Origin: Pseudonocardia parietis
Lineage (GTDB): Bacteria > Actinomycetota > Actinomycetes > Mycobacteriales > Pseudonocardiaceae
Length of the DNA stretch: 64,000 nucleotides
Reading direction: 5' to 3'
NCBI RefSeq assembly: GCF_017876315.1
Contig: NZ_JAGINU010000001.1
Span: 6,696,001 to 6,760,000, forward strand
In this document: positions 1-64,000 of the stretch, in pieces
How positions within the stretch are numbered: the first letter of the stretch is position 1
Layout of the letters: each line of letters begins with the position of its first letter
Made by a program: the position numbers and the translations under genes
Notes under the pieces: generated by a model
What the model was told of the DNA's origin: nothing
What the model saw: the letters and a program-made list of their open reading frames with translations, nothing else
Databases searched by the model: none

Positions 1-384
1 AGACAGCCGGAACCGGCTCGGTGTCTCGACCCGGTGAATGCAGACCGGGGCGCCGTGAACCAGACGCATCAACAGCACCGACTCCCCGATCTGCTCGGAG
101 AGTGCGCGCATCAGCGGCTCGACGGTGTCCACGATCGGCGCGGCCCGACGGGCGGCCCGCCCGAGCGCAGCTACCCGCATCGACAGGTGATATCGCCCCC
201 GCGACGACTCCTCCAGCAGGCCCATGTCTCGCAGCAGCGCCACATAGCGATGCACGGACGGGATCGGAATCACCAGGGTTTCAGCGAGCTCTCGCACAGA
301 GAGCACAGGTCGTTGCTCGGTGAATGCGAACAGCAGATCCAGAGCCCGCCTGCCGCTGTCGGCGCCAGCTCGTGCTGTAGCCAT
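1..384 (-). CDS. IclR family transcriptional regulator (3' end outside window)
   Basis: The first 128 residues of a protein that continues beyond base 1; no stop is reached. Residues ~10-70 form the IclR winged helix (SGRRALDLLFAFTEQ, then LAETL and PSVHRYVALLRDMGLLE), followed by the start of the effector domain (MRVAALGRAA, then SEQIGESVLL). The ATG at 384 follows a GGAGG. The gene is divergent from the oxygenase cluster with about 100 AT-rich bases between, so it probably controls that cluster in response to its substrate. The family assignment is firm; the regulated genes are inferred from position. Confidence 0.9.
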   Translation of the reverse strand, partial: MATARAGADSGRRALDLLFAFTEQRPVLSVRELAETLVIPIPSVHRYVALLRDMGLLEESSRGRYHLSMRVAALGRAARRAAPIVDTVEPLMRALSEQIGESVLLMRLVHGAPVCIHRVETPSRFRLS

Positions 385-433
385 CGTCGTTCCCTCCGTT
401 GACGCCTGCTGCGTGGCGGCTTAGTCTCAATAA

Positions 434-468
434 ATCACTCGGCGATAGTTAAGTATCACAGAGTGATA
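434..468. promoter_or_regulatory. Paired operator-like palindromes between IclR gene and catabolic operon
   Basis: TATCAC-AGA-GTGATA (454-468) is a perfect 6-bp inverted repeat. ATCAC-TCG-GCGAT (434-446) is an imperfect copy of the same half-sites. Their centres lie 21 bp apart, two helical turns, on one face of the DNA. They sit in the AT-rich divergent promoter just before the AAGGAG and ATG of the dehydrogenase. IclR proteins bind such sites as dimers or tetramers; binding here is inferred. Confidence 0.6.
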
Positions 469-482
469 TTAAGGAGTCAAGC

Positions 483-1595
483 ATGGATCCCGTAGAGGCG
501 ATGCCCTGCCTGCCGGCCACGGCGCGGGCGAGCGTCGCTCTGCCCAGCGGCGGCTGTGAGGTGCGGGAACTGCCAGTGCCCGCACCCGATCCGGACACCG
601 GATGGCTGCGAGTCGCCGCGTCTGGAATCTGCGGCACCGACGTCGCCCTGCAGGCCCGCGGCGTGCCAGGGCCGACCGTGCTCGGGCACCACGCGGTCGG
701 CGCGGTCGCCGCAGTAGGAGAGGCCGCTGCGCGGCGTTGGGACGTCGGCCAGAGGGACCGCGTGGTGATCGAGGAGTACCTGCCCTGTGGCTCCTGCTCT
801 ACCTGTCGTACCGGCCCGTACCGGCTCTGCCCTCAGACCGACATCTGGGGCGGTGGGCGTCGGATCGGCACCGTGCCGGTCACCGAGGCTCCCGGCCTGT
901 TCGGCGGCAATGCGGAGTATCTCCACCTACCCGCCAATGCCGTGTTGCACCGCCTGCCGGACACGCTCGACGACGAGCTGGCCACTTGGGTACTGCCCTA
1001 CGCCAACGCTCTGGACTGGACGCTCGGCGCGGGCCGGCTGCGTTCCGGCGAGACCGTGATCGTCCTCGGCCCCGGCTACCACGGCTTGGCTGTCGCGGCG
1101 GCCGCGTTGGCCGGCGGTGCGGAGCGCGTGGTCGTCACCGGACTGCCACGTGACGCCGAGCGGCTGAGCATCGCCGAGGCCCTCGGCGCTGTCCCGGCCG
1201 TCACCGACGACACGCCCCGACTCGCAAGCGAGCGCCCCGATCTGGTGGTGGACACCACCGGTGGCGCGCCCGAGGTCGTCGGCCCCGCGATGGAGCTGCT
1301 CGGCCACGGCGGTCGCTTCATCCTGACGTCGCCGAAGTCGCCGGCAGCGGTCCCGGTCGACACCGCCCACATGATCCGCCGCGGCCTGTCGGTGCAGGGG
1401 GTCCGCGGTCGCTCGCCGGAAGCCGTCCGCGCCGCGATCGCGGCACTCGCCACCGGCGAATCGCGTCTCGCGCGGATCCCGGTCGCTGTGACCTCACTCG
1501 ACGGTGTCGGGGACATGCTCGCCCGCCTCGCCGTCGGTGACGGGCCGCGATCCCCGCACGTCGTTGTCCGTCCCTACCACCAGATGACGTCCTGA
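483..1595 (+). CDS. Zinc-dependent alcohol dehydrogenase (MDR superfamily)
   Basis: A 370-residue medium-chain dehydrogenase/reductase that oxidises an alcohol or diol with NAD(P). Visible are the catalytic zinc cysteine in GICGTD (Cys50), the GHH motif (68-70) where most relatives have GHE, the four structural-zinc cysteines (102, 105, 108, 116) and a Rossmann turn GPGYHG near 197. AAGGAG precedes the ATG at 483. It is the first gene of the operon and could dehydrogenate the alcohol or cis-diol made by the downstream oxygenase. The exact substrate cannot be read from the sequence. Confidence 0.88.
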   Translation: MDPVEAMPCLPATARASVALPSGGCEVRELPVPAPDPDTGWLRVAASGICGTDVALQARGVPGPTVLGHHAVGAVAAVGEAAARRWDVGQRDRVVIEEYLPCGSCSTCRTGPYRLCPQTDIWGGGRRIGTVPVTEAPGLFGGNAEYLHLPANAVLHRLPDTLDDELATWVLPYANALDWTLGAGRLRSGETVIVLGPGYHGLAVAAAALAGGAERVVVTGLPRDAERLSIAEALGAVPAVTDDTPRLASERPDLVVDTTGGAPEVVGPAMELLGHGGRFILTSPKSPAAVPVDTAHMIRRGLSVQGVRGRSPEAVRAAIAALATGESRLARIPVAVTSLDGVGDMLARLAVGDGPRSPHVVVRPYHQMTS

Positions 1596-1620
1596 CACCG
1601 ACTGAAAGGAACCAATACCC

Positions 1621-2910
1621 GTGCTGACGCGTGAGCAGAACGAACGACTCATCCGCACCGACCGGGGCACCGAGATGGGTGCCCTGCTACGCCGCTACTG
1701 GATTCCGGCGTTGCTCACCGAAGAGATCCCGGAGCCGGACTGCCCCCCGGTGCGGGTACAGCTGCTCGGGGAGCGCCTCATCGCGTTCCGGGACAGCGAA
1801 GGCAGGCTCGGTCTGCTCGACGAGTTCTGCAGCCACCGTACGGCTTCGCTGTTCTTCGGCCGCAACGAGGAGTGCGGTCTGCGGTGTGCCTACCACGGCT
1901 GGAAATACGACGTCGACGGCAACTGTGTGGACATGCCCTCGGAGCCGCCCGAGAGCCGGTTCCGAGAGAAGATCAAGCAGAAGGCCTACCCGTGTATCGA
2001 GCGCGGCGGAGTCGTCTGGACCTACATGGGCCCGGCCGAGCACCAGCCCGACCTACCGGAACTGGAATGGGCGATGCTGCCCGACTCCCAGGTGTTCGTG
2101 TCCAAGCGTCTGCAGGAGACGAACTACATGCAGGCCATGGAAGGAGGCATCGACTCCAGCCACGTCTCGTTCGCGCACCGATTCAACATGGACGACGACC
2201 CCATGCACGCCGGCACCGAGGGCCTGACCTACCTCAAAGCAGACACCCGGCCGAAGTTCGAGGTCATCGAGTCCGACGGCGGCCTGCTGATCGGAGCGCG
2301 GCGCAACGTCGACGACGAGCGCTACTACTGGCGCATCACCCAGTGGATCATGCCGTGGTACACGATCATCCCTCCGTTCGGGACACACAATCCGCTCGGC
2401 GCCCACGCCTGGGTCCCGATCGACGACGAGACTTGCTGGGCGTGGAGCATCAACTACCACCCCACCCGCGATCTGCGTGACGACGAGCTGGAGTCGATGC
2501 ACCGCGGCGACGGGATCCACTCCCGCAACATCCCGGGTACCTACCGCACGGCCGCGAACAGATCCAACGACTACCTCATCGACCGCAAGGCCCAGCGCGA
2601 GAAGCGCAGCTTCTCCGGCGTTGAAGGCATCGCCGCCCAGGACTTCTCCCTTCAGGAGAGCATGGGTCCGATCGTGGACCGTACGAAGGAGCGTCTGGGC
2701 ACCAGCGATGCGGCAATCATCCTGGCTCGCCGGCGCCTGCTCGCCGCAGCCGAGGACGCGGCCGAGGACGCAGCAGGCCTGCCCGGTGAGAACGCCGAAC
2801 ACCACCGGGTCCGGTCCGCATCGGTGCTGCTGCCCAAATCGGTTCCGTTCCAGGAGGGCGCGCAGGAAGCCCTCATCGTGAAGCCAGGTCAGGACTTCGT
2901 CTCCATCTGA
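1621..2910 (+). CDS. Rieske non-heme iron oxygenase, phthalate 4,5-dioxygenase type
   Basis: The 429-residue oxygenase component of a ring-hydroxylating or demethylating system. The Rieske [2Fe-2S] ligands are Cys70/His72 (CSHR) and Cys89/His92 (CAYHGW). The mononuclear iron site is D178-SS-H181-x4-H186, with the third carboxylate probably in the later AAQDFSLQES stretch. The C-terminal MGPIVDRTKERLGTSD is typical of the phthalate/vanillate class rather than the naphthalene class. The GTG at 1621 follows AAAGGA. It needs electrons from the reductase two genes downstream. The substrate is unknown; an aromatic or N-heterocyclic carboxylate is most likely. Confidence 0.92.
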   Translation: MLTREQNERLIRTDRGTEMGALLRRYWIPALLTEEIPEPDCPPVRVQLLGERLIAFRDSEGRLGLLDEFCSHRTASLFFGRNEECGLRCAYHGWKYDVDGNCVDMPSEPPESRFREKIKQKAYPCIERGGVVWTYMGPAEHQPDLPELEWAMLPDSQVFVSKRLQETNYMQAMEGGIDSSHVSFAHRFNMDDDPMHAGTEGLTYLKADTRPKFEVIESDGGLLIGARRNVDDERYYWRITQWIMPWYTIIPPFGTHNPLGAHAWVPIDDETCWAWSINYHPTRDLRDDELESMHRGDGIHSRNIPGTYRTAANRSNDYLIDRKAQREKRSFSGVEGIAAQDFSLQESMGPIVDRTKERLGTSDAAIILARRRLLAAAEDAAEDAAGLPGENAEHHRVRSASVLLPKSVPFQEGAQEALIVKPGQDFVSI

Positions 2911-2938
2911 CCCCTCCCCAGAAAGGAGAGTCGTCCCG

Positions 2939-3439
2939 ATGGCGTCGATCCCCACCCGACGGTCCTACGAAGCGGCCGTCCTACTGGTCGCACTCGATCC
3001 CACCGCCCGGCTCTGGCTCAACGGCCACGATGACTCCGAGCTGGCCGGCATCACGATAGCCGGCGCAGAGCTGGCGGCACCGCCCCCGGACGACCCTGCC
3101 CCCGGCGCGGGAGGACCGCCTGCGGTGAGCAGCCCCCTCGAGCACGCCGTGCACGCCACCGATGTGGTCGTCGTCCTCACCCACGACCTCGCCGGCGTCG
3201 ACCGCGACATGGTGATCCGCATCGGCGACGCGGCACGGGCCAACGGCATCCTCCTCGGTGCTGTCATCGCGAGCCCGGGTGCCCGTTGGGACGACCCGGC
3301 AGCCGAACGTTCTGCGACCACGGTTCGCGAGGCGGCCGACAGCGTCGTCGTCCTCGACGACACCCGGTTCACCCTGCCCTTCCTGCAGGTTCTACGCGGC
3401 GGTGCCCGCGACGGCGATCTGGCCGGAGCACCCTCGTGA
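2939..3439 (+). CDS. Small protein resembling a fragment of the FtsZ/tubulin GTPase fold, function unknown
   Basis: A 166-residue cytoplasmic protein lying between the oxygenase and its reductase, with AGAAAGGAG upstream. I do not recognise a named family. Residues ~75-160 can be lined up by eye with the second half of the FtsZ GTPase domain: TDVVVVLTH for ADMVFIAAG, then DAARANGILLGAVIASP for EVAKDLGILTVAVVTKP, then ADSVVVLDDTRF for VDSLITIPNDKL. The GGGTGTG nucleotide loop is absent. It may be a structural partner of the oxygenase. This resemblance is an inference that needs a profile search. Confidence 0.6.
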   Translation: MASIPTRRSYEAAVLLVALDPTARLWLNGHDDSELAGITIAGAELAAPPPDDPAPGAGGPPAVSSPLEHAVHATDVVVVLTHDLAGVDRDMVIRIGDAARANGILLGAVIASPGARWDDPAAERSATTVREAADSVVVLDDTRFTLPFLQVLRGGARDGDLAGAPS

Positions 3440-4410
3440 ACGGCGACGACACGCACGAAGTCCTCGTGGCACAAGCCCGCTACGAAGCGGCGGGCGTGCT
3501 GTCGCTGCGACTGCGCGGCGACTCACCGCTCCCGGCCTGGACAGCCGGCGCACACGTCGACCTGATGCTGCCCTCAGGGCTGGTCCGCCAGTACTCACTG
3601 TGCGGCGATACGGACGACCCCGAGTACACCGTGGCCGTGTTGCACGAAGCGGACGGCCGCGGCGGGTCCGCGGAGATCCACACTTCCGGTCTGGTCGGTA
3701 AACACCTGCAGATCCGCGGGCCACGCAACCGATTCATCCTTGAACCGGCCGTGTCCTATGTGTTCGTCGCAGGTGGCATCGGTATCACCCCGCTCCTCGC
3801 GATGGTCCGCCACGCCGTTGATGACGGAACGCCCTGGGAGCTGCACTTCGGCGGCCGGCGGGCGGACACGCTCGCGTTCACCGGCGAACTGCAGCGACTC
3901 GCCACGGTCTCGGACGGAGCTGTCTCGCTGCACAGCGACGACGTCGACGGCCCGCTGCCACTGGCGGATATCCTTGCCGCCGCTCCTGCGGGCGCTGCGG
4001 TCTACGGCTGTGGGCCGCCCGGCATGCTGGCCGCGCTCGGCGATGCGGCGGCGCTCACTCGTCCCGAGCTGCCGGTCCGATTCGAACGCTTCGTCACCGA
4101 CCCGAGCCTCAGCAGCGTGGCGGACACGGTCTCCGACACCGACGGCGCGTTCGAGGTCGAGCTGGCCTCCACCGGCGAGACCGTCCCGGTCGCCGCAGGC
4201 GGTTCGATCCTCGACGCCGTCCGCACGGTCCGTCCGGACATCATGTCCTCCTGCGAGGAGGGCTTCTGCGGGACCTGCGAGGCAAAGGTCCTGAAGGGGA
4301 CGCCGGTTCACCGAGACACGATCCTCACCGAACGAGAACGAGCCCGCGGCGCCTCGATGATGATCTGTGTAGGCAGCTGCTCGTCCCCACGACTCGTGCT
4401 CGACCTCTGA
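3436..4410 (+). CDS. Flavin/[2Fe-2S] oxygenase reductase, phthalate dioxygenase reductase type
   Basis: A 324-residue electron-transfer partner of the Rieske oxygenase, moving electrons from NAD(P)H through flavin to a plant-type ferredoxin. RQYS (51-54) is the flavin-binding motif, GGIGITP (113-119) and YGCGPPG (190-196) are the nucleotide domain, and Cys273, 278, 281 and 311 ligate the C-terminal [2Fe-2S] cluster. The GTG start overlaps the previous stop as GTGA and has GGAG upstream, so a longer open frame beginning at 3286 is not the start. Length and domain order match the phthalate dioxygenase reductase family. Confidence 0.92.
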   Translation: MNGDDTHEVLVAQARYEAAGVLSLRLRGDSPLPAWTAGAHVDLMLPSGLVRQYSLCGDTDDPEYTVAVLHEADGRGGSAEIHTSGLVGKHLQIRGPRNRFILEPAVSYVFVAGGIGITPLLAMVRHAVDDGTPWELHFGGRRADTLAFTGELQRLATVSDGAVSLHSDDVDGPLPLADILAAAPAGAAVYGCGPPGMLAALGDAAALTRPELPVRFERFVTDPSLSSVADTVSDTDGAFEVELASTGETVPVAAGGSILDAVRTVRPDIMSSCEEGFCGTCEAKVLKGTPVHRDTILTERERARGASMMICVGSCSSPRLVLDL

Positions 4411-4485
4411 CCACGGCGGCACTGCGACCTCACAGCGAAGCGCGGCGCCGCCTCCCGCACCCTCTCCCACCACGGAGTCTCAACG

Positions 4486-5766
4486 ATGAGCACTGTCCCT
4501 GCCGGCCCGGCGGGCGCGGCGACACTGTCGTCCTACCGCTGGGTGGTCCTATTCGCCTGCTGGCTCTCGTTCACCCTGACCTCGATCGACCGCTCGACCT
4601 GGGGCCCGGCATCGGTGTTCGTCGGCGAGGATCTGGCCGTCCCGTTCGCCAGCCTCGGTGTCTTCGCCACCGCCTACTACATCGGCTACGTCATCTCGAA
4701 CGCGCTCGGCGGCATCGGCACCGACCGTCTCGGCGGGCGATGGATGCTGTCCATCTCGCTGTTCGGCGCCGGCGCGTTTATGACACTGTTCGGTTCCACC
4801 ACCTCAGCCACGGTCGGCATCGCGGTACAGGCGATGGTCGGCCTGTTCGCCGGAGCCGACTACTCGGCCGGTATCCGGCTGGTCGCCAGCTGGTTTCCGT
4901 CCACACAGCTCGGACTGCCGATGGGCATCTTCGTCACCGCCACATCGTTGGGCACCGCGATCGCGAACTCCGTGGTTCCGGCGATGATCGCTTGGCACGG
5001 CTGGGACACCTCATACCATTTCTTCGGTGTCATCTCGATGGTGCTCGCAGTGCTGTTGTTCTTCGTTCTGCGCCCGGGCCCGATGCTCGATTCCGAGGCC
5101 GAGGCGAGCCCGTCAGCCACCGCCCCGGTGGACAGCGAACGATCCCCCTCGAGCTGGACGGCGATGCTCGCCAACCGGAATCTCGTGCTGACCGCGATCG
5201 CCGGCTTCGGCGGGTTCTGGGGGCTGTACGGGTTCATCACCTGGGCCAACGCCCTGATGATCAAGGGGCACGGCATCACGCCCGCAACGGCTGGAGCGGT
5301 CGTCGCGATCTTCGCGATCACCGCCGTCGTCGTGAAACCGATCGTCGGCTTCGTCAGCGACCGGTTCTTCGGCGGCGCCCGCCGGATGCCCGCCGTACTG
5401 ATCCTGGCACTGTTCGTCGTCACGCTGCTCGTCTTCGGCAACCTCAGCTCCGCGACCGCCTTCCTGTGGCTCGCCCCGTTGCTGGGCGCCGCCGCCTACG
5501 GTTGGACAACGCTGCTCGTCGCGCTGGTACCGCGACTCGTACCGAGCGCCGTCACCGGCACCGCGTCCGGGTTCGCCAACGCGTTCTGGCAGCTCGGCAG
5601 CGTAATCGTCCCGCTGGCGGTCGGCGGAGCCTACGCCGCCACCGGCTCGTTCATGGTCGCGTTCCTGACCCTCGCCGCCGGTCCAGCGCTTGGCGCTCTG
5701 GTGATGCTCGCAGTCCGCGAACAGCGCCCTGAACGGGCCGACGCCACTCTCGCAACGCGGCAGTAG
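4486..5766 (+). CDS. Major facilitator superfamily transporter, probable organic acid carrier
   Basis: A 426-residue membrane protein with about 12 hydrophobic segments in two halves. The loop after segment 2 carries GGIGTDRLGGRWML, the MFS motif A region, and the central loop is around residues 200-225. It resembles anion:cation symporters that import aromatic or sugar acids. It is the last gene of the catabolic run, 75 bases after the reductase, with GGAG before the ATG. The inferred role is uptake of the substrate of the oxygenase system. Confidence 0.85.
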   Translation: MSTVPAGPAGAATLSSYRWVVLFACWLSFTLTSIDRSTWGPASVFVGEDLAVPFASLGVFATAYYIGYVISNALGGIGTDRLGGRWMLSISLFGAGAFMTLFGSTTSATVGIAVQAMVGLFAGADYSAGIRLVASWFPSTQLGLPMGIFVTATSLGTAIANSVVPAMIAWHGWDTSYHFFGVISMVLAVLLFFVLRPGPMLDSEAEASPSATAPVDSERSPSSWTAMLANRNLVLTAIAGFGGFWGLYGFITWANALMIKGHGITPATAGAVVAIFAITAVVVKPIVGFVSDRFFGGARRMPAVLILALFVVTLLVFGNLSSATAFLWLAPLLGAAAYGWTTLLVALVPRLVPSAVTGTASGFANAFWQLGSVIVPLAVGGAYAATGSFMVAFLTLAAGPALGALVMLAVREQRPERADATLATRQ

Positions 5767-7022
5767 CCTGCGTGATGAGCGGACCCAGGTAACAAGCCAC
5801 CGAGTTGCCGCGCGGCATTCGCCGCTACGGCCCGTCGACTCGTGGATGCTCGCCGGACGAGACGGACCAGTGGTCCAGCCTGGCCGGTCGCGTCCGGAGG
5901 GAAGCTCAGCGGATCTGACTGAGGTTGGCAAATACCGTCGTCACGAGCATGGGCGGCTCCGCCGCCGGACGAAGGCCCTGACCCTCGACGTCGAGGCCGG
6001 GGCCGGGGCCGGGGCCGGGGCCGGCTGACAGGTCTCAGGCAGTCTGGGAGGAGAGAAGCAGTACGGCGGCCGCCCGGACCTGGTTATCGGTTCCGACCGC
6101 GGCGATCCGACTCTCACGTGCGTGCCGATGAAGGTGATGGCGGCCGGGACCGTCGTGCTGGACTGGCGGCAGGACCGTCATGGCCGGGGCCCGACCCCGG
6201 GTAGCTGACCAACCAGAGCACAAGTCCGTACCCGACGCCGGCTGTGCTGGGTTCTGCGGCGTTCTCCTGCGTCCGCTGCGGTGACGGGGGTCAGGTACTC
6301 GTGCAACTTGTCTGCGGCGGCGCTGGCTGGCAGCAGCCGATGAGGACGGCGGTGAAGCCCGCAATGCGTACGAGGCGACAAGCGATGCGTTCGTTGGCAC
6401 GAACGCGCCAACAACCCGTCCAGCCTCACGAGGTCGGTGATCAGCACCGCCACCTCGAGTCATTCGCCGAGCATGCCGACAATTACCGCGACCCGGGCCG
6501 ACGGTGTGGCTGTCGACGGCGACCGGTGGAAGCCACCACAACGACCAGCGGCGGCGGGGCCCGATGAGGTGGATGAGTCTTCCTATCGGGAGTCTGGGCG
6601 GCTCGCAGGGTCTGCGTACGCGTGGCGACGTCGGCAGACGTCGGCAGCTAGGGTTGCGCATTGAGGCGAAGCCGAGTCCGCACACGAAGACGTCGCCGGC
6701 TCCGTCGACCCGAACGCGACATCCAGCCGCCCTATGCGAGCCGGCAATAGGCTACCGGCAAGGTCGAGCAGGCCCCGCTGGACGAGCCGACGAGGTCAGC
6801 GACCGGCGGCTGAGGTCGCACCGGTGCCACCGCCGGACCACCGAGGTACCACCGAACGGCCGAACGATCCTGGAGCAGGATCCTGACCTCATTTCACCGG
6901 CCGGACGGGCGTGCTCCAGGACTGCTCCAGATTGAGACCACAGTGGACTCCACCATGATCGGCCAGGACGGCCGTACCGCGATCATGAACGGCGACGTCA
7001 TCGCAGGTCACCAACGCAAAAA
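5767..7022. other. Gene-poor stretch between catabolic cluster and integrated element
   Basis: About 1.25 kb with no gene I can support. Open frames here are short, lack ribosome sites and have composition unlike the neighbours. A perfect hairpin GATCCTG-GAG-CAGGATC lies at 6866-6882, and the ten-base word ACGTCGGCAG occurs twice in close succession near 6630-6650. The stretch could be decayed sequence next to an integration hot spot. Confidence 0.6.
5995..6025. repeat. GGGGCC hexanucleotide tract
   Basis: About five tandem copies of GGCCGG/GGGGCC in the gene-poor stretch. Runs of G separated by CC could form a quadruplex and are prone to copy-number slippage. No gene is obviously controlled by it. 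Confidence 0.75.
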
Positions 7023-7050
7023 ACCCGGCATCGCCGAAACGATGCCGGGT
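7023..7050 (-). terminator. Original terminator of the tRNA-Ala gene, now separated by the element
   Basis: An 11-bp perfect stem, ACCCGGCATCG with its complement, and a 6-base loop. On the minus strand it lies just beyond the displaced tRNA 3' end at 7062. Before insertion it would have followed tRNA-Ala directly. Confidence 0.75.
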
Positions 7051-7058
7051 CTTCCACA

Positions 7059-7103
7059 GGGTGGAGCTGAGGGGACTCGAACCCCTGACCCCTTGACTGC
7101 CAG
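7059..7103. repeat. attL: displaced 3' half of tRNA-Ala(GGC)
   Basis: Forty-five bases identical to 22169-22213. They comprise the tRNA-Ala sequence from anticodon loop to 3' end plus three flanking bases. Sequence diverges immediately after 7103, so the tRNA here is only a fragment. This marks the left boundary of the integrated element. Confidence 0.93.
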
Positions 7104-7292
7104 CGGTGTGCGAAACGTCCGTGACGTCCGCACAGTCCGCTGACCTGCGGGAGTCTCCGCCTGACGTCCATCTCAGGGCCTCCAAACCCGCCCCGTCCGC
7201 CCGTCCCGTGAGGGATCGGTGAGACGGGACGGCCCCGGAATCGCGGTGATCAGAACACCGGCCGGGGCCTTGATCGGATGGAGGTCCGACCC

Positions 7293-7577
7293 ATGCACGA
7301 CCGTACCCACTCCCCCGCTTGCCCCCCGTGGTGCGCGCAGCCCGCCGGCCACCGCGAGGACGTCGACTGGACCTGCCACTTCGGCCGCATCGCAGTCGAC
7401 GTCCCCGGGCACCGCGTCGAGGTCGCGCTCTCCGTCGCCGACTACGCCGCCCCGGAACCGCTCGTCTTGCTCGACGTCCCCGGCTCCGCCACCGCGGAGA
7501 TCCTGACCCCCGCGCAGGCCCACCTGCTCGCCGCCGCGCTCACCACGGCGGCCGACCGAGCGGAGGGCCACCGATGA
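7293..7577 (+). CDS. Small CPPWC-motif protein, DUF6907-like
   Basis: A 94-residue protein with CPPWC near residue 10 and two later conserved-looking blocks (VDVPGHRVEVALSVADY and LTPAQAHLLAAAL). Small proteins of this kind are frequent in actinomycete conjugative elements; their function is unknown. The ATG at 7293 is chosen because GGAGG lies at 7279-7283, with proper spacing; an ATG at 7278 would overlap that site. It begins the translocase operon and overlaps the next start as ATGA. Confidence 0.75.
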   Translation: MHDRTHSPACPPWCAQPAGHREDVDWTCHFGRIAVDVPGHRVEVALSVADYAAPEPLVLLDVPGSATAEILTPAQAHLLAAALTTAADRAEGHR

Positions 7578-7783
7578 CCCGCCGCGCCCCCGTCCTGTTC
7601 GCCGCCTCGTCGGTGCTGTGCGCCGCCTCGGCCTGGTCGCCGCTGCCCTGGTCCGCGGTCCTGCTCGCCGCCGGCCTGGTCGCGCTGGTGGCCGGCGGGT
7701 GGCTGCTGTACCGGGCCCGCCGGGCCGGTGGCGCCCACCGCGGCACGTTCCCCTACGGCCCGCGGCGGGGTGGTCGGCGATGA
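7574..7783 (+). CDS. Small membrane protein of the element
   Basis: A 69-residue protein with two hydrophobic segments (residues ~5-20 and ~25-48) and a basic C-terminal tail (YRARRAGGAHRG, then PRRGGRR). The start overlaps the preceding stop as ATGA, and its own stop overlaps the next start the same way. Small membrane proteins near TraB in actinomycete elements (Spd-like) help intramycelial spread. That role is inferred from position and topology only. Confidence 0.7.
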   Translation: MTRRAPVLFAASSVLCAASAWSPLPWSAVLLAAGLVALVAGGWLLYRARRAGGAHRGTFPYGPRRGGRR

Positions 7784-8027
7784 CCACCACCGACCTCGTG
7801 CCCTCCGACGTGGAAGGCCCCGACGGGATCACCGCCGGCGATCGGCTCGCCGCCGAGCTCGGCGCCCGCCTCAAGCACCACGGCTACCGCGGCGCGGTGA
7901 CCGATCCCGCCGCCGTCGCCGAGATCCGACGCGCCATGCAGGCGCACCGGGACCGTGAGGCCCGTCGCCCCGCATGGCGGCGCCGCCTCGACCCGGTCCT
8001 AGACGTGCTCGGGGGGGGAACGCATGA
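7780..8027 (+). CDS. Hypothetical element protein interrupted by a G8 homopolymer frameshift
   Basis: About 80 residues of sensible coding sequence (MTTTDLVPSDVEGPDGITAG and on to RRRLDPVLDVLGG). As given, the frame reads through a run of eight G (8011-8018) and continues out of frame over the next gene to 8445, giving only Arg/His-rich sequence. With nine G it would stop at TGA 8025-8027, overlapping the next ATG as ATGA like its neighbours. This is a sequencing indel, slippage variation or programmed frameshift. The protein family is not recognised. Confidence 0.6.
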
Positions 8028-8554
8028 GCCGACTCATCGTCGGCGGCGTCATCCTCGGGATCCTCGTCGCCCACGCCGGCCCCCACACCGCCGGCATCCT
8101 CGGCCTCGGCTGCATCGCCATCACCGTGTGGGCGCTCGCCGGGCGCACCCGCGGCGGACGAGCTGCGTCCGGTCGCGCCGTGATGGGGCACGGCCACGGC
8201 ACCCAACGGCTCATCTCTCGCCACGAGGCCGGGCATGCCGCCGCGGCCCGGGCGCTCGGCGGCCGGGTGCGCTCCATGCGCATGTGGAAGGACGGCGGCA
8301 TGGTGCAGGCGACCTTGCCGACGTCCGACCCGCAGGCCGCCATCACCTTCTGGCGGGCCGGGCGCCATGCCGCCGGGACCGGCACCGGATGCGGCGCCGA
8401 CGACGACCTCGTCCGCCGCGAACTGCGGTCCGTGCCGCGTGCTGACCGGGCGCGGGTCCGCCGCGACGCCGACCGGGACGCCCGCCGCATCGTCCGCCGC
8501 CACGCCAGCGAGATCCGCCGCGACGCGGCCCGCATGCTCAAGGAGAGCGACTGA
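8024..8554 (+). CDS. Membrane-anchored M41-like zinc peptidase without AAA domain
   Basis: A 176-residue protein with two N-terminal hydrophobic segments (residues ~3-18 and ~22-40). HEAGH follows at 67-71, the zinc motif of FtsH-type M41 peptidases. GCGADDDLVRRELRSV (122-137) aligns with the FtsH stretch GASNDLxxAT that supplies the third zinc ligand. The AAA ATPase module is absent and the C-terminus (~140-176) is a charged helix rich in Arg and Asp. It may process or remove membrane proteins during transfer. Catalysis is inferred from motifs; a fold search is needed. Confidence 0.65.
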   Translation: MSRLIVGGVILGILVAHAGPHTAGILGLGCIAITVWALAGRTRGGRAASGRAVMGHGHGTQRLISRHEAGHAAAARALGGRVRSMRMWKDGGMVQATLPTSDPQAAITFWRAGRHAAGTGTGCGADDDLVRRELRSVPRADRARVRRDADRDARRIVRRHASEIRRDAARMLKESD

Positions 8555-9252
8555 TGAGCGCCACCAACACCACCCGGCGGACACCGCTCGTCCTGTGGGC
8601 GACGTGGGCGGGCATGGCGGTCGTGCTGGTCGCCGCCGCCGTCCTGTCGTTCGACGCCCTGCGCGGCCTCGCACTGGCCGTGCGCATCCCCGGCCACTTC
8701 GCGTGGCTACTGCCGATCGCCGTCGACGCCGGCGCGGCCGTGTCGTGCGCCGTGTGGCTCTCGCCGCGGGTCGCTCGGGACGCTGCCCGGTTCGCAGCCG
8801 GCATGACATGGGTCCTGCTCGCCTCGACCGTCGCAGGGAACGCCGGCCAGCTCGCCATGCACGCCCACTCGGTCGTACCGCCGTGGTGGGTGGCGGTGCT
8901 GGTCGGCGCGGTGCCACCGGCGATCGTCGGCGGCACCGTGCACCTCGCCGTCCTCGTCGGCCGAGCACCACAGGAGACAGCCGGCCCGCCCGTCGACGCC
9001 GACCCGATCGTGATCCGTCACCTCGACGAGGTCGACGAGGTCGACCTGCCGCCGGACTGGTGGGTCGATGCGCTCGACGCCGACGAGCAGGAGCAGTTGG
9101 CCGCCGACCCGGCCGCCGACCCGGCGGCCGAGCTCATCGCCGCCGGCGCCGGACGCCGCCGGCTGTCTCGAGAGCTGGGCATCACCGAGCACGCCGCCCG
9201 CGAGCTGCTCGCCACCCGCCGCAACGGCCACCCGCAGGAGGTGCCGGCATGA
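8554..9252 (+). CDS. DUF2637 membrane protein
   Basis: A 232-residue protein with four hydrophobic segments between residues ~10 and 135 (from LVLWATWAGMAVVLVAAAV to PPAIVGGTVHLAVLVG), then an acidic linker and a C-terminal helix-turn-helix-like segment (AAGAGRRRLSRELGITEHAA). The four-helix part matches DUF2637, a family found beside TraB/FtsK genes on actinomycete plasmids and elements. The start overlaps the previous stop as TGATG. It is probably a transfer or spread accessory in the membrane. Confidence 0.8.
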   Translation: MSATNTTRRTPLVLWATWAGMAVVLVAAAVLSFDALRGLALAVRIPGHFAWLLPIAVDAGAAVSCAVWLSPRVARDAARFAAGMTWVLLASTVAGNAGQLAMHAHSVVPPWWVAVLVGAVPPAIVGGTVHLAVLVGRAPQETAGPPVDADPIVIRHLDEVDEVDLPPDWWVDALDADEQEQLAADPAADPAAELIAAGAGRRRLSRELGITEHAARELLATRRNGHPQEVPA

Positions 9253-9527
9253 CCGAGGACGACGTCTACACGCGGGTGAAGCGGGCTCTCGCTGACCGGG
9301 TCGCCCTGCACCCGCCAACCCCCGACGCCGCCCCGGCCGAGACGGCGGCGTGGTGCGAGGCCCACGCCGAGACCTGCGACCGCGAGGCGCAGGCATGGCG
9401 CGACGCCACCGACCACCTGCCGCTGTCCGGCCTATGCCACGAGGCCGTCGTCGTGGCCCGCATGTGCGCTGAGGACTCCGCCCGCGACTGGCGGCGCCTC
9501 GCCCGACCCGATGGGAGCACCCGGTGA
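9249..9527 (+). CDS. Hypothetical element protein upstream of translocase
   Basis: A 92-residue soluble, mainly helical protein with a WCEAHAETCDREA stretch and further cysteines (LCHEAVVVARMCAEDSARDW). No family is recognised. It is joined to both neighbours by stop-start overlaps (ATGA before, GTGA after), so it is co-translated with the DUF2637 protein and the translocase and probably belongs to the transfer module. Confidence 0.7.
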   Translation: MTEDDVYTRVKRALADRVALHPPTPDAAPAETAAWCEAHAETCDREAQAWRDATDHLPLSGLCHEAVVVARMCAEDSARDWRRLARPDGSTR

Positions 9528-11644
9528 CCGACCTCGTGCAGGACTTCTCATCGCCCGCTGTATCCCCCGCTGCTCACCCGGTGGCACCCGCCCCGGGTGA
9601 AGGGGTGGGCGACGAGCGGGTGCCGGTCGACCCGGAGCCGACCCCGACGACGATCTACGCCACCGCGCTCGCCACCCGCGACACCGAGCGCCGCCCGATC
9701 GTCCCCGCGTATCTCCGGAACCGGGACGAGGCCCGCCACCTCGCCGGGTGGCTGGCGAAGTTCGGCGCGCACGTCACCGCCTACCACCTGTCGCGGGCGC
9801 CGCTGTACGCGCTGCGCCTCGCACTGCGGGCACCGCGGGGCCTGGCCGTCGCGGTGGTGGCGGCCGAACGGTGGGTCCTCGACGCCGAGGGCGCCCCGCT
9901 GCGGGCCGGGGCGGTATCGCGCGGCGACGCGAGCGGGTACATGACCCTCGCCCGGGAGCGGAACCGGCGGGTGCACGAGCGCGCCATCATCGCCGGCGCC
10001 TGCGCTGTGCTCGCCGCCGTCGCGGCGGTGGCCGGATGGTGGTGGGCGCCCGGGTGGGTGCTCGCCCTCGCCCTGGTCGTCGCCGTCGCAGTCCTCGGCA
10101 AGGTCGGCACCCCACGCGACCGACGGGTGACCGACGTGGCGACCACCTCGTCGGCGGCCCCGCCCCGGCTCACCGCGGACGTCGTCACCCGCGCCCTCCA
10201 GTCCCTCGGCATCTCGGCGATGGCGGCCAAGGCCGTCCCGCCGTCGTTCGTCGCGCCGATCACCCGGGACGGCCCCGGGTGGCGCGCCGACGTCGACCTC
10301 CCGCACGGCGTCACCGTCTCCGACGTCATGGAACGGCGCGACCGGCTCGCCTCGGGGCTGCGCCGGCCGCTGTCGGCGGTGTGGCCGGAAGCCTCGTCCG
10401 AGCAGCACGCGGGCCGGCTCGTCCTGTGGGTCGGCGACCAGCCGCTCAACAAGGTCCGTCCGGCGGTGTGGCCGCTCGCCAAGGCCGGCGCGGTGCAGGT
10501 CATCGGGGGCCGGTTCCCATTCGGCACCGACCAGCGCCAGCGCCCCGTCAAGGTCGCGCTCGAGGAAACCAACGCACTCATCGGCGCGTTGCCGGGCGGT
10601 GGGAAGACCGCCGCGGTGCGGGTCCTCGCCCTGGCCGCCGCGCTCGACCCGCACTGCGAACTCCGCATCGGTGAGCACAAGGGCAGCGGCGACCTTGAGG
10701 CCCTCGGCCTGGTCGCCCACCGGTACGCCTCCGGTGTCGACGACGAGGCCCTGGCCGCCACGTTGGACAGCCTGCGGGAGCTGCTCGACGAGGTCGGTCG
10801 GCGCGCGAAGACGGTGGCGAAGCTGCCCCGGACAGCGGTCCCGGACCGCAAGGTCACCCCGGAACTCGCCGCCCGCAAGGGCTCCGGGCTGCACCCGATC
10901 GTGCAGGTCATCGACGAGGCGCAGGAGTTATTCACCCACCCCGACCTCGGCAAGGAGGCCGGGGAGGTCGCCGAGCGGATCATCAAGCGCGGCCGGGCAT
11001 TCGGCGTGTACTTGGTGATCGCGACGCAGCGCCCGGACGCCAAGTCCGTGCCCTCCGGGGTGGCTGGCAACGTCGGGCTGCGCTTCTGCCTGCGCGTCAC
11101 CGGGCAGGTCGAGAACGACATGGTGCTCGGCACCTCCGCCTACCGCAACGGGATCCGGGCGACCACGCTCACCCCGTCCGACCGCGGAATCGGCTACCTC
11201 GTCGGCGCCGGCGACGACCCGCAGGTGGTGCGCACCTACTACGTCGACGGCCCGGCCGCCGAGAAGATCGCGCAGCGGGCCCGCGCCGCCCGCGAGGCGG
11301 CCGGGACGCTGACCGGGCACGCGGCCGGCGAGGTAGTCGACGAGGGCCTCACGCCGGCGGCGCAGCTCCTCGAGGACCTGGCCGTCGTGTTCGCCACCGT
11401 CACCGACGAGCGGGTGTGGTCCGAGACCGTGCTGCACCGCCTCGCCGAGCACCGCCCCGCCCTGTACGCGGGGTGGACTCCGGAGGCCCTGGCCGCGGCG
11501 CTCAAGCCGTTCGGGATCACCACCGGGCAGGTGTGGGGCCGCACCGACGAGGGCGCCGGCGCGAACCGGCGCGGCGTCACCCGCGCCGACGTCCTCGCCG
11601 CGATCGAGACGCACCACCGGGCCCGCGCGGAGATCGCCCGCTAG
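9524..11644 (+). CDS. FtsK/SpoIIIE-type DNA translocase, TraB-like conjugation protein
   Basis: A 706-residue membrane ATPase. Two hydrophobic segments lie at ~154-192. Walker A is ALPGGGKTAAVRVL (355-368), Walker B is VQVIDEAQELF (~462-472) and IATQRPDAKSVPSGV follows. A winged-helix-like C-terminus (LKPFGITTGQVWGRT) resembles the gamma domain that recognises short DNA repeats. In actinomycete elements one such protein pumps double-stranded DNA from cell to cell without relaxase. The GTG overlaps the previous stop. The repeat-rich locus just downstream fits a TraB recognition site. Confidence 0.9.
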   Translation: MTDLVQDFSSPAVSPAAHPVAPAPGEGVGDERVPVDPEPTPTTIYATALATRDTERRPIVPAYLRNRDEARHLAGWLAKFGAHVTAYHLSRAPLYALRLALRAPRGLAVAVVAAERWVLDAEGAPLRAGAVSRGDASGYMTLARERNRRVHERAIIAGACAVLAAVAAVAGWWWAPGWVLALALVVAVAVLGKVGTPRDRRVTDVATTSSAAPPRLTADVVTRALQSLGISAMAAKAVPPSFVAPITRDGPGWRADVDLPHGVTVSDVMERRDRLASGLRRPLSAVWPEASSEQHAGRLVLWVGDQPLNKVRPAVWPLAKAGAVQVIGGRFPFGTDQRQRPVKVALEETNALIGALPGGGKTAAVRVLALAAALDPHCELRIGEHKGSGDLEALGLVAHRYASGVDDEALAATLDSLRELLDEVGRRAKTVAKLPRTAVPDRKVTPELAARKGSGLHPIVQVIDEAQELFTHPDLGKEAGEVAERIIKRGRAFGVYLVIATQRPDAKSVPSGVAGNVGLRFCLRVTGQVENDMVLGTSAYRNGIRATTLTPSDRGIGYLVGAGDDPQVVRTYYVDGPAAEKIAQRARAAREAAGTLTGHAAGEVVDEGLTPAAQLLEDLAVVFATVTDERVWSETVLHRLAEHRPALYAGWTPEALAAALKPFGITTGQVWGRTDEGAGANRRGVTRADVLAAIETHHRARAEIAR

Positions 11645-11788
11645 CGGCAGGGCCCGCTAGACCTAGCACCTGCGCTAGCGGCGGAGATCGCCGCTGACCA
11701 GGGAACTAGCGCCTAGCGGGCCCTGTCCTCCGGACCCCACAACACCCTCAGGAAGGGCCTTCGATGACCCCCACGACGCCCGCTAGCG
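11641..11788. repeat. CTAGCG-rich repeat cluster after the translocase, candidate clt transfer locus
   Basis: CTAGCG occurs at 11641, 11675, 11706, 11713 and 11783, with CTAGCA at 11663. A 13-bp perfect inverted repeat pairs CAGGGCCCGCTAG (11648-11660) with 11713-11725. A smaller one is CGGCG-GAGAT-CGCCG (11679-11693). CTAG is otherwise rare in DNA this GC-rich. In Streptomyces plasmids the clt locus, where TraB binds short repeats, lies just downstream of traB. Position and repeats match; binding is inferred. Confidence 0.6.
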
Positions 11789-11931
11789 ACCCCGCCGCCG
11801 TCCGCGGCACCCCGGAGTGGCAGGCCGCCCGCTTCGACAATCTCGCCGCCCTCGCGACGCTCGCGCAGACCGCGGTCGAGGTCGACGGCGAGCAGCTCGA
11901 CCTGTTCGCCGCCGCCCCGGCCGCGCGGTGA
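11764..11931 (+). CDS. Small hypothetical element protein
   Basis: A 55-residue protein (start MTPTTPASDPAAVRGTPEWQ, centre AARFDNLAALATLAQTAVEV), mostly one amphipathic helix. AGGAAGGG precedes the ATG, and the stop overlaps the next GTG as GTGA. It follows the candidate clt locus. Function unknown; the ribosome site and coupling are the support. Confidence 0.6.
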   Translation: MTPTTPASDPAAVRGTPEWQAARFDNLAALATLAQTAVEVDGEQLDLFAAAPAAR

Positions 11932-12143
11932 CCACCCTCGCCGTGCTCTCCCTCGCCGCCACCGCGGTCTACGTCGCCGCGTGCGTGTGGTGGCCATATG
12001 CCGCGTGCCGCCGCTGCTCCGGCACCGGCAAACGCCGGTCACCGTCCGGGCGGGCGTGGCGGCCCTGCGGCCGCTGCGACGGCACCGGGCGGCGAGTGCG
12101 GGCCGGCCGCTACCTCGCCGAGCTGTTCCGGTCGGACCGGTAG
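11928..12143 (+). CDS. Small membrane protein with DnaJ-like zinc finger
   Basis: A 71-residue protein with one N-terminal transmembrane helix (LAVLSLAATAVYVAACVWW), then two CxxCxGxG units (CRRCSGTGKR and CGRCDGTGRR) that would bind one zinc as in the DnaJ cysteine-rich domain. Such proteins recur on actinomycete plasmids and integrative elements; their role is unknown. The GTG overlaps the preceding stop. Confidence 0.7.
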   Translation: MTTLAVLSLAATAVYVAACVWWPYAACRRCSGTGKRRSPSGRAWRPCGRCDGTGRRVRAGRYLAELFRSDR

Positions 12144-12158
12144 CGACGCCTCAGGGGG

Positions 12159-12380
12159 TCACCGCGGGGTACAGCCGTTCGGGCAGGACCGCCACTGCGG
12201 CACGTACAGCGGTTCACTCAGGCCCGGGTACCGGTAGATCTCGGGAACGATCGGCCGGCGGCACCGGGGACAGCCGGGCATGACCTGTTCCTCGATCTCC
12301 TCGATCTCCTCCGCTGTGAACGTGGTCCGGCCCTCGGAGTGCACGAGCTGCCAGCTTTCGGGGTCGACGCTCCAACTCAT
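12159..12380 (-). CDS. Small CxxC zinc-ribbon protein
   Basis: A 73-residue minus-strand protein with an acidic helix (TAEEIEEIEEQVM) and cysteines CPRC and CPNGC about 25 residues apart, a probable zinc ribbon. It ends 16 bases from the convergent plus-strand gene. No strong ribosome site is visible, so the start is tentative. Family not recognised. Confidence 0.5.
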   Translation of the reverse strand: MSWSVDPESWQLVHSEGRTTFTAEEIEEIEEQVMPGCPRCRRPIVPEIYRYPGLSEPLYVPQWRSCPNGCTPR

Positions 12381-12504
12381 ACGTACACGTTCGCTACAGC
12401 GGGCCGAGACGTTGCACGCCGCCGCAGGTGGCGCCGGCTGGCCGGGCTGACCGCTATCCGGGGCGAGCGCTGTCCGGGGCAGCCCGGAACGACCGCGGAA
12501 CGGC

Positions 12505-12542
12505 GAGACGGCCGGCCCCCGGGGGGAGGGACCGGCCGTCTC
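12505..12542 (-). terminator. Terminator of the replication/terminase operon
   Basis: An 11-bp perfect stem, GAGACGGCCGG with its complement, and a 16-base loop. It lies 14 bases beyond the stop of the last gene of the minus-strand operon (12557). Confidence 0.75.
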
Positions 12543-12556
12543 AGTAGGTCAGTGGA

Positions 12557-13333
12557 TCAGTCCTGCGGTGCCGGCGCCATCCCCTCGACCCCGGCGTTCG
12601 CGCGGACGTCCTGCACCCGGACCGCGTGGTCCAGCGCCCGGCTACTACCCGGGGAGGTGTAGCGGTCGATCTGCTTGCGCAGCGACCCGACTGCGAGCTC
12701 GGCGCCCTCCGCCCCGGTGGCGAGGTCCCGCTCGACCCGCAGCCGGCCGCGCTCCCCCTTCGGCGCCGTCGCCATGACCGCCTCGTCGAGGTGCCGGTCG
12801 ACGACGGCCGGGTCGCTCACATGACGGCTCTGGCCCGCTGCGGCCGCGTACGCCCCGTACTCCGCCCGCAGGGCGAGGACGGCGTCGTGGTCGCCGGCGG
12901 CCTGCGCCTGCTGCACCAGGGTGAGCGCGTCGACGCCGGCATCGAGCTGTGCCCGCTGCCGGTTCCACGCTTTGGTCTGCCGAGTCTCGGAGAGCAGGGC
13001 GGCGTTCACGTCGACCGGGCCGGACTGGCCGCGGGTCCACTCGGCGATCGCGCGGACCGAGTCGGTGGCGGACTGCTCGAGGCGATCCGCGGCCGCGGTC
13101 GCATCGGCAACGGCCTTCTCGACCTGCTGGTCACGCCAGTCGGTCCCGAGCCGCTCAAGGTCGGCGGTGCGGATCCGGTGCAGCTCGCGGACGAGGCGGT
13201 CGACGACCTGCTCGGCCTCGGCCGGCGCACCCCGCAGGGTGTCGACCGCACCGTCGACGCGGGTGCGGACCCGCTCGGCGGCCCGGTCGGCGGCGATGCT
13301 GTCGAGGACCTGCGACATGAGGTTGCTGGTCAT
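12557..13333 (-). CDS. Long helical coiled-coil protein, last gene of terminase operon
   Basis: A 258-residue, charged, almost entirely helical protein without cysteine or membrane segments. Heptad-like stretches run over residues ~15-110 (DRAAERVRTRVDGAVDTLRG and AVADATAAADRLEQSATDSV). AAGGAG precedes the ATG at 13333, whose ATGA overlaps the previous stop. A position downstream of a terminase suggests a packaging, scaffold-like or capsid-redirecting role, but no homology is recognised and this remains open. Confidence 0.75.
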   Translation of the reverse strand: MTSNLMSQVLDSIAADRAAERVRTRVDGAVDTLRGAPAEAEQVVDRLVRELHRIRTADLERLGTDWRDQQVEKAVADATAAADRLEQSATDSVRAIAEWTRGQSGPVDVNAALLSETRQTKAWNRQRAQLDAGVDALTLVQQAQAAGDHDAVLALRAEYGAYAAAAGQSRHVSDPAVVDRHLDEAVMATAPKGERGRLRVERDLATGAEGAELAVGSLRKQIDRYTSPGSSRALDHAVRVQDVRANAGVEGMAPAPQD

Positions 13334-13542
13334 GAGAAGTTCTCCTTCGGGTTGTCCGACGGCGTCCGGCCGTCGGAGGTCTGGTTGCGGGAAAGCTCAT
13401 CGCGCTCCCCCGCTGCGGTGCCGGGCTCGATGGCCCACACCGCGCCCGTCTCCGCCGTCCACGGCAGATCGGGCAAGTCCTTGAGTCGCGTGCTGCGCAG
13501 GGCACGGGCCCGGAGGCGACCGCGGGGCCGATCACCACCCAT
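13330..13542 (-). CDS. Small hypothetical protein between terminase and coiled-coil gene
   Basis: A 70-residue protein with a basic N-terminus and a polar, disordered-looking C-terminus; the centre reads LKDLPDLPWTAETGAVWA. It overlaps the terminase stop by 11 bases and the next ATG as ATGA, so it is part of the translationally linked chain. No family recognised. Confidence 0.55.
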   Translation of the reverse strand: MGGDRPRGRLRARALRSTRLKDLPDLPWTAETGAVWAIEPGTAAGERDELSRNQTSDGRTPSDNPKENFS

Positions 13543-15010
13543 CGCCGGCCGCCTCCCCCGCCGGCAGATCCATCCACCGCGACGACTGCATCGGCACCGG
13601 CCGTCGCGGCACCGCAGCGCCCCGCCCGGTCGTCACGACGTCCCGGTCCGGCCGCCACGACGGCGCCCCACTCGCACCAAGCGCGTCCCGCAGCCGCCCC
13701 GTCTGCACACACGACATGGCCTGCATGAGCGCCATCGCGAGGTCGTCGTGACCGGCCCGCTCCGGAACCGCGATCCGCACACCACCCGCCGGCAACTGCT
13801 CGAACTCGAGCGCGCGCAACTGCTTGAGCAGCTCCGGGTGGCGAGGCAGCACCAGGCGGTCGCCCTGCAACAGGGTGCGCAGCTTCCCGAACCCGGCCTG
13901 CTTGCGGCGCGCGTCCGTCCACACCGGCGCCACCCGCGTCCGCACCCGCTCGCGGTGCAGCCGGTCCTCGAGGTCCTCGGTCGGGTAGGCGCCGACGCCG
14001 TTGCGCTCGCTCGCGAGGACCCGCATCCCGAACCGGCCTGACACCTCGACGAGGCGGTCGATCCACGACGACCACGGCGCCCGGTGCTGCGCCTCGAGCC
14101 ACGGCACGTACAGCCGCCACCGCATGTCGAGGGCGTCCGCCGGGTCGAGCACCGACAGCGTCACCAACGCGTTCGCGTCCACCGCCTGGCCCCAGTCGAC
14201 GCCGCCGACCATCGGCCACAGCGCCCGGCCGTGCACCGGCACCGTGCCCGGGTCGCGCAGCTCGTAGCCGGCCGCCGCACCCGTCAGCTCGTCCTCGGTG
14301 AAGTAGGCGCCGGCCGCGTCGCCCCACTCCGCGAGGTACTCCCGCGTGAAGTAGTCCGCCGGCTCCCGCTGCCGGATCTCCTCGAGCAGGGCCGCGTCGA
14401 CCAGCGGCGACACCGTCGACGGCCAGTGCCACGCCGCGACCTGCTCGTCGGGCCGGTCCATGCCCCGCCGCCACAGCGACCGGAACCAAGCGTCGGGGCC
14501 GCCCCACGGGCTCGACGTCGCGATGACCCGCGACCCCGGGCGGGCGATGATGGCCGGCTCCGCCGAGCGCCAGATCTCGTCACTGACGAACCCGGCCTCG
14601 TCGACGATGAGCAGGTCCACCGGCCATCCGCGGATCGCCCGCTCGGACGCCGGCACGCTGCGGATCGTCGACCCGTTGCTCAAGGTCAGCGCCGACTTTG
14701 TCTCGTCGAGCACCGACCCGGACAGCGCCGCGGACCCGGTGGCCAGGCCGGCGACGTCGGCGAGGAGGCGCTTGGCCGCGTCCTCGCCGGCCGACACGAT
14801 CAGCACCGTCACGTTGCGCCGGGTGGCGGCCGCGTGCAGGGCCAGCACGGCGAGCAGCACCGACTTGCCGACCTGCCGGCCGGCGCAGACGACGCGGTAG
14901 CGGGCCGGGCTGCGGGCGACCTCGAGCTGGTGCGGCCACAAGGGACGGCCGAGGACACGGGCGGCGAACTGCTCGACGTCGAGCAGCCCGCCCGCGGTCG
15001 GGGCGGTCAC
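13532..15010 (-). CDS. Phage-type terminase large subunit
   Basis: A 492-residue packaging motor. Walker A is AGRQVGKS (43-50), Walker B VDLLIVDEAG (131-140) and the coupling motif ATSSPWG (164-170). The C-terminal half is an RNase H-like nuclease with acidic anchors GGVDWGQ, LASERNGVGA and HDDLAMAL. Full length and intact motifs suggest activity. The GTG at 15010 overlaps the previous stop as GTGA, with GGAGG upstream; the open frame running to 15349 is not the start. In phages it cuts and pumps DNA into capsids. No capsid gene is nearby, so helper-phage packaging is the obvious hypothesis. Confidence 0.9.
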   Translation of the reverse strand: MTAPTAGGLLDVEQFAARVLGRPLWPHQLEVARSPARYRVVCAGRQVGKSVLLAVLALHAAATRRNVTVLIVSAGEDAAKRLLADVAGLATGSAALSGSVLDETKSALTLSNGSTIRSVPASERAIRGWPVDLLIVDEAGFVSDEIWRSAEPAIIARPGSRVIATSSPWGGPDAWFRSLWRRGMDRPDEQVAAWHWPSTVSPLVDAALLEEIRQREPADYFTREYLAEWGDAAGAYFTEDELTGAAAGYELRDPGTVPVHGRALWPMVGGVDWGQAVDANALVTLSVLDPADALDMRWRLYVPWLEAQHRAPWSSWIDRLVEVSGRFGMRVLASERNGVGAYPTEDLEDRLHRERVRTRVAPVWTDARRKQAGFGKLRTLLQGDRLVLPRHPELLKQLRALEFEQLPAGGVRIAVPERAGHDDLAMALMQAMSCVQTGRLRDALGASGAPSWRPDRDVVTTGRGAAVPRRPVPMQSSRWMDLPAGEAAGDGW

Positions 15011-15237
15011 GTCGACACCTCCACTGCACAGCGGGGGCACATGCCCGCCCGGTGGCGTTCGTCGGCGACCTCGAACCCGATCTCCAACAGGTCGACCCGC
15101 AGCGTCTCGACGGCGAGGTCCTCGGTGGCCTGTCGGGATTGCGCGGCCAGGTCCTCGTATCGGGCCGTGAGGGCGTCGTACCGCGCGGCGAGGTCCTGGT
15201 ACTGCGCGACGAGGGCGCCGAGGTCGGGGGCGGTCAC
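15007..15237 (-). CDS. Small coiled-coil protein with C-terminal CPRC
   Basis: A 76-residue protein. Residues ~8-45 are a repetitive coiled coil (QYQDLAARYDALTARYEDLA) and the end carries CPRC. Stop-start overlaps (GTGA) link it to both neighbours. Position just before the large terminase suggests a packaging accessory; no family recognised. Confidence 0.65.
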   Translation of the reverse strand: MTAPDLGALVAQYQDLAARYDALTARYEDLAAQSRQATEDLAVETLRVDLLEIGFEVADERHRAGMCPRCAVEVST

Positions 15238-15536
15238 GCCGCCACCGCCGTCGGCGACGTGGCCGCACCGAGCAGGAGCAGCTCGACCGCGAGGAACCAC
15301 ACCGGCGGATCACTCGACGCGGGCGCGCCGTCGCGGTCGGCCCGGGCACGCACCGTCCCGAACGTCACCCCGTACTCGGTGCGGTCGGGTCGGCGGTCGG
15401 CGTTGACGACGACGACCGTGCCGATGCGGCCGTGCCACGACGGCCAGGTTCCCCGTGACGGGTGCTCGACCGCGTCGCGTTCGATGCGGACGACGTCGCC
15501 GACCTGCGGTAGCCGGCGGGCTCGTGTGGTGGTCAC
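15234..15536 (-). CDS. Hypothetical element protein, SH3-like beta protein
   Basis: A 100-residue protein whose first half (LPQVGDVVRIERDAVEHP, then WHGRIGTVVVVNADRRPDRT) looks like a small beta barrel such as an SH3 or KOW fold. The end (WFLAVELLLLGAA) is hydrophobic. GGAG precedes the GTG at 15536, which overlaps the previous stop. Function unknown. Confidence 0.65.
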   Translation of the reverse strand: MTTTRARRLPQVGDVVRIERDAVEHPSRGTWPSWHGRIGTVVVVNADRRPDRTEYGVTFGTVRARADRDGAPASSDPPVWFLAVELLLLGAATSPTAVAA

Positions 15537-16147
15537 TGGTGATCTCCGGAGGTGTGCGGCCGGGGCGCTGTGTCGCCCGTGGACGGCCGATCGGGGGTGG
15601 GCTGGTGTGTGGGGCCGGGCGCGGCCTGTGCGGCGTCGAGGCGCTCCTGCTCGGCGGTGAGCATCTGGGCGAGGTCGGTACGGGCCGCGGTGACGTCCCG
15701 ACCGAGGCGGGCGCGGGACAGCGGGTCGAGGCCGAGCCGCTGCCGGGCCTTCGCCGCGCGGGCCTCGGCTCGATCGAGCATCGACAGGGCCGACTCGGTC
15801 GCGCGGGTCGAGGTGCGAGATCGGCTGCTCCCCCGGGACTCCTCGGCCTCGGTGGTCGACTCCGTCGTCGAGGCGAGGGCGGCGTCGAGGTCCCGCTCGG
15901 CGAGGTAGGTCCACAACAGTTCGACGACGGCCTCGGCGCGGGCCCATGCCCGCACCGCCGGCGCATAGACGGGCTCGTCGAGGTAGGAGGGCCACGTCGG
16001 CAGGGCGCGGGCTTGCTGCTCGACCTCGGCGGCCAACGGGGCGATGCGGCGCTCGCTGTAGGCGCCGTGCCGGAGGCCGGCCTCGTTACCGTCCCGGAAT
16101 GGCTCCCACGAGTAGCCGCGCGCCACCTCAGCCACGGGCCACGTCAC
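15533..16147 (-). CDS. Candidate terminase small subunit
   Basis: About 204 helical residues. The N-terminal block YSWEPFRDGNEAGLRHGAYS, followed by ERRIAPLAAEV, resembles proteins encoded just before large terminases in actinophages. An acidic and serine-rich linker (~100-125) and a charged helical tail follow. The GTG at 16147 puts that block near the N-terminus; a GTG at 16195 gives 220 residues. It lies three genes before the large terminase in a coupled chain. DNA-recognition function is inferred, not shown. Confidence 0.6.
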   Translation of the reverse strand: MTWPVAEVARGYSWEPFRDGNEAGLRHGAYSERRIAPLAAEVEQQARALPTWPSYLDEPVYAPAVRAWARAEAVVELLWTYLAERDLDAALASTTESTTEAEESRGSSRSRTSTRATESALSMLDRAEARAAKARQRLGLDPLSRARLGRDVTAARTDLAQMLTAEQERLDAAQAAPGPTHQPTPDRPSTGDTAPRPHTSGDHQ

Positions 16148-16319
16148 TTGACAGGTCCACAAGTGACAACTCGCTGACCTGCTTGGATGCGGCACCGATC
16201 ACGTCGAAATCACGCGTCTCAGCCGTCCGCAGAGCGGCCCCGACGCCCGCGCGTGTGCATCGTGTCTGCGGTTCCGCGGGGGCGTGCGACCCCGCCGGAC
16301 CGCGCTCGGTGGCGTTCAC
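16128..16319 (-). CDS. Small hypothetical protein in the replication/terminase chain
   Basis: A 63-residue frame starting at a GTG that overlaps the preceding stop as GTGA and ending about 20 bases inside the next gene. The C-terminal half (DFDVIGAASKQVSELSLVDL) looks helical. Support is only the overlap pattern of this operon; no homology seen. Confidence 0.45.
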   Translation of the reverse strand: MNATERGPAGSHAPAEPQTRCTRAGVGAALRTAETRDFDVIGAASKQVSELSLVDLSSDVARG

Positions 16320-16876
16320 GCGGCGGCCTCGAGCTCGGCGTCGGCGGACGGGCGGCAGTCGGTGCAGGCGCCCCACGAGAAGGCGAGGGGTCCGTAGGTC
16401 ACCGCCCCCGGCACGATGCCGTCGTGGTCGGTGCCGGCGGTGATGCGGCCGCACCGGTCGCAGGTGCGGTCGGCGTCGCTACCGGGGCGGAGCAGGTGGA
16501 GGCCGGCGCAGGTCATGCAGGTGACGAGGTCCGGTCGCCACGCGGTGCTGTAGACGAGCTGCGGCCGGCGCGGGTTCGGATCGTGCAGGCACGTGTCGGC
16601 GTAGCCGAGGGTCCAGCGGACGAACGTGGTGAGCAGCGGCAGTCGGATCCATGCCGGGATGGCACCGGGGCGGGCGGTGGACCGGGTGCCGCCGAGGGCG
16701 GGGGCGAGCCGGTCGAGGAACGCCTCGGCGTCGCGGGCGGCGGCGTCGGCCTGGTCGTCGTGCGCGGTGCGGGTTCGGTGGGCCTCGGCGAGGGCGGCGG
16801 CGAGGAGGTCGTCGTCGGCGAGCAGCTCGTCGAGGGCGAGGACGGTGCGCCCGATGTGGGCGTCGGTGGTGGTCAT
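16316..16876 (-). CDS. Zinc-ribbon protein of unknown function
   Basis: A 186-residue protein with a helical N-terminal half (residues 1-75). The C-terminal half has paired cysteines CMTC, CDRCGR and CTDC that could form one or two zinc ribbons. The ATG overlaps the previous stop as ATGA and has CCTCCC-adjacent GAGG upstream. It follows the replication protein, so a DNA-associated function is plausible. Family not recognised. Confidence 0.7.
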   Translation of the reverse strand: MTTTDAHIGRTVLALDELLADDDLLAAALAEAHRTRTAHDDQADAAARDAEAFLDRLAPALGGTRSTARPGAIPAWIRLPLLTTFVRWTLGYADTCLHDPNPRRPQLVYSTAWRPDLVTCMTCAGLHLLRPGSDADRTCDRCGRITAGTDHDGIVPGAVTYGPLAFSWGACTDCRPSADAELEAAA

Positions 16877-17214
16877 GGGAGGTCACCTCGGCGGTGGGTG
16901 GGGAGCGTCTGGGGAGCGACGGCCGGGGTGCTGGGTGGATCGCGGCCGGGGTTGTTCCTCGCCGGTTCTGAGCCCTCGTTTTGCCCATGGACCACTGCGC
17001 GGACGACCGGGCGGACAAGGGGACGACTCCATAGTCGTCGTCCCCCACTTGTCCCCCCACCTGTAAATGATCTTGTCCACACTTGTCCCGACTCGTCCGT
17101 GCAGGTCAGAGACTTGTCCGCGACTCGTCCGCACTTGTCCACCGACTCGTCCCGGGAGTCGTCCGGCGGGGGCGGCGGACAAGCCGATGGACGAGTGCCC
17201 GTAGCCGGTCTCAT
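16873..17214 (-). CDS. Low-complexity frame containing the iteron array
   Basis: A 113-residue frame whose ATG overlaps the stop of the replication gene as ATGA and whose TGA overlaps the next ATG the same way. Two such junctions are unlikely by chance. The product is Pro/Ser/Arg-rich with the repeated theme DESVDK, ADKSLT and DESGQVW, dictated by the DNA repeats it contains. It may be translated only to couple the operon across a replication origin. Function unknown. Confidence 0.5.
   Translation of the reverse strand: MRPATGTRPSACPPPPPDDSRDESVDKCGRVADKSLTCTDESGQVWTRSFTGGGTSGGRRLWSRPLVRPVVRAVVHGQNEGSEPARNNPGRDPPSTPAVAPQTLPTHRRGDLP
17013..17196. repeat. ACTTGTCC/ACTCGTCC iteron array, candidate replication origin
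   Basis: Eight copies of A/TCTTGTCC or ACTCGTCC lie at 17047, 17071, 17081, 17091, 17112, 17123, 17133 and 17145, with a variant at 17157. Inverted copies (GGACAAG or GGACGA) flank the array at 17013, 17021, 17177 and 17189. Several neighbours are 10-12 bp apart, about one helical turn. It lies directly after the prim-pol replication gene. Rep-binding iterons are the likely meaning; a regulatory role is also possible. Confidence 0.7.
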
Positions 17215-19367
17215 GCCGCCCCGTGGAGGTGCTGATCGGACAGGGCGAACCGGCCCTTGCTGACGTTGGCGATCACCTGGGCGTCGTCGCGCAGCATCCG
17301 CAGGCCGCGGTCGACGCTGCTGTCGCTGTAGTCGCGGCCGGGGGCGGCGTTGACGGCGCGGATCAGGGCACCGCGGGTGCTGCCCTCCTCGCGGTCGCCG
17401 ATGAATGCGAGGACGCGGTACACGTCGCGGGCGGCGTCACTGCCGCGGCCGGTGAGCCGCGCGACCTGCTCCGGAACGCTGTCCGTGGCGAGGTCGGTCC
17501 ACCAGTCCCCGCCGCGGTCGCCGAGCAGCGCCTCTGCCCCGGCCACGGCGCCGATGATGGCGACGGCGGCCGGCACTCCGTCCTCGTCGACGATCTCGGG
17601 GACGCGGGCGAGGCGGATGGGCCAGGTCTCGCCGTCGGGTGCGTCCTTGAACTTGGCGACGCGCAATGTGCGCTGCTGGTCGGCGTCGCGGTTCCCGTTC
17701 GGGAGGTCGATCATCAGGACGTAGTCGGCGTTGGCGCGTTTGGCGCCGGCGCCGCCGAGGTCGGCGAGGCCTTGGGCGGACTTGTTCGTGTGGTCGATCA
17801 ACAGGGAACCGATGCCGTGCTCGTCGCGGACCTCGATGAGGCGGCGCATGACGATCCCGACGGCGGTGTTGTCGTTCTCCTCGACACCGACGGTGGTCTG
17901 CCGCCAGGTGTCGACGACGATGAACCCGATGCGGTTGGCGAGGGCGAATCGGATCATGCGTTCGGTGTCGGCGGGCGAGCCGAGGTCGAACGCCCGCGGG
18001 TAGAGCGCGACGCCGCGGGTGGCGGTGATGTCGAGCCGGCGACGCACGGCGCGCAGGCGCAGGCCGACCCCGCTCGACCCCTCGGCGGCTACGTACAGCA
18101 CCTTGAGCTGCTCGCGGGGAGTGAGGCCTGCCCCTTCGAGCGCGGGGACGCCGTAGGCGATGCTGGCAGTGATCCCGACGCCGACGAAGCTCTTGTAGGA
18201 CCCGGAGGGTCCGCCGAGCCATCCGACGGCGCAGGCCGGAATCAGGCGGGTGACGAGCATGCGGGGCGGCGGCAGGGTTTCGAGCGCGTCGTCCCACACG
18301 ACGACGTCCTCGACAGCCGGGGCGTTGGCGAGCCGTTCGGCGTCGAGCTGCTGACGGGCCTGTTCCTTGATGCGCAGTCGTTCGGTCTCGAGGTCGACCT
18401 GAATCTGTCGGGCCCGCTCGCGAACCCCCGCGGTGGGGTCCTCGGCTGGTGGTGTGGTCTCGTCGGAGATGCCTGGTGTTCCGGGGCGCCACTCTTGCGC
18501 GACGGCCCATCCGACGATGGATTCGAACTCGTTCTCGGCCTGGGGGCGAGTGATGGCGCGTCCGTCGCGGCCGGTCTCGGTCAGTGCGGCGACGAACTCG
18601 TCGGCGAGGCGGCGGAGCCCGGTGCGGGCAGGGAAGCGGCCCTCCATGGCCTCACGGACGACCCAGCATGCGGCGCCGGTGGCGGCGACGTGACGGGAGG
18701 CGCCGGCGTCGACCTCGGCGTTGAATCCGGCGATGATGGCGTCGAGGCTCTTGGCGCTGAGGTTGAGCTTGTGTTCGGCGACGAACCGCTCGATCTCAGC
18801 GTCGCCGACGGCGGACGCGGTGTCTCCTACGTCGGGGAGCAGGTCGGACACGTTGCGGGGCAGCTCGGGGACTTCCTCGGTCTGCCGCCACACGCGGCCG
18901 GGGCCGCCGACGAGGATGATGCCGTTGTCGCCGCGCCACTCGCCCCACTCCCGCCCGGTCTCCCCGGCGCGGTTGCCGATGCGACGACCGGGGGGCTGCG
19001 CGAACAGGTAGTGACCACGGCGGGGCTGCTCTTCGCGGGTCGACTGAAACGGCGGTTTGAGGGCGGCGACGGCTGTGGCCAGCTCGGGGGTGACCTTGTC
19101 GGGGTCATCGACGTCGGCAACGATGAGCCCGGACCGGCCGCAGTGGATGGCGACGCGGTGGTCGGTGTTGGCGAACCAGTCCCGGATCTGCTCGGGGTCG
19201 CGGCTGGACTTCGCCGGCCACCCCGTACCGAGCACCGACCCGGCGTGCTTGGCATCGCCGGTGTTGCGAGTGGGCAGGACGTAGAACCCTGCCTCGGCGA
19301 GGGCGCGGGCGATGGTGAAGCTGTCGGCGTCCTCGTCGATGAGCGGGACGAACAGGGGCTTGTTCAC
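17211..19367 (-). CDS. Replication protein: prim-pol domain fused to RepA-like helicase
   Basis: A 718-residue protein. The N-terminal bifunctional primase/polymerase domain has the metal motif LIVADVDDPD (81-90). The central RecA-like ATPase has Walker A GGPSGSYKSFVGVG (~383-396) and a Walker B-like IGFIVVDTW (~480). A winged-helix-like region follows (RGALIRAVNAAPGRDYSDSS). This architecture is the Rep of many actinomycete integrative elements and plasmids, where it starts replication of the excised circle. The GTG at 19367 overlaps the previous stop; the frame open to 19508 is not used. Confidence 0.85.
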   Translation of the reverse strand: MNKPLFVPLIDEDADSFTIARALAEAGFYVLPTRNTGDAKHAGSVLGTGWPAKSSRDPEQIRDWFANTDHRVAIHCGRSGLIVADVDDPDKVTPELATAVAALKPPFQSTREEQPRRGHYLFAQPPGRRIGNRAGETGREWGEWRGDNGIILVGGPGRVWRQTEEVPELPRNVSDLLPDVGDTASAVGDAEIERFVAEHKLNLSAKSLDAIIAGFNAEVDAGASRHVAATGAACWVVREAMEGRFPARTGLRRLADEFVAALTETGRDGRAITRPQAENEFESIVGWAVAQEWRPGTPGISDETTPPAEDPTAGVRERARQIQVDLETERLRIKEQARQQLDAERLANAPAVEDVVVWDDALETLPPPRMLVTRLIPACAVGWLGGPSGSYKSFVGVGITASIAYGVPALEGAGLTPREQLKVLYVAAEGSSGVGLRLRAVRRRLDITATRGVALYPRAFDLGSPADTERMIRFALANRIGFIVVDTWRQTTVGVEENDNTAVGIVMRRLIEVRDEHGIGSLLIDHTNKSAQGLADLGGAGAKRANADYVLMIDLPNGNRDADQQRTLRVAKFKDAPDGETWPIRLARVPEIVDEDGVPAAVAIIGAVAGAEALLGDRGGDWWTDLATDSVPEQVARLTGRGSDAARDVYRVLAFIGDREEGSTRGALIRAVNAAPGRDYSDSSVDRGLRMLRDDAQVIANVSKGRFALSDQHLHGAA

Positions 19368-19555
19368 GGCGCGGCCTGCTCGCTGCCGGTGTCGGCGGTG
19401 GTGAGCCGGTGCAAGGCTGCGGCGGCGTCGCGGAGGCTCGGGCCGTGCCCGGGGCAGGTGCACCCGGAGTTGGGCTCGTCGGTGACGGGGCGCCCGCAGA
19501 CCCGCCATGTGTTGATCGGCCTGGCGGGGCCGGTGGTGTCGCGGGGGGCGTTCAC
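19364..19555 (-). CDS. Small cysteine-containing protein, first gene of replication operon
   Basis: A 63-residue protein with one central cysteine group (VCGRPVTDEPNSGCTCPGHG) and a C-terminal helix. GGAG precedes the GTG at 19555, and the stop overlaps the Rep start. It may be a small zinc-binding regulator; family not recognised. Confidence 0.65.
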   Translation of the reverse strand: MNAPRDTTGPARPINTWRVCGRPVTDEPNSGCTCPGHGPSLRDAAAALHRLTTADTGSEQAAP

Positions 19556-19593
19556 GTATGCTCTCCGGTGCTGGTCAGGTAGCTAGTTCGGCG

Positions 19594-19620
19594 ACGGCCG
19601 GGGTGTGCCGCCCCGGCCGT
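19594..19620 (-). terminator. Terminator after excisionase-like gene
   Basis: A 10-bp perfect stem, ACGGCCGGGG with its complement, and a 7-base loop. It lies 9 bases past the stop of the excisionase-like gene and before the replication operon, which must therefore have its own promoter or depend on read-through. Confidence 0.7.
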
Positions 19621-19628
19621 TTCGCATG

Positions 19629-19856
19629 TCATGGGGTCTCGAGCGACGCGACGATCGAGGCGGTGACGACGCGCAGCCGACCGCCCGCCTTGATCACCCG
19701 GGCGGGGAACTGCCCCGCGGCGACGAGCTCGTATCCGTGCGACGGACTGAAGCCGTAGGCGCCCAGTGAGGCGCGGGGGACGCTGACGGTTGCGCCCCAG
19801 TTCTTGATCTCGTCGAGGGTGGCCGTGTCCTCTTCCCGTCGAGCCGGTGCGCTCAT
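19629..19856 (-). CDS. Excisionase-like helix-turn-helix protein
   Basis: A 75-residue DNA-binding protein of the MerR/AlpA-like fold typical of Xis: VSVPRASLGAYGFSPSHGYE followed by FPARVIKAGGRLRVVTASIV. In actinomycete elements Xis directs the integrase to excise. The ATG at 19856 gives the usual Xis size; in-frame ATGs at 19868 and 19874 are possible. It is divergent from the XRE regulator and shares its operator region. Confidence 0.75.
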   Translation of the reverse strand: MSAPARREEDTATLDEIKNWGATVSVPRASLGAYGFSPSHGYELVAAGQFPARVIKAGGRLRVVTASIVASLETP

Positions 19857-19966
19857 ATCGCCGTCCATCCTCATCAAATCGACATGCTCAGTACGCAGAA
19901 TGATGCGCACCACGGACTGTACGGGTCGTGTGGACGGTACGCAAACCGGCGAGGTACCGTGTCGAT
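19857..19966. promoter_or_regulatory. Divergent control region between xis-like and XRE regulator genes
   Basis: CGGTAC (19935-19940) and GTACCG (19954-19959) form an inverted repeat. More GTACG-like words occur upstream (AGTACGCAG and TGTACGGG). This arrangement suggests operators for the neighbouring XRE repressor controlling excisionase and integrase, the switch between resident and mobile states. Binding is inferred. Confidence 0.5.
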
Positions 19967-20614
19967 ATGATTGATTCGGACGACGTCACGGCCGCCTGGC
20001 CGTTGAGCGAGATCACCGCCGCGCAGATCAACCGGCTCCGCCGCCGCGCCGGCATGAGCAGGGACCAACTCGCCGCCCGATGCCGCGACCTGGGCGCACC
20101 CGAACAGATGACCGCTGCGGCTATCGCGAACATCGAGACCGGCCGCAGGAATCCGACGACCGGGCGCCGGCGCCGCGACGTCACCATCGACGAGCTCGGC
20201 ATATTCGCCGCGGCGCTCGGCGTGCCGCCGGTGCTGCTCGCCATCCCCGTCGGCCTGCGGGAGCTTGTCGAGATCCTGCCCGGGCGGGTCGTGTCGGCGT
20301 GGGACGCGGCGCAGTGGTTCACCGGTGAGGAACCCTTGCCCACCCACAACGATGCGGGCGAGCGGTTCGTGACCTCGGACGCGTTCCGGGCATGGGAGAC
20401 GGGCGGGGCGCCCCTCGACTTCTACCGCCGACAGGACGAGCTGCTCGACGACTGGCGCAGTGCAGACGCGGCCGCACGGCCCGACCTCGAGCAGCGGCTC
20501 GCCGAGCTGCGCCGGTCGATGCGCCGGGCCGGCGTCCGTACCGGCGCCCTGCCCGGGCAGCTCACTGCCAATCTGGCCCATGTGGACAGCGACGAGGAGA
20601 GCGGCAATGGCTGA
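19967..20614 (+). CDS. XRE family transcriptional regulator of the element
   Basis: A 215-residue protein. The helix-turn-helix spans residues ~15-75 (INRLRRRAGMSRDQLAARC, later AAIANIETGRRNPT and VTIDELGIFAAALGVPP). A helical C-terminal region of unknown ligand follows. The ATG at 19967 has GAGGT upstream. It overlaps the integrase start by 8 bases. The likely repressor of excision and replication functions. Confidence 0.8.
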   Translation: MIDSDDVTAAWPLSEITAAQINRLRRRAGMSRDQLAARCRDLGAPEQMTAAAIANIETGRRNPTTGRRRRDVTIDELGIFAAALGVPPVLLAIPVGLRELVEILPGRVVSAWDAAQWFTGEEPLPTHNDAGERFVTSDAFRAWETGGAPLDFYRRQDELLDDWRSADAAARPDLEQRLAELRRSMRRAGVRTGALPGQLTANLAHVDSDEESGNG

Positions 20615-21770
20615 TCGCAGGGTCCGACGGATCACCGTCGGCGACCGCACCCGGTACCGGTTCGTGGTTGACGTCGGGCGCGACCCGGCCACCGGCAAGC
20701 GCAAGCAGATCACTCGCACTTTCGACAGGCAGGGCGACGCCGACAAGGACTTGACCCGCATCCTCGCCGAGGTCAACCGGGGCACCTACGCGCACCGGTC
20801 GAAACTCACCGTCGACGAGTACCTCGGCGAATGGCTGCGATCCGCCAGCCGTGGGAAGGAGGCGGCGACCATCCGGAACTACGCCGACGCCCTCCGGCCC
20901 GCGCGGGAACGGCTCGGCGCGGTCGAGCTGCAGAAGCTCACCACGCGGCACGTAGAGGACCTGGTCGACTGGATGTCGACGGAGGGCCGGCGTCGGGGTG
21001 GGAAGCCTGGCACCGGGCTCGGGCCCCGGTCGGTGCAGCTCACCCTGTCTCGGCTGCGGTCGGCGCTCGACGCGGCGGTGATGCACCGCATGCTCGACTT
21101 CAACGTCGCCGCCCCGGTGAAGCCGCCGGCGGCGACCAAGGTGAAGCGGGTGCCGTGGTCCGCGGCCGAGGTGCGGCACTTCCTCGGTTCCCTTGATGGG
21201 AAGCGACTGCACGCCGTCCTGCTGCTGTCCCTGTTGGGGCTGCGTCCGGCGGAGGTGTGCGGGCTGCGGTGGTCCGACGTGGACCTCGACGCGGGCACGT
21301 TGGACGTGGCGAACACCCGCACGTTGGTCGCGGGCGACCGGGGCCAGGTGGTGGTCGAGAAGGGTCCGAAGTCGAGCGCGGGAGAGCGGTCACTGCCGCT
21401 GCCGGCGTCGGTGACGGCGGCCCTGCGGCGACTGAAGACGTTGCAGACCGAGGAGCGCCTCGCGGCCGGAGGGGAGGCGTACACCATGACCGGGTACGTG
21501 CTCGTCGACGAGCTGGGCGCACCGCAGCGCACCGACTGGTTGCGGCGCCGGGCGTACGAAGCGATGGCGGAGGCGGGAGTGCGGAAGGTCCGGCTGTACG
21601 ACGCCCGGCACGCCTGCCTGACCTACCTCGCGACGAACGGAGTGCCGGACGTGATCGTGTCGGCGTGGGCCGGCCACTCGGACCTGTCGCTAGCGAAGCG
21701 GGTGTACGTGCACCCGTCGGCGAAGGACCTTGAACAGGGGCGCGACAAGCTCACTGAACTGCTCGGATGA
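20607..21770 (+). CDS. Tyrosine recombinase / site-specific integrase
   Basis: A 387-residue integrase that recombines the element into tRNA-Ala(GGC). There is an N-terminal arm-binding domain, a SAM-like core-binding domain (~60-160) and a catalytic domain. Catalytic residues are Arg in LLGLRPAEVCGLRW, the box II motif YDARHACLTYLA, GHSD and the nucleophile Tyr in RVYVHPS. Box II has Tyr where the first His of HxxR is common, a substitution worth noting. GAGGAG precedes the ATG. It ends about 400 bases from the intact tRNA, as expected for an attP-linked integrase. Confidence 0.92.
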   Translation: MADRRVRRITVGDRTRYRFVVDVGRDPATGKRKQITRTFDRQGDADKDLTRILAEVNRGTYAHRSKLTVDEYLGEWLRSASRGKEAATIRNYADALRPARERLGAVELQKLTTRHVEDLVDWMSTEGRRRGGKPGTGLGPRSVQLTLSRLRSALDAAVMHRMLDFNVAAPVKPPAATKVKRVPWSAAEVRHFLGSLDGKRLHAVLLLSLLGLRPAEVCGLRWSDVDLDAGTLDVANTRTLVAGDRGQVVVEKGPKSSAGERSLPLPASVTAALRRLKTLQTEERLAAGGEAYTMTGYVLVDELGAPQRTDWLRRRAYEAMAEAGVRKVRLYDARHACLTYLATNGVPDVIVSAWAGHSDLSLAKRVYVHPSAKDLEQGRDKLTELLG

Positions 21771-21825
21771 CGGCAGCATGCCTCCGGGCTTGTCTTCGCG
21801 CATTGCTTCCGGTACGTTTCTCAGC

Positions 21826-22068
21826 ATGGCAACCAGCACGGAGAAGGTTCGCGAGAACCGGCTCAGACGGGCCGCTGAGCGGCAGGGGCGACTGCTCGTC
21901 AAGTCACGACGCCGGGACGAGCGAGCCCTCGACTTCGGACTGTTCGTCCTCGTCGACGACACGGCCGGCAACCGGACCGGGCAGCACGGTGGACAGGCCG
22001 CAGTCTCGGCGTTCGCGGACGGTGAGGGCATGACCCTCGACGAGGTCGAGCAAGCGCTGCTCGGCTGA
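21826..22068 (+). CDS. Small conserved-looking protein next to integrase
   Basis: An 80-residue basic-then-acidic protein (start MATSTEKVRENRLRRAAERQ, then LLVKSRRRDERALDFGLFVL). Proteins of this pattern are common near integrases in actinomycetes; their role is unknown. No ribosome site precedes the ATG, while a TACGTT box lies about 8 bases upstream, suggesting a leaderless transcript. It is the last gene inside the element. Confidence 0.7.
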   Translation: MATSTEKVRENRLRRAAERQGRLLVKSRRRDERALDFGLFVLVDDTAGNRTGQHGGQAAVSAFADGEGMTLDEVEQALLG

Positions 22069-22119
22069 CCACGACAACTACATGTGAGATTTCGTGAGAG
22101 CACCGGCCCCGGAAATGCA

Positions 22120-22157
22120 GTCAGGGCCTCTCTCACCGAAGTGATCAAGGCCCTGAC
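22120..22157 (-). terminator. Element-borne terminator for tRNA-Ala
   Basis: A 10-bp perfect stem, GTCAGGGCCT with its complement, and an 18-base loop. It lies 15 bases beyond the 3' end of tRNA-Ala on the minus strand. The element supplies it as a replacement for the displaced one at 7023-7050. Confidence 0.65.
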
Positions 22158-22168
22158 CTGGCGCTATT

Positions 22169-22213
22169 GGGTGGAGCTGAGGGGACTCGAACCCCTGACC
22201 CCTTGACTGCCAG
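22169..22213. repeat. attR: right 45-bp repeat inside intact tRNA-Ala
   Basis: Identical to 7059-7103. The element-provided 3' half of tRNA-Ala completes a functional gene, the usual outcome of integrase-mediated insertion at a tRNA 3' end. Confidence 0.93.
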
Positions 22214-22244
22214 TCAAGTGCGCTACCAGCTGCGCCACAGCCCC
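22172..22244 (-). tRNA. tRNA-Ala(GGC)
   Basis: A 73-base cloverleaf on the minus strand. The acceptor stem pairs GGGGCTG with CAGCTCC, the D stem is GCGC, the anticodon stem CTTGA/TCAAG encloses CTGGCAG (anticodon GGC), and the T stem is AGGGG/CCCCT with TTCGAGT. CCA is not encoded. Its 3' half comes from the integrated element. Confidence 0.95.
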
Positions 22245-22336
22245 TTGCGACATGAAGAACAGTACACGGCCCGGATCCCGCCCCGGGAAGGGGGGCCCTC
22301 CCCTCGACCACGTCGGCCCGGCCGGCCGAAACCCGC

Positions 22337-23185
22337 TCAGCCGGTCCGCTCCCCGTTCTCCCCACCGGAGTACGGCTCCGGCATCTCCCGGAGCCATTCG
22401 ATGCCCGGGTCCCGGGCCCAGAACTCGGCGAAGCCGTCGTCGGCGAACCGCTCGGCGACCAGGTGCAGCGCGATGTCGTGGCGCACGTAGTCGACGGCGA
22501 GCAGCACGGCGGCGGGGTCGTCGGTGTACAGGCCCCAGGTCTGGTCGGCGGTGAGCCCGCCGATCACCGCCTGGGCGCGGTCGGCGACGACGACCAGCAG
22601 CCGTCGTCCCAGGTTGGCCTCGACGACCTCGGGGCTGGAGTAGCGGTGCTCGGTCGTCCGGCCGACCTGGTCGTCATCCCGGCCGAAGACGACCGTGGAG
22701 ACCACGGCCCCGTACTCCTCGGCCCGGCGCAGCGCTGGTTTCAGCTCGTCGAGGTCCTCCGGCCAGCCCGAGACGAACAGCTCGCGCCGGGACGCGGCGA
22801 TGACGTCCTCGGCGCGCTCGAGCAGGGTCCGGCGCTCGGCCAGCGAGTGCACCAGCCGCACCTGTGTCGGGGACGCCAGCCGGGGCATCTCGTCCTCCAG
22901 GACGCCCACCGTGCGGTCGAAGTCCCGGCGCATCCGGTCGAGCAACGACGACGGCGGCAGCGGGACGTAGCCGACCCCGTCGTCGGCCCGCACCTCGTAG
23001 GCGGCCCCGCGCCCCACCAACTTGCCGAGGGTCTCGTAGACGGTGCTCCGCGGGACGCCGGAGCGTTTGGCGACCTCATAGCCGTTCACCGCCTCGCCTG
23101 CGATGACGAGGGCGACGTAGGCCTTGGCCTCGTAGCCGGACATACCGAGACGCTGCAGCTCTCCGGTCACGCGCAGCACGGACAT
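22337..23185 (-). CDS. TrmB-family transcriptional regulator
   Basis: A 282-residue protein. The N-terminal winged helix (residues ~1-75) has GMSGYEAKAYVALVIAGEAV and AKRSGVPRSTVYETLGKLV, followed by a coiled region and a C-terminal ligand domain (~110-265), the plan of TrmB regulators of sugar transport. The stop lies about 90 bases from tRNA-Ala. The ATG at 23185 is used. The regulated genes are unknown; the nearby gluconate locus is one candidate. Confidence 0.82.
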   Translation of the reverse strand: MSVLRVTGELQRLGMSGYEAKAYVALVIAGEAVNGYEVAKRSGVPRSTVYETLGKLVGRGAAYEVRADDGVGYVPLPPSSLLDRMRRDFDRTVGVLEDEMPRLASPTQVRLVHSLAERRTLLERAEDVIAASRRELFVSGWPEDLDELKPALRRAEEYGAVVSTVVFGRDDDQVGRTTEHRYSSPEVVEANLGRRLLVVVADRAQAVIGGLTADQTWGLYTDDPAAVLLAVDYVRHDIALHLVAERFADDGFAEFWARDPGIEWLREMPEPYSGGENGERTG

Positions 23186-23316
23186 TGCGAGATCTTCTCA
23201 CCCGTTCGGCGCCTTCGTGCGACCGCACGGCGTACCCGCAATCCCGGCGGTCGACTCCATCGGCCCGACCGGAGATCAACAGTGGACGACCGGGCGCTGT
23301 GCCCGGCTCCGGTGGA

Positions 23317-24045
23317 TCACCCCGATCGGGGTTCCGGGGGGTCACCGGTGACCTCCCGCACCGCCGTGGCGGCCTCGGTCAGGATCGCCCGCATCGCGGC
23401 ATCGGCCGCGGCGGCGTCCCCGGACCGGACGGCGTCGGCGACGTCGCCGTGCAGCCGGATCGCCACGGGCTCGGGCCGGGCCGGCATGAGGTCGTGCCGG
23501 GTCCGGCCGGCGAGCACCTCGGCGACCACACCGTCCATCGCCGCGAGCATCTCGTTGCCGGACGCCGCGAGCAACGTCCGGTGGAACCGCACGTCGGCCT
23601 CGAGGTAGGCCGCCAGGTCACCGGCGCGACCGTGCACGGTCATGTCCATCACCGCGCCCACCAGCTCCCCGCACTGCTCCGGCGTCGCCCGGGACGCGGC
23701 CAGCATCGCGGCGACCGGTTCCACGCCCTGGCGCAGCTCGGACAGCGACCGCAGCTGGTCGTCGCGGTCCGGCCCGTCGAGCCGCCAGCGGATCACCTGC
23801 GGGTCGTGCACGTTCCAGCGCTCCCGGGGCGCGACCGTCGTCCCGACCCGGCGACGGCTCTGGACCAGCCCCATCGACTCGAGCACCCGGACGGCCTCGC
23901 GGACCACGGTCCTGGACACCCCGTAGCGCTCGACCAGCTCGTCGGCCCGCAGCACCGCCCCGGGCGCGAGCTCACCACCCGCGACCTGCGTGCCGATCCG
24001 GTCGAGCAGATCCGCGTGCAGGCCGGCGCCACCGGTTCCGATCAC
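23317..24045 (-). CDS. FadR-type GntR regulator of gluconate genes
   Basis: A 242-residue regulator. The N-terminal winged helix has AGGELAPGAVLRADELVERY and VSRTVVREAVRVLESMGLV. The C-terminal all-helical FCD domain has metal-site-like His and Asp residues (EADVRFHRTLL and RLHGDVADAV). The GTG at 24045 has GAGG upstream. It is divergent from gluconokinase and gluconate permease, so it is the probable repressor relieved by gluconate or its phosphate. Confidence 0.87.
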   Translation of the reverse strand: MIGTGGAGLHADLLDRIGTQVAGGELAPGAVLRADELVERYGVSRTVVREAVRVLESMGLVQSRRRVGTTVAPRERWNVHDPQVIRWRLDGPDRDDQLRSLSELRQGVEPVAAMLAASRATPEQCGELVGAVMDMTVHGRAGDLAAYLEADVRFHRTLLAASGNEMLAAMDGVVAEVLAGRTRHDLMPARPEPVAIRLHGDVADAVRSGDAAAADAAMRAILTEAATAVREVTGDPPEPRSG

Positions 24046-24088
24046 CCGCCGATCCTCGCACCTTTCCCACAGATCGCACCGACTACAC

Positions 24089-24125
24089 ATACCTGTATCG
24101 ATCCACGCTTGAATAAGTAGTACTT
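24089..24125. promoter_or_regulatory. Operator-like palindromes before gluconate operon
   Basis: ATAC-CT-GTAT (24089-24098) and AAGTA-G-TACTT (24115-24125) are perfect short palindromes in the only AT-rich part of the GntR-gntK interval. They resemble the ACTTGTATACAAGT-type operator known for gluconate repressors. Binding is inferred. Confidence 0.55.
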
Positions 24126-24207
24126 GTGTTGCACGCTCTTCCGTGCGAACCGGGGTACTCCCGGGTCACGTGCCGGAGCAGCCACCCCACGAGGAGCCGA
24201 TGCAGCG

Positions 24208-24744
24208 ATGCAGCAGCAGTGCTCACCACCCGTCCCGCCCCTGGTCGTCGTGATGGGGGTGTCCGGCTCCGGGAAGTCGACCGTCGGCGCGGCACTCGCC
24301 ACCCACCTCGGTGTCGCGTTCGTCGATGCCGACGACCTGCACCCCGCGGCCAACGTCGCCAAGATGCGCAGCGGGACACCGCTGACCGACGCCGACCGGG
24401 GCCCCTGGCTCGACGCCGTCGGCGCCGAGCTGGCCGGGCACTCGTCCACCGGCCTGGTGGTCGCCTGCTCGGCGCTGCGCCGGGTCTACCGCGACCGGTT
24501 GCGCCACCACGCCCCGCGCACCGTCTTCCTGCACCTGAGCGGCGACCGCGACGTCCTCGCCGGACGGATGACCGGCCGCGAGGGCCACTACATGCCCCCC
24601 ACGCTGCTCGACTCGCAGCTCGCCACCCTCGAACCACTCGACGCCGGCGAGACCGGGGCGAGCCTGGACCTCGACCGCTCGGTCACCGAGCTGGTCGCGG
24701 CGGGCGCCGCGGTCGTGTCGGGAACGGAGGCCACCCCCCAGTGA
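24208..24744 (+). CDS. gntK: Gluconokinase
   Basis: A 178-residue kinase that phosphorylates D-gluconate to 6-phosphogluconate, feeding the pentose phosphate pathway. The P-loop is GVSGSGKST (17-25). DADDLHPAANVAKMRSGTPL is the substrate region of the GntK family, followed by CSALRRVYRDRLR and GREGHYMPPTLLDSQ. GAGGAG (24191-24196) precedes the ATG at 24208. It overlaps the permease start as GTGA. Confidence 0.93.
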   Translation: MQQQCSPPVPPLVVVMGVSGSGKSTVGAALATHLGVAFVDADDLHPAANVAKMRSGTPLTDADRGPWLDAVGAELAGHSSTGLVVACSALRRVYRDRLRHHAPRTVFLHLSGDRDVLAGRMTGREGHYMPPTLLDSQLATLEPLDAGETGASLDLDRSVTELVAAGAAVVSGTEATPQ

Positions 24745-26177
24745 TCACCCTGTCGGCTCTCCCCGGGCTCCTCGCCGCCGCCGAGCAGGCCGAGCCGGTC
24801 GCCTCCGCCGGGCGGCTCCTGACCGCCGCGCTCGTCGGCATCGTCGCACTCGTCCTGCTGATCACGCAGTTCTCGCTGCACCCGTTCCTGGCGCTGACGA
24901 TCGGGTCACTGCTGGTCGCGGGCATCGCCGGGATGCCGATGGGCGACGCCGTCGAGGCGTACTCCGACGGCTTCGGCTCCACCGCCGCCGAGGTCGGCAC
25001 GCTGATCGCGCTCGGTGCGATGTTCGGCAAGCTGCTCGCCGACTCCGGCGGCGCGGACCGCCTGGTCGACACGATCGTCTCCCGGTCCGGCCCGCGCACG
25101 CTGCCCTGGGCGATGGCCGCCGTCGGGGCCCTGATCGGCCTGCCGATGTTCTTCGAGATCGGCCTGGTCATCCTGATGCCGGTGATCTTCCTGGTCGCCC
25201 GGCGCGCGCAGACGTCGCTGATCGCGGTCGGCATCCCGGCCCTGGCCGGGCTGTCCGCGATGCACGGCCTGGTGCCGCCGCACCCCGGCCCGCTGGCCGC
25301 GATCGGCATCCTGGAGGCCGACCTCGGGATCACCCTGCTGCTGGGCGTGGTGGTCGCGATCCCGGTGGTCGTGCTGTCCGGGCCGCTGTTCGCCAAGCTC
25401 GCCGCGCGCTGGGTGGACGTCACGCCGCCCGCGCTGTTCGACACGGCCGTGACCACGGGCGCGGGTACCGGACCCGCGAGCGGAGACGCGCCCGCCGAGG
25501 AACCCGCCCGCCGCCCCGGGTTCGCGACGACGCTGCTGACCGTGCTCCTGCCGGTCGTGCTGATGATGGGCAAGGCCGTCGGCGACATCGCCTTCCCCGA
25601 GGACAACCCGGTCCGCGCCGTCCTCGACTTCGCGGGCACCCCGCTGATCGCGCTGCTGCTCTCGGTGCTGGTCGCGATGTTCACCCTGGGCGCAGGCTCC
25701 GGGATGACCCGCACGGAGATCACCGGGTCGCTCGAACGGTCGCTGCCCGCGATCGCCGGCATCGTGCTCATCGTCGCCGCGGGCGGTGGGTTCAAGCAGA
25801 CGCTGGTCGACACCGGGATCGGCGCGATGATCGCCGGCTGGGCGACCGGGGCGGGCATCTCCGCGCTGCTGCTCGGCTGGCTGGTCGCGGTCGCGATCCG
25901 ACTGGCGACGGGATCGGCGACCGTGGCGACGGTGACCGCGGCCGGCATCCTGGTGCCGCTGCTGCCGACCCTGGACCCGCTCCAGACGTCGCTGCTGGTG
26001 CTCGCCATCGGCGCCGGGTCGCTGTTCTTCTCCCATGTCAACGACGCCGGGTTCTGGCTGGTCAAGGAGTACTTCGGGCTCACCGTCGGACAGAACGTGA
26101 AGACCTGGTCGATCATGGAGACGCTGATCTCGGTGTCCGGCCTGGTGATCGTGCTGGTGATCGACCTGATCCTGTAG
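24741..26177 (+). CDS. gntP: Gluconate permease, GntP family
   Basis: A 478-residue integral membrane transporter with about 12-14 segments. GntP-type blocks include IALGAMFGKLLADSGGADRL, GLPMFFEIGLVILMPV, GLVPPHPGPLAAIG and FFSHVNDAGFWLVKEYFGLT. It imports gluconate with protons for the kinase it is translationally joined to (GTGA). A hydrophilic loop rich in Ala, Gly and Pro sits near residue 240. Confidence 0.93.
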   Translation: MITLSALPGLLAAAEQAEPVASAGRLLTAALVGIVALVLLITQFSLHPFLALTIGSLLVAGIAGMPMGDAVEAYSDGFGSTAAEVGTLIALGAMFGKLLADSGGADRLVDTIVSRSGPRTLPWAMAAVGALIGLPMFFEIGLVILMPVIFLVARRAQTSLIAVGIPALAGLSAMHGLVPPHPGPLAAIGILEADLGITLLLGVVVAIPVVVLSGPLFAKLAARWVDVTPPALFDTAVTTGAGTGPASGDAPAEEPARRPGFATTLLTVLLPVVLMMGKAVGDIAFPEDNPVRAVLDFAGTPLIALLLSVLVAMFTLGAGSGMTRTEITGSLERSLPAIAGIVLIVAAGGGFKQTLVDTGIGAMIAGWATGAGISALLLGWLVAVAIRLATGSATVATVTAAGILVPLLPTLDPLQTSLLVLAIGAGSLFFSHVNDAGFWLVKEYFGLTVGQNVKTWSIMETLISVSGLVIVLVIDLIL

Positions 26178-26191
26178 CGGCCGGGTCAGGG

Positions 26192-27634
26192 TCAGACGAC
26201 GAGGTCGGCGCGGGCCGGGTCCGCGGGCGGCGCGCACCCGGCCACGTCGTCCACCGCCCGGCGCAGCCGCCGGACCGCCTCGGTGAGCACCGGCTCGGGA
26301 TGGATGAACGGGATCCGCAGCCGGTCGTCGAACGCGTGCCCCGCCCCGAACCGCGGGCCCGGCGCGAGACCGAGGCCGTGCCGCGGGCCCACCGCCGCCA
26401 GCGCCGTCGACAGGGGCGCGCCCATGTCGCACCACAGCGCCAGTCCGCCGTCCGGGACCCGGTAGCGCCACTGCGGCAGGACGGCCGTCAGCTCGGCGAC
26501 GAGATGGTCGCGACGGGCGCGCAGCCGGCCGATCCGCTCCGCCCGGATCTCCTCGACGGCGTCCAGCACCTCTACGGCGATCAGCTGCTCCAGGACCGGT
26601 GGCGCGATCTGAGACCGGGCCAGCCGTCGCCGCAGCCGGGCCGCACGCTCCCGTCCGGCCCGGATCCAGCCCAGCCGCAGCCCACCCCAGGCGATCTTGC
26701 TGGCACCGCCGACGGTGACCACGTCGTCCTCCCGCAGGGCGTGCGCCGCACACGGCAGCGCGGCTCGCCCGCTCCGGCTCAGGTCCAGCTCCGCGAACGT
26801 CTCGTCGACCACGGCCACCGTCGCGTGCCGCGCCAGCCGATGCAGCAGCCGGGCGCGGGCGTCGTCGTCGAGGTGCCGGCCGGTCGGGTTCTGGAAGTCG
26901 GCCATCAGGTACGCCGCCCGGGCCGCCGTCTGGCGGGCCGCACGCGGCAGCGCGGTCTCGGCCGGGTCGTGCTCGACGGCGACCGGGACGGGGCGGGCAC
27001 CGGCGTCGGCGAGCAGGTCCAGCGCCGACGGGTAGGTCGGATGCTCGACGAGCACCCGGTCCCCCGCCCCGGCCAGCTCACCGACGACGAGATGGATGGC
27101 GTGCAGCGCCCCACCCGTGACGACGATCTGGTCCGCGCCGGTCGGCGCCCCGCGCGCGGTGAACCGGGCGGCGATCCGTTCACGCAGGGCAGGCAGGCCG
27201 TCCGGGCCGTAGCCGTGCCCGGCGAGCTCGGCGTCGAGCCGGTCGGTGGCCCGGCGGACGAGCCGGGACATCACGTCCGGGGCCGCGGGCGCGGCGTGCG
27301 CCAGGTCGATCGTTCCGCCGCGGACCGGACCGGGTGCCCAGACGCCGTCCACCCGGCCGTGGCTGTCCGGGAGCAGGGCCCAGGTGCCTGCTCCGTGGCG
27401 GGCGCCGGCCCAGCCGCCCTCCCGCAGGTCGCGATAGGCGCGGGTGACCGTGACCCGGCTGACCTGCAGCTCCTCGGCGAGAGCGCGTTCGGCCGGCAGC
27501 CGGGTCCCCGCGGGGAGCCTGCCGTCGCCGACGAGCACCCGGATCGCGTCGGTCAGCGTGCGGTACGCCGGGCCGCGCCCGTCCCGGACGTCGCCGCACA
27601 GCTCCGCCAGCCGGGCCGCACCGATCCCGTCCAT
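26192..27634 (-). CDS. MocR-type regulator (GntR helix-turn-helix fused to PLP aminotransferase fold)
   Basis: A 480-residue protein. Residues ~20-90 are a GntR winged helix (GTRLPAERALAEELQVSRVT). The rest is a fold-type I aminotransferase-like domain with the presumed PLP lysine in GGASKIAWGGLRLGW and the YLMADFQNPTG motif. Such proteins usually regulate B6 or amino acid metabolism, and MocR genes are often divergent from yczE-like membrane genes, exactly as here. The effector is unknown. Confidence 0.9.
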   Translation of the reverse strand: MDGIGAARLAELCGDVRDGRGPAYRTLTDAIRVLVGDGRLPAGTRLPAERALAEELQVSRVTVTRAYRDLREGGWAGARHGAGTWALLPDSHGRVDGVWAPGPVRGGTIDLAHAAPAAPDVMSRLVRRATDRLDAELAGHGYGPDGLPALRERIAARFTARGAPTGADQIVVTGGALHAIHLVVGELAGAGDRVLVEHPTYPSALDLLADAGARPVPVAVEHDPAETALPRAARQTAARAAYLMADFQNPTGRHLDDDARARLLHRLARHATVAVVDETFAELDLSRSGRAALPCAAHALREDDVVTVGGASKIAWGGLRLGWIRAGRERAARLRRRLARSQIAPPVLEQLIAVEVLDAVEEIRAERIGRLRARRDHLVAELTAVLPQWRYRVPDGGLALWCDMGAPLSTALAAVGPRHGLGLAPGPRFGAGHAFDDRLRIPFIHPEPVLTEAVRRLRRAVDDVAGCAPPADPARADLVV

Positions 27635-27637
27635 TTC

Positions 27638-27681
27638 CAGACCACTTCCGCCGGATTGGCCCGATGACGTCGGACCACTTC
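27638..27681. promoter_or_regulatory. Direct repeats in the MocR/YczE divergent promoter
   Basis: GACCACTTC occurs twice in the same orientation, at about 27640-27648 and 27673-27681, 33 bp apart. Direct-repeat operators are characteristic of MocR regulators. Both lie between the two divergent starts. Confidence 0.5.
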
Positions 27682-27701
27682 GTGGGGCAGCATGCCATTT
27701 C

Positions 27702-28334
27702 GTGACACTCTCCCGCGACGGGTCCCGCTGGTCGCTCGCCCGGACGTCCCGCCGCGGGCGGCGGCTGACCCAGCTGGTGCTGGGTCTGGTGGTCTACGCG
27801 ATCTCGATGGCGATGATCATGCGGGCCGGGCTCGGCTCGATGCCGTGGGACGTGCTGCACCAGGGGCTCGCGGTGCACACCGGTCTGTCGATCGGGATGC
27901 TGACGGTGCTCACCGGGGTCGTCGTGCTACTGCTGTGGATCCCGCTGCGCGAGCGACCGGGGATCGGGACGGTCGCGAACGTCGTGGTCATCGGGCTGAC
28001 GGTGGACCTCGCGCTGGCCGTCCTGCCGGAAGTCCAGGCCCTCGGTGGGCGGATCGGGCTCGCCGCCGCCGGCATCGTGCTCAACGCGGCGGCGACGGCG
28101 GCCTACATCGGCGTCGGCCTCGGGCCGGGCCCGCGGGACGGGCTCATGACCGGCCTGGCGGCCCGTACCGGGTGGTCGGTGCGCCTGGTACGGACCGCGA
28201 TCGAGGTGCTGGTGGTGCTCACCGGCTGGCTGCTCGGCGGCGTCTTCGGGGTGATGACGGTGGCCTACGCGCTGGGCGTCGGACCGCTGATCCAGTGGTT
28301 CCTGCCGCGGCTGACCGTCCGGCTCACGAACTGA
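27702..28334 (+). CDS. YczE/YyaS/YitT family membrane protein
   Basis: A 210-residue protein with five or six hydrophobic segments and the family blocks IMRAGLGSMPWDVLHQGLA and GPGPRDGLMTGLAARTGWSV. The family is often controlled by MocR regulators and may move vitamin B6-related or other small molecules; transport is not proven. The GTG at 27702 is the first sensible start after the AT-rich promoter. Its end overlaps the convergent DsbA-like gene by 11 bases. Confidence 0.85.
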   Translation: MTLSRDGSRWSLARTSRRGRRLTQLVLGLVVYAISMAMIMRAGLGSMPWDVLHQGLAVHTGLSIGMLTVLTGVVVLLLWIPLRERPGIGTVANVVVIGLTVDLALAVLPEVQALGGRIGLAAAGIVLNAAATAAYIGVGLGPGPRDGLMTGLAARTGWSVRLVRTAIEVLVVLTGWLLGGVFGVMTVAYALGVGPLIQWFLPRLTVRLTN

Positions 28335-29064
28335 TCGCGTTCGACAGCCAGCCCGAGTCGTTGATGTCGATCTTGGCGCCGTTGACGAGCACGGTCGGGG
28401 TGCCGAACCGGCCACCGGGTGCGACGGCGGGGTCCGCCGCGGCTCCGCCCGTCGCGTCGGCGATCGCCTGGGTGTCCGCCTGCCGTCCGACGCAGCCGCC
28501 GAAGTCCCCGGTCGCGCCCAGCTCGGTCCCCAGCGCCGTCAGCTCCTCCACGGTCCGGCCGGCCGCGCCCTGGCCGGGCTGGTCGCCGTAGAGCCGGTCG
28601 TGGTACGCCGGGAAGATGCCGGCGTCGGCGGCGCACAGCGCCGCGTTGCCGGCCCGGGTGGAGTAGCCGGGCGGGTTCGAGCGGTCGTCGAGGATCGAGA
28701 TGTGGTGGTAGTTGACCTTCGCCTGGCCCTCGTTGAGTGCGGTGGTGACCTCGTCGCCGTAGACCTGCTCGAACTGCTTGCACGCCGGGCAGAGGTAGTC
28801 CTCGTAGATGTCGACGGTGACCGGGGCGGCCGGATCCCCCGCCGTGACGACGACGCCGTCGCGGGCGACCGCGTAGGCGGGCTCCGTCCCGGCGGCGTAG
28901 TTCTGCCAGGCCACGTAGACACCCGTGGCCAGCGCGGCGACCAGGACCACGCCCGCGATGGCCAGCCCACGCCTCCCGCCCCCGCTCGCCTTCGGCGGCT
29001 GGATCCCCGCCGCCTGGAGCCGGGCCTGTGCGGCCTGACGGCGATCCCGTTCGCTCCGTCCCAT
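28324..29064 (-). CDS. Membrane-anchored DsbA-like thioredoxin-fold protein
   Basis: A 246-residue protein with a basic N-terminus, one transmembrane helix (~40-60, GLAIAGVVLVAALATGVYVA) and an extracytoplasmic thioredoxin fold. The active site is CPAC in YEDYLCPACKQFEQV, with the cis-Pro loop GRFGTPTVLVNG. It probably forms or repairs disulfides outside the membrane. GAGG lies before the ATG at 29064, which overlaps the MauE/DoxX stop (TGATG), suggesting a redox pair. Confidence 0.88.
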   Translation of the reverse strand: MGRSERDRRQAAQARLQAAGIQPPKASGGGRRGLAIAGVVLVAALATGVYVAWQNYAAGTEPAYAVARDGVVVTAGDPAAPVTVDIYEDYLCPACKQFEQVYGDEVTTALNEGQAKVNYHHISILDDRSNPPGYSTRAGNAALCAADAGIFPAYHDRLYGDQPGQGAAGRTVEELTALGTELGATGDFGGCVGRQADTQAIADATGGAAADPAVAPGGRFGTPTVLVNGAKIDINDSGWLSNAISS

Positions 29065-29582
29065 CACCACGTCCTCTCCGCGTCCGACGGCTGCCGCCGG
29101 ACGTCGTCCTGTTCGACCGGCGCGTCCCAGATCCGGTCGACGGCCAGCAGCGTGCGCGGCCGCACCGACAGCCACAGCGCGAGCGCCAGGAAGCCGAGAT
29201 CCCGCAGCAGCAGGAGCGGGTACTGCTCCTCGCCCGGCGGTACCGGTCCTCCGCCGCCGAAGCAGCCGCAGTCGATCGACAACCCGCGCGCCCACGCCTG
29301 GACCAGGCCGGCGACGAAGCCGGCCAGCAGCAGCACGCTCACCACGGCCACGAGCCGGGTGCCGACGCCGGCCAGCAGCAGTACGCCGAGCGCGATCTCC
29401 AGCAGCGGCAGCACCGCGGCGACCACCGTCACGAGCGCGTCCGGCAGGATCCGGTAGGCGTCCACGGCGACCGCTGCCTGGATCGGATCGGCGAGTTTCA
29501 TCCCGCCGGAGACCAGCCAGACGGCTGCCAACGCGATCCGCACGGCGGTACCCAGGAGGTCCGGTAGGCGGGCGGGCGTCAC
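29064..29582 (-). CDS. MauE/DoxX family membrane protein
   Basis: A 172-residue protein with four hydrophobic helices, an N-terminal RIALAAVWLVSGGMKLADP and a cysteine motif DCGCFGGGG after helix three, as in MauE-like proteins. MauE relatives support disulfide or electron transfer in the membrane and are often adjacent to DsbA-like genes, as here. It could re-oxidise the partner encoded downstream. Confidence 0.85.
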   Translation of the reverse strand: MTPARLPDLLGTAVRIALAAVWLVSGGMKLADPIQAAVAVDAYRILPDALVTVVAAVLPLLEIALGVLLLAGVGTRLVAVVSVLLLAGFVAGLVQAWARGLSIDCGCFGGGGPVPPGEEQYPLLLLRDLGFLALALWLSVRPRTLLAVDRIWDAPVEQDDVRRQPSDAERTW

Positions 29583-29729
29583 GGTCCGAGAGCCTAGCGA
29601 GGACGACCGCGGCGCCGGTTCACACGGTCGGGGCGCTGATCAAGACCGCTCGCAGGGCATGCTCACCGCGGCCGAGCCCAGCCTGCGCTGGCTGGGTTCG
29701 CGCTGGTCGAGGTCCTATCGTCTCCCACC

Positions 29730-30458
29730 GTGGACGATCCCGGACTCGAGGCCGAGCTGGCCGCGCACCGCCACGACCATCGGCACCGCGACGTCTCCGG
29801 CGGCTGGCTCCGGGCGGCGACGTTCGGTGCGATGGACGGCCTCGTCACGACGATCGCGCTGGTCGCCGGGGTCGGCGGGGGCGGCGCGGACCGGGAGATG
29901 ATCCTGCTGACCGGGCTGGCCGGCGTCGTCGCGGGGGCCTTCTCGATGGCGCTCGGCGAGTTCGCCTCGGTCGGCACCCAGAACGACGCCGTCGACGCCG
30001 AGGCCGCCGTCGAGCGGCGCGAGCTCGCCCGGCACCCGCGCGCCGAGCAGCACGAGCTGGCGCAGACCTTCCGGGACCTGGGCCTGTCCGCGCCGACCGC
30101 CGAGGCCGTCGCACGCGAGGTGCACGCCGACCCCGACCTGGCGCTGCGGGTGCACCTGAGCCAGGAGCTCGGCGTCAGCCTGGACGACCGGCCCTCGCCG
30201 TGGGTGGCCGCCGGTTCGTCGTTCGCGGCCTTCGTGGTGGGCGGGATCGTGCCGCTGGTGACGTTCCTGCTCGGGTACTCGTCGCTCGCGCTGGGCCTGG
30301 CGGTCGGCGGGATCGGGCTGCTCGTCGCGGGCGCCCTGACCTCCCGGTTCACCTCGCGGACATGGTGGGAGGCCGCCCTGCGCCAGCTCGTGTTCGGCGC
30401 GATCGCCGCCGGCGCGACCTACCTGGTCGGGACGCTGATCGGGGTCACAGTGGGCTAG
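29730..30458 (+). CDS. VIT1/CCC1-type iron or manganese transporter
   Basis: A 242-residue membrane protein with five hydrophobic segments. The first carries GAMDGLVTTIALVAGV and GAFSMALGEFASVGTQNDAV, signatures of the VIT family. A charged cytoplasmic helical loop (~95-150) follows, as in the metal-binding domain of plant VIT1. It exports or sequesters Fe2+ or Mn2+. The GTG start is preceded by TATCGT about 8 bases upstream, suggesting a leaderless message. Confidence 0.85.
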   Translation: MDDPGLEAELAAHRHDHRHRDVSGGWLRAATFGAMDGLVTTIALVAGVGGGGADREMILLTGLAGVVAGAFSMALGEFASVGTQNDAVDAEAAVERRELARHPRAEQHELAQTFRDLGLSAPTAEAVAREVHADPDLALRVHLSQELGVSLDDRPSPWVAAGSSFAAFVVGGIVPLVTFLLGYSSLALGLAVGGIGLLVAGALTSRFTSRTWWEAALRQLVFGAIAAGATYLVGTLIGVTVG

Positions 30459-30464
30459 CTGCGG

Positions 30465-30668
30465 CTAGTCCTGCACGGTGATGACCTGCGCCGGGCAGAC
30501 GTGCTCGGCCTCCTTCACCGCGTCCCGGTCCGACTCGGCCGGACTGTCGACGAGCAGCTCGACGATGCCGTCGTCGTCCTGGTCGAACACCTCCGGGGCG
30601 GTCACGACGCACTGCCCGGCCCCGATGCACAGCTCTCTGTCCACGTTCACACGCACGTGCCCCAGCAT
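30465..30668 (-). CDS. [3Fe-4S] ferredoxin
   Basis: A 67-residue ferredoxin with cysteines arranged CIGAGQC ... CP (Cys-x5-Cys and a distant Cys-Pro), lacking one of the four ligands of a [4Fe-4S] site, which indicates a [3Fe-4S] cluster. This type usually feeds electrons to cytochromes P450. No P450 gene is adjacent. The ATG at 30668 is chosen; a GTG at 30656 is also possible. Confidence 0.88.
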   Translation of the reverse strand: MLGHVRVNVDRELCIGAGQCVVTAPEVFDQDDDGIVELLVDSPAESDRDAVKEAEHVCPAQVITVQD

Positions 30669-30696
30669 GCCACCACGAGCGCCTCCGCACACGACG

Positions 30697-30730
30697 ACGG
30701 CCCCGCCCCGGGGGTCCGGGACGGGGCCGT
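30697..30730 (-). terminator. Terminator of tmRNA
   Basis: A 9-bp stem, ACGGCCCCG with its complement, and a GC-rich loop immediately downstream of the tmRNA 3' end on the minus strand. Confidence 0.7.
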
Positions 30731-30733
30731 CGG

Positions 30734-31118
30734 TGGTGGAGGTGCCGGGAATCGAACCCGGGTCCTCCGTCGGTTCACGAGGGCTTCTCCGTGCGCAGTT
30801 CGCAGTGTCTCTACTCGGATCCACCGGTCACGCGAACAAGCCGGTGTGACGATCCCAGCCGCTGTGTGTTGTCCCCTGCGCTTCCGCGGCCGAACCGCAG
30901 GGTGAGTCCCCTAGATGATGCCGGGAACCGGAGCGGGGACGCCTCCGGCCCGACAGCCCCTACCTGTAAATCAGGCAGCGAGCGCGTAAGCGCTCTGCGG
31001 GGCGGTGCGACTGTTGTCGGCACTTATTTTTTTGCGACGCATGGTTAACGAGATCATCGTCGCCTTCCTCGGCACGCTTCACCTCGATCAACGATCGGAG
31101 TCGAAACCGTTCACCCCC
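30734..31118 (-). ncRNA. ssrA: Transfer-messenger RNA (tmRNA)
   Basis: A 385-base RNA that rescues stalled ribosomes. The 5' end GGGGGTG pairs with CACCTCC before the encoded ACCA at the 3' end, forming the tRNA-Ala-like acceptor. The T arm has GGTTCGATTCC. The tag frame runs from 31021 down to a TGA at 30971 and encodes ADNSRTAPQSAYALAA, ending in the ALAA degron. SmpB, its partner, is encoded about 2.4 kb away on the same strand. Confidence 0.96.
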
Positions 31119-31218
31119 TGGTCTCCGTCTGGTGTCCAGCCGGTCGCCGCCCGGACCACCCGGGCGGACACCCAGCATAACGCCCGACGCCGCCGGATTC
31201 ATTCCGGTTCCCGGTGTG

Positions 31219-32460
31219 TCAGCCGGGCGAGACCTCGTAGGTGTGCCCGACCGCCCGCAACCGGTCCACGAGGACGTCGCCCATCGCCGTCGCCGGGGTC
31301 AGCGAGCCGGCGCGGTCGGGTAGCGCGGACCCGCCGAGCGCGAGCGCCAGCCCGCTCTCGCCCAGCATCACCGCGGTCGCGGCGTAGCCGGGATCGCCCG
31401 GCCCGGACACCCGCGCCCGGTAGCGGCGGCCCGATCCGCTCGTCGCGCGGACGTCCATCCGGAACCAGCCGTTCGCCCGGGTCCGCTCGGACGGTCCGGA
31501 GCCCGGCGCCGGGAGCACCCGGTCGAGCAGCGGCCGCAGCGGCGCCACCGCGAACGCGCCCACCAGGACACCGAGGCCGCCGGTGACCGCGACCGCCGCA
31601 GCGGCACCCGCGGGGCCCCGGCCGCACCCCTGCAGCTCGCCGTAGCGCAGGCCGCGCCCGTAGGCGTGCCCGAGCAACGCGTTGGACCGCCGCACGATCC
31701 GGGTGTTGTGGGAGGCCATCACGAACGGCGCCGTCCACACGCCGTCGTCGAGCCGGGCGGGCGGTCCCGCGTCGGACGGCTGCGCCGGCATCGGCTCGGC
31801 CGTGCGGTCCGGGCTCAGCGTGTGCGGGTCCGCGGCCAGCCGCCGGGCCGCCCTGTCGGCGCGGACGGTGTCGAGCTGGCCGCGCAGCGAGTCGATCGTC
31901 CCGCCGGAGACACCGCCACGCATGGTCGCGACCGTCCGGACCTCGGTGAGCCCGCCGGCGTCGTCGGCCTCGGCTGCGGTGTGCGCGAGCCACACCCCGA
32001 GATCGGACGGCACCGAGTCGTAGCCGCAGGAGTGCACGATCCGCGCGCCGGTCGACCGGGCGATGCCGTGACAGCGGTCGATCGCGTCCCGGACGAAGAG
32101 CACCTCGCCGGTCAGATCGGCGTAGTGCGTCCCGGCCCGGGCGCACGACTCGACGAGGTGCCGCCCGTACTTCGCGTACGGCCCGACCGTGGTCAGGACG
32201 ACGCGGGCCGCGCGGGCGAGGCGGTCGGTCGCCGCCCGGTCGGTCGAGTCGGCGACGATCAGCGGCCAGTCGGCCGCCGCGGCGGGCAGCGCGGCACGGG
32301 TGGCGGCGAGCTTGGCCTCGGACCGCCCGGCCAGCGCGACCCGCACGCCGGGCGGGGCGTGCTCGGCGAGGTAGCGGGCGGTCAGCGCGCCGACGAAACC
32401 GGTCGCGCCGTAGACCGCGATGTCGACCGGGTCTGCGGCCGGGTCCTGCTGCGGGTTCAC
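31219..32460 (-). CDS. Saccharopine dehydrogenase-like oxidoreductase, trans-acting enoyl reductase type
   Basis: A 413-residue protein. The N-terminal Rossmann motif DIAVYGATGFVGALTARYLA is followed by AGRSEAKL, TTVGPYAKYGRHLVESC and CGYDSVPSDLGVW, the pattern of mycobacterial trans-acting enoyl reductases in lipid synthesis and of saccharopine dehydrogenase-like proteins. The start is one of two adjacent GTG codons after GAGGAG. The substrate is unknown. An inverted repeat with CGAGATGCGG lies just upstream. Confidence 0.83.
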   Translation of the reverse strand: MNPQQDPAADPVDIAVYGATGFVGALTARYLAEHAPPGVRVALAGRSEAKLAATRAALPAAAADWPLIVADSTDRAATDRLARAARVVLTTVGPYAKYGRHLVESCARAGTHYADLTGEVLFVRDAIDRCHGIARSTGARIVHSCGYDSVPSDLGVWLAHTAAEADDAGGLTEVRTVATMRGGVSGGTIDSLRGQLDTVRADRAARRLAADPHTLSPDRTAEPMPAQPSDAGPPARLDDGVWTAPFVMASHNTRIVRRSNALLGHAYGRGLRYGELQGCGRGPAGAAAAVAVTGGLGVLVGAFAVAPLRPLLDRVLPAPGSGPSERTRANGWFRMDVRATSGSGRRYRARVSGPGDPGYAATAVMLGESGLALALGGSALPDRAGSLTPATAMGDVLVDRLRAVGHTYEVSPG

Positions 32461-32571
32461 CACGGGTTCTCCTCGGGTCGGGGCCCTCGCCCACCCGCCG
32501 AGATGCGGACGAGGGCGAATTGTCGATCTCCGGACGACACCGGACCGCATCTCGGGTGGGGCAGCGGTGGG

Positions 32572-33489
32572 TCAGCCGGTGGGGTCCACACCGAGTACCC
32601 GGGCCGGGGCGTCGTACAGCACCGAGCGCAGGAAGTCGTGCCCGAGCCGTGGCTCGGCCGCCGCCCAGCCGTGGATCGCGGCGAGCTGCTCGGCGTACGG
32701 GTAGGGGATGTTCGGGAAGTCGGTGCCGAGCACGATCCGGCCCGGGAACTCCGCCAGCCGGGCCGGCCAGTCCTTCGGCAGCGGGGCGATCCGCTCGCTG
32801 AAGGCGGTGCCGACCATCGTCGTGTCCAGCACGACGCCGGGGAAGCGTTCCAGGAGCTCCAGCGCACCACGGAAGTCCGGCATCCCCGCGTGGGCGAGCA
32901 CGATCCGCAGGCCGGGGTGCGCCTCGAGCACCTCGGTGAAGATCCCCAGCCCGGTGTGGTCACCGGGGATCGGCCCGTCCCCGCAGTGGACGACGGCCGG
33001 GACGCCCGTCTCGGCGAGCAGCCCCCAGGCATCGCGCAGCAGCGGGTCACGCGGGTCGAACGCGCCCACCTGGACGTGCACCTTCACCATCCGGGCGCCG
33101 GCGTCCACCGCTCGCCCGAGGTACTCGGTCACCGACGGCTCCGGGTAGAGCGTGGCGGTCCGCACGGCACGCGGGTGCGCGTCGGCGAACTCACCGGCCC
33201 AGCCGGTCAGCCACTCCCCCATCCCCGGTTTGTGCGGGTAGGTGAGCGGGGCGAAGCGCAGCACGCCGAGCTCCTCGAGCCGTGCGTAGCGCTCCTGCTC
33301 GGTCAGCTTGTACTGCACCGGCCACGCGAGGCCGTAGTGCGTCTCGGCCTCCTCGAAGTAGGCCCAGACCTTGTGCAGCATGCGTTCGGGCAGAAAGTGC
33401 ACGTGCACGTCGACCAGGCCGGGCAGGCCGAGTTCGGCGGTCCAGCGGGGGACGTCGGCGTCGTCGCGGGGTGGCGCGGGGAGATCCAC
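32572..33489 (-). CDS. Amidohydrolase family protein (ACMSD/TIM-barrel type)
   Basis: A 305-residue metal-dependent hydrolase or decarboxylase. The metal motif is VDVHVHFLP near the N-terminus, with later histidines in VVHCGDGPIPGDHTG and LAHAGMPD and an aspartate in GTDFPNIPYP. It resembles amidohydrolase-2 enzymes. The GTG at 33489 lies six bases after a TAGGGT box, fitting a leaderless message. The substrate is not predictable. Confidence 0.85.
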   Translation of the reverse strand: MDLPAPPRDDADVPRWTAELGLPGLVDVHVHFLPERMLHKVWAYFEEAETHYGLAWPVQYKLTEQERYARLEELGVLRFAPLTYPHKPGMGEWLTGWAGEFADAHPRAVRTATLYPEPSVTEYLGRAVDAGARMVKVHVQVGAFDPRDPLLRDAWGLLAETGVPAVVHCGDGPIPGDHTGLGIFTEVLEAHPGLRIVLAHAGMPDFRGALELLERFPGVVLDTTMVGTAFSERIAPLPKDWPARLAEFPGRIVLGTDFPNIPYPYAEQLAAIHGWAAAEPRLGHDFLRSVLYDAPARVLGVDPTG

Positions 33490-33528
33490 GGGCCCCACCC
33501 TAGGCCCCACCGGTGCGGGGCCCTCGGG

Positions 33529-34014
33529 CTACTTCAGGCTGCGGGCCCGACCCTTGGCGGCGCGGCCGACGGCACGGGCCATCTCCCGCTGCGCGTCCTT
33601 CTTCGCCAGGTCGCGACGCTTGTCGTAGTCCTTCTTACCGCGGGCCAGCGCGATCTCGCACTTGACCTTGCCGTCGCTGAAGTACAGCGACAACGGCACC
33701 AGGGTCAGACCGCCCTCACGGGTCTTGCCCATGAGCCGGTCGATCTCGCCGCGGTGCAGCAGCAGCTTGCGGGTGCGCCGCGGCTCGTGGTTGGTCCAGC
33801 TCCCGCGGACGTACTCCGGAATGTGCAGCCCGCGGAGGAAGATCTCGCCGTCGTCGATGGTCGCGAACGCGTCCACCATCGACGCCCGGCCCAGACGGAG
33901 GCTCTTCACCTCGGTCCCCTTCAGCGCGACCCCGGCCTCGAACTCCTCCAGGATCGCGTAGTCGTGCCGGGCCCGACGGTTCTGCGCGATCACCTTCCGG
34001 CCCTGTTCCTTCAC
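33529..34014 (-). CDS. smpB: SsrA-binding protein SmpB
   Basis: A 161-residue partner of tmRNA in trans-translation. Family blocks [33 protein letters not shown] and [16 protein letters not shown] are present, along with the basic C-terminal tail [18 protein letters not shown] that enters the mRNA channel. The GTG start lies six bases after TAGTCT, a leaderless arrangement. It follows ftsEX on the same strand, a common actinomycete order. Confidence 0.96.
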
Positions 34015-34060
34015 CGCACCAGACTACCCACGAGGCGCCACCCATATCCCGGCCACGCAC

Positions 34061-34963
34061 TCACACCTTCACGTAGGCGCGCAGCGTCGCGTACCCGGTC
34101 ACCCCGGCGACGACCGCGCCCACCGGCACCAGCAGCACCGACACGACCAGGACGTCGGCCAGGCGTACGGGCGGGACCACCCCGGCCTGCCCGATCGCGC
34201 CGAGCAGGTCGTCGACGACGGCGTACTTCGCGGCCACGAGGCCCGCCCCGGCCAGCGCACCACCGATCGCTCCGGCGATCGCCGCCTCCACCAGGAAGGG
34301 CAGCTGGGTGGTCCACCGGGTCGCGCCGACCAGCCGCATCACCCCGACCTCGGTGCGCCGGGTGAACGCCGACACCTGCACCGTGTTGGAGATCAGCAGC
34401 ACCGCGGCGACCGCCTGCACGACGGCGAGCGCGAACGCCACGTTCCGGACACCGTTCAGGAAGTCGAACAGCGTCCCGACGACGTCGCGCTGGTCGATCA
34501 CCCCGCGCACCCCGGGGCGGCCCTCGACGGCCGCGGTCGCGGCGGCGGCCCCGCCCTGCTGGTCGGTGAGGGTCACCCGCAGCGTCGCGGGCAGCGACTG
34601 CGGACGGGCGACGTCGGCGACGGACTGCCCGGCGAACAGCTCGCGGAACCGGGTGTAGGCCTGCTCCTGGGACTCGAAGGTCACCTCACCGACACCGGGT
34701 GCGACCTGGAGCGCGTCCCGCAGCGACGCGCACACCGGCCCGGAGCAGTCCGCATCGGACCCCGAGACCTCCGGGGTCAGCGCGACCTGGATCTCGAGCC
34801 GGTCCGTGTACAGCTCGGAGATGTCGTCGATGCTGCGCAGGATCAGCAGCCCGGCGCCGACCGACATCAGGGTGACGGCCGTGGTCAGCACCATCGCCAC
34901 GGTCATCGTCACGTTGCGGCGCAGGCCCGAGGAGACCTCGCGGGTGAGCAGTGCGGGGCGCAT
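34061..34963 (-). CDS. ftsX: Cell division protein FtsX
   Basis: A 300-residue permease partner of FtsE that activates peptidoglycan hydrolases at the septum. One N-terminal transmembrane helix (~20-45), an extracytoplasmic domain (~50-165) with two cysteines (DADCSGPVCASL), then three C-terminal helices. The ATG overlaps the ftsE stop as TGATG. Confidence 0.95.
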   Translation of the reverse strand: MRPALLTREVSSGLRRNVTMTVAMVLTTAVTLMSVGAGLLILRSIDDISELYTDRLEIQVALTPEVSGSDADCSGPVCASLRDALQVAPGVGEVTFESQEQAYTRFRELFAGQSVADVARPQSLPATLRVTLTDQQGGAAAATAAVEGRPGVRGVIDQRDVVGTLFDFLNGVRNVAFALAVVQAVAAVLLISNTVQVSAFTRRTEVGVMRLVGATRWTTQLPFLVEAAIAGAIGGALAGAGLVAAKYAVVDDLLGAIGQAGVVPPVRLADVLVVSVLLVPVGAVVAGVTGYATLRAYVKV

Positions 34964-35652
34964 CAGCGGCCCGCCCCGTACACCGCGCGGGCCTCGTCAC
35001 GCAGCACGACGCCGTCGGCGAGCTCGACCACCCGGCGCCGCATCGCGTCCACGATCGTGTCGTCGTGCGTGGCCATCAGCACGGTCGTGCCGCCGCGGTT
35101 GATCCGTTCCAGCAGCTGCATGATCTCCCGGCTCGTCTCGGGGTCGAGGTTGCCCGTCGGCTCGTCGGCCAGCAGCAGCGGCGGCCGGTTGACCGACGCG
35201 CGCGCGATCGCCACCCGCTGCTGCTCGCCGCCGGACAGCTCGTGCGGCATGCGTTCGGCCTTGCCCTGCAGGCCGACCAGCTCGAGCAGCTCGGGCACCG
35301 CGATCTCGATCTCGGACCGCTTGCGCCCCAGCACCTCCAGCGCGAACGCGACGTTGCCGGCGACGGTGCGCTTGGGGAGCAGCCGGAAGTCCTGGAAGAC
35401 GCACCCGATCCGCTGGCGCAGCTTCGGGACCTTGCGCCGGGGCAGCTTCGCGACGTCGAGGCCGTCGACCCGGATGGTGCCGGAGGTGGGCACGTCCTCG
35501 CGCAGCAGCAGCCGCAGCAGCGTCGACTTGCCCGATCCGGAGGGCCCGATGAGGAACACGAACTCGCCGGGGTCGACGGTCGCGCAGATCCGGTCCAGCG
35601 CCGGCCGGCCGGACGCCGGGTACCGCTTGGTGACGTCCCGCAGCTCGATCAC
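34963..35652 (-). CDS. ftsE: Cell division ATP-binding protein FtsE
   Basis: A 229-residue ABC ATPase: Walker [17 protein letters not shown]-loop [14 protein letters not shown], signature LSGGEQQR, Walker [13 protein letters not shown] and switch ATHDDTIVD. With FtsX it couples ATP hydrolysis to cell-wall cleavage at division. The GTG at 35652 gives the standard length; the frame open to 35937 is not used. Confidence 0.95.
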
Positions 35653-35780
35653 GGAGCGGGACGGTACCGCCGCCGCGCGTATACACCCCGTGACGACACG
35701 CCCGCCCGCCCGCGGGAGCGCTCCGAGGTCACGCCCGGCCGCCGAGCGGGTCCGGGCCTGGTCCACACACGGCTCCGCGG

Positions 35781-36524
35781 CTACGGCGCGGTGACCTCGA
35801 CCGGCAGGCCCGGCTCGGCGACGTCGAGTGTGATCGGTCCGGCGGCCGGTGTACCGGTACCGGGCGCAGCGGGTTCCAGGCGCAGCCGCACCAGCCGGCC
35901 GCGGTCCGGCCCGGCGGCGTCGGGCGCACCGAGCCACGCGGTGAACCGCGGGGTCGGCGAGACCAGCCCGGCGAGCTCGTCGATCCGGGTCGCGGTCGCC
36001 GGGTCCGGGGCGGCGGTCCGGGCCGCGGCGAGATCGACGGTGCCGGTGTAGCGGAGCGCGGGGACGCCGCCGACGTCCTCCCGGCCGGGCTGCTCGGTCA
36101 CGTCGCGCAGGCCGGGCGCGGTGTGCAGGGCGCCGGTCACGGCCCCGACCGGGAGCATGCCGGTAGAGAGCCGCTGCCAGCGATCGGCACCGCCGAGCCG
36201 GATCCAGGCGTCGTCACCGACGACCCGGACCTGCGCACCGCGGGTGCCGAGCGCGACGGTGAGGTCCGCGGCGAACGGGGCGAACCGCGCCGGGCCGGAG
36301 GCCTCCACCCGGCCGGTCGGCAGGTCGAGGGCGACCCTCAGCCGGGCCGACCCGGCGTCGGCGAGTGCCTGCCCGGCTCCCGCGACGACCTCACGTGGAT
36401 CGGGTGGCGGGGCGGGGGCGGCCGCGTCGCCGGACGGAGCGTCCGCGCCGGTGCACCCGGCCAGGACCAGCGCGAGCACGGTGGCGAATACGGTGGCGAG
36501 GACGGTCGACGCCGCGCGCCTCAC
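35781..36524 (-). CDS. LppX/LprG-type lipoprotein
   Basis: A 247-residue secreted lipoprotein. The signal peptide ends in the lipobox LAGC (Cys24). The mature part has the alternating beta pattern of the LppX_LprAFG family ([14 protein letters not shown] and [16 protein letters not shown]). Mycobacterial relatives carry lipids across the envelope. The GTG overlaps the prfB stop as GTGA. Confidence 0.85.
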
Positions 36525-37627
36525 GACTGGTCGGCCTGCTGGCGGCGCCAGCGGATGCCGGCCTCGATGAAGTCGTCGATCTCGCCGTCGAGCACCTGCG
36601 ACGGGTTGCCGGCCTCGTGCTCGGTGCGCAGGTCCTTCACCAGCTGGTACGGGTGCAGGACGTAGTTGCGCATCTGGTTGCCCCAGGACGAGCCGGCGTC
36701 CTTGAAGGTGTCCATCAGCTCGCGCTCCTCCTGCCGGCGCCGATCGAGCAGCTTGGCCTGCAGCACCGTCATCGCGGACGCCTTGTTCTGCAGCTGCGAG
36801 CGCTCGTTCTGGCAGGCCACCGCGATCCCGGTCGGGATGTGGGTCAGCCGGACCGCCGAGTCGGTGGTGTTGACGCCCTGGCCGCCGGGGCCCGACGCGC
36901 GGAACACGTCGACCCGCAGGTCCTTCTCGTCGATCTCGATGTGGTCGGTCGACTCGACGACCGGCGCCACCTCGACCCCGGCGAACGAGGTCTGGCGGCG
37001 CCCCTGGTTGTCGAACGGCGAGATCCGCACCAGCCGGTGCGTGCCCGCCTCGACCGAGAGCGTCCCGAAGGCGTAGGGCGCGTGCACCGCGAAGGTGGCG
37101 GACTTGATGCCCGCCTCCTCGGCGTAGGACGTGTCGTAGACGTCGGTGCCGTAGCCGTGCCGCTCGGCCCAGCGCAGGTACATCCGCATCAGCATCTCGG
37201 CGAAGTCGGCCGCGTCGATACCGCCGGCCTCCGCACGGATGGTGACCAGGGCCTCGCGCTCGTCGTACTCACCCGACAGCAGGGTGCGGACCTCCAGCGA
37301 GGCGATCTCGCTGCGCAGCTTCGCGCGGTCGGCGTCGGCATCGGCGGTCGCGGACGAGTCGGCCTCGTCCTCGGCGAGCTCGTAGAGCACCGGGAGGTCG
37401 TCGAGCCGGCGGCGCAGGTCGTCGAGCCGGCGCAGGTCGCCCTGGGCGTACGCGAGCCGGCTGGTGATCTTCTGAGCGGCCTCGACGTCGTCCCAGAGGT
37501 CCGGGCGCCCCGCCTGCTCGGACAGCTCCTCGATCTCCTGGCGCAGCCGCGGCACATCGGCCACGGCCTCGATGCTGGAGAGCGTGGTGTCGAGGTCCTT
37601 CAGGTCGGCCTGGACGTCGGGAGTCAC
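36521..37627 (-). CDS. prfB: Peptide chain release factor 2
   Basis: A 368-residue factor releasing proteins at UGA and UAA. The GGQ motif sits in [17 protein letters not shown]. The RF2 codon-recognition tripeptide is SPF, in [15 protein letters not shown]. There is no in-frame UGA near the N-terminus, so the autoregulatory frameshift of E. coli prfB is absent. The GTG start follows a TACCCT box by 8 bases. Confidence 0.96.
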
Positions 37628-37691
37628 ATCGATCGAGGGTACGCGGGGTGGGCGGCGTGTCGGCCGGCTCCCCCGCGATCCGCCCGGTGGC

Positions 37692-38201
37692 TCACTCCTC
37701 CGGGATCGCGTCGATCAGTTTGATCATCGCGCGGGTGTGCGCGACGGCGAAGTCGGCGACCGGCCTGCCGTACGGGTCGTCGGTGGCACGGGCCGCGGCG
37801 CGGGCCGCGGCGAGGCGCTCGGCATAGGCCTCCCGCGCCGACCGCAGCAGTTCGGTGCGTTGCTTCACCGTCAACGTCCCGGCGTGCAGCAGCCGCAGCA
37901 CCAGCGGGCTGCGGACCGCGTCGGCGTCGCCGCCCGCGGCCAGCCACGCCTTGAACGCGCGCTTGCCGGCGGCGGTGAGGACGTACTGCTGGCTGGCCCG
38001 AGCTCCCCGCTTGCCCAGCCGGAGCAGGCCCTCCTCGGTGAGCGCCGGCAGCTCGCGGTAGACCTGGCTGCGGGTGACCGAGAAGAAGAGCCCGAACCGC
38101 TCACCCGCCGCCGAGACCAGTTGGCCACCGGTCATCGGACCGCTGTGCAGCAGGCCGAGCAGGGCGGCAGCCGTGGCGTTGACCGGTGTGACGGGGGCCA
38201 T
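37692..38201 (-). CDS. PadR family transcriptional regulator
   Basis: A 169-residue regulator. The N-terminal winged helix has [19 protein letters not shown] and [20 protein letters not shown], and the C-terminal helical dimerisation segment carries [20 protein letters not shown]. PadR proteins often repress stress or efflux genes. The partner gene is not evident; acyl-CoA dehydrogenase genes follow upstream on the same strand. Confidence 0.87.
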
Positions 38202-38308
38202 CGTGCGACGGTCCCACGGTCGGCGCCCGGGCGCGAGTCCACACGGCACATTCACCCTGCTTACGCCGGATGCGCGGTATCCATTGTGCGCAGAGGGCCG
38301 AAGCGGGC

Positions 38309-39340
38309 TCAGACCGTCAGCGCAGCGATCCGCTCCCGCTGGGTCGCGACGTCTCCGTACTGGCCGGCGAGCCGCCGGGCGCGCTTGTAGAACAGGTGCG
38401 CCTCGTGCTCCCACGTGTACCCGATACCGCCGTGGTACTGGATCATCGCCTCGGTCGACCGCAGCGCCACCTCGCTCGCCTTGGCCTTCGCGACGGCGAC
38501 GGCGAGATCGGCGTCGGCGAGCCCGGTTCCGAGCGCGTGGGCGGCGTAGAGCGCCGCGTGCTCGGCCATTGTCACCCCGACGTGCAGGTCGGCGAGCGCG
38601 TGCTTGATCGCCTGGAACGAGCCCACCGGCACGCCGAACTGCTCGCGCTCGCGGTCGTAGGCGACGGTGCGGGTCAGCGCCTCCCGGGCGATCCCGACGA
38701 GATCCGCGGCGACGAGCACGGTGGCCCGGTCGGTCAGCTGTTTCTGCAGCTCCACGGTGGCGCCGGGCAGCGGCTCGGCCGTGGAGCCGCCACCGGCGGA
38801 CAGCGACGCGAGCCGGGTGGTGCCGTCGTAGCTGCCGACCGGCGTCGCGGCGGCCCCGGTGATCAGGGACAGCCCGGGCAGGTCCGGCTCGGACGGCCCC
38901 ACGACGACGTCGGCGACCGCCCCGTACTCCACCACCGGCAGGCCGGTGGAGACGCTGCCGCGGGTGGTGAACGCGCCGATCGCCGTGCCGGCCGCGATCC
39001 TCGGCAGCCAGGCCGCCCGCTGCTCGTCGGATCCGGCGAGCCGGATCGCCTCCGCGGCGAGCACGGTGCCGCGCCACGGCCCGGGTGCGACGCCCGCGCC
39101 GAGCGCCCTGGCGATTACCTGGGCCTCGACCAGGCCCAGCCCCAGGCCGTCGTGCTCCTCGGGGACGGTGACGGCGAGCCAGCCCTGCTCGCCGGCCGCC
39201 GTCCACAGTGCCGCCGGGTTGCCGTCGGAGTCGCTCGCCTCGACGACCTCCCGCACGGCGGCGAGATCGAACCGCTCCGCCAGGTAGCCGCGGACCGCCT
39301 TGCCGAACTCCTGCTGCTCCTCGGTGAGCGCGAAATACAT
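38309..39340 (-). CDS. Acyl-CoA dehydrogenase, short (FadE-type alpha/beta partner)
   Basis: A 343-residue flavoprotein. The N-terminus MYFALTEEQQEFGKAVRGYL and the C-terminal AYDREREQFGVPVGSFQAIK and IQYHGGIGYTWEHEAHLFYK are ACAD signatures. Slightly short, it lies 18 bases after another ACAD gene, the paired layout of heterotetrameric FadEs acting on steroid or CoA-linked side chains in actinomycetes. That pairing is an inference. The catalytic base is not certain. Confidence 0.88.
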   Translation of the reverse strand: MYFALTEEQQEFGKAVRGYLAERFDLAAVREVVEASDSDGNPAALWTAAGEQGWLAVTVPEEHDGLGLGLVEAQVIARALGAGVAPGPWRGTVLAAEAIRLAGSDEQRAAWLPRIAAGTAIGAFTTRGSVSTGLPVVEYGAVADVVVGPSEPDLPGLSLITGAAATPVGSYDGTTRLASLSAGGGSTAEPLPGATVELQKQLTDRATVLVAADLVGIAREALTRTVAYDREREQFGVPVGSFQAIKHALADLHVGVTMAEHAALYAAHALGTGLADADLAVAVAKAKASEVALRSTEAMIQYHGGIGYTWEHEAHLFYKRARRLAGQYGDVATQRERIAALTV

Positions 39341-39358
39341 GGGGACTCCTTGCCGGGG

Positions 39359-40531
39359 CTAACGAGGCAGGCCGAGCACGCGCTCGGCGGTGATGTTGCG
39401 CTGGACCTGGGACGAGCCGCCCCAGATGGTCACCGAGCGGGACCACATGGCCTGGGCGTGCATCGGCCGCAGGTCGGTGCCGTCCGCCAGGGTGTCGAGC
39501 GTGGCGTCCTCGCCGAGGATCCGGTCGTAGACCTCCCAGAGGTCCTGGAACGTCTCCGACCACTGCAGCTTGGTCATCGACGCCTCGAACCCGAGGTCGC
39601 GGCCCTGCTCGACCTGGGTGAGCACGTGCATCGAGTGCAGCCTCAGGCACTCCAGCTCGGTGAGGACGCGGGCGAGCTCGTCGCGGATCACCGGGTCGCG
39701 GTCGCGGCCCAGCTTCCGCGCGACGGCGGCGATCTCGTCGTACTGCCTGCGGAACTCGGTGTACTGGGAGATGCCGGACGCCCCGCGCTCGAACGACAGC
39801 AGCAGCATCGCCGTGCGCCAGCCGTCGCCGATCTCGCCGAGGCAGTCCGTCGCCGGGACGCGGGCGTCGTCGAAGAACACCTCACCGAACTCGCTCGCCC
39901 CGCTCATCTGCTTCAGCGGACGCGCCGTGACCCCGGGCTGGTTCATGTCGATCAGCAGCATCGAGATGCCGCGGTGCTTCTGCGAGCCGGCCTCGGTCCG
40001 GACCATGGTGAAGATCTTGTCGCCGTGCACGGCGTTGGTCGTCCACACCTTCTGCCCGTTGACGACGAAGTCGTCGCCGTCCCGGACGCCCTTGGTGGAC
40101 AGCGCCGCGAGGTCGGACCCGGCGCCGGGCTCGGAGAAGCCCTGGCACCAGATCACCTCGTTGCGCAGCATCGGTCCGATGATCTCCTTGCGCTGCGCGT
40201 CCGTGCCGATCGCCATGACCGTCGGCGCGAGGAAGGTGAGACCCAGCGTGTTGACCGTGCGCGGGGCGTACGCGCGGACCATCTCCTCGTCGTAGATGGC
40301 CTTCATCCCCGGCGTCCCGCCACGGCCGCCGTACTCGGTCGGCCACCCGATACCGGCGAACCCGGCGTCGGCCTTGTCCCGCTCCCAGTCCCGGCGCAGG
40401 CGGAAGCTCTCGTCGTCGCCGAGGGACTCCCAGAACCCGGCCCGGGTCCACTCCTGAGGGATGTGCGCCGCGAGCCAGGAGCGCAGCTCCGCCCGGAACT
40501 CTTCCTCGGCCGGGGTGAAGGTCAGGTCCAT
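39359..40531 (-). CDS. Acyl-CoA dehydrogenase
   Basis: A 390-residue acyl-CoA dehydrogenase with VIWCQGFSEPGAGSDLAAL (FAD and substrate site), NGQKVWTTNA and the C-terminal GGSSQVQRNITAERVLGLP. The ATG at 40531 gives the standard length; upstream in-frame sequence is not family-like. First of the two-gene FadE operon. Confidence 0.92.
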   Translation of the reverse strand: MDLTFTPAEEEFRAELRSWLAAHIPQEWTRAGFWESLGDDESFRLRRDWERDKADAGFAGIGWPTEYGGRGGTPGMKAIYDEEMVRAYAPRTVNTLGLTFLAPTVMAIGTDAQRKEIIGPMLRNEVIWCQGFSEPGAGSDLAALSTKGVRDGDDFVVNGQKVWTTNAVHGDKIFTMVRTEAGSQKHRGISMLLIDMNQPGVTARPLKQMSGASEFGEVFFDDARVPATDCLGEIGDGWRTAMLLLSFERGASGISQYTEFRRQYDEIAAVARKLGRDRDPVIRDELARVLTELECLRLHSMHVLTQVEQGRDLGFEASMTKLQWSETFQDLWEVYDRILGEDATLDTLADGTDLRPMHAQAMWSRSVTIWGGSSQVQRNITAERVLGLPR

Positions 40532-40654
40532 GCGTGCACCGTTCTGCGTGAGGTCGCCACTGTCCCTCCCGGCAGCCTTGCATACCCGTCGGTAACCTGC
40601 CCAGCCCCGGCGTGCTGCGTGGCCACCGCAGTATGCAGGGAGTAGCATTCCGGT

Positions 40655-40909
40655 ATGCGCAGCGAGCGAGTGACGGTCACGCTGCCGGCCGAGCTGGTAG
40701 CGGAAGCACGGGACGCGGTGTCCCGTGGAACTGCGGCGAGCCTGTCCGCCTACGTGGCGGAGGCCGTCCAGGCGAGGCAGCACCGGGACCGTTCCCTGGC
40801 CACCCTGGCGAGCCTCTACGGCGGCCCCCCGCCGGCCGACGAGCTGGACGCGGCGCGGCGTTCCCTGCGCCCGGTCCCGCCCGTGGCCGTCGGCGCAGCC
40901 GCCCGATGA
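40655..40909 (+). CDS. Antitoxin, ribbon-helix-helix type (VapB-like)
   Basis: An 84-residue protein. The N-terminal RHH segment is RVTVTLPAELVAEARDAVSR, followed by a flexible acidic and proline-rich toxin-binding tail. A TAGCAT box lies 6 bases before the ATG, and repeated GTATGC words flank the promoter, suggesting self-repression. The stop overlaps the toxin ATG as ATGA. Confidence 0.8.
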   Translation: MRSERVTVTLPAELVAEARDAVSRGTAASLSAYVAEAVQARQHRDRSLATLASLYGGPPPADELDAARRSLRPVPPVAVGAAAR

Positions 40910-41298
40910 TCGGCGGACGCGTTCTCGACGCCTCCGCGCTGGCCGCCTTCGCCACCGGCCGCCCCGTCTACATGCGAGCCCTCGTCTGGGCCGCGGTGGA
41001 GGAGAACATCGTGCTCGCGGTGCCCAGCGCCGCACTCGGCCGCGCCTGGTCGATGGTGGAGGCCGAGCACCACGCCGCGTTGCAGGTCCTGCTCGGCCTC
41101 CCGAACACCGTGATCCACGAGCTGTCCCCGGAGAGCGCGCAGGAGGCGGGGCTGCTGATGGCCAGCCAGGGCCTCGACGACATCGTCACCGGCCAGGTCG
41201 TCACCGCAGCCCGCCGCCGCGGCTGGCCCGCGGTCACCGGCGACCCGGGGTCACTGCGCAAGCTGGACCCGATGGTCCCGATCGAGGAACTGCCGTAA
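40906..41298 (+). CDS. PIN-domain toxin (VapC-like)
   Basis: A 130-residue probable RNase. The PIN-type first acidic residue is in GRVLDASALAAFATG, with Glu and Asp in the middle (SMVEAEH and QGLDDIVTG) and the last acidic site in WPAVTGDPGSL. It overlaps the antitoxin gene. Acidic spacing is slightly unusual for VapC, so the exact subclass is open. Confidence 0.78.
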   Translation: MIGGRVLDASALAAFATGRPVYMRALVWAAVEENIVLAVPSAALGRAWSMVEAEHHAALQVLLGLPNTVIHELSPESAQEAGLLMASQGLDDIVTGQVVTAARRRGWPAVTGDPGSLRKLDPMVPIEELP

Positions 41299-41322
41299 AG
41301 CCTCGCCCGGCGCGGACGCCGG

Positions 41323-42081
41323 TCAGGCCGGGTCGTCGTCGCGCAGCCGGGTTCGCAGCCGGACCAGCTCGTCCTCGGTCAGGCCGTTGTCCAGCAGCCA
41401 CTGCACCGGGCCGCCGTGCCGCTCGTCGAGCAGCTCCAGGAAGGTCTGCATGATCTCGGCCCGTGGCCGGTGCCGGTCGAGGTCCTCCTCCGGCGGCATC
41501 GGCTCGCCGCGACCGGCCGTCCAGCGCCGGAACAGCGCCTCGATCCGGGTCGCGGACAGGGCGTAGTCGGCCACGACGTCCTCGCGCGCGACCCCGACGG
41601 CCGAGGAGATCAGCGCGACCAGCACGCCGGTGCGGTCCTTGCCGGCCGCACAGTGCACGAGGGTGGCCCCGGTCTCCCGCTCGGCGACCCGGCGGACCCC
41701 GGAGACGACGTTCACCGCGCGGTCGCCGAGGTAGCCGAGGTAGTGCCCGACCATCGGGTCGGTGTCCTCGCCGAGCTCGGGCAGCGCGCGCCCGGTGTCC
41801 GGGATGAAGCTCAGCCGGTGCACGGTGATGCCGGCCTCGGCCAGCGCTCCGGCCCCGTACACCACGAGCTCCTCGTCCTTGCGCAGGTCCAGCACCTGCA
41901 CGACGCCGAGGTCGCCGGTGAGCCGGGCCACGTCGCCGGGGCTGAGGTCCTCGAGCGACTCGGTGCGCAACAGCACGCCCGGCCGGACCCGGCCGCCGCC
42001 CTCGAGCGGCAGGCCACCCAGGTCGCGGGCGTTGGTGAGGCCGTCGAAGGTCAACCAGCGGTCCGGTACCAGATCCGTCAC
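41323..42081 (-). CDS. Tyrosine-protein phosphatase (Y_phosphatase3 type)
   Basis: A 252-residue phosphatase. The P-loop VHCAAGKDRTGVL carries the Cys-x5-Arg signature, and the N-terminal NARDLGG motif is typical of bacterial PtpB/LipB-like dual-specificity phosphatases. The GTG at 42081 lies 8 bases after TAGTGT, consistent with a leaderless transcript. It could act on phosphoproteins or phosphoinositides. Confidence 0.9.
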   Translation of the reverse strand: MTDLVPDRWLTFDGLTNARDLGGLPLEGGGRVRPGVLLRTESLEDLSPGDVARLTGDLGVVQVLDLRKDEELVVYGAGALAEAGITVHRLSFIPDTGRALPELGEDTDPMVGHYLGYLGDRAVNVVSGVRRVAERETGATLVHCAAGKDRTGVLVALISSAVGVAREDVVADYALSATRIEALFRRWTAGRGEPMPPEEDLDRHRPRAEIMQTFLELLDERHGGPVQWLLDNGLTEDELVRLRTRLRDDDPA

Positions 42082-42166
42082 GGCCGCCACACTAGCCAGC
42101 GCCGCAGGGCCCGCGGGCCACTCGGAGACCGGCTTCACCTGCCGTGCCCGGCTCGGGGACCCGGCC

Positions 42167-42637
42167 TCACCTGCCGTGCACGGGAGGCTTGCGCAGTGCC
42201 GAGGGCAGGCGCCGGGCGCCCTCCCCCTGGGCGGCGGCGACATCGCCGGGATTGAGCAACCTGCACGACGTCATGGACAGGCAGCCGCAGCCGATGCATC
42301 CGTCCAGTCCGTCCCGCAGCGCGACCAGCGCCTCGATCTGCTCGTCGAGCCGGCTGCGCCACGCCTTCGACAACCGGGACCAGTCCGCCTTGTTCGGCGT
42401 CCGCTCGGCGGGCAGCGAGTCCAGCGCGGACCGCACCTCGTCCAGTCCGATGCCGATCGAACGGGCTGCCCGGACGAACGCGAGCCGGCGCAGCGTGCTG
42501 CGCCGGTAGCGGCGCTGCCCGCCACTCGTCCGGCTCGCGGTGATCAGCCCTTCCCGCTCGTAGTAGCGCAGCGCGGAGTGCGGGAAGCCGCTCCGCTCGA
42601 CGATCTCGCCGATCGTCAGGAGATCACTCGACTCCAT
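42167..42637 (-). CDS. soxR: Redox-sensitive transcriptional activator SoxR
   Basis: A 156-residue MerR-family regulator. The winged helix is residues ~8-75, a dimerisation coil ~85-112, and the [2Fe-2S] cysteines are 114, 117, 119 and 125 (Cys-x2-Cys-x-Cys-x5-Cys), specific for SoxR. It senses redox-cycling compounds. The ATG at 42637 is chosen because GGAGG lies at the right distance; a GTG at 42649 would abut that site. Confidence 0.93.
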   Translation of the reverse strand: MESSDLLTIGEIVERSGFPHSALRYYEREGLITASRTSGGQRRYRRSTLRRLAFVRAARSIGIGLDEVRSALDSLPAERTPNKADWSRLSKAWRSRLDEQIEALVALRDGLDGCIGCGCLSMTSCRLLNPGDVAAAQGEGARRLPSALRKPPVHGR

Positions 42638-42701
42638 CCGTCCCGACACCTCCTCGATCCGGGGGCACCGCCCGGAGCGCTGGAACCTCCACGCCGGACA
42701 G

Positions 42702-42715
42702 TGAAGCTTGCTTCA
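42702..42715. promoter_or_regulatory. SoxR-box-like palindrome
   Basis: TGAAGC-TT-GCTTCA is a perfect 14-bp palindrome in the promoter region upstream of soxR. SoxR binds palindromes of the CCTCAAGTTAACTTGAGG kind. Autoregulation is likely; no divergent redox gene is obvious. Confidence 0.5.
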
Positions 42716-43018
42716 GCATCATGACATGCACACCACGCCCGCGACCTGCGGCGACGACCGTCCGTCGGCACCGATATGCCGCCCGTCGGGTTGCCCGACC
42801 GGACGTGCAAGATCGATTTCTCGGTGAACGGTGTCTCCTGCGCGGCGACGGACGCCCCCAGGGCTGGACCCGCCCGACCGGTGCCTCTACGGTTCTTGCC
42901 AGTCATCACGGCCCGATCACGAGCGGGCCAGGAGCCGGCCCCCCGACCGGCTCACCCGGGCCCCCCGACCCGGCCGCTCGCGACGGCGCTGTCCGTTGAT
43001 CTCGAAAGGGTTTCCCCC
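42716..43018. other. Leader region of transglycosylase gene
   Basis: About 300 bases without a supported gene. I looked for the c-di-AMP (ydaO) riboswitch that often precedes actinomycete wall-lytic genes and did not recognise its conserved boxes. The open frame here has no ribosome site and continues into the transglycosylase. Confidence 0.5.
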
Positions 43019-43906
43019 TTGTCAGGACACCGCTCCCCCGGTGGCCGCCGCGTGTTCCCCCGACCCGTGGCGACCGCACCCGCAGCAATGACCGCTGCCC
43101 GAACCGTCCGCTCCCCAGGACAGGCCGGACCGGCGCACACCCACGCCGCCCGCCGAGCCGGAACCCGCACCGCGGCGACCGGTGCCGCCTTCGGTGTGCT
43201 CGCCTCCGGCGCGTTCGCCGCCGTCGTACCGACCACGGTGGACGGCACGGCGACCGAGGCCGACGCCGAGGAGACCACGACGGCGACGACGCTGGCCGCG
43301 TTCGACACGGCCATCCCGTCGGCGACGTCGTCGGCCGACGGCAGCCCCTCGGGCTACTTCAGCCCGGTCTCCTTCGAGCACTCCGGCGCCGCCACCGGCG
43401 CGCTGCAGGCCACCGCCGCCCCCGCCGGGGCCAGCGACCTCGCGTCACTGGGCAAGGCGCACGAGATCGCGGCCACGATCGCCGAGGAGCACCGCAAGGC
43501 GGCCGCGGCCGAGCAGCAGCGGCAGGCCGAGCAGGCACGGCTCGACGCGCTGATCTCGCAGGGCGGTGTGGACGCCTGGATCGCCGAGGCGCTGGACCAC
43601 ATGGGTATGCCACAGTCCTACGCCGATGGCCTGAAGCAGATCATCATGAAGGAGTCCAACGGCGACCCCGACGCCATCAACGACTGGGACTCCAACGCCT
43701 CCGCAGGCACCCCGTCCGAGGGCCTGATGCAGGTCATCCCGTCGACGTTCGAGGCCTACGTGCACCCGGACTTCGCCGACCGGGGCGTCACCGACCCGAT
43801 CGCGAACATCACCGCGGGCGTCCGCTACATGGTCGACCGCTACGGCGTCGAGACGCTCGAGGCCGGTGGCCGCACCGGATCCGCCGGCGGCTACATCGGA
43901 TACTGA
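43019..43906 (+). CDS. Secreted lytic transglycosylase-like protein (SLT domain)
   Basis: A 295-residue protein with a long basic N-terminus and a hydrophobic export segment (TRTAATGAAFGVLASGAFAA), a threonine- and alanine-rich linker, a coiled coil (EEHRKAAAAEQQRQAEQARL) and a C-terminal SLT domain. Catalytic Glu is probably in IIMKESNGDPDAIN, followed by EGLMQVIPSTF. It cleaves peptidoglycan. The TTG at 43019 follows AAAGGG with good spacing; an ATG at 43088 is the alternative. Confidence 0.8.
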   Translation: MSGHRSPGGRRVFPRPVATAPAAMTAARTVRSPGQAGPAHTHAARRAGTRTAATGAAFGVLASGAFAAVVPTTVDGTATEADAEETTTATTLAAFDTAIPSATSSADGSPSGYFSPVSFEHSGAATGALQATAAPAGASDLASLGKAHEIAATIAEEHRKAAAAEQQRQAEQARLDALISQGGVDAWIAEALDHMGMPQSYADGLKQIIMKESNGDPDAINDWDSNASAGTPSEGLMQVIPSTFEAYVHPDFADRGVTDPIANITAGVRYMVDRYGVETLEAGGRTGSAGGYIGY

Positions 43907-43929
43907 TCCACACCGCGTCACACCTCGAC

Positions 43930-43959
43930 GGCGGCCGGCAGGGAAACCTGCCGGCCGCC
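43930..43959 (+). terminator. Terminator after transglycosylase
   Basis: A 13-bp perfect stem, GGCGGCCGGCAGG with its complement, and a GAAA tetraloop, 24 bases after the stop. Confidence 0.8.
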
Positions 43960-43980
43960 GTCGTCGTCGCACGAGGCGAA

Positions 43981-43998
43981 AGTAAAGTCGGGTTTACT
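43981..43998. promoter_or_regulatory. AGTAAA/TTTACT inverted repeat before acyltransferase
   Basis: AGTAAA and TTTACT separated by six bases, 26 bases before the GTG. AT-rich in a GC-rich setting, it is a likely operator or promoter element. No cognate regulator is adjacent. Confidence 0.45.
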
Positions 43999-44024
43999 GA
44001 CCGCCCGAGAGGAGCCCCCGGCTC

Positions 44025-46139
44025 GTGACGACCCCTGGTGGCGCACCGTCCGCCCGCACCGGCGCCGCGCCGAGCGGTTCCCGCTCCCGTTTCCGGCCCG
44101 AGCTGCAGGGACTGCGTGCCCTCGCGGTGCTGCTGGTGGTCGCCTACCACGTCTGGTTCGACCGGGTCTCCGGCGGTGTGGACGTGTTCTTCCTGATCAC
44201 CGGGTTCCTGATCGTCGGCGGGCTGTACCGGGCGGGCGTCCGGGGCGGGGTCGACATCCTCGCCACCTGGCGGCGCCAGCTGTCCCGCCTGCTGCCCGCC
44301 ATCACCGTGGTGCTGGCCGCGGGCGTCGTGGCCGGGGCGGTGCTGCTGCCGGAGAGCCGATGGCTCTCGACGGTCCGCGAGACCGTGGCGTCGCTGCTGT
44401 TCCTGCAGAACTGGGAGCTCGCGGCAGGTGCCGTCGACTACGCGGCGCGCAACGATGCGGCGAGCATCGTCCAGCACTTCTGGTCGCTGTCCATCCAGGG
44501 GCAGTTCTACCTCCTCGCGCCGCTGCTCGTGGCCGGGGTGGTGCTCGCCGCGCAGCGGGACCGGGCGGACCTGCACACCCGGCTCACCGGCACCCTGCTG
44601 GCCATCGGCGGGGCGTCGCTGGGCTACTCGGTGTACCTGACGCTGGTGAACCAGCCGCTCGCCTACTTCCACTCCCTCACCCGGGTCTGGGAGTTCGCCC
44701 TCGGTGGCCTGCTGGCGCTCTGGATCTCCCGGATCGAGGACCGCCCGGAGCTGACCCCGGGCACCCGGGCGACGCTGGGCTGGTTCGGCGTGCTGGCGCT
44801 GGTGTCCTGCGGTGTGCTGCTCCCGGTCGACCGGGCGTTCCCGGGCTGGGCGGCGCTGTGGCCGACGCTGGCGGCGGCGATGGTGCTGGTGGCCGGGCGG
44901 TCCGGGCACCGGCTCGGGGTCGACCGGTTGCTGTCGGGCCCGGTGCTGCGGACCGTCGGGGACCTCTCGTTCCCGCTCTACCTCTGGCACTGGCCGATCC
45001 TGGTGCTGACGCTGGTGACCACCGGCCAAGAGCGGCTCTCGCTGAGCGCGGGCACCGCCGTCGTCGCCGTGTCGTTCGTGCTCGCCTGGCTCACCCACCG
45101 GTTCGTCGAGGAGCCGATCGGCCGTCTCGGCGTGCGGCACGCGTTGCGCGCCGGTGGCGCGCTGGCGCTGGTCGTGCTGATCGGCTCCGCGGGCTGGTTC
45201 GGCGCCGCCACCGTGCGGGCCTCGGTGCAGGTCGAGGCCGGCTCGCCGAGTCACCCGGGTGCCGTCGCGCTGGCGCCCGGTTTCGAGTACGCGGGCCTGG
45301 CCGACGAGGACCCTGCTGCCGAGAACCCCGCCGACGAGAATCCCGCGGCCGGGAACCCCGCCGCCGAGGTGGCGCTCACGCCCTCGCTGGCCGGGGCGCC
45401 CGACGACTGGAGCTACCACCGCGGCACCTGGAACTGCGGCCCGCTCCAGCGCGACGACGTCGAGATCCACTACTGCACGATCCCGCCCCCCGGCGAGGAG
45501 CCCGCCGAGCGCACCCTCGCCGTGGTCGGTGACTCGCACGCCCAGCAGTACGTCGCCTCCCTGATGCCGGTCGCCGCGCAGCGGAACTGGGAGATCGTCG
45601 GCATGTTCCGCGGGGCCTGCCCGTTCTCCACGGTGTCGGAGACCGACCCGGCCGACGACGGCTGCACCGCCTGGAACGGCGCGGTCGCCGAGGAGCTGGC
45701 CGGACTGCAGCCGGACGCCGTGCTGACGCTGGCCACCAGGGAGGCCCGTCCGGGGCTCACCGAGGTGACCCCGCAGGGCTTCGTCGACGCCTGGTGGCGG
45801 ATGCACGAGGCCGGGGTGCACGTCGTCGCGGTGCGGGACAACCCGCGCCCGGACTTCTTCGTGCCCGAGTGCATCAGCCGGGAGGGCCGGCACGCCGAGG
45901 CCTGCGGGCTCCCGCGGCACGACGTCTATCCCACGCCGCCGCCGTACGCGGCGGTGCCCGACGTCCCGCCGAACGTGTCGTTCGTCGACACCGCACCGGC
46001 CATCTGCGATCCGGAGCTCTGCCCGGCCGAGGTCGGCAACGTGCTGGTCTACATGGACGACAACCACCTGACCGCGACCTACGCCGAGACGATGGCCCCG
46101 CTGTTCGCCGACCACTTCGAGCGCCAGCTGGGCTGGTGA
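44025..46139 (+). CDS. OafA/YrhL-type acyltransferase with C-terminal SGNH domain
   Basis: A 704-residue protein. Residues ~25-390 are an acyltransferase-3 membrane domain (RPELQGLRALAVLLVVAYHV and FWSLSIQGQFYLLAPL, about 10-11 helices), then a linker with repeated PAAEN-like units. The extracytoplasmic SGNH domain has GDSHAQQY (nucleophile Ser) and DDNHLTATY (catalytic Asp/His). It transfers acyl groups, usually acetyl, to a surface polysaccharide or peptidoglycan. GGAG precedes the GTG. Confidence 0.92.
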   Translation: MTTPGGAPSARTGAAPSGSRSRFRPELQGLRALAVLLVVAYHVWFDRVSGGVDVFFLITGFLIVGGLYRAGVRGGVDILATWRRQLSRLLPAITVVLAAGVVAGAVLLPESRWLSTVRETVASLLFLQNWELAAGAVDYAARNDAASIVQHFWSLSIQGQFYLLAPLLVAGVVLAAQRDRADLHTRLTGTLLAIGGASLGYSVYLTLVNQPLAYFHSLTRVWEFALGGLLALWISRIEDRPELTPGTRATLGWFGVLALVSCGVLLPVDRAFPGWAALWPTLAAAMVLVAGRSGHRLGVDRLLSGPVLRTVGDLSFPLYLWHWPILVLTLVTTGQERLSLSAGTAVVAVSFVLAWLTHRFVEEPIGRLGVRHALRAGGALALVVLIGSAGWFGAATVRASVQVEAGSPSHPGAVALAPGFEYAGLADEDPAAENPADENPAAGNPAAEVALTPSLAGAPDDWSYHRGTWNCGPLQRDDVEIHYCTIPPPGEEPAERTLAVVGDSHAQQYVASLMPVAAQRNWEIVGMFRGACPFSTVSETDPADDGCTAWNGAVAEELAGLQPDAVLTLATREARPGLTEVTPQGFVDAWWRMHEAGVHVVAVRDNPRPDFFVPECISREGRHAEACGLPRHDVYPTPPPYAAVPDVPPNVSFVDTAPAICDPELCPAEVGNVLVYMDDNHLTATYAETMAPLFADHFERQLGW

Positions 46140-46154
46140 CGGGGACCTGAGCCG

Positions 46155-46370
46155 CTAAGCGGGGCGGGCGCGGTGCCCGTCGACGGTGACGACGTCGCCG
46201 CGGTGCAGCTGCGCGCCCCGCCGGTACTCGGGCTCGCCGTTCACCGTCACCAGGCCGGACTCGAGGAGCTCCCGGGCGTGCCCGCCGTCCTCGGCGAGGT
46301 TCGCGAGCTTGAGGAACTGGCCGATCCGGATGGGTTCCTCACGGATCGGCACGTCGTGCGGGGTGGTCAT
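46155..46370 (-). CDS. Small S4-domain RNA-binding protein (YbcJ-like)
   Basis: A 71-residue protein consisting of one S4 fold: RIGQFLKLANLAEDGGHARE, then LVTVNGEPEYRRGAQL and the VVTVDG end. The family binds structured RNA. GGAG precedes the ATG. It is divergent from a methyltransferase gene. Confidence 0.88.
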   Translation of the reverse strand: MTTPHDVPIREEPIRIGQFLKLANLAEDGGHARELLESGLVTVNGEPEYRRGAQLHRGDVVTVDGHRARPA

Positions 46371-46403
46371 GGCTCCATTCTGCGCGCCGTAGCATCCTGC
46401 GGC

Positions 46404-47006
46404 GTGGGTGACCACTACTTCAGCAGCACACCGTCCGTCGCGAGCCGACCGGGATCGGTCCGCCTGCACACCGCAGGTGTCGATCTCGAGCTGGCGACCG
46501 ACACCGGGGTCTTCTCGCAGGGCCGGATCGACCGCGGGACCAAGGTGCTGCTCGACGCCGCGCCGATGCCCCCGGTCCGCGGACCGCTGCTCGACGTCGG
46601 GTGCGGGTACGGGCCGATCGCGCTGACGCTCGCGTCCCGGCGCCGCAGGCTGCCGGTGTGGGCCGTGGACCTCAACGAGCGCGCGCTGGGCCTCACCCGG
46701 GGCAACGCGACCGCCGCGGGGCTGGGCAACGTGACGGCCTGCCACCCGGACGAGGTGCCGGCCGATCTGGCCTTCGCGGGCATCTACTCGAACCCGCCGA
46801 TCCGGTCCGGGAAACCGGCCCTGCACGGCCTGCTGCTGCGGTGGCTGCCGCGGCTGATGCCGGGCGGGCGGGCCTACCTCGTCGTCGCGAAGAACCTCGG
46901 GTCGGACTCGCTGCAGCAGTGGCTGGAGGACCAGGGCTTCCCGACGACCCGGCTCACGTCGGAGAAGGGCTACCGGGTGCTGGAGGTCGAACCGCACGGG
47001 TCCTGA
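46404..47006 (+). CDS. Class I SAM-dependent methyltransferase, RsmC-like
   Basis: A 200-residue methyltransferase with DHYFSSTPSV at the N-terminus, LLDVGCGYGPIALTLA as the SAM motif and YSNPPIRSGKPALH as the catalytic NPP motif for N-methylation of guanine or adenine in RNA. Resembles the C-terminal half of RsmC, which modifies 16S rRNA. The GTG lies 8 bases after TAGCAT, fitting a leaderless message. Confidence 0.88.
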   Translation: MGDHYFSSTPSVASRPGSVRLHTAGVDLELATDTGVFSQGRIDRGTKVLLDAAPMPPVRGPLLDVGCGYGPIALTLASRRRRLPVWAVDLNERALGLTRGNATAAGLGNVTACHPDEVPADLAFAGIYSNPPIRSGKPALHGLLLRWLPRLMPGGRAYLVVAKNLGSDSLQQWLEDQGFPTTRLTSEKGYRVLEVEPHGS

Positions 47007-47078
47007 GGCGGAGGGTCGCTCACCGGCCGGGCGGGTTCGCCGTGGCCGGACCCCGACCGGCGACCGGCGACCGGCAGC

Positions 47079-47110
47079 AAAAGGGCCGAACCCGTAGGTC
47101 CGGCCCTTTT
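47079..47110. terminator. Bidirectional terminator between methyltransferase and tRNA-fMet
   Basis: A 10-bp perfect stem, AAAAGGGCCG with its complement CGGCCCTTTT. The T- and A-runs on both sides allow termination of both the methyltransferase and the convergent tRNA. Confidence 0.85.
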
Positions 47111-47131
47111 CCGCTGTCCTGGGACATCGTG

Positions 47132-47208
47132 TGGTAGCGGGGGCAGGATTCGAACCTGCGACCTCTGGGTTATGAGCCCAGCGAGCTACCGAACTGCTCC
47201 ACCCCGCG
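47132..47208 (-). tRNA. Initiator tRNA-Met(CAT), copy 1 with encoded CCA
   Basis: A 77-base cloverleaf including ACCA. The acceptor starts CGCGGGG with a mismatched first pair, and three G-C pairs (GGG/CCC) flank the anticodon loop CTCATAA. Both are hallmarks of initiator tRNA. The mature body ends at 47135. Confidence 0.94.
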
Positions 47209-47262
47209 TCGATCGGGACTGCGTGCATCCCGTCTCTGTGTTGTGTCACTACCGTACATGAC
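47134..47262. repeat. 129-bp direct repeat, unit 1 (tRNA-fMet plus promoter)
   Basis: Identical by eye to 47440-47568, offset 306 bases. It covers nearly all of the tRNA and about 54 bases upstream, so promoter and gene were duplicated together. Confidence 0.9.
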
Positions 47263-47400
47263 AGCCCTGACGGCCTCCGCAGGGGCCCCCACCCGCCGAG
47301 CGGGACCCACCGCCCCGGCACCCGAGGCCGAGAACGACCGCGCGCGACACGACGGCGCCACGAGAACGACGGCTCCCGCGACGCCCGCACACACAACGAC

Positions 47401-47430
47401 GAAGGCCCCCGGAGTGATCCGGGGGCCTTC
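47401..47430 (-). terminator. Terminator of tRNA-fMet copy 2
   Basis: A 12-bp perfect stem, GAAGGCCCCCGG with its complement, and a 6-base loop, 11 bases beyond the 3' end of the second tRNA gene. Confidence 0.8.
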
Positions 47431-47439
47431 GTCTGCGTT

Positions 47440-47568
47440 GTAGCGGGGGCAGGATTCGAACCTGCGACCTCTGGGTTATGAGCCCAGCGAGCTACCGAAC
47501 TGCTCCACCCCGCGTCGATCGGGACTGCGTGCATCCCGTCTCTGTGTTGTGTCACTACCGTACATGAC
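47440..47568. repeat. 129-bp direct repeat, unit 2
   Basis: Second copy of 47134-47262. Flanking bases differ on both sides, which sets the limits of the duplication. Confidence 0.9.
47441..47514 (-). tRNA. Initiator tRNA-Met(CAT), copy 2 without encoded CCA
   Basis: Same 74-base body as copy 1 but followed by CAA instead of CCA, so the 3' end must be completed by the CCA-adding enzyme. Own upstream promoter region and terminator. Confidence 0.94.
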
Positions 47569-47606
47569 GGGCCCGGCACCCCCGCGCTGGGGGTACCGGG
47601 CCCGTC
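47566..47606 (-). terminator. Terminator of UPF0182 gene
   Basis: GACGGGCCCGG pairs with its complement at 47596-47606, and an inner ACCCC/GGGGT stem extends it. It lies 14 bases past the stop. Confidence 0.75.
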
Positions 47607-47620
47607 GTGGCCTGCGGTGA

Positions 47621-50533
47621 TCAGCCGCCGGTGCTCTGGAACGACGAGACCGCGCGGTCCAGCTCCGCCAGCGCCTCGCCCTGCTTGGCGAAGTCACCGG
47701 CCTGCTGAGCGGCCTTGAGGTCGTTCAGCGCCTGCCGGATCTCCTGGGCCGCCGCGGTCTGTGCCGCGTTCGGCGCCGCCGGCGTGGTGGGCGCCTCGCC
47801 CTCGGCCGGAGGCGTCTGCGGCGCCGGCTGCTGACCGGGCGTCGGAGCGGCCCCACCGGCGGCGGCACCGGCACCGGCACCGAACACCTGGTCCAGCGCG
47901 GCGGACAGGCTGGCGTCGTAACCGACCCGGCCGCCGTAGCTCACCAGCACACGGGCCAGCTGCGGGTAGGACGCGTCCTGCCCGGCCCGCTCGATGTAGA
48001 CGGGCTCGACGTAGAGCAGGCCGCCGGCCACCGGGAGGGTGAGCAGGTTGCCGTAGTCGATCGTCGTCTGGTTCTGGCGCAGCAGGTTCAGCTCGGACGA
48101 GACCTCGGGCGAGCCGAGGAACTGCGCCTGCACCTGCTGCGGGCCCAGCGTCTGCGTCTCGTTCGGCAGCTGCAGCACGGTGAGCTGGCCGTAGGTGGCC
48201 GGATCCGAGCTCGCCGAGACGTAGGCCGCCAGGAACTGACGTCTCAGGCTCACCAGTGCGCTGGTGAGCTGGAACGACGGGCCGTCCTGGCCGGGCAGCC
48301 CGGCGTAGAGGTAGTACGGCGGTTGCGCGTCCTGCGAGCCACCGGTTCCGCCCGTTCCGCCCTGCACCGTCGGGTCGGACGGGACGTCCCAGAACGACAC
48401 CGTCGAGAAGAACTCGCCCGGGTTGTCCACGTGGTAGCGGGTCAGGAGCTCCCGCTGGACCTTGAACTGGTCCTCCGGGTAGCGCAGGTGCGCCTCGAGG
48501 TCCGGGCTGATCGCCGAGCGCGGCTCGACGGTGCCCGGGAACGCCTTCTGCCAGGTCTGCAGCACCGGGTCGGACTCGTCGAAGGCGTAGAGCTTCACGG
48601 TGCCGTCGTAGGCGTCGACCGTGGCCTTCACCGAGTTGCGCAGGTAGCTGACCGTCTCGTTGGGCAGCTGCTGGCCGCCGGGCCCGAGCCGGGAGTCGGC
48701 CGTCGTCTCGCCCAGCTGGACGCGCTCGGCGTACGGGTAGTCCTGCAGCGTGGTGTAGCCGTCGACGATCCACTTGACCCGGCCGTCGACGACCGCCGGG
48801 TACGGGTCGTTGTCCAGCTTCAGCCACGGCGCCACGGCCTGCACCCGGTCCCGCGGGTTCCGGACGTACATGATCTTCGAGTCGTCGTTGATCGAGCTGT
48901 TGAACAGGATGTTCCGCTCGCCGTAGGCCAGCGCGAACACCGCCCGGTCGAAGATCCCGCCGATCGGGACGCCGCCGGCGCCGGTGTAGGTGTACTGCGC
49001 CTCGTCGGAGTCGTACTCCCGCGGCGGGGTGCCCGGCTCCGCACCGACGATCGAGTACTGGTTGTCCAGCAGCTCGCCGTAGTAGATCCGCGGCTGGTCG
49101 ACCGGGATCTGGCCCTCGGTCTGGGTGTCCGAGACGGTGAACTTCGGCAGACCGCCCTGACCACCCGCGTCCTCGAGCGCGGCGTTCACCTGGTTCGCCG
49201 GCGCGGCGACGATCCCGTTGCCGTGCGTGTAGACGAGGTGACGGTTGATCCAGTCCTGCTGGTTCCCGACCAGGGCGTTCGCGTCGATCTCCCGGGCCGC
49301 GATGACGTAGTCCTGGGTCTGCCCGTTGACCGTGTACCGGTCGATGTCCAGGTTCGGCGTGAAGCCGTAGAAGTTGCGGCGCTGCTGGAGCTGGGTGAAC
49401 GTGCGGTTCAGCTTGCCCGGGTCGAGCAGCCGGATGTTCGGGATGGTGTCGGTGTCGGCCCGCACCTGTGTCGGTGTCGCCTCGGAGTCACCGGCGTAGG
49501 GCTGTATGTCGACCTTGTCCGGCCCGATGCCGAACGCGTTCCTGGTCGCGGCGATGTTCCGCTCGATCGACGGAGCCTCGCGCTCGTTCGCGTTCGGCGC
49601 GACGACGAACTGCTGCAGCACCAGCGGGAACGCGGTGCCGACCAGGATCGAGGAGATCACCAGCATGACCACGGCGACCGCCGGGATCTGCAGGTTCTGC
49701 CGGAACGCGGCGGCGAAGAACGCCAGCGCGCAGACGACCGCGATGATCAGCAGGATCAGCTTGGCCGGGAGCACCGCGTTGAGGTCGGTGTAGGTGGCGC
49801 CGTAGAACGTCTCGGAGTTGCGGTTCGACCACAGCAGGTCGTACCGGTCGAACCAGTAGGCGACCGCCTTGAGCAGCACGAACACACCGGCCAGCACGGC
49901 GAGCTGGGCCCGCGCGGCGGTGGAGACGAAACCGGAGCGGCCGGTGAGCCGGATGCCGCCGAAGATGTAGTGCGTGACCAGCGCCAGCACGAAGCAGATG
50001 GCGATGGCGACGAACAGCCAGTTCAGCACCATCCGCATGAACGGCAGGGTGAACGCGTAGAACGCGATGTCGTTGCCGAACTCCGGGTCGACCTCCCCGA
50101 ACGGCGTACCGTGCAGGAACATCTGGACGGTCTGCCACTGCACCGGCGCGGCGAGGCCCGCCACCACGCCGATCAGCACCGGCACGCCGACGGCGAACAG
50201 GCGCAGCCGCTGGATGATCGTCGTCCGGTACCGGGCGACCGGATCCTCCGGACCGGACACCGGCACGAACACCGGGCGGTACCGGTAGGCCAGCCACAAC
50301 GTGAGGGCGATCAGGCCGCCGACCACCAGGCCGACGACACCGAACAGCACGATCTGGGTGAACAGCCGCGTGAGCTGCACACCCCGGAAACCGACCTCAC
50401 CGAACCACAGATAGTCGACGTAGAAGTTCAGCAGGCGCGAGCCGCCGAGCAGGAGCACTACGAGGACGCCCGCGGCGACCAGCAGAATCCGGGTTCGACG
50501 GGTCAGCGACGGCGCTCCCACGGGGGGCCGCAT
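47621..50533 (-). CDS. UPF0182 family large membrane protein
   Basis: A 970-residue protein with about seven transmembrane helices in the first 330 residues, a large extracytoplasmic domain (~340-900) and a Pro/Ala/Gly-rich C-terminal linker with an Ala/Gln helix. The blocks NFYVDYLWFGEVGFRGV and ATRNAFGIGPDKVDIQPYAG match the actinobacterial UPF0182 family, whose function is unknown. The ATG at 50533 gives a normal length; the frame open to 50938 runs into the divergent promoter and is not used. Confidence 0.92.
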   Translation of the reverse strand: MRPPVGAPSLTRRTRILLVAAGVLVVLLLGGSRLLNFYVDYLWFGEVGFRGVQLTRLFTQIVLFGVVGLVVGGLIALTLWLAYRYRPVFVPVSGPEDPVARYRTTIIQRLRLFAVGVPVLIGVVAGLAAPVQWQTVQMFLHGTPFGEVDPEFGNDIAFYAFTLPFMRMVLNWLFVAIAICFVLALVTHYIFGGIRLTGRSGFVSTAARAQLAVLAGVFVLLKAVAYWFDRYDLLWSNRNSETFYGATYTDLNAVLPAKLILLIIAVVCALAFFAAAFRQNLQIPAVAVVMLVISSILVGTAFPLVLQQFVVAPNANEREAPSIERNIAATRNAFGIGPDKVDIQPYAGDSEATPTQVRADTDTIPNIRLLDPGKLNRTFTQLQQRRNFYGFTPNLDIDRYTVNGQTQDYVIAAREIDANALVGNQQDWINRHLVYTHGNGIVAAPANQVNAALEDAGGQGGLPKFTVSDTQTEGQIPVDQPRIYYGELLDNQYSIVGAEPGTPPREYDSDEAQYTYTGAGGVPIGGIFDRAVFALAYGERNILFNSSINDDSKIMYVRNPRDRVQAVAPWLKLDNDPYPAVVDGRVKWIVDGYTTLQDYPYAERVQLGETTADSRLGPGGQQLPNETVSYLRNSVKATVDAYDGTVKLYAFDESDPVLQTWQKAFPGTVEPRSAISPDLEAHLRYPEDQFKVQRELLTRYHVDNPGEFFSTVSFWDVPSDPTVQGGTGGTGGSQDAQPPYYLYAGLPGQDGPSFQLTSALVSLRRQFLAAYVSASSDPATYGQLTVLQLPNETQTLGPQQVQAQFLGSPEVSSELNLLRQNQTTIDYGNLLTLPVAGGLLYVEPVYIERAGQDASYPQLARVLVSYGGRVGYDASLSAALDQVFGAGAGAAAGGAAPTPGQQPAPQTPPAEGEAPTTPAAPNAAQTAAAQEIRQALNDLKAAQQAGDFAKQGEALAELDRAVSSFQSTGG

Positions 50534-50798
50534 GGACGACACGGGCACGCTCCACAGCTCGGGTACGACTCGAAAGACACGGCCGGCGGGGAGCGACGGC
50601 ACGGTTCTCCGGTTCAACTCTACGGCGACGCCGTGAGTTCCCGGTTGAGTCCCGGCGTGTCGGGCGATTTCATCTCGAACACGACACTTCGGACACGTCC
50701 CCGTCACCCTCGGGTGACCGGTATCGACGCAGGCCGACCGCGCTTTCCCCGGCGCACCCGGCCGCGCCGGACCCCGATCCCGACCGTAGGGTGCGCGC

Positions 50799-51824
50799 GT
50801 GGGCGTTCGATCTTCGACGTGGGTGACGGCGCTGCTGGTGCTGCTCGGCCTCACGGTCGTGGGGTCGGTGGTGCCGGCCCCCGTCGTGGCGCTGGGGCCG
50901 GGCCCGACGTTCGACACCCTCGGCGAGGTGAACGGCACGCCGGTGGTGTCCGCCGAGGGATTGCCGACCTACCCCACCGAGGGGCACCTCAACATGACCA
51001 CCGTCGGGGTCACCGACGGCATCACGACGCTGGGCGCCCTGGGGCTGTGGGCCTCGGGCAACCACCGGCTGGCGCCGCGCTCGTCGCTCTACCCGCCCGG
51101 GGAGAGCTCCGAGCAGGTGACGGCGCAGAACCAGCAGGAGTTCGACGGCTCCATCGCCAACGCCGAGGCCGCCGCGCTCACCCATCTCGGTCTGCCGACC
51201 CGGGTGACGGTCGGGACGCTCACCGAGGGTTCGCCGTCGGCCGGTGTACTCGAGCCGGGTGACGAGATCCGGGCGGTCTCCGGCATGCCGATCCCGTCGG
51301 TGCAGGTCCTGCTCGACACCCTCGCCCCTGCGCCGCCCGGTGAACCGCTGACCATGGCGATCGTGCGCGACGGGACACCCCGGGAGATCACCGTCACCCC
51401 GGCCGCGCACCCCGCCGACCCGGCACGGGCGTTCCTCGGGATCACGCCGGCCACCTCTCCGACGCAGGGCCAGGAACTCGAGATCACCCTCGGGGACGTC
51501 GGCGGGCCGTCCGCGGGCCTCATGTTCAGCCTGGCACTGGTGGACAAGCTCACGCCCGGCCCGCTGACCGGGGGCCGGTTCGTCGCGGGCACGGGCACCG
51601 TCGACGCCGAGGGCGGGGTCGGTCCGATCAGCGGCATCCGGTTCAAGATGCTCAAGGCGCAGGAGGTCGGCGCCCAGGTCTTCCTGGTGCCCGCGGCGAA
51701 CTGCGCGGAGGCGGCGGCGGACGCCCCGGACGGGCTGGTGCTGGCCCGGGTCGGGACGCTCGACGAGGCCGTCGCCGCGCTGGAGACCCTGGACGCGGGC
51801 GGAACGCCGCCCGCCTGCTCGTAG
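50799..51824 (+). CDS. Membrane-anchored PDZ and Lon-type serine protease (YlbL-like)
   Basis: A 341-residue protease. One N-terminal signal anchor (~8-30), a PDZ domain (~130-210, GTLTEGSPSAGVLEPGDEIR) and a Lon proteolytic domain (~225-340) with Ser in GGPSAGLMFSLALVD and Lys in GIRFKMLKAQEVG. It acts outside the membrane. The GTG lies 6 bases after TAGGGT, a leaderless start. Confidence 0.92.
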   Translation: MGVRSSTWVTALLVLLGLTVVGSVVPAPVVALGPGPTFDTLGEVNGTPVVSAEGLPTYPTEGHLNMTTVGVTDGITTLGALGLWASGNHRLAPRSSLYPPGESSEQVTAQNQQEFDGSIANAEAAALTHLGLPTRVTVGTLTEGSPSAGVLEPGDEIRAVSGMPIPSVQVLLDTLAPAPPGEPLTMAIVRDGTPREITVTPAAHPADPARAFLGITPATSPTQGQELEITLGDVGGPSAGLMFSLALVDKLTPGPLTGGRFVAGTGTVDAEGGVGPISGIRFKMLKAQEVGAQVFLVPAANCAEAAADAPDGLVLARVGTLDEAVAALETLDAGGTPPACS

Positions 51825-51899
51825 TTCCCGTCTCCGCCACCGGCGAACAGGCCGGTCACCAGCGGCGGCCGTCCCGGCGTCGCGAGTACGGTGGGGCCC

Positions 51900-53495
51900 A
51901 TGAGTGACACCCCGTTCGGCTTCGGCCCCGCCGACCGCGACCGCGACAAGGACGAGGAGCGCGAGTCCGGCTCGTCCGGCCGGGGTAGCGGCACGGGTGG
52001 CGGGCAGGACGGCCCGAAGGACCCGTTCGGGTACGGCTCGCACCCGGCCTCGCACGATCCGGCCGGTGGCGGCGGGCAGGACCCGCAGCAGAACCCGTTC
52101 GCCGCGTTCGGGGCGGGCGGCCTTCCGGGAATGCCGGGCATGCCCGGGATGCCCGGCGGCGCGGCCGGCAACTTCGACATGAACCAGCTCGGCCAGATGC
52201 TGTCCCAGCTCGGCCAGATGCTCAGCCACGCCGGCACCGGCCCGGGCGACGGCGGCCCGGTGAACTACGACCTCGCCGCGCAGCTCGCCACCCAGCAGCT
52301 GGCGCAGACGACGTCGTCGCTCACCGACCAGCAGCGCACGGCCGTGTCGGAGGCCGTCCGGCTCGCCGAGATGTGGCTCGACCCGGCGACGTCGTTCCCG
52401 TCCGCGGGCGGCGAGGTGAAGGCCTGGACGCCCAGCGACTGGGTGCGCGCCGGCATGCCGACCTGGAAGCGGCTGTGCGACCCGGTGGCCAACCGGCTGT
52501 CCTCGGCGTGGGTCGAGGGCCTGCCCGACGAGGTGCGCAACGCGGCCGGCCCGATGCTCGGCATGCTCGGCCAGATGGGCGGGATGGCGTTCGGCAGCCA
52601 GCTCGGACAGGGCCTTGCCCAGCTGGGCAAGGAGGTGCTGACCTCCACCGAGCTCGGCATCCCGGTCGGCCCGGAGCGCACGACGGCGCTGCTGCCGGAG
52701 GCGATCGCCCGGTTCACCGAGGGCCTGGACCGCCCGGCCGGTGAGGTCACGCTCTACCTGGCCGCGCGCGAGGCCGCCCACCAGCGGCTGTTCACCCACG
52801 TGCACTGGCTGCGCGAGCGGCTGCTCGGCGCCGTCGAGGACTACGCCCGCGGCATCACCGTCGACACCTCCCGGATCGAGGAGCTGGCCCGCGGGATCGA
52901 CCCGTCCAACCCGGAGTCGATCCAGGAGGCCATGCAGTCCGGCATGTTCGAGCCGGAGGACACCCCGGAGCAGAAGGCCGCGCTGGCCCGGCTGGAGACC
53001 CTGCTCGCACTGATCGAGGGCTGGGTGGACACGGTCGTGGCCGAGGCCCTCTCCGAGCGGCTCCCCGGCGCCTCGGCGATGCGCGAGACCATGCGCCGCA
53101 GGCGGGCATCCGGCGGGCCGGCCGAGCAGGCGTTCGCGACGATCGTCGGGCTGGAGCTGCGGCCGCGACGGCTGCGAGCGGCCGCCGAGCTGTGGCAGCT
53201 CCTGGGCTCCGAGCGGGGTATCGACGGCCGCGACGCCGTCTGGGCGCACCCGGACCTGATCCCCTCGGCCGACGACCTGGACGCCCCCGAGGCGTTCGTC
53301 CGCGGCGGCTCCGGTGGCAGCGGTGTCCCGGACAACCCGATCGCGGAGCTGGAGCGGCAGATGGCCGCCGACGCCGGAAAGACCCCGGAGCAGGACGCGG
53401 GTAAGGACGACGCGGGTAAAGACTCGGACACCGCCGCGGAGAGCACGGACTCCGACGACGACCCGGACACCGGCGGCGGGCACCGCGAAGCCTGA
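51900..53495 (+). CDS. Zinc-dependent metalloprotease-like protein (zincin_2 / DUF2342 type)
   Basis: A 531-residue protein. A low-complexity N-terminus rich in Gly and Asp with GMPGMPGMPGMPGG is followed by a long helical domain. The zincin-like helix has REAAHQRLFTHVHWLRERLL, and WVDTVVAEALSERLPGA follows. The C-terminus is acidic and repetitive (GKDDAGKDS). Actinobacterial family sometimes labelled hydrolase near F420 genes; activity is unproven. The ATG follows TACGGT by 8 bases. Confidence 0.85.
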   Translation: MSDTPFGFGPADRDRDKDEERESGSSGRGSGTGGGQDGPKDPFGYGSHPASHDPAGGGGQDPQQNPFAAFGAGGLPGMPGMPGMPGGAAGNFDMNQLGQMLSQLGQMLSHAGTGPGDGGPVNYDLAAQLATQQLAQTTSSLTDQQRTAVSEAVRLAEMWLDPATSFPSAGGEVKAWTPSDWVRAGMPTWKRLCDPVANRLSSAWVEGLPDEVRNAAGPMLGMLGQMGGMAFGSQLGQGLAQLGKEVLTSTELGIPVGPERTTALLPEAIARFTEGLDRPAGEVTLYLAAREAAHQRLFTHVHWLRERLLGAVEDYARGITVDTSRIEELARGIDPSNPESIQEAMQSGMFEPEDTPEQKAALARLETLLALIEGWVDTVVAEALSERLPGASAMRETMRRRRASGGPAEQAFATIVGLELRPRRLRAAAELWQLLGSERGIDGRDAVWAHPDLIPSADDLDAPEAFVRGGSGGSGVPDNPIAELERQMAADAGKTPEQDAGKDDAGKDSDTAAESTDSDDDPDTGGGHREA

Positions 53496-53553
53496 CCTCG
53501 CACAGGAAGCGGGGGCCTCGCAGCCTCCGCAACCTGTGCTCGGCCGGCAAGCC

Positions 53554-53715
53554 GGCTGCGACGTCGAGGTCCGGCGAGGCGGTTGCAACGTCGGGGCCCG
53601 GCGGGCCGGTTGCGATGTCAGAGTCCGACGAGCGGGTTGCGACGTCAGAGCTTGGCTAGCCGGCTGCGACGTCGGGGCCCGGCGTGTGGGATGCGGCGTG
53701 CGGCGCGCGCCGGGT
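53554..53715. repeat. 27-bp tandem repeat, about six units
   Basis: Units begin GGCTGCGACGTC or a close variant at 53554, 53581, 53608, 53635, 53662 and 53689. They differ by a few bases and the last is degenerate. The array fills the space between two convergent genes and ends at the stop of the metallopeptidase gene. Confidence 0.85.
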
Positions 53716-54341
53716 CAGTTGCCGGCGGCAGCGACCGGACCGCCGGGCAGCGCCGGGAGCGAACCCTCGGGCAGCTCGGTGGCCGTCGACTCGTCGGCGG
53801 TGGCCGGATCCCCGTCCACCCCGACGATGCCGAGCGCCGCCGCGGCGTTCAGCCCCTCCAGGTAGCCGATCGCCCGCTCGGTGCGGGGGTAGCGATGCAC
53901 CCAGGACCAGAAGACGTCGTCGTGCGCGGCGGACAGCAGGTGCGCGAGCTCGTGCACCAGCACGTAGTCGACGACCCAGCCGGGCGCGTCCCGGAGTCGT
54001 TCGCTGATCCGGATGGTGCCGTCGTCCGGGGTGCACGATGCCCAGCGGGTCCGCATCGTCGGCACCCAGCGGATCGACACCGGATCCGCGCGGCCCTCCA
54101 GCCAGCGCTGCGACAGCTCCCGGCCGCGGGTCAGCAGGGCCTCGTCGCCGCTGCGTCCGGGTGAGCGCCGCCGAGCCTCGCTCGCCTCGATCCGCTTGAC
54201 CATCTCGGCGACCCAGTCGCGTTCCTGCTCGGCCGACATCCAGCCGGGAATGAACACGACGACGTGGTCCCCCTCGCGCCGGGCACTGACCATTCGCTTC
54301 CGGCGGGCGCTGCGACGGACCTCGACCGGGGGGCTAGCCAT
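53715..54341 (-). CDS. YgjP-like (M48/SprT-related) metallopeptidase
   Basis: A 208-residue cytoplasmic protein. VRRSARRKRMVSARREGDHV and the zinc motif VLVHELAHLLSAAHDDVFWSW (second ligand His after a short turn) match the YgjP family. RTRWASCTPDDGTIRISERL precedes it as in relatives. The ATG has GGAGGG upstream. The end of the protein is a Pro/Ala-rich tail. Confidence 0.88.
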   Translation of the reverse strand: MASPPVEVRRSARRKRMVSARREGDHVVVFIPGWMSAEQERDWVAEMVKRIEASEARRRSPGRSGDEALLTRGRELSQRWLEGRADPVSIRWVPTMRTRWASCTPDDGTIRISERLRDAPGWVVDYVLVHELAHLLSAAHDDVFWSWVHRYPRTERAIGYLEGLNAAAALGIVGVDGDPATADESTATELPEGSLPALPGGPVAAAGN

Positions 54342-54490
54342 GCCCTCCAGGGTAGGCCGCCGGGTCGCCCAGGGTGAGCCGCCGGTCGGGCACCGGGCCG
54401 CACTGCGCACGTCGCCGGGGTCGGTTGCTCCGGTGAACGGCCGGTCCGGTCGCGGCCCGGGGCGGGTGCCGGTCACGGCACCGTGGCGCG

Positions 54491-55456
54491 ATGGACCGAG
54501 ACCCGATCACCGGCCTCCCACCGCGGCTCGCGCTCACCCCGCACCTCGCCCTGGTCGCGGTGGGCCCGCGGGCCCACCGGATCGGGTCCGGCCCACGGGC
54601 CCGGGTGCTCGACGACCTCTCCCCCGCCGCCGCCGCCGCGCTGGACCGGCTCACCGGCGGAGCGTGCGACGTCGGGGGCCTGCTGGCGGGTGCCCCGCCG
54701 GGCCCGGACCGCGATGCGCTCGCCGCTCTGCTCTGCGTACTGCTGCGCGCCGGCCTGCTCACCGACCCCGACCTCGCCGCGCGGGTCCGGCGGCGCCGGG
54801 AGTCCGCGCTGGTGGAGGTGCGCGGGGACTCGGCGCTCGGGGTCGCCGTCGTCGCCGGGCTGGCCCGGGCCGGTGTCGGAGCCGTGGACCCGCGGGTCGG
54901 CGGCCGCGCCGGGCCGGGCGACGTCGCGGCCGGTCTCGCCCCGTCCGACACCGGCCGGGAGCGGGCCGCGGCGCTGCGCACGCTGCTCGACGACGCCGGC
55001 GCGGCGGCCGTCCCCGCCGGGCGGGTCCCGCCGGACCTCGTCGTACTCGCCGGAGGCCCGGCGCCGGGTCCGGACGGCGCCGTCGAACACCTCGTCGTCA
55101 CGCTGCGCAACGGGCTCGGGGTGGTCGGCCCGCTGGTACTGCCCGGGCGCGGGCCGTGCCTGCGGTGTCCGGACCGAGCCGGTGAGGTGTCCACCCCCGG
55201 TTCCCGGACGGCCGAGTCGCACGTCGTCGCGACGACCGGTGCACTCGCCGTCGGACAGGTCCTCGCCGCACTGGACGGGCCGGTCCGCGGGGGTGACCCA
55301 CCGGTGTCCTGGGCTGCCGAGCTGGAGATCGACCCGGACACGGCAACGATCACCCGCCACGCCGTCCCCGCCCGTCCCGGCTGTGGCTGCGGTGTGGTGA
55401 CGGGGTCGACCGCGGCGTGCGCGCAGCCCGCCACCGGGTGGACAATCGAGGTGTGA
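54491..55456 (+). CDS. ThiF/cyclodehydratase-like protein with zinc cysteines
   Basis: A 321-residue protein resembling the leader-binding or E1-like part of TOMM cyclodehydratases. A winged-helix-like N-terminal region (~25-105), a Rossmann-like centre lacking the usual GxGxxG, CLRC near residue 223 and a GCGC near 296 that would complete a zinc site. No precursor peptide or partner dehydrogenase is nearby. It overlaps the ABC1 kinase start (GTGA), so they probably act together. The function is unknown. Confidence 0.7.
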   Translation: MDRDPITGLPPRLALTPHLALVAVGPRAHRIGSGPRARVLDDLSPAAAAALDRLTGGACDVGGLLAGAPPGPDRDALAALLCVLLRAGLLTDPDLAARVRRRRESALVEVRGDSALGVAVVAGLARAGVGAVDPRVGGRAGPGDVAAGLAPSDTGRERAAALRTLLDDAGAAAVPAGRVPPDLVVLAGGPAPGPDGAVEHLVVTLRNGLGVVGPLVLPGRGPCLRCPDRAGEVSTPGSRTAESHVVATTGALAVGQVLAALDGPVRGGDPPVSWAAELEIDPDTATITRHAVPARPGCGCGVVTGSTAACAQPATGWTIEV

Positions 55457-56784
55457 CCGACATTCCCCGCCGTACGGCCTCCCGTACCGCCAAGCTCGCC
55501 GGCATCCCGCTCGGCGTCGCCGGGCGTGCGGCCGCGGGCTTCGGACGCCGGCTCACCGGTGGCGACCGGGACGAGATCTCGGCCCAGCTCGCCGCGAAGA
55601 GCGCCGAACAGCTGTTCGCGGTGCTCGGCGAGCTCAAGGGCGGCGCGATGAAGTTCGGGCAGGCACTGTCCGTGTTCGAGGCCGCCGTCCCCGACGAGTA
55701 CGCAGAGCCGTACCGGGAGGCGTTGACCAAGCTGCAGTCCGCGGCGCCGCCGATGCCGATGGACGACGTCGACCACATGCTCACCCAGCAGTTCGGCCGC
55801 AGCTGGAAGTCCCGGTTCACCGAGTTCGACGAGACCCCGGCGGCCTCGGCCAGCATCGGCCAGGTGCACCGCGCGATCTGGAAGCGCGACGGCCGGGAGG
55901 TCGCCGTCAAGGTGCAGTACCCGGGCGCGGAGGAGGCACTCCGCTCGGACCTGCGCCAGCTCGGCCGGATGAGCCGGATCCTGCAGCCGCTGGTTCCCGG
56001 GATGGAGATCAGGCCGCTGATCAATGAGCTGCGCAACCGGATGGAGGAGGAGCTCGACTACCGCGACGAGGCCACCTACCAGCGTGAGTTCGCCGCGATG
56101 TACGAGGACGACCCGGAGATCCGGATCCCGCGGGTGGTCGGGTCGGCCCCGAAGGCCGTCATCACCGAGTGGGTGCAGAGCAGGCCGCTGGCGTCGATCA
56201 TCCGCGACGGCACGGTCGAGGAGCGCGACCACGCCGGCAACCGGCTGGCCCGCTTCCACTACTCGGCGCCGGACCGGTCCCACCTGCTGCACGCCGACCC
56301 GCACCCGGGCAACTTCGGGATCCTCGACGACGGCCGGCTGCTCGTGCTCGACTTCGGCGCCGTCGCCCGGATGCCCGACGGCATGCCCCCGGAACTCGTC
56401 GCGATGACCAAGTACGCCCTGCGGGGACGCGACGGCGACCTGATGGCGCTGATGCGCTCGGCCGGCTTCGTCCGCGACGGCGCCCGGATCGAGCAGGAGC
56501 AGATCCTCGGCTACCTCGCCCCGTTCACCGAGCCGCTGGAGACCGAGGAGTTCCACTTCAGCCGCCGCTGGATCCAGCGACAGGCCGAGCGGGTCGGTGA
56601 CCTGCGCAGCCCGGAAGCCGCGATCGGCCGGTCCCTGAACCTCCCGCCGCGGTTCCTGCTGGTCCACCGGGTGACGATGGGGACGGTCGGCATCCTCTGC
56701 CAGCTCGACGCCCGGGTGCGGCTGCGCGAGATCGTCGCCGAATGGCAGCCGGAGATGTTCGAGCCGGACGCGCCGACCGGCTGA
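55453..56784 (+). CDS. ABC1/UbiB family atypical kinase
   Basis: A 443-residue protein with the family hallmarks KGGAMKFGQALSVFEAAVP (KxGQ motif), the Ala-rich loop ASASIGQVHRA, the lysine in REVAVKVQYPG, HADPHPGNFGIL and LDFGAVA. UbiB proteins act as ATPases supporting quinone or lipid metabolism. The GTG at 55453 overlaps the previous stop, a conserved-looking coupling. Confidence 0.93.
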   Translation: MTDIPRRTASRTAKLAGIPLGVAGRAAAGFGRRLTGGDRDEISAQLAAKSAEQLFAVLGELKGGAMKFGQALSVFEAAVPDEYAEPYREALTKLQSAAPPMPMDDVDHMLTQQFGRSWKSRFTEFDETPAASASIGQVHRAIWKRDGREVAVKVQYPGAEEALRSDLRQLGRMSRILQPLVPGMEIRPLINELRNRMEEELDYRDEATYQREFAAMYEDDPEIRIPRVVGSAPKAVITEWVQSRPLASIIRDGTVEERDHAGNRLARFHYSAPDRSHLLHADPHPGNFGILDDGRLLVLDFGAVARMPDGMPPELVAMTKYALRGRDGDLMALMRSAGFVRDGARIEQEQILGYLAPFTEPLETEEFHFSRRWIQRQAERVGDLRSPEAAIGRSLNLPPRFLLVHRVTMGTVGILCQLDARVRLREIVAEWQPEMFEPDAPTG

Positions 56785-56865
56785 CCGCGCCGGCCGGTTG
56801 ACCGCGCCCCCGGTTGACCGGGCCCCGCTCGTAGTCCGCGGCCTGGCCGTCAGCATCCTGCGCCC

Positions 56866-56963
56866 GACCGGTTGACCGGACCGGCCGGCTGATCGGACTG
56901 GTCGGTTGATCGGACCGGCCGGCTCATCGGACCGGCCGCTTGATCGGGCCGGCCGGCGGATCG
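56866..56963. repeat. 17-bp tandem repeat, about five units
   Basis: Units of the form GACCGGCCGGCTGATCG start at 56879, 56896, 56913, 56930 and 56947 and vary by a few bases; a shortened copy precedes. Located between the convergent kinase and TetR genes. Could serve as a terminator-like or structural element. Confidence 0.85.
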
Positions 56964-56981
56964 GGTCGCGCCCGGGTCGGC

Positions 56982-57572
56982 TCAGCCGCGGGGGCGCAGC
57001 CCCTCCAGGACCCGGTCCAGCGCGGCCCTGGCGCCGGCCCGGTCGGCGCCGGTCGTGTCCGGCCCGGCGAGCCACATCGCGAGCTCGTTCATCGCACCGG
57101 ACAGCAGCCGGGCCAGGGGCTCGACCGGTTGCGGATCGAGCTCACCGTGCTCGACCAGCACTGCCAGTGCCTCGGCGAGGTGCCGGCCGGAGGTGCGCTC
57201 GTCGATCTCCCGCCAGGCCGGCCAGCCGAGCACGGCGGGCCCGTCGACCAGCATGATCCGCGCGGTGGCCTGCTCGGTGCTGGCGTCGAGGAAGGCCCGG
57301 CACCCGGCCCGCAGCTGCGCCCATCGACCGGCCTCGACCTCCGCCGCGGCGACCACCCGGTCCGCGACGCGTGCCTGCACGCGCTCCAGCACGGCCCCGA
57401 ACAGCGCCGCCTTCCCGTCGAACTGGTGGTACAGCGCGCCCTTGGTCACCCCCGCCGCCGCAACGACGGCGGGGAGCCCGACGGCGCCGTAGCCGTCCCG
57501 GGCGAACAACCGCTCCGCCTCGTCCAGCAGCGCCGTCCGCGTCCGCTCCCGCTGCTCGGCCCGCACACCCAC
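56982..57572 (-). CDS. TetR family transcriptional regulator
   Basis: A 196-residue repressor. The helix-turn-helix covers ERLFARDGYGAVGLPAVVAA and AGVTKGALYHQFDGKAALF; the C-terminal ligand domain is helical. It is divergent from a VOC protein gene, with two matching palindromes between them. The GTG at 57572 gives the normal length. Confidence 0.92.
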   Translation of the reverse strand: MGVRAEQRERTRTALLDEAERLFARDGYGAVGLPAVVAAAGVTKGALYHQFDGKAALFGAVLERVQARVADRVVAAAEVEAGRWAQLRAGCRAFLDASTEQATARIMLVDGPAVLGWPAWREIDERTSGRHLAEALAVLVEHGELDPQPVEPLARLLSGAMNELAMWLAGPDTTGADRAGARAALDRVLEGLRPRG

Positions 57573-57589
57573 CGTCCACCTCCGTTGAC

Positions 57590-57632
57590 GTACCGATGGT
57601 ACGCCAGTACCTTACTCGCATACCGATGGTAT
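57590..57632. promoter_or_regulatory. Two TetR operators between regulator and VOC gene
   Basis: GTACC-GAT-GGTAC (57590-57602) and ATACC-GAT-GGTAT (57620-57632) are perfect 13-bp palindromes with the same core. Their centres are 30 bp apart, about three helical turns. They overlap the likely promoters of both genes, so the TetR protein should repress itself and the VOC gene. Confidence 0.8.
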
Positions 57633-57651
57633 GTGAATCTTTGGAGGAGCC

Positions 57652-58068
57652 GTGCTCACCAGCTGCTATCCGGTGCTCGCCACCGACGACGTCGCGGCCG
57701 CCCGCGCGTTCTGGACCGGCCCGATGGGCTTCGAGGTCACCTTCGAGGCGGACTGGTACGTCAGTCTGCGCCGGGAGGCGTTCGAGCTGGCGGTACTCGA
57801 CCGCGACCATCCGACCCTCCCGGAGGCCTTCCGCGGCCGGTCCGCGACAGGCGTCCTGGTGAACCTGGAGGTCGACGACGTCGACACCGAGTGGGAGCGC
57901 CTGGCCGTGCGGGCCGGGCTCCCCGTCGCGCTCGAGCTGCGCGACGAGGACTTCGGGCAACGGCACTTCATCGTGGCCGGGCCGGACGGGGTACTCGTCG
58001 ACGTGATCACCGAGATCCCGCCGTCACCCGAGTTCGCGGCCGCCTTCGCCGGGCAGGCGCCGGCCTGA
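57652..58068 (+). CDS. VOC (glyoxalase/bleomycin resistance-like) family protein
   Basis: A 138-residue protein with two beta-alpha-beta-beta-beta modules: [20 protein letters not shown], then [18 protein letters not shown] and [16 protein letters not shown]. It could bind or transform a small toxic molecule. GGAGGAG precedes the GTG. The TetR operators overlap its promoter, so expression is probably inducible. Metal residues are not clearly complete. Confidence 0.87.
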
Positions 58069-58150
58069 CCGCTTGCGATGGCCCCCACCCGTGATCGCGG
58101 GTGGTGCGCCGAGGTGAGCAGAGCAAAGCGTCCGGGTCCGGACATGGCGG

Positions 58151-58181
58151 TGCCCCGCCCGGACCAGGTCCGGACGGGGCA
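58151..58181. terminator. Terminator between VOC gene and small convergent gene
   Basis: A 15-bp stem with one mismatch, TGCCCCGCCCGGACC against GGTCCGGACGGGGCA, and a single-base spacer. Suited to terminate both convergent genes. Confidence 0.65.
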
Positions 58182-58200
58182 TCGTGGTGTCGAGTGAGCC

Positions 58201-58461
58201 TCAGCGGGCTCGGATCCGGGCGCGCTCGGCCCGGGTCGATGCCCAGGCCGCGAGGCGCGACCACCGGCGGCCGGCGGTGACCCGCCGAGCCAGCCGGTAC
58301 TCGTCGGCCACGCGTTGAGCCTCTTGCTGATGCGATCTCGCCAGGGCTTCATGGATGAGCGTCATCGCGTTCTCCTGGTTCACGAGGTGGACGGCGTGGG
58401 TGCCGCGGACTGCGGGGCGGGTGGTCGTCGGCACCGGCGGCGCCGTCATCAGGTCGTTCAT
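58201..58461 (-). CDS. Small hypothetical protein downstream of whiB7
   Basis: An 86-residue basic helical protein (GTHAVHLVNQENAMTLIHEA, then LARSHQQEAQRVADEYRLAR). AAGGAG lies before the ATG at 58461. It is 44 bases after whiB7 on the same strand and is probably co-transcribed with it. Similar small proteins follow actinomycete whiB-like genes; function unknown. Confidence 0.7.
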   Translation of the reverse strand: MNDLMTAPPVPTTTRPAVRGTHAVHLVNQENAMTLIHEALARSHQQEAQRVADEYRLARRVTAGRRWSRLAAWASTRAERARIRAR

Positions 58462-58505
58462 CTCGGTCGTCTCCTTCTCGGGTCGGGTGGGCCGGGGGCC
58501 CGTGG

Positions 58506-58895
58506 TCAGCTGCCGGCGGCCAGGGCGTAGGCCCGGTCGCGCTCCAGGTCGGCCTTGCGCGGGCGGCCCCTCGGGCGCTTGCGCGGGATCACCCGGCCGC
58601 GCTCGAAGATCTCGCCGCCCCACACCCCCCACGGCTCGGCACGGTCGAGGGCACCGGCCAGGCAGGCGCCGCGCACCGGGCAGACCGCGCAGAGCGCCTT
58701 GGCCTCCTCCAGCTCGGCTGGCGACTCGGCGAACCACAGGTCCGCGTCGCGGTTGTGGCAGGGCAGCGCCGACCGCTGCTCGCCGGACCGCTCGGCCGGT
58801 GCGGCCCGCAGCCGCGTCTCGTCGGAACCGGCGCAACCGCCGCCGGTCTCGTTCTGGATCACTCCGCCGTCACACGGAGCGGATCGGACGTACAC
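58506..58895 (-). CDS. whiB7: WhiB7-type redox-sensitive transcription factor
   Basis: A 129-residue iron-sulfur regulator. Cluster cysteines are 46, 69, 72 and 78 (C...CxxCxxxxxC), GVWGGE is at 90-95, and the C-terminal AT-hook RGRPRK is at 109-114, which distinguishes WhiB7 from other WhiB proteins. It binds sigma A and activates antibiotic-resistance genes. GAGGAGG precedes the GTG. A long leader with an upstream ORF and attenuator precedes it, as in known whiB7 genes. Confidence 0.92.
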   Translation of the reverse strand: MYVRSAPCDGGVIQNETGGGCAGSDETRLRAAPAERSGEQRSALPCHNRDADLWFAESPAELEEAKALCAVCPVRGACLAGALDRAEPWGVWGGEIFERGRVIPRKRPRGRPRKADLERDRAYALAAGS

Positions 58896-58984
58896 GATCG
58901 ACCTCCTCGATCGAACTTCTCGGACTCTCGGTGTCAGGACCTCTGGTGTCAGGACTTCTCATCTCTCGGGACGGATCTGCGGAC

Positions 58985-59033
58985 AAAAAAATCGGGGCCG
59001 TGGAACCCTGTGCGTGGGTTCCACGGCCCCGAT
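58985..59033 (-). promoter_or_regulatory. Rho-independent attenuator in whiB7 leader
   Basis: A perfect 17-bp stem, ATCGGGGCCGTGGAACC with its complement, a 9-base loop and a run of seven T on the minus strand (58985-58991). It stands between the upstream ORF and whiB7. Ribosome stalling by antibiotics on the upstream ORF would be expected to prevent this stem and let transcription through. Confidence 0.85.
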
Positions 59034-59059
59034 CTGGGACTCGGCGCGGGCGCTGAGGG

Positions 59060-59305
59060 TCAGGTACCCCCTCGGCGCCCGGGAACGGACGCACCTGTGC
59101 ACTTGTGCTCGTCGAAGATCGGGCCGGCCGGGTACACGTCTCCCCGGGTACGAGGCGTGGGCGCAGCGACGAGGAGCTGCTCCGCCCCGCGACGTCGCAC
59201 GCCGGGCTTCCGGGATGCCGGGATCGCCGCGACGGCGGCGACGGGCTCGGCGGAAGCGCACACCACGGCGGGGCCGATCCGATCGATCATCACGATCGAG
59301 TTCAT
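59060..59305 (-). CDS. Upstream ORF of the whiB7 leader
   Basis: An 81-residue frame (start MNSIVMIDRIGPAVVCASAE) with a strong GGAGGAGG-type ribosome site before the ATG at 59305. It ends 27 bases before the attenuator stem on the same strand. It is probably a sensor reading frame rather than a functional protein. Its C-terminal part (RRGAEQLLVAAPTPRTRGDV) has no recognised fold. Longer than most described whiB7 upstream ORFs. Confidence 0.65.
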   Translation of the reverse strand: MNSIVMIDRIGPAVVCASAEPVAAVAAIPASRKPGVRRRGAEQLLVAAPTPRTRGDVYPAGPIFDEHKCTGASVPGRRGGT

Positions 59306-59390
59306 CTGCCACCTCCTCCGTGGTCCGGCCGGGCGGTCTCCCGCGCGACGCATGCCGGTGTCGAGTGAGCTGCTCCACTCGGTGTCGTCG

Positions 59391-59420
59391 ACACTAGAAG
59401 TGCCGCGCACACCGTTGCAA
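59391..59420 (-). promoter_or_regulatory. whiB7 promoter
   Basis: On the minus strand: -35 TTGCAA (59415-59420), 18-base spacer and -10 TAGTGT (59391-59396). The AT-rich GAATAT word (59423-59428) lies immediately upstream of the -35 box, the site WhiB7's AT-hook uses for autoregulation. Confidence 0.75.
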
Positions 59421-59479
59421 CCGAATATCCGAAGTCTCTCCGGAAGTTCACCGGAGGCCGACCGAAGAGGGGCTCGGGC

Positions 59480-61612
59480 CTACCGGTCGGCGTCGTGCTC
59501 CGCGAGCAGCCGCAGGACGGTGTCGCCGTACCGGTCGAGCTTGGCCGCGCCGATGCCCGGGATCCCGACCAGCGCCGACGCGTCGGACGGTCGCTGCTCG
59601 GCGATCGCGGTCAGCGTCGCGTCGGTGAGCACGACGAACGCGGGGACGTCCTGCTGCTTCGCCTCGCCCGCCCGCCACTGCTTGAGCCGGTCCAGCAGCT
59701 CCAGATCCACATCGGACGGGCAGGCGTCGCAGCGCATCAGTTTGGTGGCGGTGCTGCCGAACAGCGGCGAGCCGCACACCCGGCACTTCGGACGGGCTCC
59801 CCCGGGACGGCGCTCGCCCGCGACCCGCGACGCCGGGTGCGAGTCCGGGATCAGCCCGTACAGGAACCGGGACCGGCGCCGCTTCGGTCCGCGCCCGGAC
59901 GCCCGCGACAACGACCAGGACATCGACAGCACCCGCCGGGCGCGGGTGATGCCGACGTAGAACAGCCGCCGCTCCTCCTCGACGGCGTGCTCGTCGTCGC
60001 CGGCGTGGCCGATCGGCAACGTCCCGTCCGCCAGCCCGACGAGGAACACCGCGTCCCACTCGAGACCCTTCGCCGCGTGCAGCGACGCCAGCGTCACGCC
60101 CTGCACGACCGGCGCCTGTGCGGAGTCCGCGCGGGTGTCGAGCTCGGCGCACAACCGGTTCAGGTCGGCCTGCGGCTCGATGGCGGCGAGCTCCTCCGCG
60201 ACCCCGACCAGCGCGAGGAGTGACTCCCACGCGGCGCGCAGGGTCGCGCCCTTCGGCGGCTCGTCCGACAGACCGGCACGGGCACCGAGCACCGCGCGGG
60301 TGACGGCGACGAGATCGGTCCCGGGTCGCTGCTCGGGTGCGGCGGCCCGCAGCGCGATCATCGCCCGCCGGATCTCCGGGCGGGCGAAGAACCGCTGGCC
60401 GCCCCGCACCTGGTAGGGGATCCCCGCGTCGGACAGCGCCTGCTCGTAGGCCTCGGACTGGGCGTTGATCCGGAACAGCACCGCGATCTCCGACGGCGGC
60501 GTGCCGTCCTTCATCAGGGTCAGGATCCGGCCGGCCGCCGCGGCGGCCTCGGCGGGCTCGTCGTCGTGCTCGGAGAAGTCCGGGTCCGGCCCGGGCGGGA
60601 GCTGCCCGATCAGCTGCAGCCGGGACCCGGCCGGCCGGTGCCGCGCGGCGCCGATCAGCTGGTTCGCGCACCCGACGATCTGCGGGGTGGAGCGGTAGTC
60701 GCGCTGCAGCCGCACGACGGTGGCGTCCGGGAAGCGCCGCGGGAACTCCAGCAGGTAGCGCGGCGAGGCACCGGCGAAGGTGTAGATCGTCTGGTTGGCG
60801 TCGCCGACGACGGTGAGGTCGTCGCGCTCACCGACCCAGGCGTCGAGCAGGCGCTGCTGCAGCGGCGTGACGTCCTGGTACTCGTCGACGACGAAGCTGC
60901 GGTACCGGGAGTGGAACTCCTCGGCGACCCCGGCGTGCTCCTCCAGCGCCACCGCCGTGTGCAGCAGCAGGTCGTCGAAGTCCAGCATCTCCGCTGCGTT
61001 CTTGAGCTCCTCGTAGGCCGCGTAGACCTCGGCGACCTGGTCGGCGGGGCCGGGCGTGTCCCGCTTGCGGCGGGCGGCCTCGGCCGCGTAGTCGACCGGC
61101 GCGACCAGCGACGACTTGGCCCACTCGATCTCGGCGACCAGGTCCCGCAGCGCGTCCGAGTCGGTGCCGGCCCGGGCCCGCGCGGCGGCCTGCCCGACCA
61201 TCCGGAACTTGCCGTCGAGCAGCGGCCACGGCGACCCGCCGATCACCTGCGGCCAGAAGTAGCGGAGCTGGCGCAGCGCGGCCGCGTGGAACGTGCGGGC
61301 CTGCACGCCGGGCGCGTCGAGCATCCGGAGCCGGGTGCGCAGCTCACCGGCCGCGCGGGCGGTGAACGTGACCGCGAGGACCTGCCCGGCCGCGACGTGC
61401 CCCCGGCCCACCAGGTGCGCGATCCGGCGGGTGATCGTCCGGGTCTTCCCGGTGCCGGCGCCGGCCAGCACGCAGACCGGACCGCGCGGGGCGTCCACGG
61501 CGGCACGCTGCTCGGGGTCCAGCCCGTCGGGACCGATCTGGTCCCCCGGCGCCGGCGCCGCCCCGGTCCGGGTCGCGCGGGCGGGGCGGGGAGCAGAGGT
61601 CGGGGACGGCAC
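59480..61612 (-). CDS. uvrD2: ATP-dependent DNA helicase UvrD2
   Basis: A 710-residue superfamily 1 helicase. Motif Ia-type Walker A is GAGTGKT (51-57), Walker [15 protein letters not shown], motif [16 protein letters not shown], motif [16 protein letters not shown] and motif [13 protein letters not shown] tetracysteine linker (CRVC...CDAC) and a C-terminal HRDC domain ([20 protein letters not shown]) are specific to actinobacterial UvrD2. It acts in DNA repair. The GTG at 61612 gives standard length. Confidence 0.94.
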
Positions 61613-61698
61613 GACCCCATCCTGACACCCGCCGCCGACGGTTCCGGGACGGCGTGCGAGCCGGGAAGATCCGGCCGCCGTCATCCGTTGTAGCGGAC

Positions 61699-61938
61699 AT
61701 GGCAGACCTGACCATGTACACGACCAGCTGGTGCGGCTTCTGCCGGCGGCTGAAGCTGCAGCTCGACGAGGCCGGCATCGCCTACCGCGAGGTCGACATC
61801 GAGCGCGATCCGGACGCCGTGGCGTTCGTCGAGCAGGCCAACGGCGGCAACCGCACCGTCCCGACGGTCGTCTTCCCGGACGAGTCGGTGGCGACCAACC
61901 CGAGCTTCTCCGAGGTGCAGCAGCGCATCGCGGCCTGA
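61699..61938 (+). CDS. Mycoredoxin-like glutaredoxin
   Basis: A 79-residue thioredoxin-fold protein. The active site is WCGFC in [14 protein letters not shown] (usual mycoredoxin CGYC/CPYC variants), and the TVPTVVF cis-Pro loop and GGNRTVPT are present. It reduces mycothiol mixed disulfides. A TAGCGG box close to the ATG suggests a short or absent leader. Divergent from uvrD2. Confidence 0.92.
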
Positions 61939-61955
61939 GACTCCCACCACGGAGC

Positions 61956-61987
61956 ACGGCGGCCCGGGCACATGCCCGGGCCGCCGT
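61956..61987 (+). terminator. Terminator between mycoredoxin and nudC
   Basis: A 15-bp perfect stem, ACGGCGGCCCGGGCA with its complement and a two-base apex. It can serve both converging genes. Confidence 0.75.
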
Positions 61988-62004
61988 CGTACGTCACGGG
62001 GCGG

Positions 62005-63024
62005 TCAGAGCCCGACGGCCGCCCACGCGTCCAGCATCGTCCGCGCGATCGACACCCGGCCCGGCAGCCTGACGACCGGATCGGTCCGTTCGTGCGCGTC
62101 CCGGCCCTCCGGCGCTCCCCAGTCACCGCGGGCCAGCGCGGCCCGCAGCTGATCGCGGGTGATCCACAGTGCGTCGGCGATCTCCCCTTCCTGCGGCACC
62201 AGCAGCGCGTCGGGGTCGGCGATGGCATGGAACCCGACCATCAGCGACCGCGGGAACGGCCACGCCTGGCTGCCCAGGTACCGGACGTCGGTGACGTCGA
62301 GCCCGACCTCCTCGGCGATCTCGCGGTGCACGCACGCCTCCAGCGACTCGCCGGACTCGACGAACCCGGCGAGCACCGAGTAACGCCCGACCGGCCAGAC
62401 CGGCTGGCGGGCCAGCAGGACGCGGTCGGCGCCGTCGTGCACCAGGCAGATGACCGCGGGGTCGGTGCGCGGGTACTCCTCGTGCCCGTTCTCGCAGATC
62501 CGGGCCCAGCCGGCGTTGTGCGGCCGGGTGCGGGTGCCGTCGACCGCGCAGAACCGGGCGCGGTCGTGCCAGTTCAGGGTGGAGACGGCGCAGGTCAGCA
62601 ACCCGGACCCGAGCGGGTCGAGGAACGCGCCGGCGGCGCGCAGATCGGCCCACTCCCCGGGATCGTCGGCGGCGGTCCAGGCCGGGCCGCCGCGCACCGC
62701 CCAGTACGGGACGCCCTCGGACTCGCCGAGCAGGACCGCCTCGGCGGGCGGCTCGGGGGCCAGATCGGTGCCGGCGCGGGTCCGGACCTGCCCGCCCCGG
62801 CCGGCCGCGGCGTCCCAGGCGGCGGCGTCGGTCTCGCGGAACTCCCGGTCCGGATCGACCTGCCAGTCGACCGGGGTGCGCCCGGACTCGTCCACGACGA
62901 CGACCCGGGCCTTCGGCCAGGAGTCCCGCACGTAGACGGGGTCCAGGCGCAGCCGCTCGTCCCGGTCGAGGATGTTGCGCGACAGGACGGGCTGGTCGGT
63001 CAGCTCGAAGTATCCGCGGCTCAC
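62005..63024 (-). CDS. nudC: NADH pyrophosphatase (NudC-type Nudix hydrolase)
   Basis: A 339-residue enzyme that hydrolyses NADH and possibly NAD caps on RNA. The Nudix box is GFVESGESLEACVHREIAEE followed by VG, and SQAWPFPRSLMVGFHA is the NudC SQPWPFPxS motif. The zinc-ribbon region keeps only isolated cysteines (FCAVDG and ICENGHEEYPR) instead of two CxxC pairs, so zinc binding is doubtful. The GTG overlaps the previous stop (GTGA). Confidence 0.92.
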   Translation of the reverse strand: MSRGYFELTDQPVLSRNILDRDERLRLDPVYVRDSWPKARVVVVDESGRTPVDWQVDPDREFRETDAAAWDAAAGRGGQVRTRAGTDLAPEPPAEAVLLGESEGVPYWAVRGGPAWTAADDPGEWADLRAAGAFLDPLGSGLLTCAVSTLNWHDRARFCAVDGTRTRPHNAGWARICENGHEEYPRTDPAVICLVHDGADRVLLARQPVWPVGRYSVLAGFVESGESLEACVHREIAEEVGLDVTDVRYLGSQAWPFPRSLMVGFHAIADPDALLVPQEGEIADALWITRDQLRAALARGDWGAPEGRDAHERTDPVVRLPGRVSIARTMLDAWAAVGL

Positions 63025-64000
63025 GGGCGGCTCACCCCGCCCAGCGCCGCCAGGCGCGGTCCGATGACCTCGGCGTCGCCGACGATCACGCCGGTGAACC
63101 GGGACGGCGCGAACAGCTCCGCCGCGGCCTCGGTGACCTCGGCCGTCGTGACGTCCTCCAGCCGCCGTGGCCGTTCGCGCAGCCACTCGAGGTCCAGGCC
63201 TGCCGCGTCCAGCGCCGACAGCGTCCCGGCCAGCGCGGACTGGCTGTCGAGCGAGATCAGCAGCGAGCCGATCGCGTAGCGGCGGGCCGAGTCGATCTCC
63301 TGTTCGGTGGGCGGGACGGCGACCATCCGGCCCAGCTCGTAGCGGGTCTCGAGCAGCGCGGCCGCGGTGACGTCGGACGCGACGTCGGTGTCGAACCCGA
63401 GCACCGCACCGCCCGGCACGAACTCCTGGCCGGAGTGCGCGCCGTAGGTGTAGCCCTTGTCCTCGCGGATGTTCTCCATCCAGCGTGACGAGAAGTAGCC
63501 ACCGAACACCAGGTTGGCGAGCTGGAACGCCGTGTAGCGCTCATCGGTGCGGTCCACGCCCGGCGCGGTGAGCCGCAGCTGGGACTGCACCGAGCCGGGG
63601 CGGTGCACGAGCTCGAGATCACCGGCCCGCGGCGGCTCGGGCGCCCACAGCCGCCGGGCCGGGTGGTCACCGGTCCAGTCCCCGAGCCGGCGGGCGACCT
63701 CGGCGATCGCGGCCTCGGGATCGATGTCGCCGACGAGCACCAGCCGCGCGCCGTCCGGTACGACGACGTCGGCGTGCAGCGAGCGGACCCGCTCGGGCGT
63801 GATCTCGCCGACGGCCTCGGCGGTCGGCATCTCGGAGACGATCGGGTGGTCGCCGAAGCGCTTGCGCATCAACGCCTCGCGGGCGACGGTGCGCGGCTGG
63901 GCGCGGGCGACGGCGATCCGCTCGGCGAGCCGGGCGCGCTCGCGGACCACCTCGTCGTCGGGGTGGGTGGCGCGGATGAGGACGTCGGCGAGGACGTCGA
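63021..64000 (-). CDS. M16 family peptidase, C-terminal part (5' end outside window)
   Basis: A C-terminal 326-residue portion of a pitrilysin-like peptidase; the frame is open to the window end. MRKRFGDHPIVSEMPTAEAV, VVVPDGARLVLVGDIDPEAA, VFGGYFSSRWMENIREDKGY and YTYGAHSG are M16 C-domain signatures. If it belongs to a paired system, the zinc HxxEH domain lies beyond base 64000. It overlaps nudC as GTGA. Confidence 0.88.
   Translation of the reverse strand, partial: DVLADVLIRATHPDDEVVRERARLAERIAVARAQPRTVAREALMRKRFGDHPIVSEMPTAEAVGEITPERVRSLHADVVVPDGARLVLVGDIDPEAAIAEVARRLGDWTGDHPARRLWAPEPPRAGDLELVHRPGSVQSQLRLTAPGVDRTDERYTAFQLANLVFGGYFSSRWMENIREDKGYTYGAHSGQEFVPGGAVLGFDTDVASDVTAAALLETRYELGRMVAVPPTEQEIDSARRYAIGSLLISLDSQSALAGTLSALDAAGLDLEWLRERPRRLEDVTTAEVTEAAAELFAPSRFTGVIVGDAEVIGPRLAALGGVSRP

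Follow-up and report, generated by a model that had tools for sequence, protein, structure and literature searches.

The 64,000-nucleotide stretch of Pseudonocardia parietis DNA analysed here, called the window below, contains an integrated element (7059-22213) that measures 15,110 bp from the start of one terminal repeat to the start of the other. We read this element as a chimera of an AICE and a phage satellite, which would combine conjugation of the TraB type with packaging by its own terminase into the capsids of a helper phage (rough probability 0.55). The element carries integration, replication and FtsK-type transfer genes together with a terminase pair and no recognisable virion genes, and the same combination recurs in a second species of the genus. 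From this anatomy we infer packaging, conjugation and a helper, and the element may move by two routes.

The 15.1-kb unit between 45-bp tRNA-Ala repeats given by the sequence-only reading is confirmed, and the two repeats match exactly. They can be extended to 54 nt at 93%, and the right copy lies within a complete tRNA-Ala(ggc) on the minus strand (22170-22244), as its 3' portion. An empty tRNA-Ala integration site was seen in related genomes. A third att copy (44 nt, 98%) lies at G000:C1:6695292-6695335 in the same genome (G000), 709 bases left of the first base of the window, so the whole insertion is 22.9 kb long and made up of two att-bounded parts. The second part is a 7.8-kb catabolic segment in tandem with the 15.1-kb element, with the third att copy as its outer border. 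No DNA-level match to the element was found in plasmid or phage records. The features of the element are listed in Table 1.

Table 1. Features of the integrated element, in window coordinates.
Feature	Position	Strand	Evidence or remark
Left att copy (3' part of tRNA-Ala)	7059..7103	.	Exact 45-bp repeat of 22169-22213
DUF6907 protein	7278..7577	+	PF21848 3.7e-7, over cut-off
Membrane protein, weak M50-like match	8024..8554	+	PF13398 9.7e-4, under cut-off
DUF2637 membrane protein, partner of transfer gene	8554..9252	+	PF10935 2.2e-9; 64% identical in G818
FtsK/SpoIIIE translocase, TraB-like	9524..11644	+	PF01580 5.7e-7; phrog_1358 1.9e-26
Small protein, CxxC motifs read by eye	12159..12380	-	No family over cut-off
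258-aa helical, coiled-coil-like protein	12557..13333	-	No family; AF2 pLDDT 61, helical (low confidence)
70-aa ORF overlapping TerL end	13330..13542	-	No family; similarly placed 71-aa ORF in G818
Terminase large subunit (TerL), 492 aa from GTG start	13532..15010	-	phrog_2 1.6e-41; PF03237 7e-10, over cut-off
97-aa protein, coiled-coil-like	15007..15300	-	No convincing family
Candidate terminase small subunit (TerS), P27/HK97-like, N-terminus unsure	15533..16195	-	P27 family 0.0015
186-aa protein	16316..16876	-	No family match
Iteron array, 7 direct copies of ACTYGTCC, inverted copy at 17189	17047..17152	+	Word excess in window
Prim-Pol and AAA helicase, Rep	17211..19508	-	PF09250 5e-17, PF13481 (AAA_25) 7e-26; true start may be internal
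Xis-like HTH protein (weak call)	19629..19913	-	HTH_17 0.088; phrog_32619 1.7e-4 (family of unknown function)
XRE-type regulator	19928..20614	+	HTH_31 2e-7
Tyrosine integrase	20460..21770	+	PF00589 2.1e-14; phrog_1 5.7e-58
Right att copy, in complete tRNA-Ala	22169..22213	.	Exact 45-bp repeat

The sequence-only reading had listed integrase, Xis-like, XRE, Prim-Pol Rep and FtsK/TraB-like genes, and family matches bear out this set apart from the Xis-like gene, for which the call is weak. The integrase frame overlaps the XRE gene, and its true start probably lies downstream of 20460. The degenerate word ACTYGTCC, picked after the array had been seen, occurs 15 times in the window against 5.5 expected, with 7 of the 15 in the array itself, which is probably the replication origin and less probably a pac site. 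Exact 8-mers do not cluster beyond chance in the window element (1 of 60 shuffles as high); such clusters are present in loci L086, L011, L017 and L027, where none of 60 shuffles was as high. The translocase reaches 29.6 bits against PF01580, for which the cut-off is 24, and matches the plasmid TraB family NF041214 at 1.3e-7, far below the cut-off of that family. Its hydrophobicity peaks twice, at about residues 150-198. Regular expressions found no strict Walker A in it, and ALPGGGKT is a by-eye reading.

AICEs move as double-stranded DNA between mycelia through an FtsK/TraB pump, and pumps of the FtsK type have a part in chromosome segregation as well. The latter role would fit a satellite whose FtsK serves the packaged route or inheritance, such as the movement of element DNA at septa or spores, instead of conjugation, as would the lack of any transfer gene besides FtsK and DUF2637 and of an identified transfer site in the element. 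We hold this to be very improbable: DUF2637 stands beside FtsK, Prim-Pol and integrase, which is the AICE set (PMC3218068 for Int, Rep and FtsK), and homologs are present on many actinobacterial plasmids. The element has the sequence features by which an AICE is recognised, namely a tyrosine integrase with att copies at a tRNA, a replication gene of one of the accepted types (RepSA, RepAM or Prim-Pol; here Prim-Pol) and an FtsK/SpoIIIE transfer gene (a PF01580 Tra protein), but differs from AICEs in adding a complete TerS-TerL pair.

The large subunit of this pair is intact, as had been claimed. Its GTG start was chosen by us, the open frame extending to 15349, and its match to PF17289 (RNaseH-like; 2e-4) is just under the cut-off. 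Residues G46, R47, G50, K51, D139, E140, D274, E337, D424 and D425 (P0001 numbering) are invariant in 12 aligned rows, so that the motor and nuclease residues are in place, and no decay of the active site was found. The claim of a candidate small subunit stands as regards gene order, which relatives share in having this gene ahead of TerL, but the protein is weak in every profile library. Taken alone it matches Terminase_4 at 0.0057, phrog_83 at 0.0028 and P27 at 0.0015, and the two of these with curated cut-offs fall below them. Ten rows of TerS candidates adjoining related TerLs are 36-46% identical; alignment A2 includes one wrong ORF (L016:11861-12397, 21% identity) beside the correct one. 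In fold comparison HK97 TerS was best at Z 6.9, a value at which helical chance matches occur. Foldseek gave nothing significant, with HK97 TerS at the top (E 0.73), and BFVD gave no useful match. The TerS call is therefore a weak one, made mainly from the gene order before TerL and the weak P27 matches, with weak support from the fold.

The absence of portal, capsid, protease, tail and lysis genes was upheld by the scans, as none of these families matched beyond chance when 20 ORFs of the element were searched against Pfam and PHROGs. Six-frame ORFs of at least 50 aa likewise gave no match to portal, capsid, MuF and major tail profiles from phages that share the terminase. Neither a tape measure nor a recognised capsid-control gene was found in the window element. 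When coding ORFs were chosen by third-position GC, all four above 260 aa could be assigned, and the largest without a family is the 258-aa protein, which is a candidate for capsid control. No convincing homolog of it was found; its homology to similarly placed proteins of L020 and L013, an idea arrived at by eye, was rejected (hhalign probability 1%, MAFFT identities 18-25%). A prophage or prophage remnant was also rejected, because these scans gave no structural or lysis gene and a second species repeats the gene order.

This second species (genome G818) carries an element with integrase, Rep, TerS-TerL, tape measure, FtsK and DUF2637 in the same order and with tRNA-Arg end copies. The sequence-only reading had suggested looking for this gene order next to tRNA-Ala in other actinomycete genomes; the combination and order were found, at tRNA-Arg instead. 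The G818 element totals about 14.5 kb and is spread over two contigs, the break falling within a single gene, and matches at the break are weak (E 3.7e-4 and 0.008). The two TerLs are 75% identical with a pN/pS of 0.46. FtsK (0.79) and integrase (0.82) show little sign of constraint, although synonymous sites may be saturated for these values. Only two high-scoring TerLs were found in 297 family genomes, and both stand with FtsK.

The two halves could also have met by chance at the tRNA-Ala, where an AICE would have recombined with a decaying satellite or prophage whose half is now being lost. Such a fusion would agree with the two compositions of the element (GC about 0.74-0.76 over 7-17 kb of the window versus 0.69-0.72 over 17-22 kb), with the tandem accretion at this site that the third att copy shows, and with the tape measure gene, which is present in the sister element and absent here. 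Yet the GC shift is not at the border of the phage and AICE halves, no third att copy was found between them, the main genes are open and conserved, and the gene order is the same at another tRNA in another species. We consider this origin improbable.

Short actinobacterial elements sharing this TerS-TerL make up a wider but rare set, to which the window and G818 elements belong and which also includes pDJL3 of Rhodococcus qingshengii, Arthrobacter Hiyo8 and loci L016-L022, L027, L041, L044, L045 and L048. Members share the TerS-TerL family, most have an integrase, and several have tRNA-end repeats and are near 15 kb. Unlike the window element, several have tape measure, tail chaperone, neck or tail-fibre genes, and FtsK was absent from all ten other genomes or records with this terminase that were tested. 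Of 24 loci tested, 7 are bounded by repeats at tRNA ends, with lengths of 8.6, 12.4, 15.0, 15.1, 15.1, 15.4 and 16.8 kb; in G288, G113 and G320 (L016, L021 and L019), no convincing att repeats were found within 45, 45 and 30 kb, respectively. The portal, MuF, capsid and major tail profiles of the terminase-sharing phages matched none of 21 short loci, while both phage controls matched all four. These profiles missed the capsid of L012, which belongs to another family, so the absence of a capsid in relatives means no match to these profiles and no family match among the subset of genes scanned. L012, an 8.6-kb relative, carries a scaffold and a capsid, the latter first noticed by eye and then recovered with PHROGs, and scaffold-like motifs are present in L011/L024 and L012. 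A class-wide sample gave no further member, the only hit among 394 genomes being P. parietis itself.

In siphophages from metagenomes this TerS-TerL pair stands next to portal and capsid genes, and the portal family lies downstream of the pair in 16 of 27 IMG/VR loci. Locus L037 is identical to the phage row L038. The portal type that accompanies this terminase (phrog_533) was found in neither G000 nor G818 and gave two weak matches across 60 genomes of the genus. The resident prophage of G000, which has packaging genes of another type than those of the element, is a candidate helper only. The lack of a matching portal phage in the own and sister genomes, the weak TerS and the lack of a tape measure gene in the window element would all suit an AICE that has captured a TerS-TerL pair and spreads by conjugation alone, the pair being a passenger or a hindrance to infecting phages, for example through competition for the portal. 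The FtsK module is in addition the ordinary AICE set of the family, with homologs of the translocase in 144 of 200 genomes. This account appears unlikely, if less so than a fusion by chance, as distant hosts retain TerS and TerL side by side, conserved residues included. Those relatives that lack FtsK likewise look like short mobile elements and have repeats at tRNA ends, which makes the terminase their only visible transfer function besides integrase.

To our knowledge, satellites either use the terminase of their helper or supply TerS or an entire capsid module themselves. PICIs and SaPIs (see PMC10690885) resemble the element in their size of about 15 kb, integrase and own replication, and in having packaging gene(s) but not their own virion; the element likewise has no complete set of virion genes. 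It differs from them in bringing TerL besides TerS, in its FtsK module and in having no recognised capsid-control gene. The cf-PICIs of the same source also have their own TerS and TerL, but the capsid, protease, portal and connector genes that go with them are missing here, which sets the element outside that class. The MiniFlayer (17.4 kb) and MulchRoom satellites of Streptomyces phages share the actinobacterial host and the own TerS-TerL; the element lacks their portal, capsid, scaffold and adapter module and so falls outside their class too, and it has FtsK, which the passages on them in PMC10690885 do not mention. The word "terminase" is absent from the main text of PMC3218068 and PMC9513070. 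A literature search, which left out most subscription papers and all preprints, turned up no title or abstract opening that describes an AICE carrying a terminase or a satellite that brings a tape measure.

In the chimera that we favour, growth of a helper siphophage in the cell would lead the element to excise and replicate. Its own TerS would select element DNA, and its own TerL would dock on the helper portal and fill capsids made by the helper. Most relatives with defined ends are near 15 kb, which suggests that the capsid would be small, holding about a third of a 45-kb phage genome. Without a helper, the element would be transferred as double-stranded DNA between hyphae by its FtsK/TraB pump, in the fashion of AICEs. 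This reading is favoured by the recurrence in G818, the constraint on TerL, the short portal-less relatives and their tRNA-end repeats, the phages that share the terminase, and the scaffold-like motifs. Against it weigh the failure to find a matching helper portal in G000 or G818, the different packaging type of the resident prophage, the missing tape measure and capsid-control genes, the weak TerS, the pN/pS values of FtsK and integrase, the single hit of the class-wide sample, the absence of FtsK from the other terminase carriers tested, the two-contig state of the G818 element and the capsid of L012. A broader and more tentative proposal, to which we give somewhat less than even odds, is that such elements form a stable class with both conjugation and helper capsids, a branch of undescribed actinobacterial satellites that bring TerS-TerL and often a tape measure but rely on the helper for portal, capsid and tail tube.

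If the satellite reading is true, the element could carry along as cargo the catabolic segment that lies next to it between att copies. A full TerS-TerL motor, sometimes with a tape measure and without a portal, would mean that the motor alone can be a hijacking device. Joined to a TraB-type pump, it would give one element a short-range route by mating and a long-range route in particles, and the conversion of a conjugative element into a satellite, or the reverse, would become testable in culturable actinomycetes.

The sequence-only reading described an element integrated at tRNA-Ala that combines a TerL and a candidate TerS with an FtsK/TraB-like gene. This anatomy was confirmed, and the observation is stronger than first reported because the gene combination recurs in a second Pseudonocardia genome (G818). 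The 45-bp repeats bounding the element match exactly at a spacing of 15,110 bp, and the right copy lies within a complete tRNA-Ala. In the congeneric genomes G925 and G1001, both flanks of the insertion join at a single tRNA-Ala (left flank, 84% over 422 columns and 86% over 243, respectively; right flank, 83% and 86%), and this junction is the empty site. G827 has a like junction at tRNA-Ala with a short left part. The empty-site join coincides with another att copy, the third (44 nt, 98%), which lies to the left of the left repeat at a distance of 7,768 bp. The insertion in the chromosome is thus a tandem of two att-bounded units, one being the 15.1-kb element and the other a segment of 7.8 kb. 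The segment, with genes read by eye, contains an IclR regulator, a Zn-alcohol dehydrogenase, a Rieske oxygenase, a reductase, and an MFS transporter, with no integrase seen. It reads as a catabolic cluster and resembles a cis-mobilisable element in tandem with the larger unit.

Coordinates of features in the window, its genome (G000; C1, the contig holding the window), and loci with related terminases
Feature	Reference	Position	Remark
Element	window	7059-22213	
Left 45-bp repeat	window	7059	
Right 45-bp repeat	window	22169	right flank starts here
Third att copy	G000	6695292	
End of left flank	G000	6695335	
7.8-kb segment	G000:C1	6695292-6703059	window 1-7058 plus 709 bases leftward, between two att copies
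Prophage (L124, L125)	G000:C1	~6250000-6287000	siphovirus-like
Element of Rhodococcus sp. KRD162	L012	4572-13196	at tRNA-Val
Apparently split TerL	L014	11311-13043	ATPase gene and separate nuclease gene
Apparently split TerL	L023	9893-11340	as L014
Apparently split TerL	L087, L088		as L014

The Pfam and PHROGs scans covered 20 ORFs of the element, and the NCBIfam scan covered 10. Inward from the tRNA lie an integrase, an XRE regulator, a weak Xis-like HTH protein, and a Prim-Pol/AAA Rep. Next come seven direct copies of ACTYGTCC arrayed over 106 bp, then TerS, flanked by a 186-aa protein on the Rep side and one of 97 aa on the TerL side, and then TerL, a 70-aa ORF, and a 258-aa helical protein. 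Genes from Xis onward run leftward, and FtsK, DUF2637, weak M50-like, and DUF6907 genes converge on them. Other short-word arrays directly follow a rep-like gene in L086, L011, L017, and L027. TerL keeps its Walker A (AGRQVGKS) and Walker B (LIVDE) motifs and the acidic nuclease residues D274, E337, and D424/D425, all invariant across 12 aligned rows, two of which (L011 and L024) are nearly identical. Among solved structures, its profile matches phage TerL chains, T4 gp17 included. TerS gives weak matches in family libraries; ten rows from beside related TerLs share 36-46% identity on alignment, 4 of 12 rows match Terminase_4 (best E 4e-5), and the best structural match is HK97 TerS (Z 6.9, 91 residues, 3.8 Å). 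The FtsK is an ordinary AICE (actinomycete integrating conjugative element) gene: 144 of 200 family genomes and 66 plasmid records have homologs, and two phage records match over a fifth of its length.

FtsK was tested for in 11 of the genomes or records that carry this terminase and was present only in the element's own; G818, identified afterwards, is the second. The TerL search found 13 of 297 family genomes past E 1e-8. Own genome and G818, both with FtsK, scored above 700 bits, and the other 11 scored 41-80 bits over the ATPase part only. Contig C39 of G818 carries tRNA-Arg, integrase, primase/helicase, a match to TerS, and TerL. It ends in a gene of protein family fam 21, of whose 230-position profile it covers the first 63. 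C57 begins near position 100 of fam 21 and continues through an 89-aa ORF and a tape measure protein of 697 aa to a convergent FtsK, DUF2637, and a tRNA-Arg end copy. The fam 21 matches at the break are weak (E 3.7e-4 and 0.008), and the element measures ~14.5 kb (8,276 + 6,100 bp and a gap of ~110 bp by profile). Tandem insertion is likely here too, because a third tRNA-end copy sits just 171 bp from the end of C44, and C57 has an integrase-like gene immediately beyond its att. The tree places the two TerLs as sisters (support 100/99), and they share 75% identity over 487 residues (pN/pS 0.46). DUF2637 shows 64% (0.50), FtsK 50% (0.79), and integrase 50% (0.82); the last two ratios show little constraint, with synonymous-site saturation possible.

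Eight of 397 genomes from the order (own genome counted) have TerL relatives, as do Arthrobacter Hiyo8, Rhodococcus KRD162, the circular 15,865-bp record pDJL3 of Rhodococcus qingshengii, and 27 IMG/VR loci; a class-wide sample yielded own genome only (1/394). Among phage records there were 63 matches, of which the best, in Thermus phages, reached 32% identity. The loci fall into two kinds. In the first, a portal family lies downstream of TerL (16/27 IMG/VR loci, contigs up to 118 kb), and scanned representatives carry portal (phrog_533), MuF, scaffold, capsid (phrog_267), neck or minor head protein, major tail protein, and tail chaperone. Short elements make up the rest of the loci that allowed a judgement. 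Phage-derived portal, MuF, capsid, and major tail profiles matched none of 21 such loci and both of two control phages. Sixteen of the 21 matched a TerS profile, which was itself built partly from some of these sequences. Repeats of 26-56 nt, at tRNA ends or similar, bound 7 of 24 loci tested, giving sizes of 8.6, 12.4, 15.0, 15.1 (window), 15.1, 15.4, and 16.8 kb.

Tape measure proteins occur in L013, L016, L020, L021, weakly L022, partially L011, clearly L099, and, by a local profile, L041 and L044; L013 has a tail chaperone, L011 a neck or minor head protein, and L017 a tail-fibre-like protein. The 8.6-kb L012 and fragment L046 encode a capsid whose family differs from that of the phages; L012 also carries a scaffold-like gene, TerS, and TerL, with no match to the portal profile. 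A 77-aa protein in L011 and L024 shares with the phage scaffold its C-terminal motif (E 8e-4), which by analogy with SaPI CpmB suggests capsid-size control. The Rhodococcus element of L013 (pDJL3, circular), L044, and L045 spans 14-15.9 kb and encodes TerS, TerL, a tail chaperone, and a tape measure protein of 1,439 aa, with no portal or capsid match; pDJL3 is annotated as a non-mobilizable plasmid. L014 is a 16.3-kb Streptomyces virginiae plasmid with Prim-Pol, integrase, and DUF2637 genes. The archaeal 16.7-kb plasmid of Halomarina sp. BND7 (L015) is annotated with terminase large subunit, minor head protein, relaxase, and type IV secretion DNA-binding protein, and so holds packaging and conjugation genes together, as the window element does.

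Identity as a cf-PICI, a MiniFlayer-type satellite, or a prophage remnant is ruled out by the tested features. The packaging pair is phage-type, and as the element lacks portal and capsid, the only target for its motor would be the procapsid of another phage. Sizes of ~15 kb despite differing gene content would fit a small capsid, the 8.6- and 12.4-kb members being exceptions. A possible helper is the siphovirus-like prophage in the same genome, with TerL (phrog_9, 6e-38), portal and capsid found by tblastn, and tape measure by eye; its terminase is HK97-type, and its packaging genes differ in type from those of the element. The phrog_533 portal was not found in G000 or G818 and matched weakly in 2 of 60 genus genomes. 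Alternatively, and as the main rival, the terminase may be present without packaging the element. Integration, replication, and transfer parts match the AICE definition of PMC3218068. By gene content the element fits the definition of an AICE and also the gene-content part of that of a satellite, and movement by two routes, conjugation and packaging in a helper phage, is the best single reading, at a probability of roughly 0.55.
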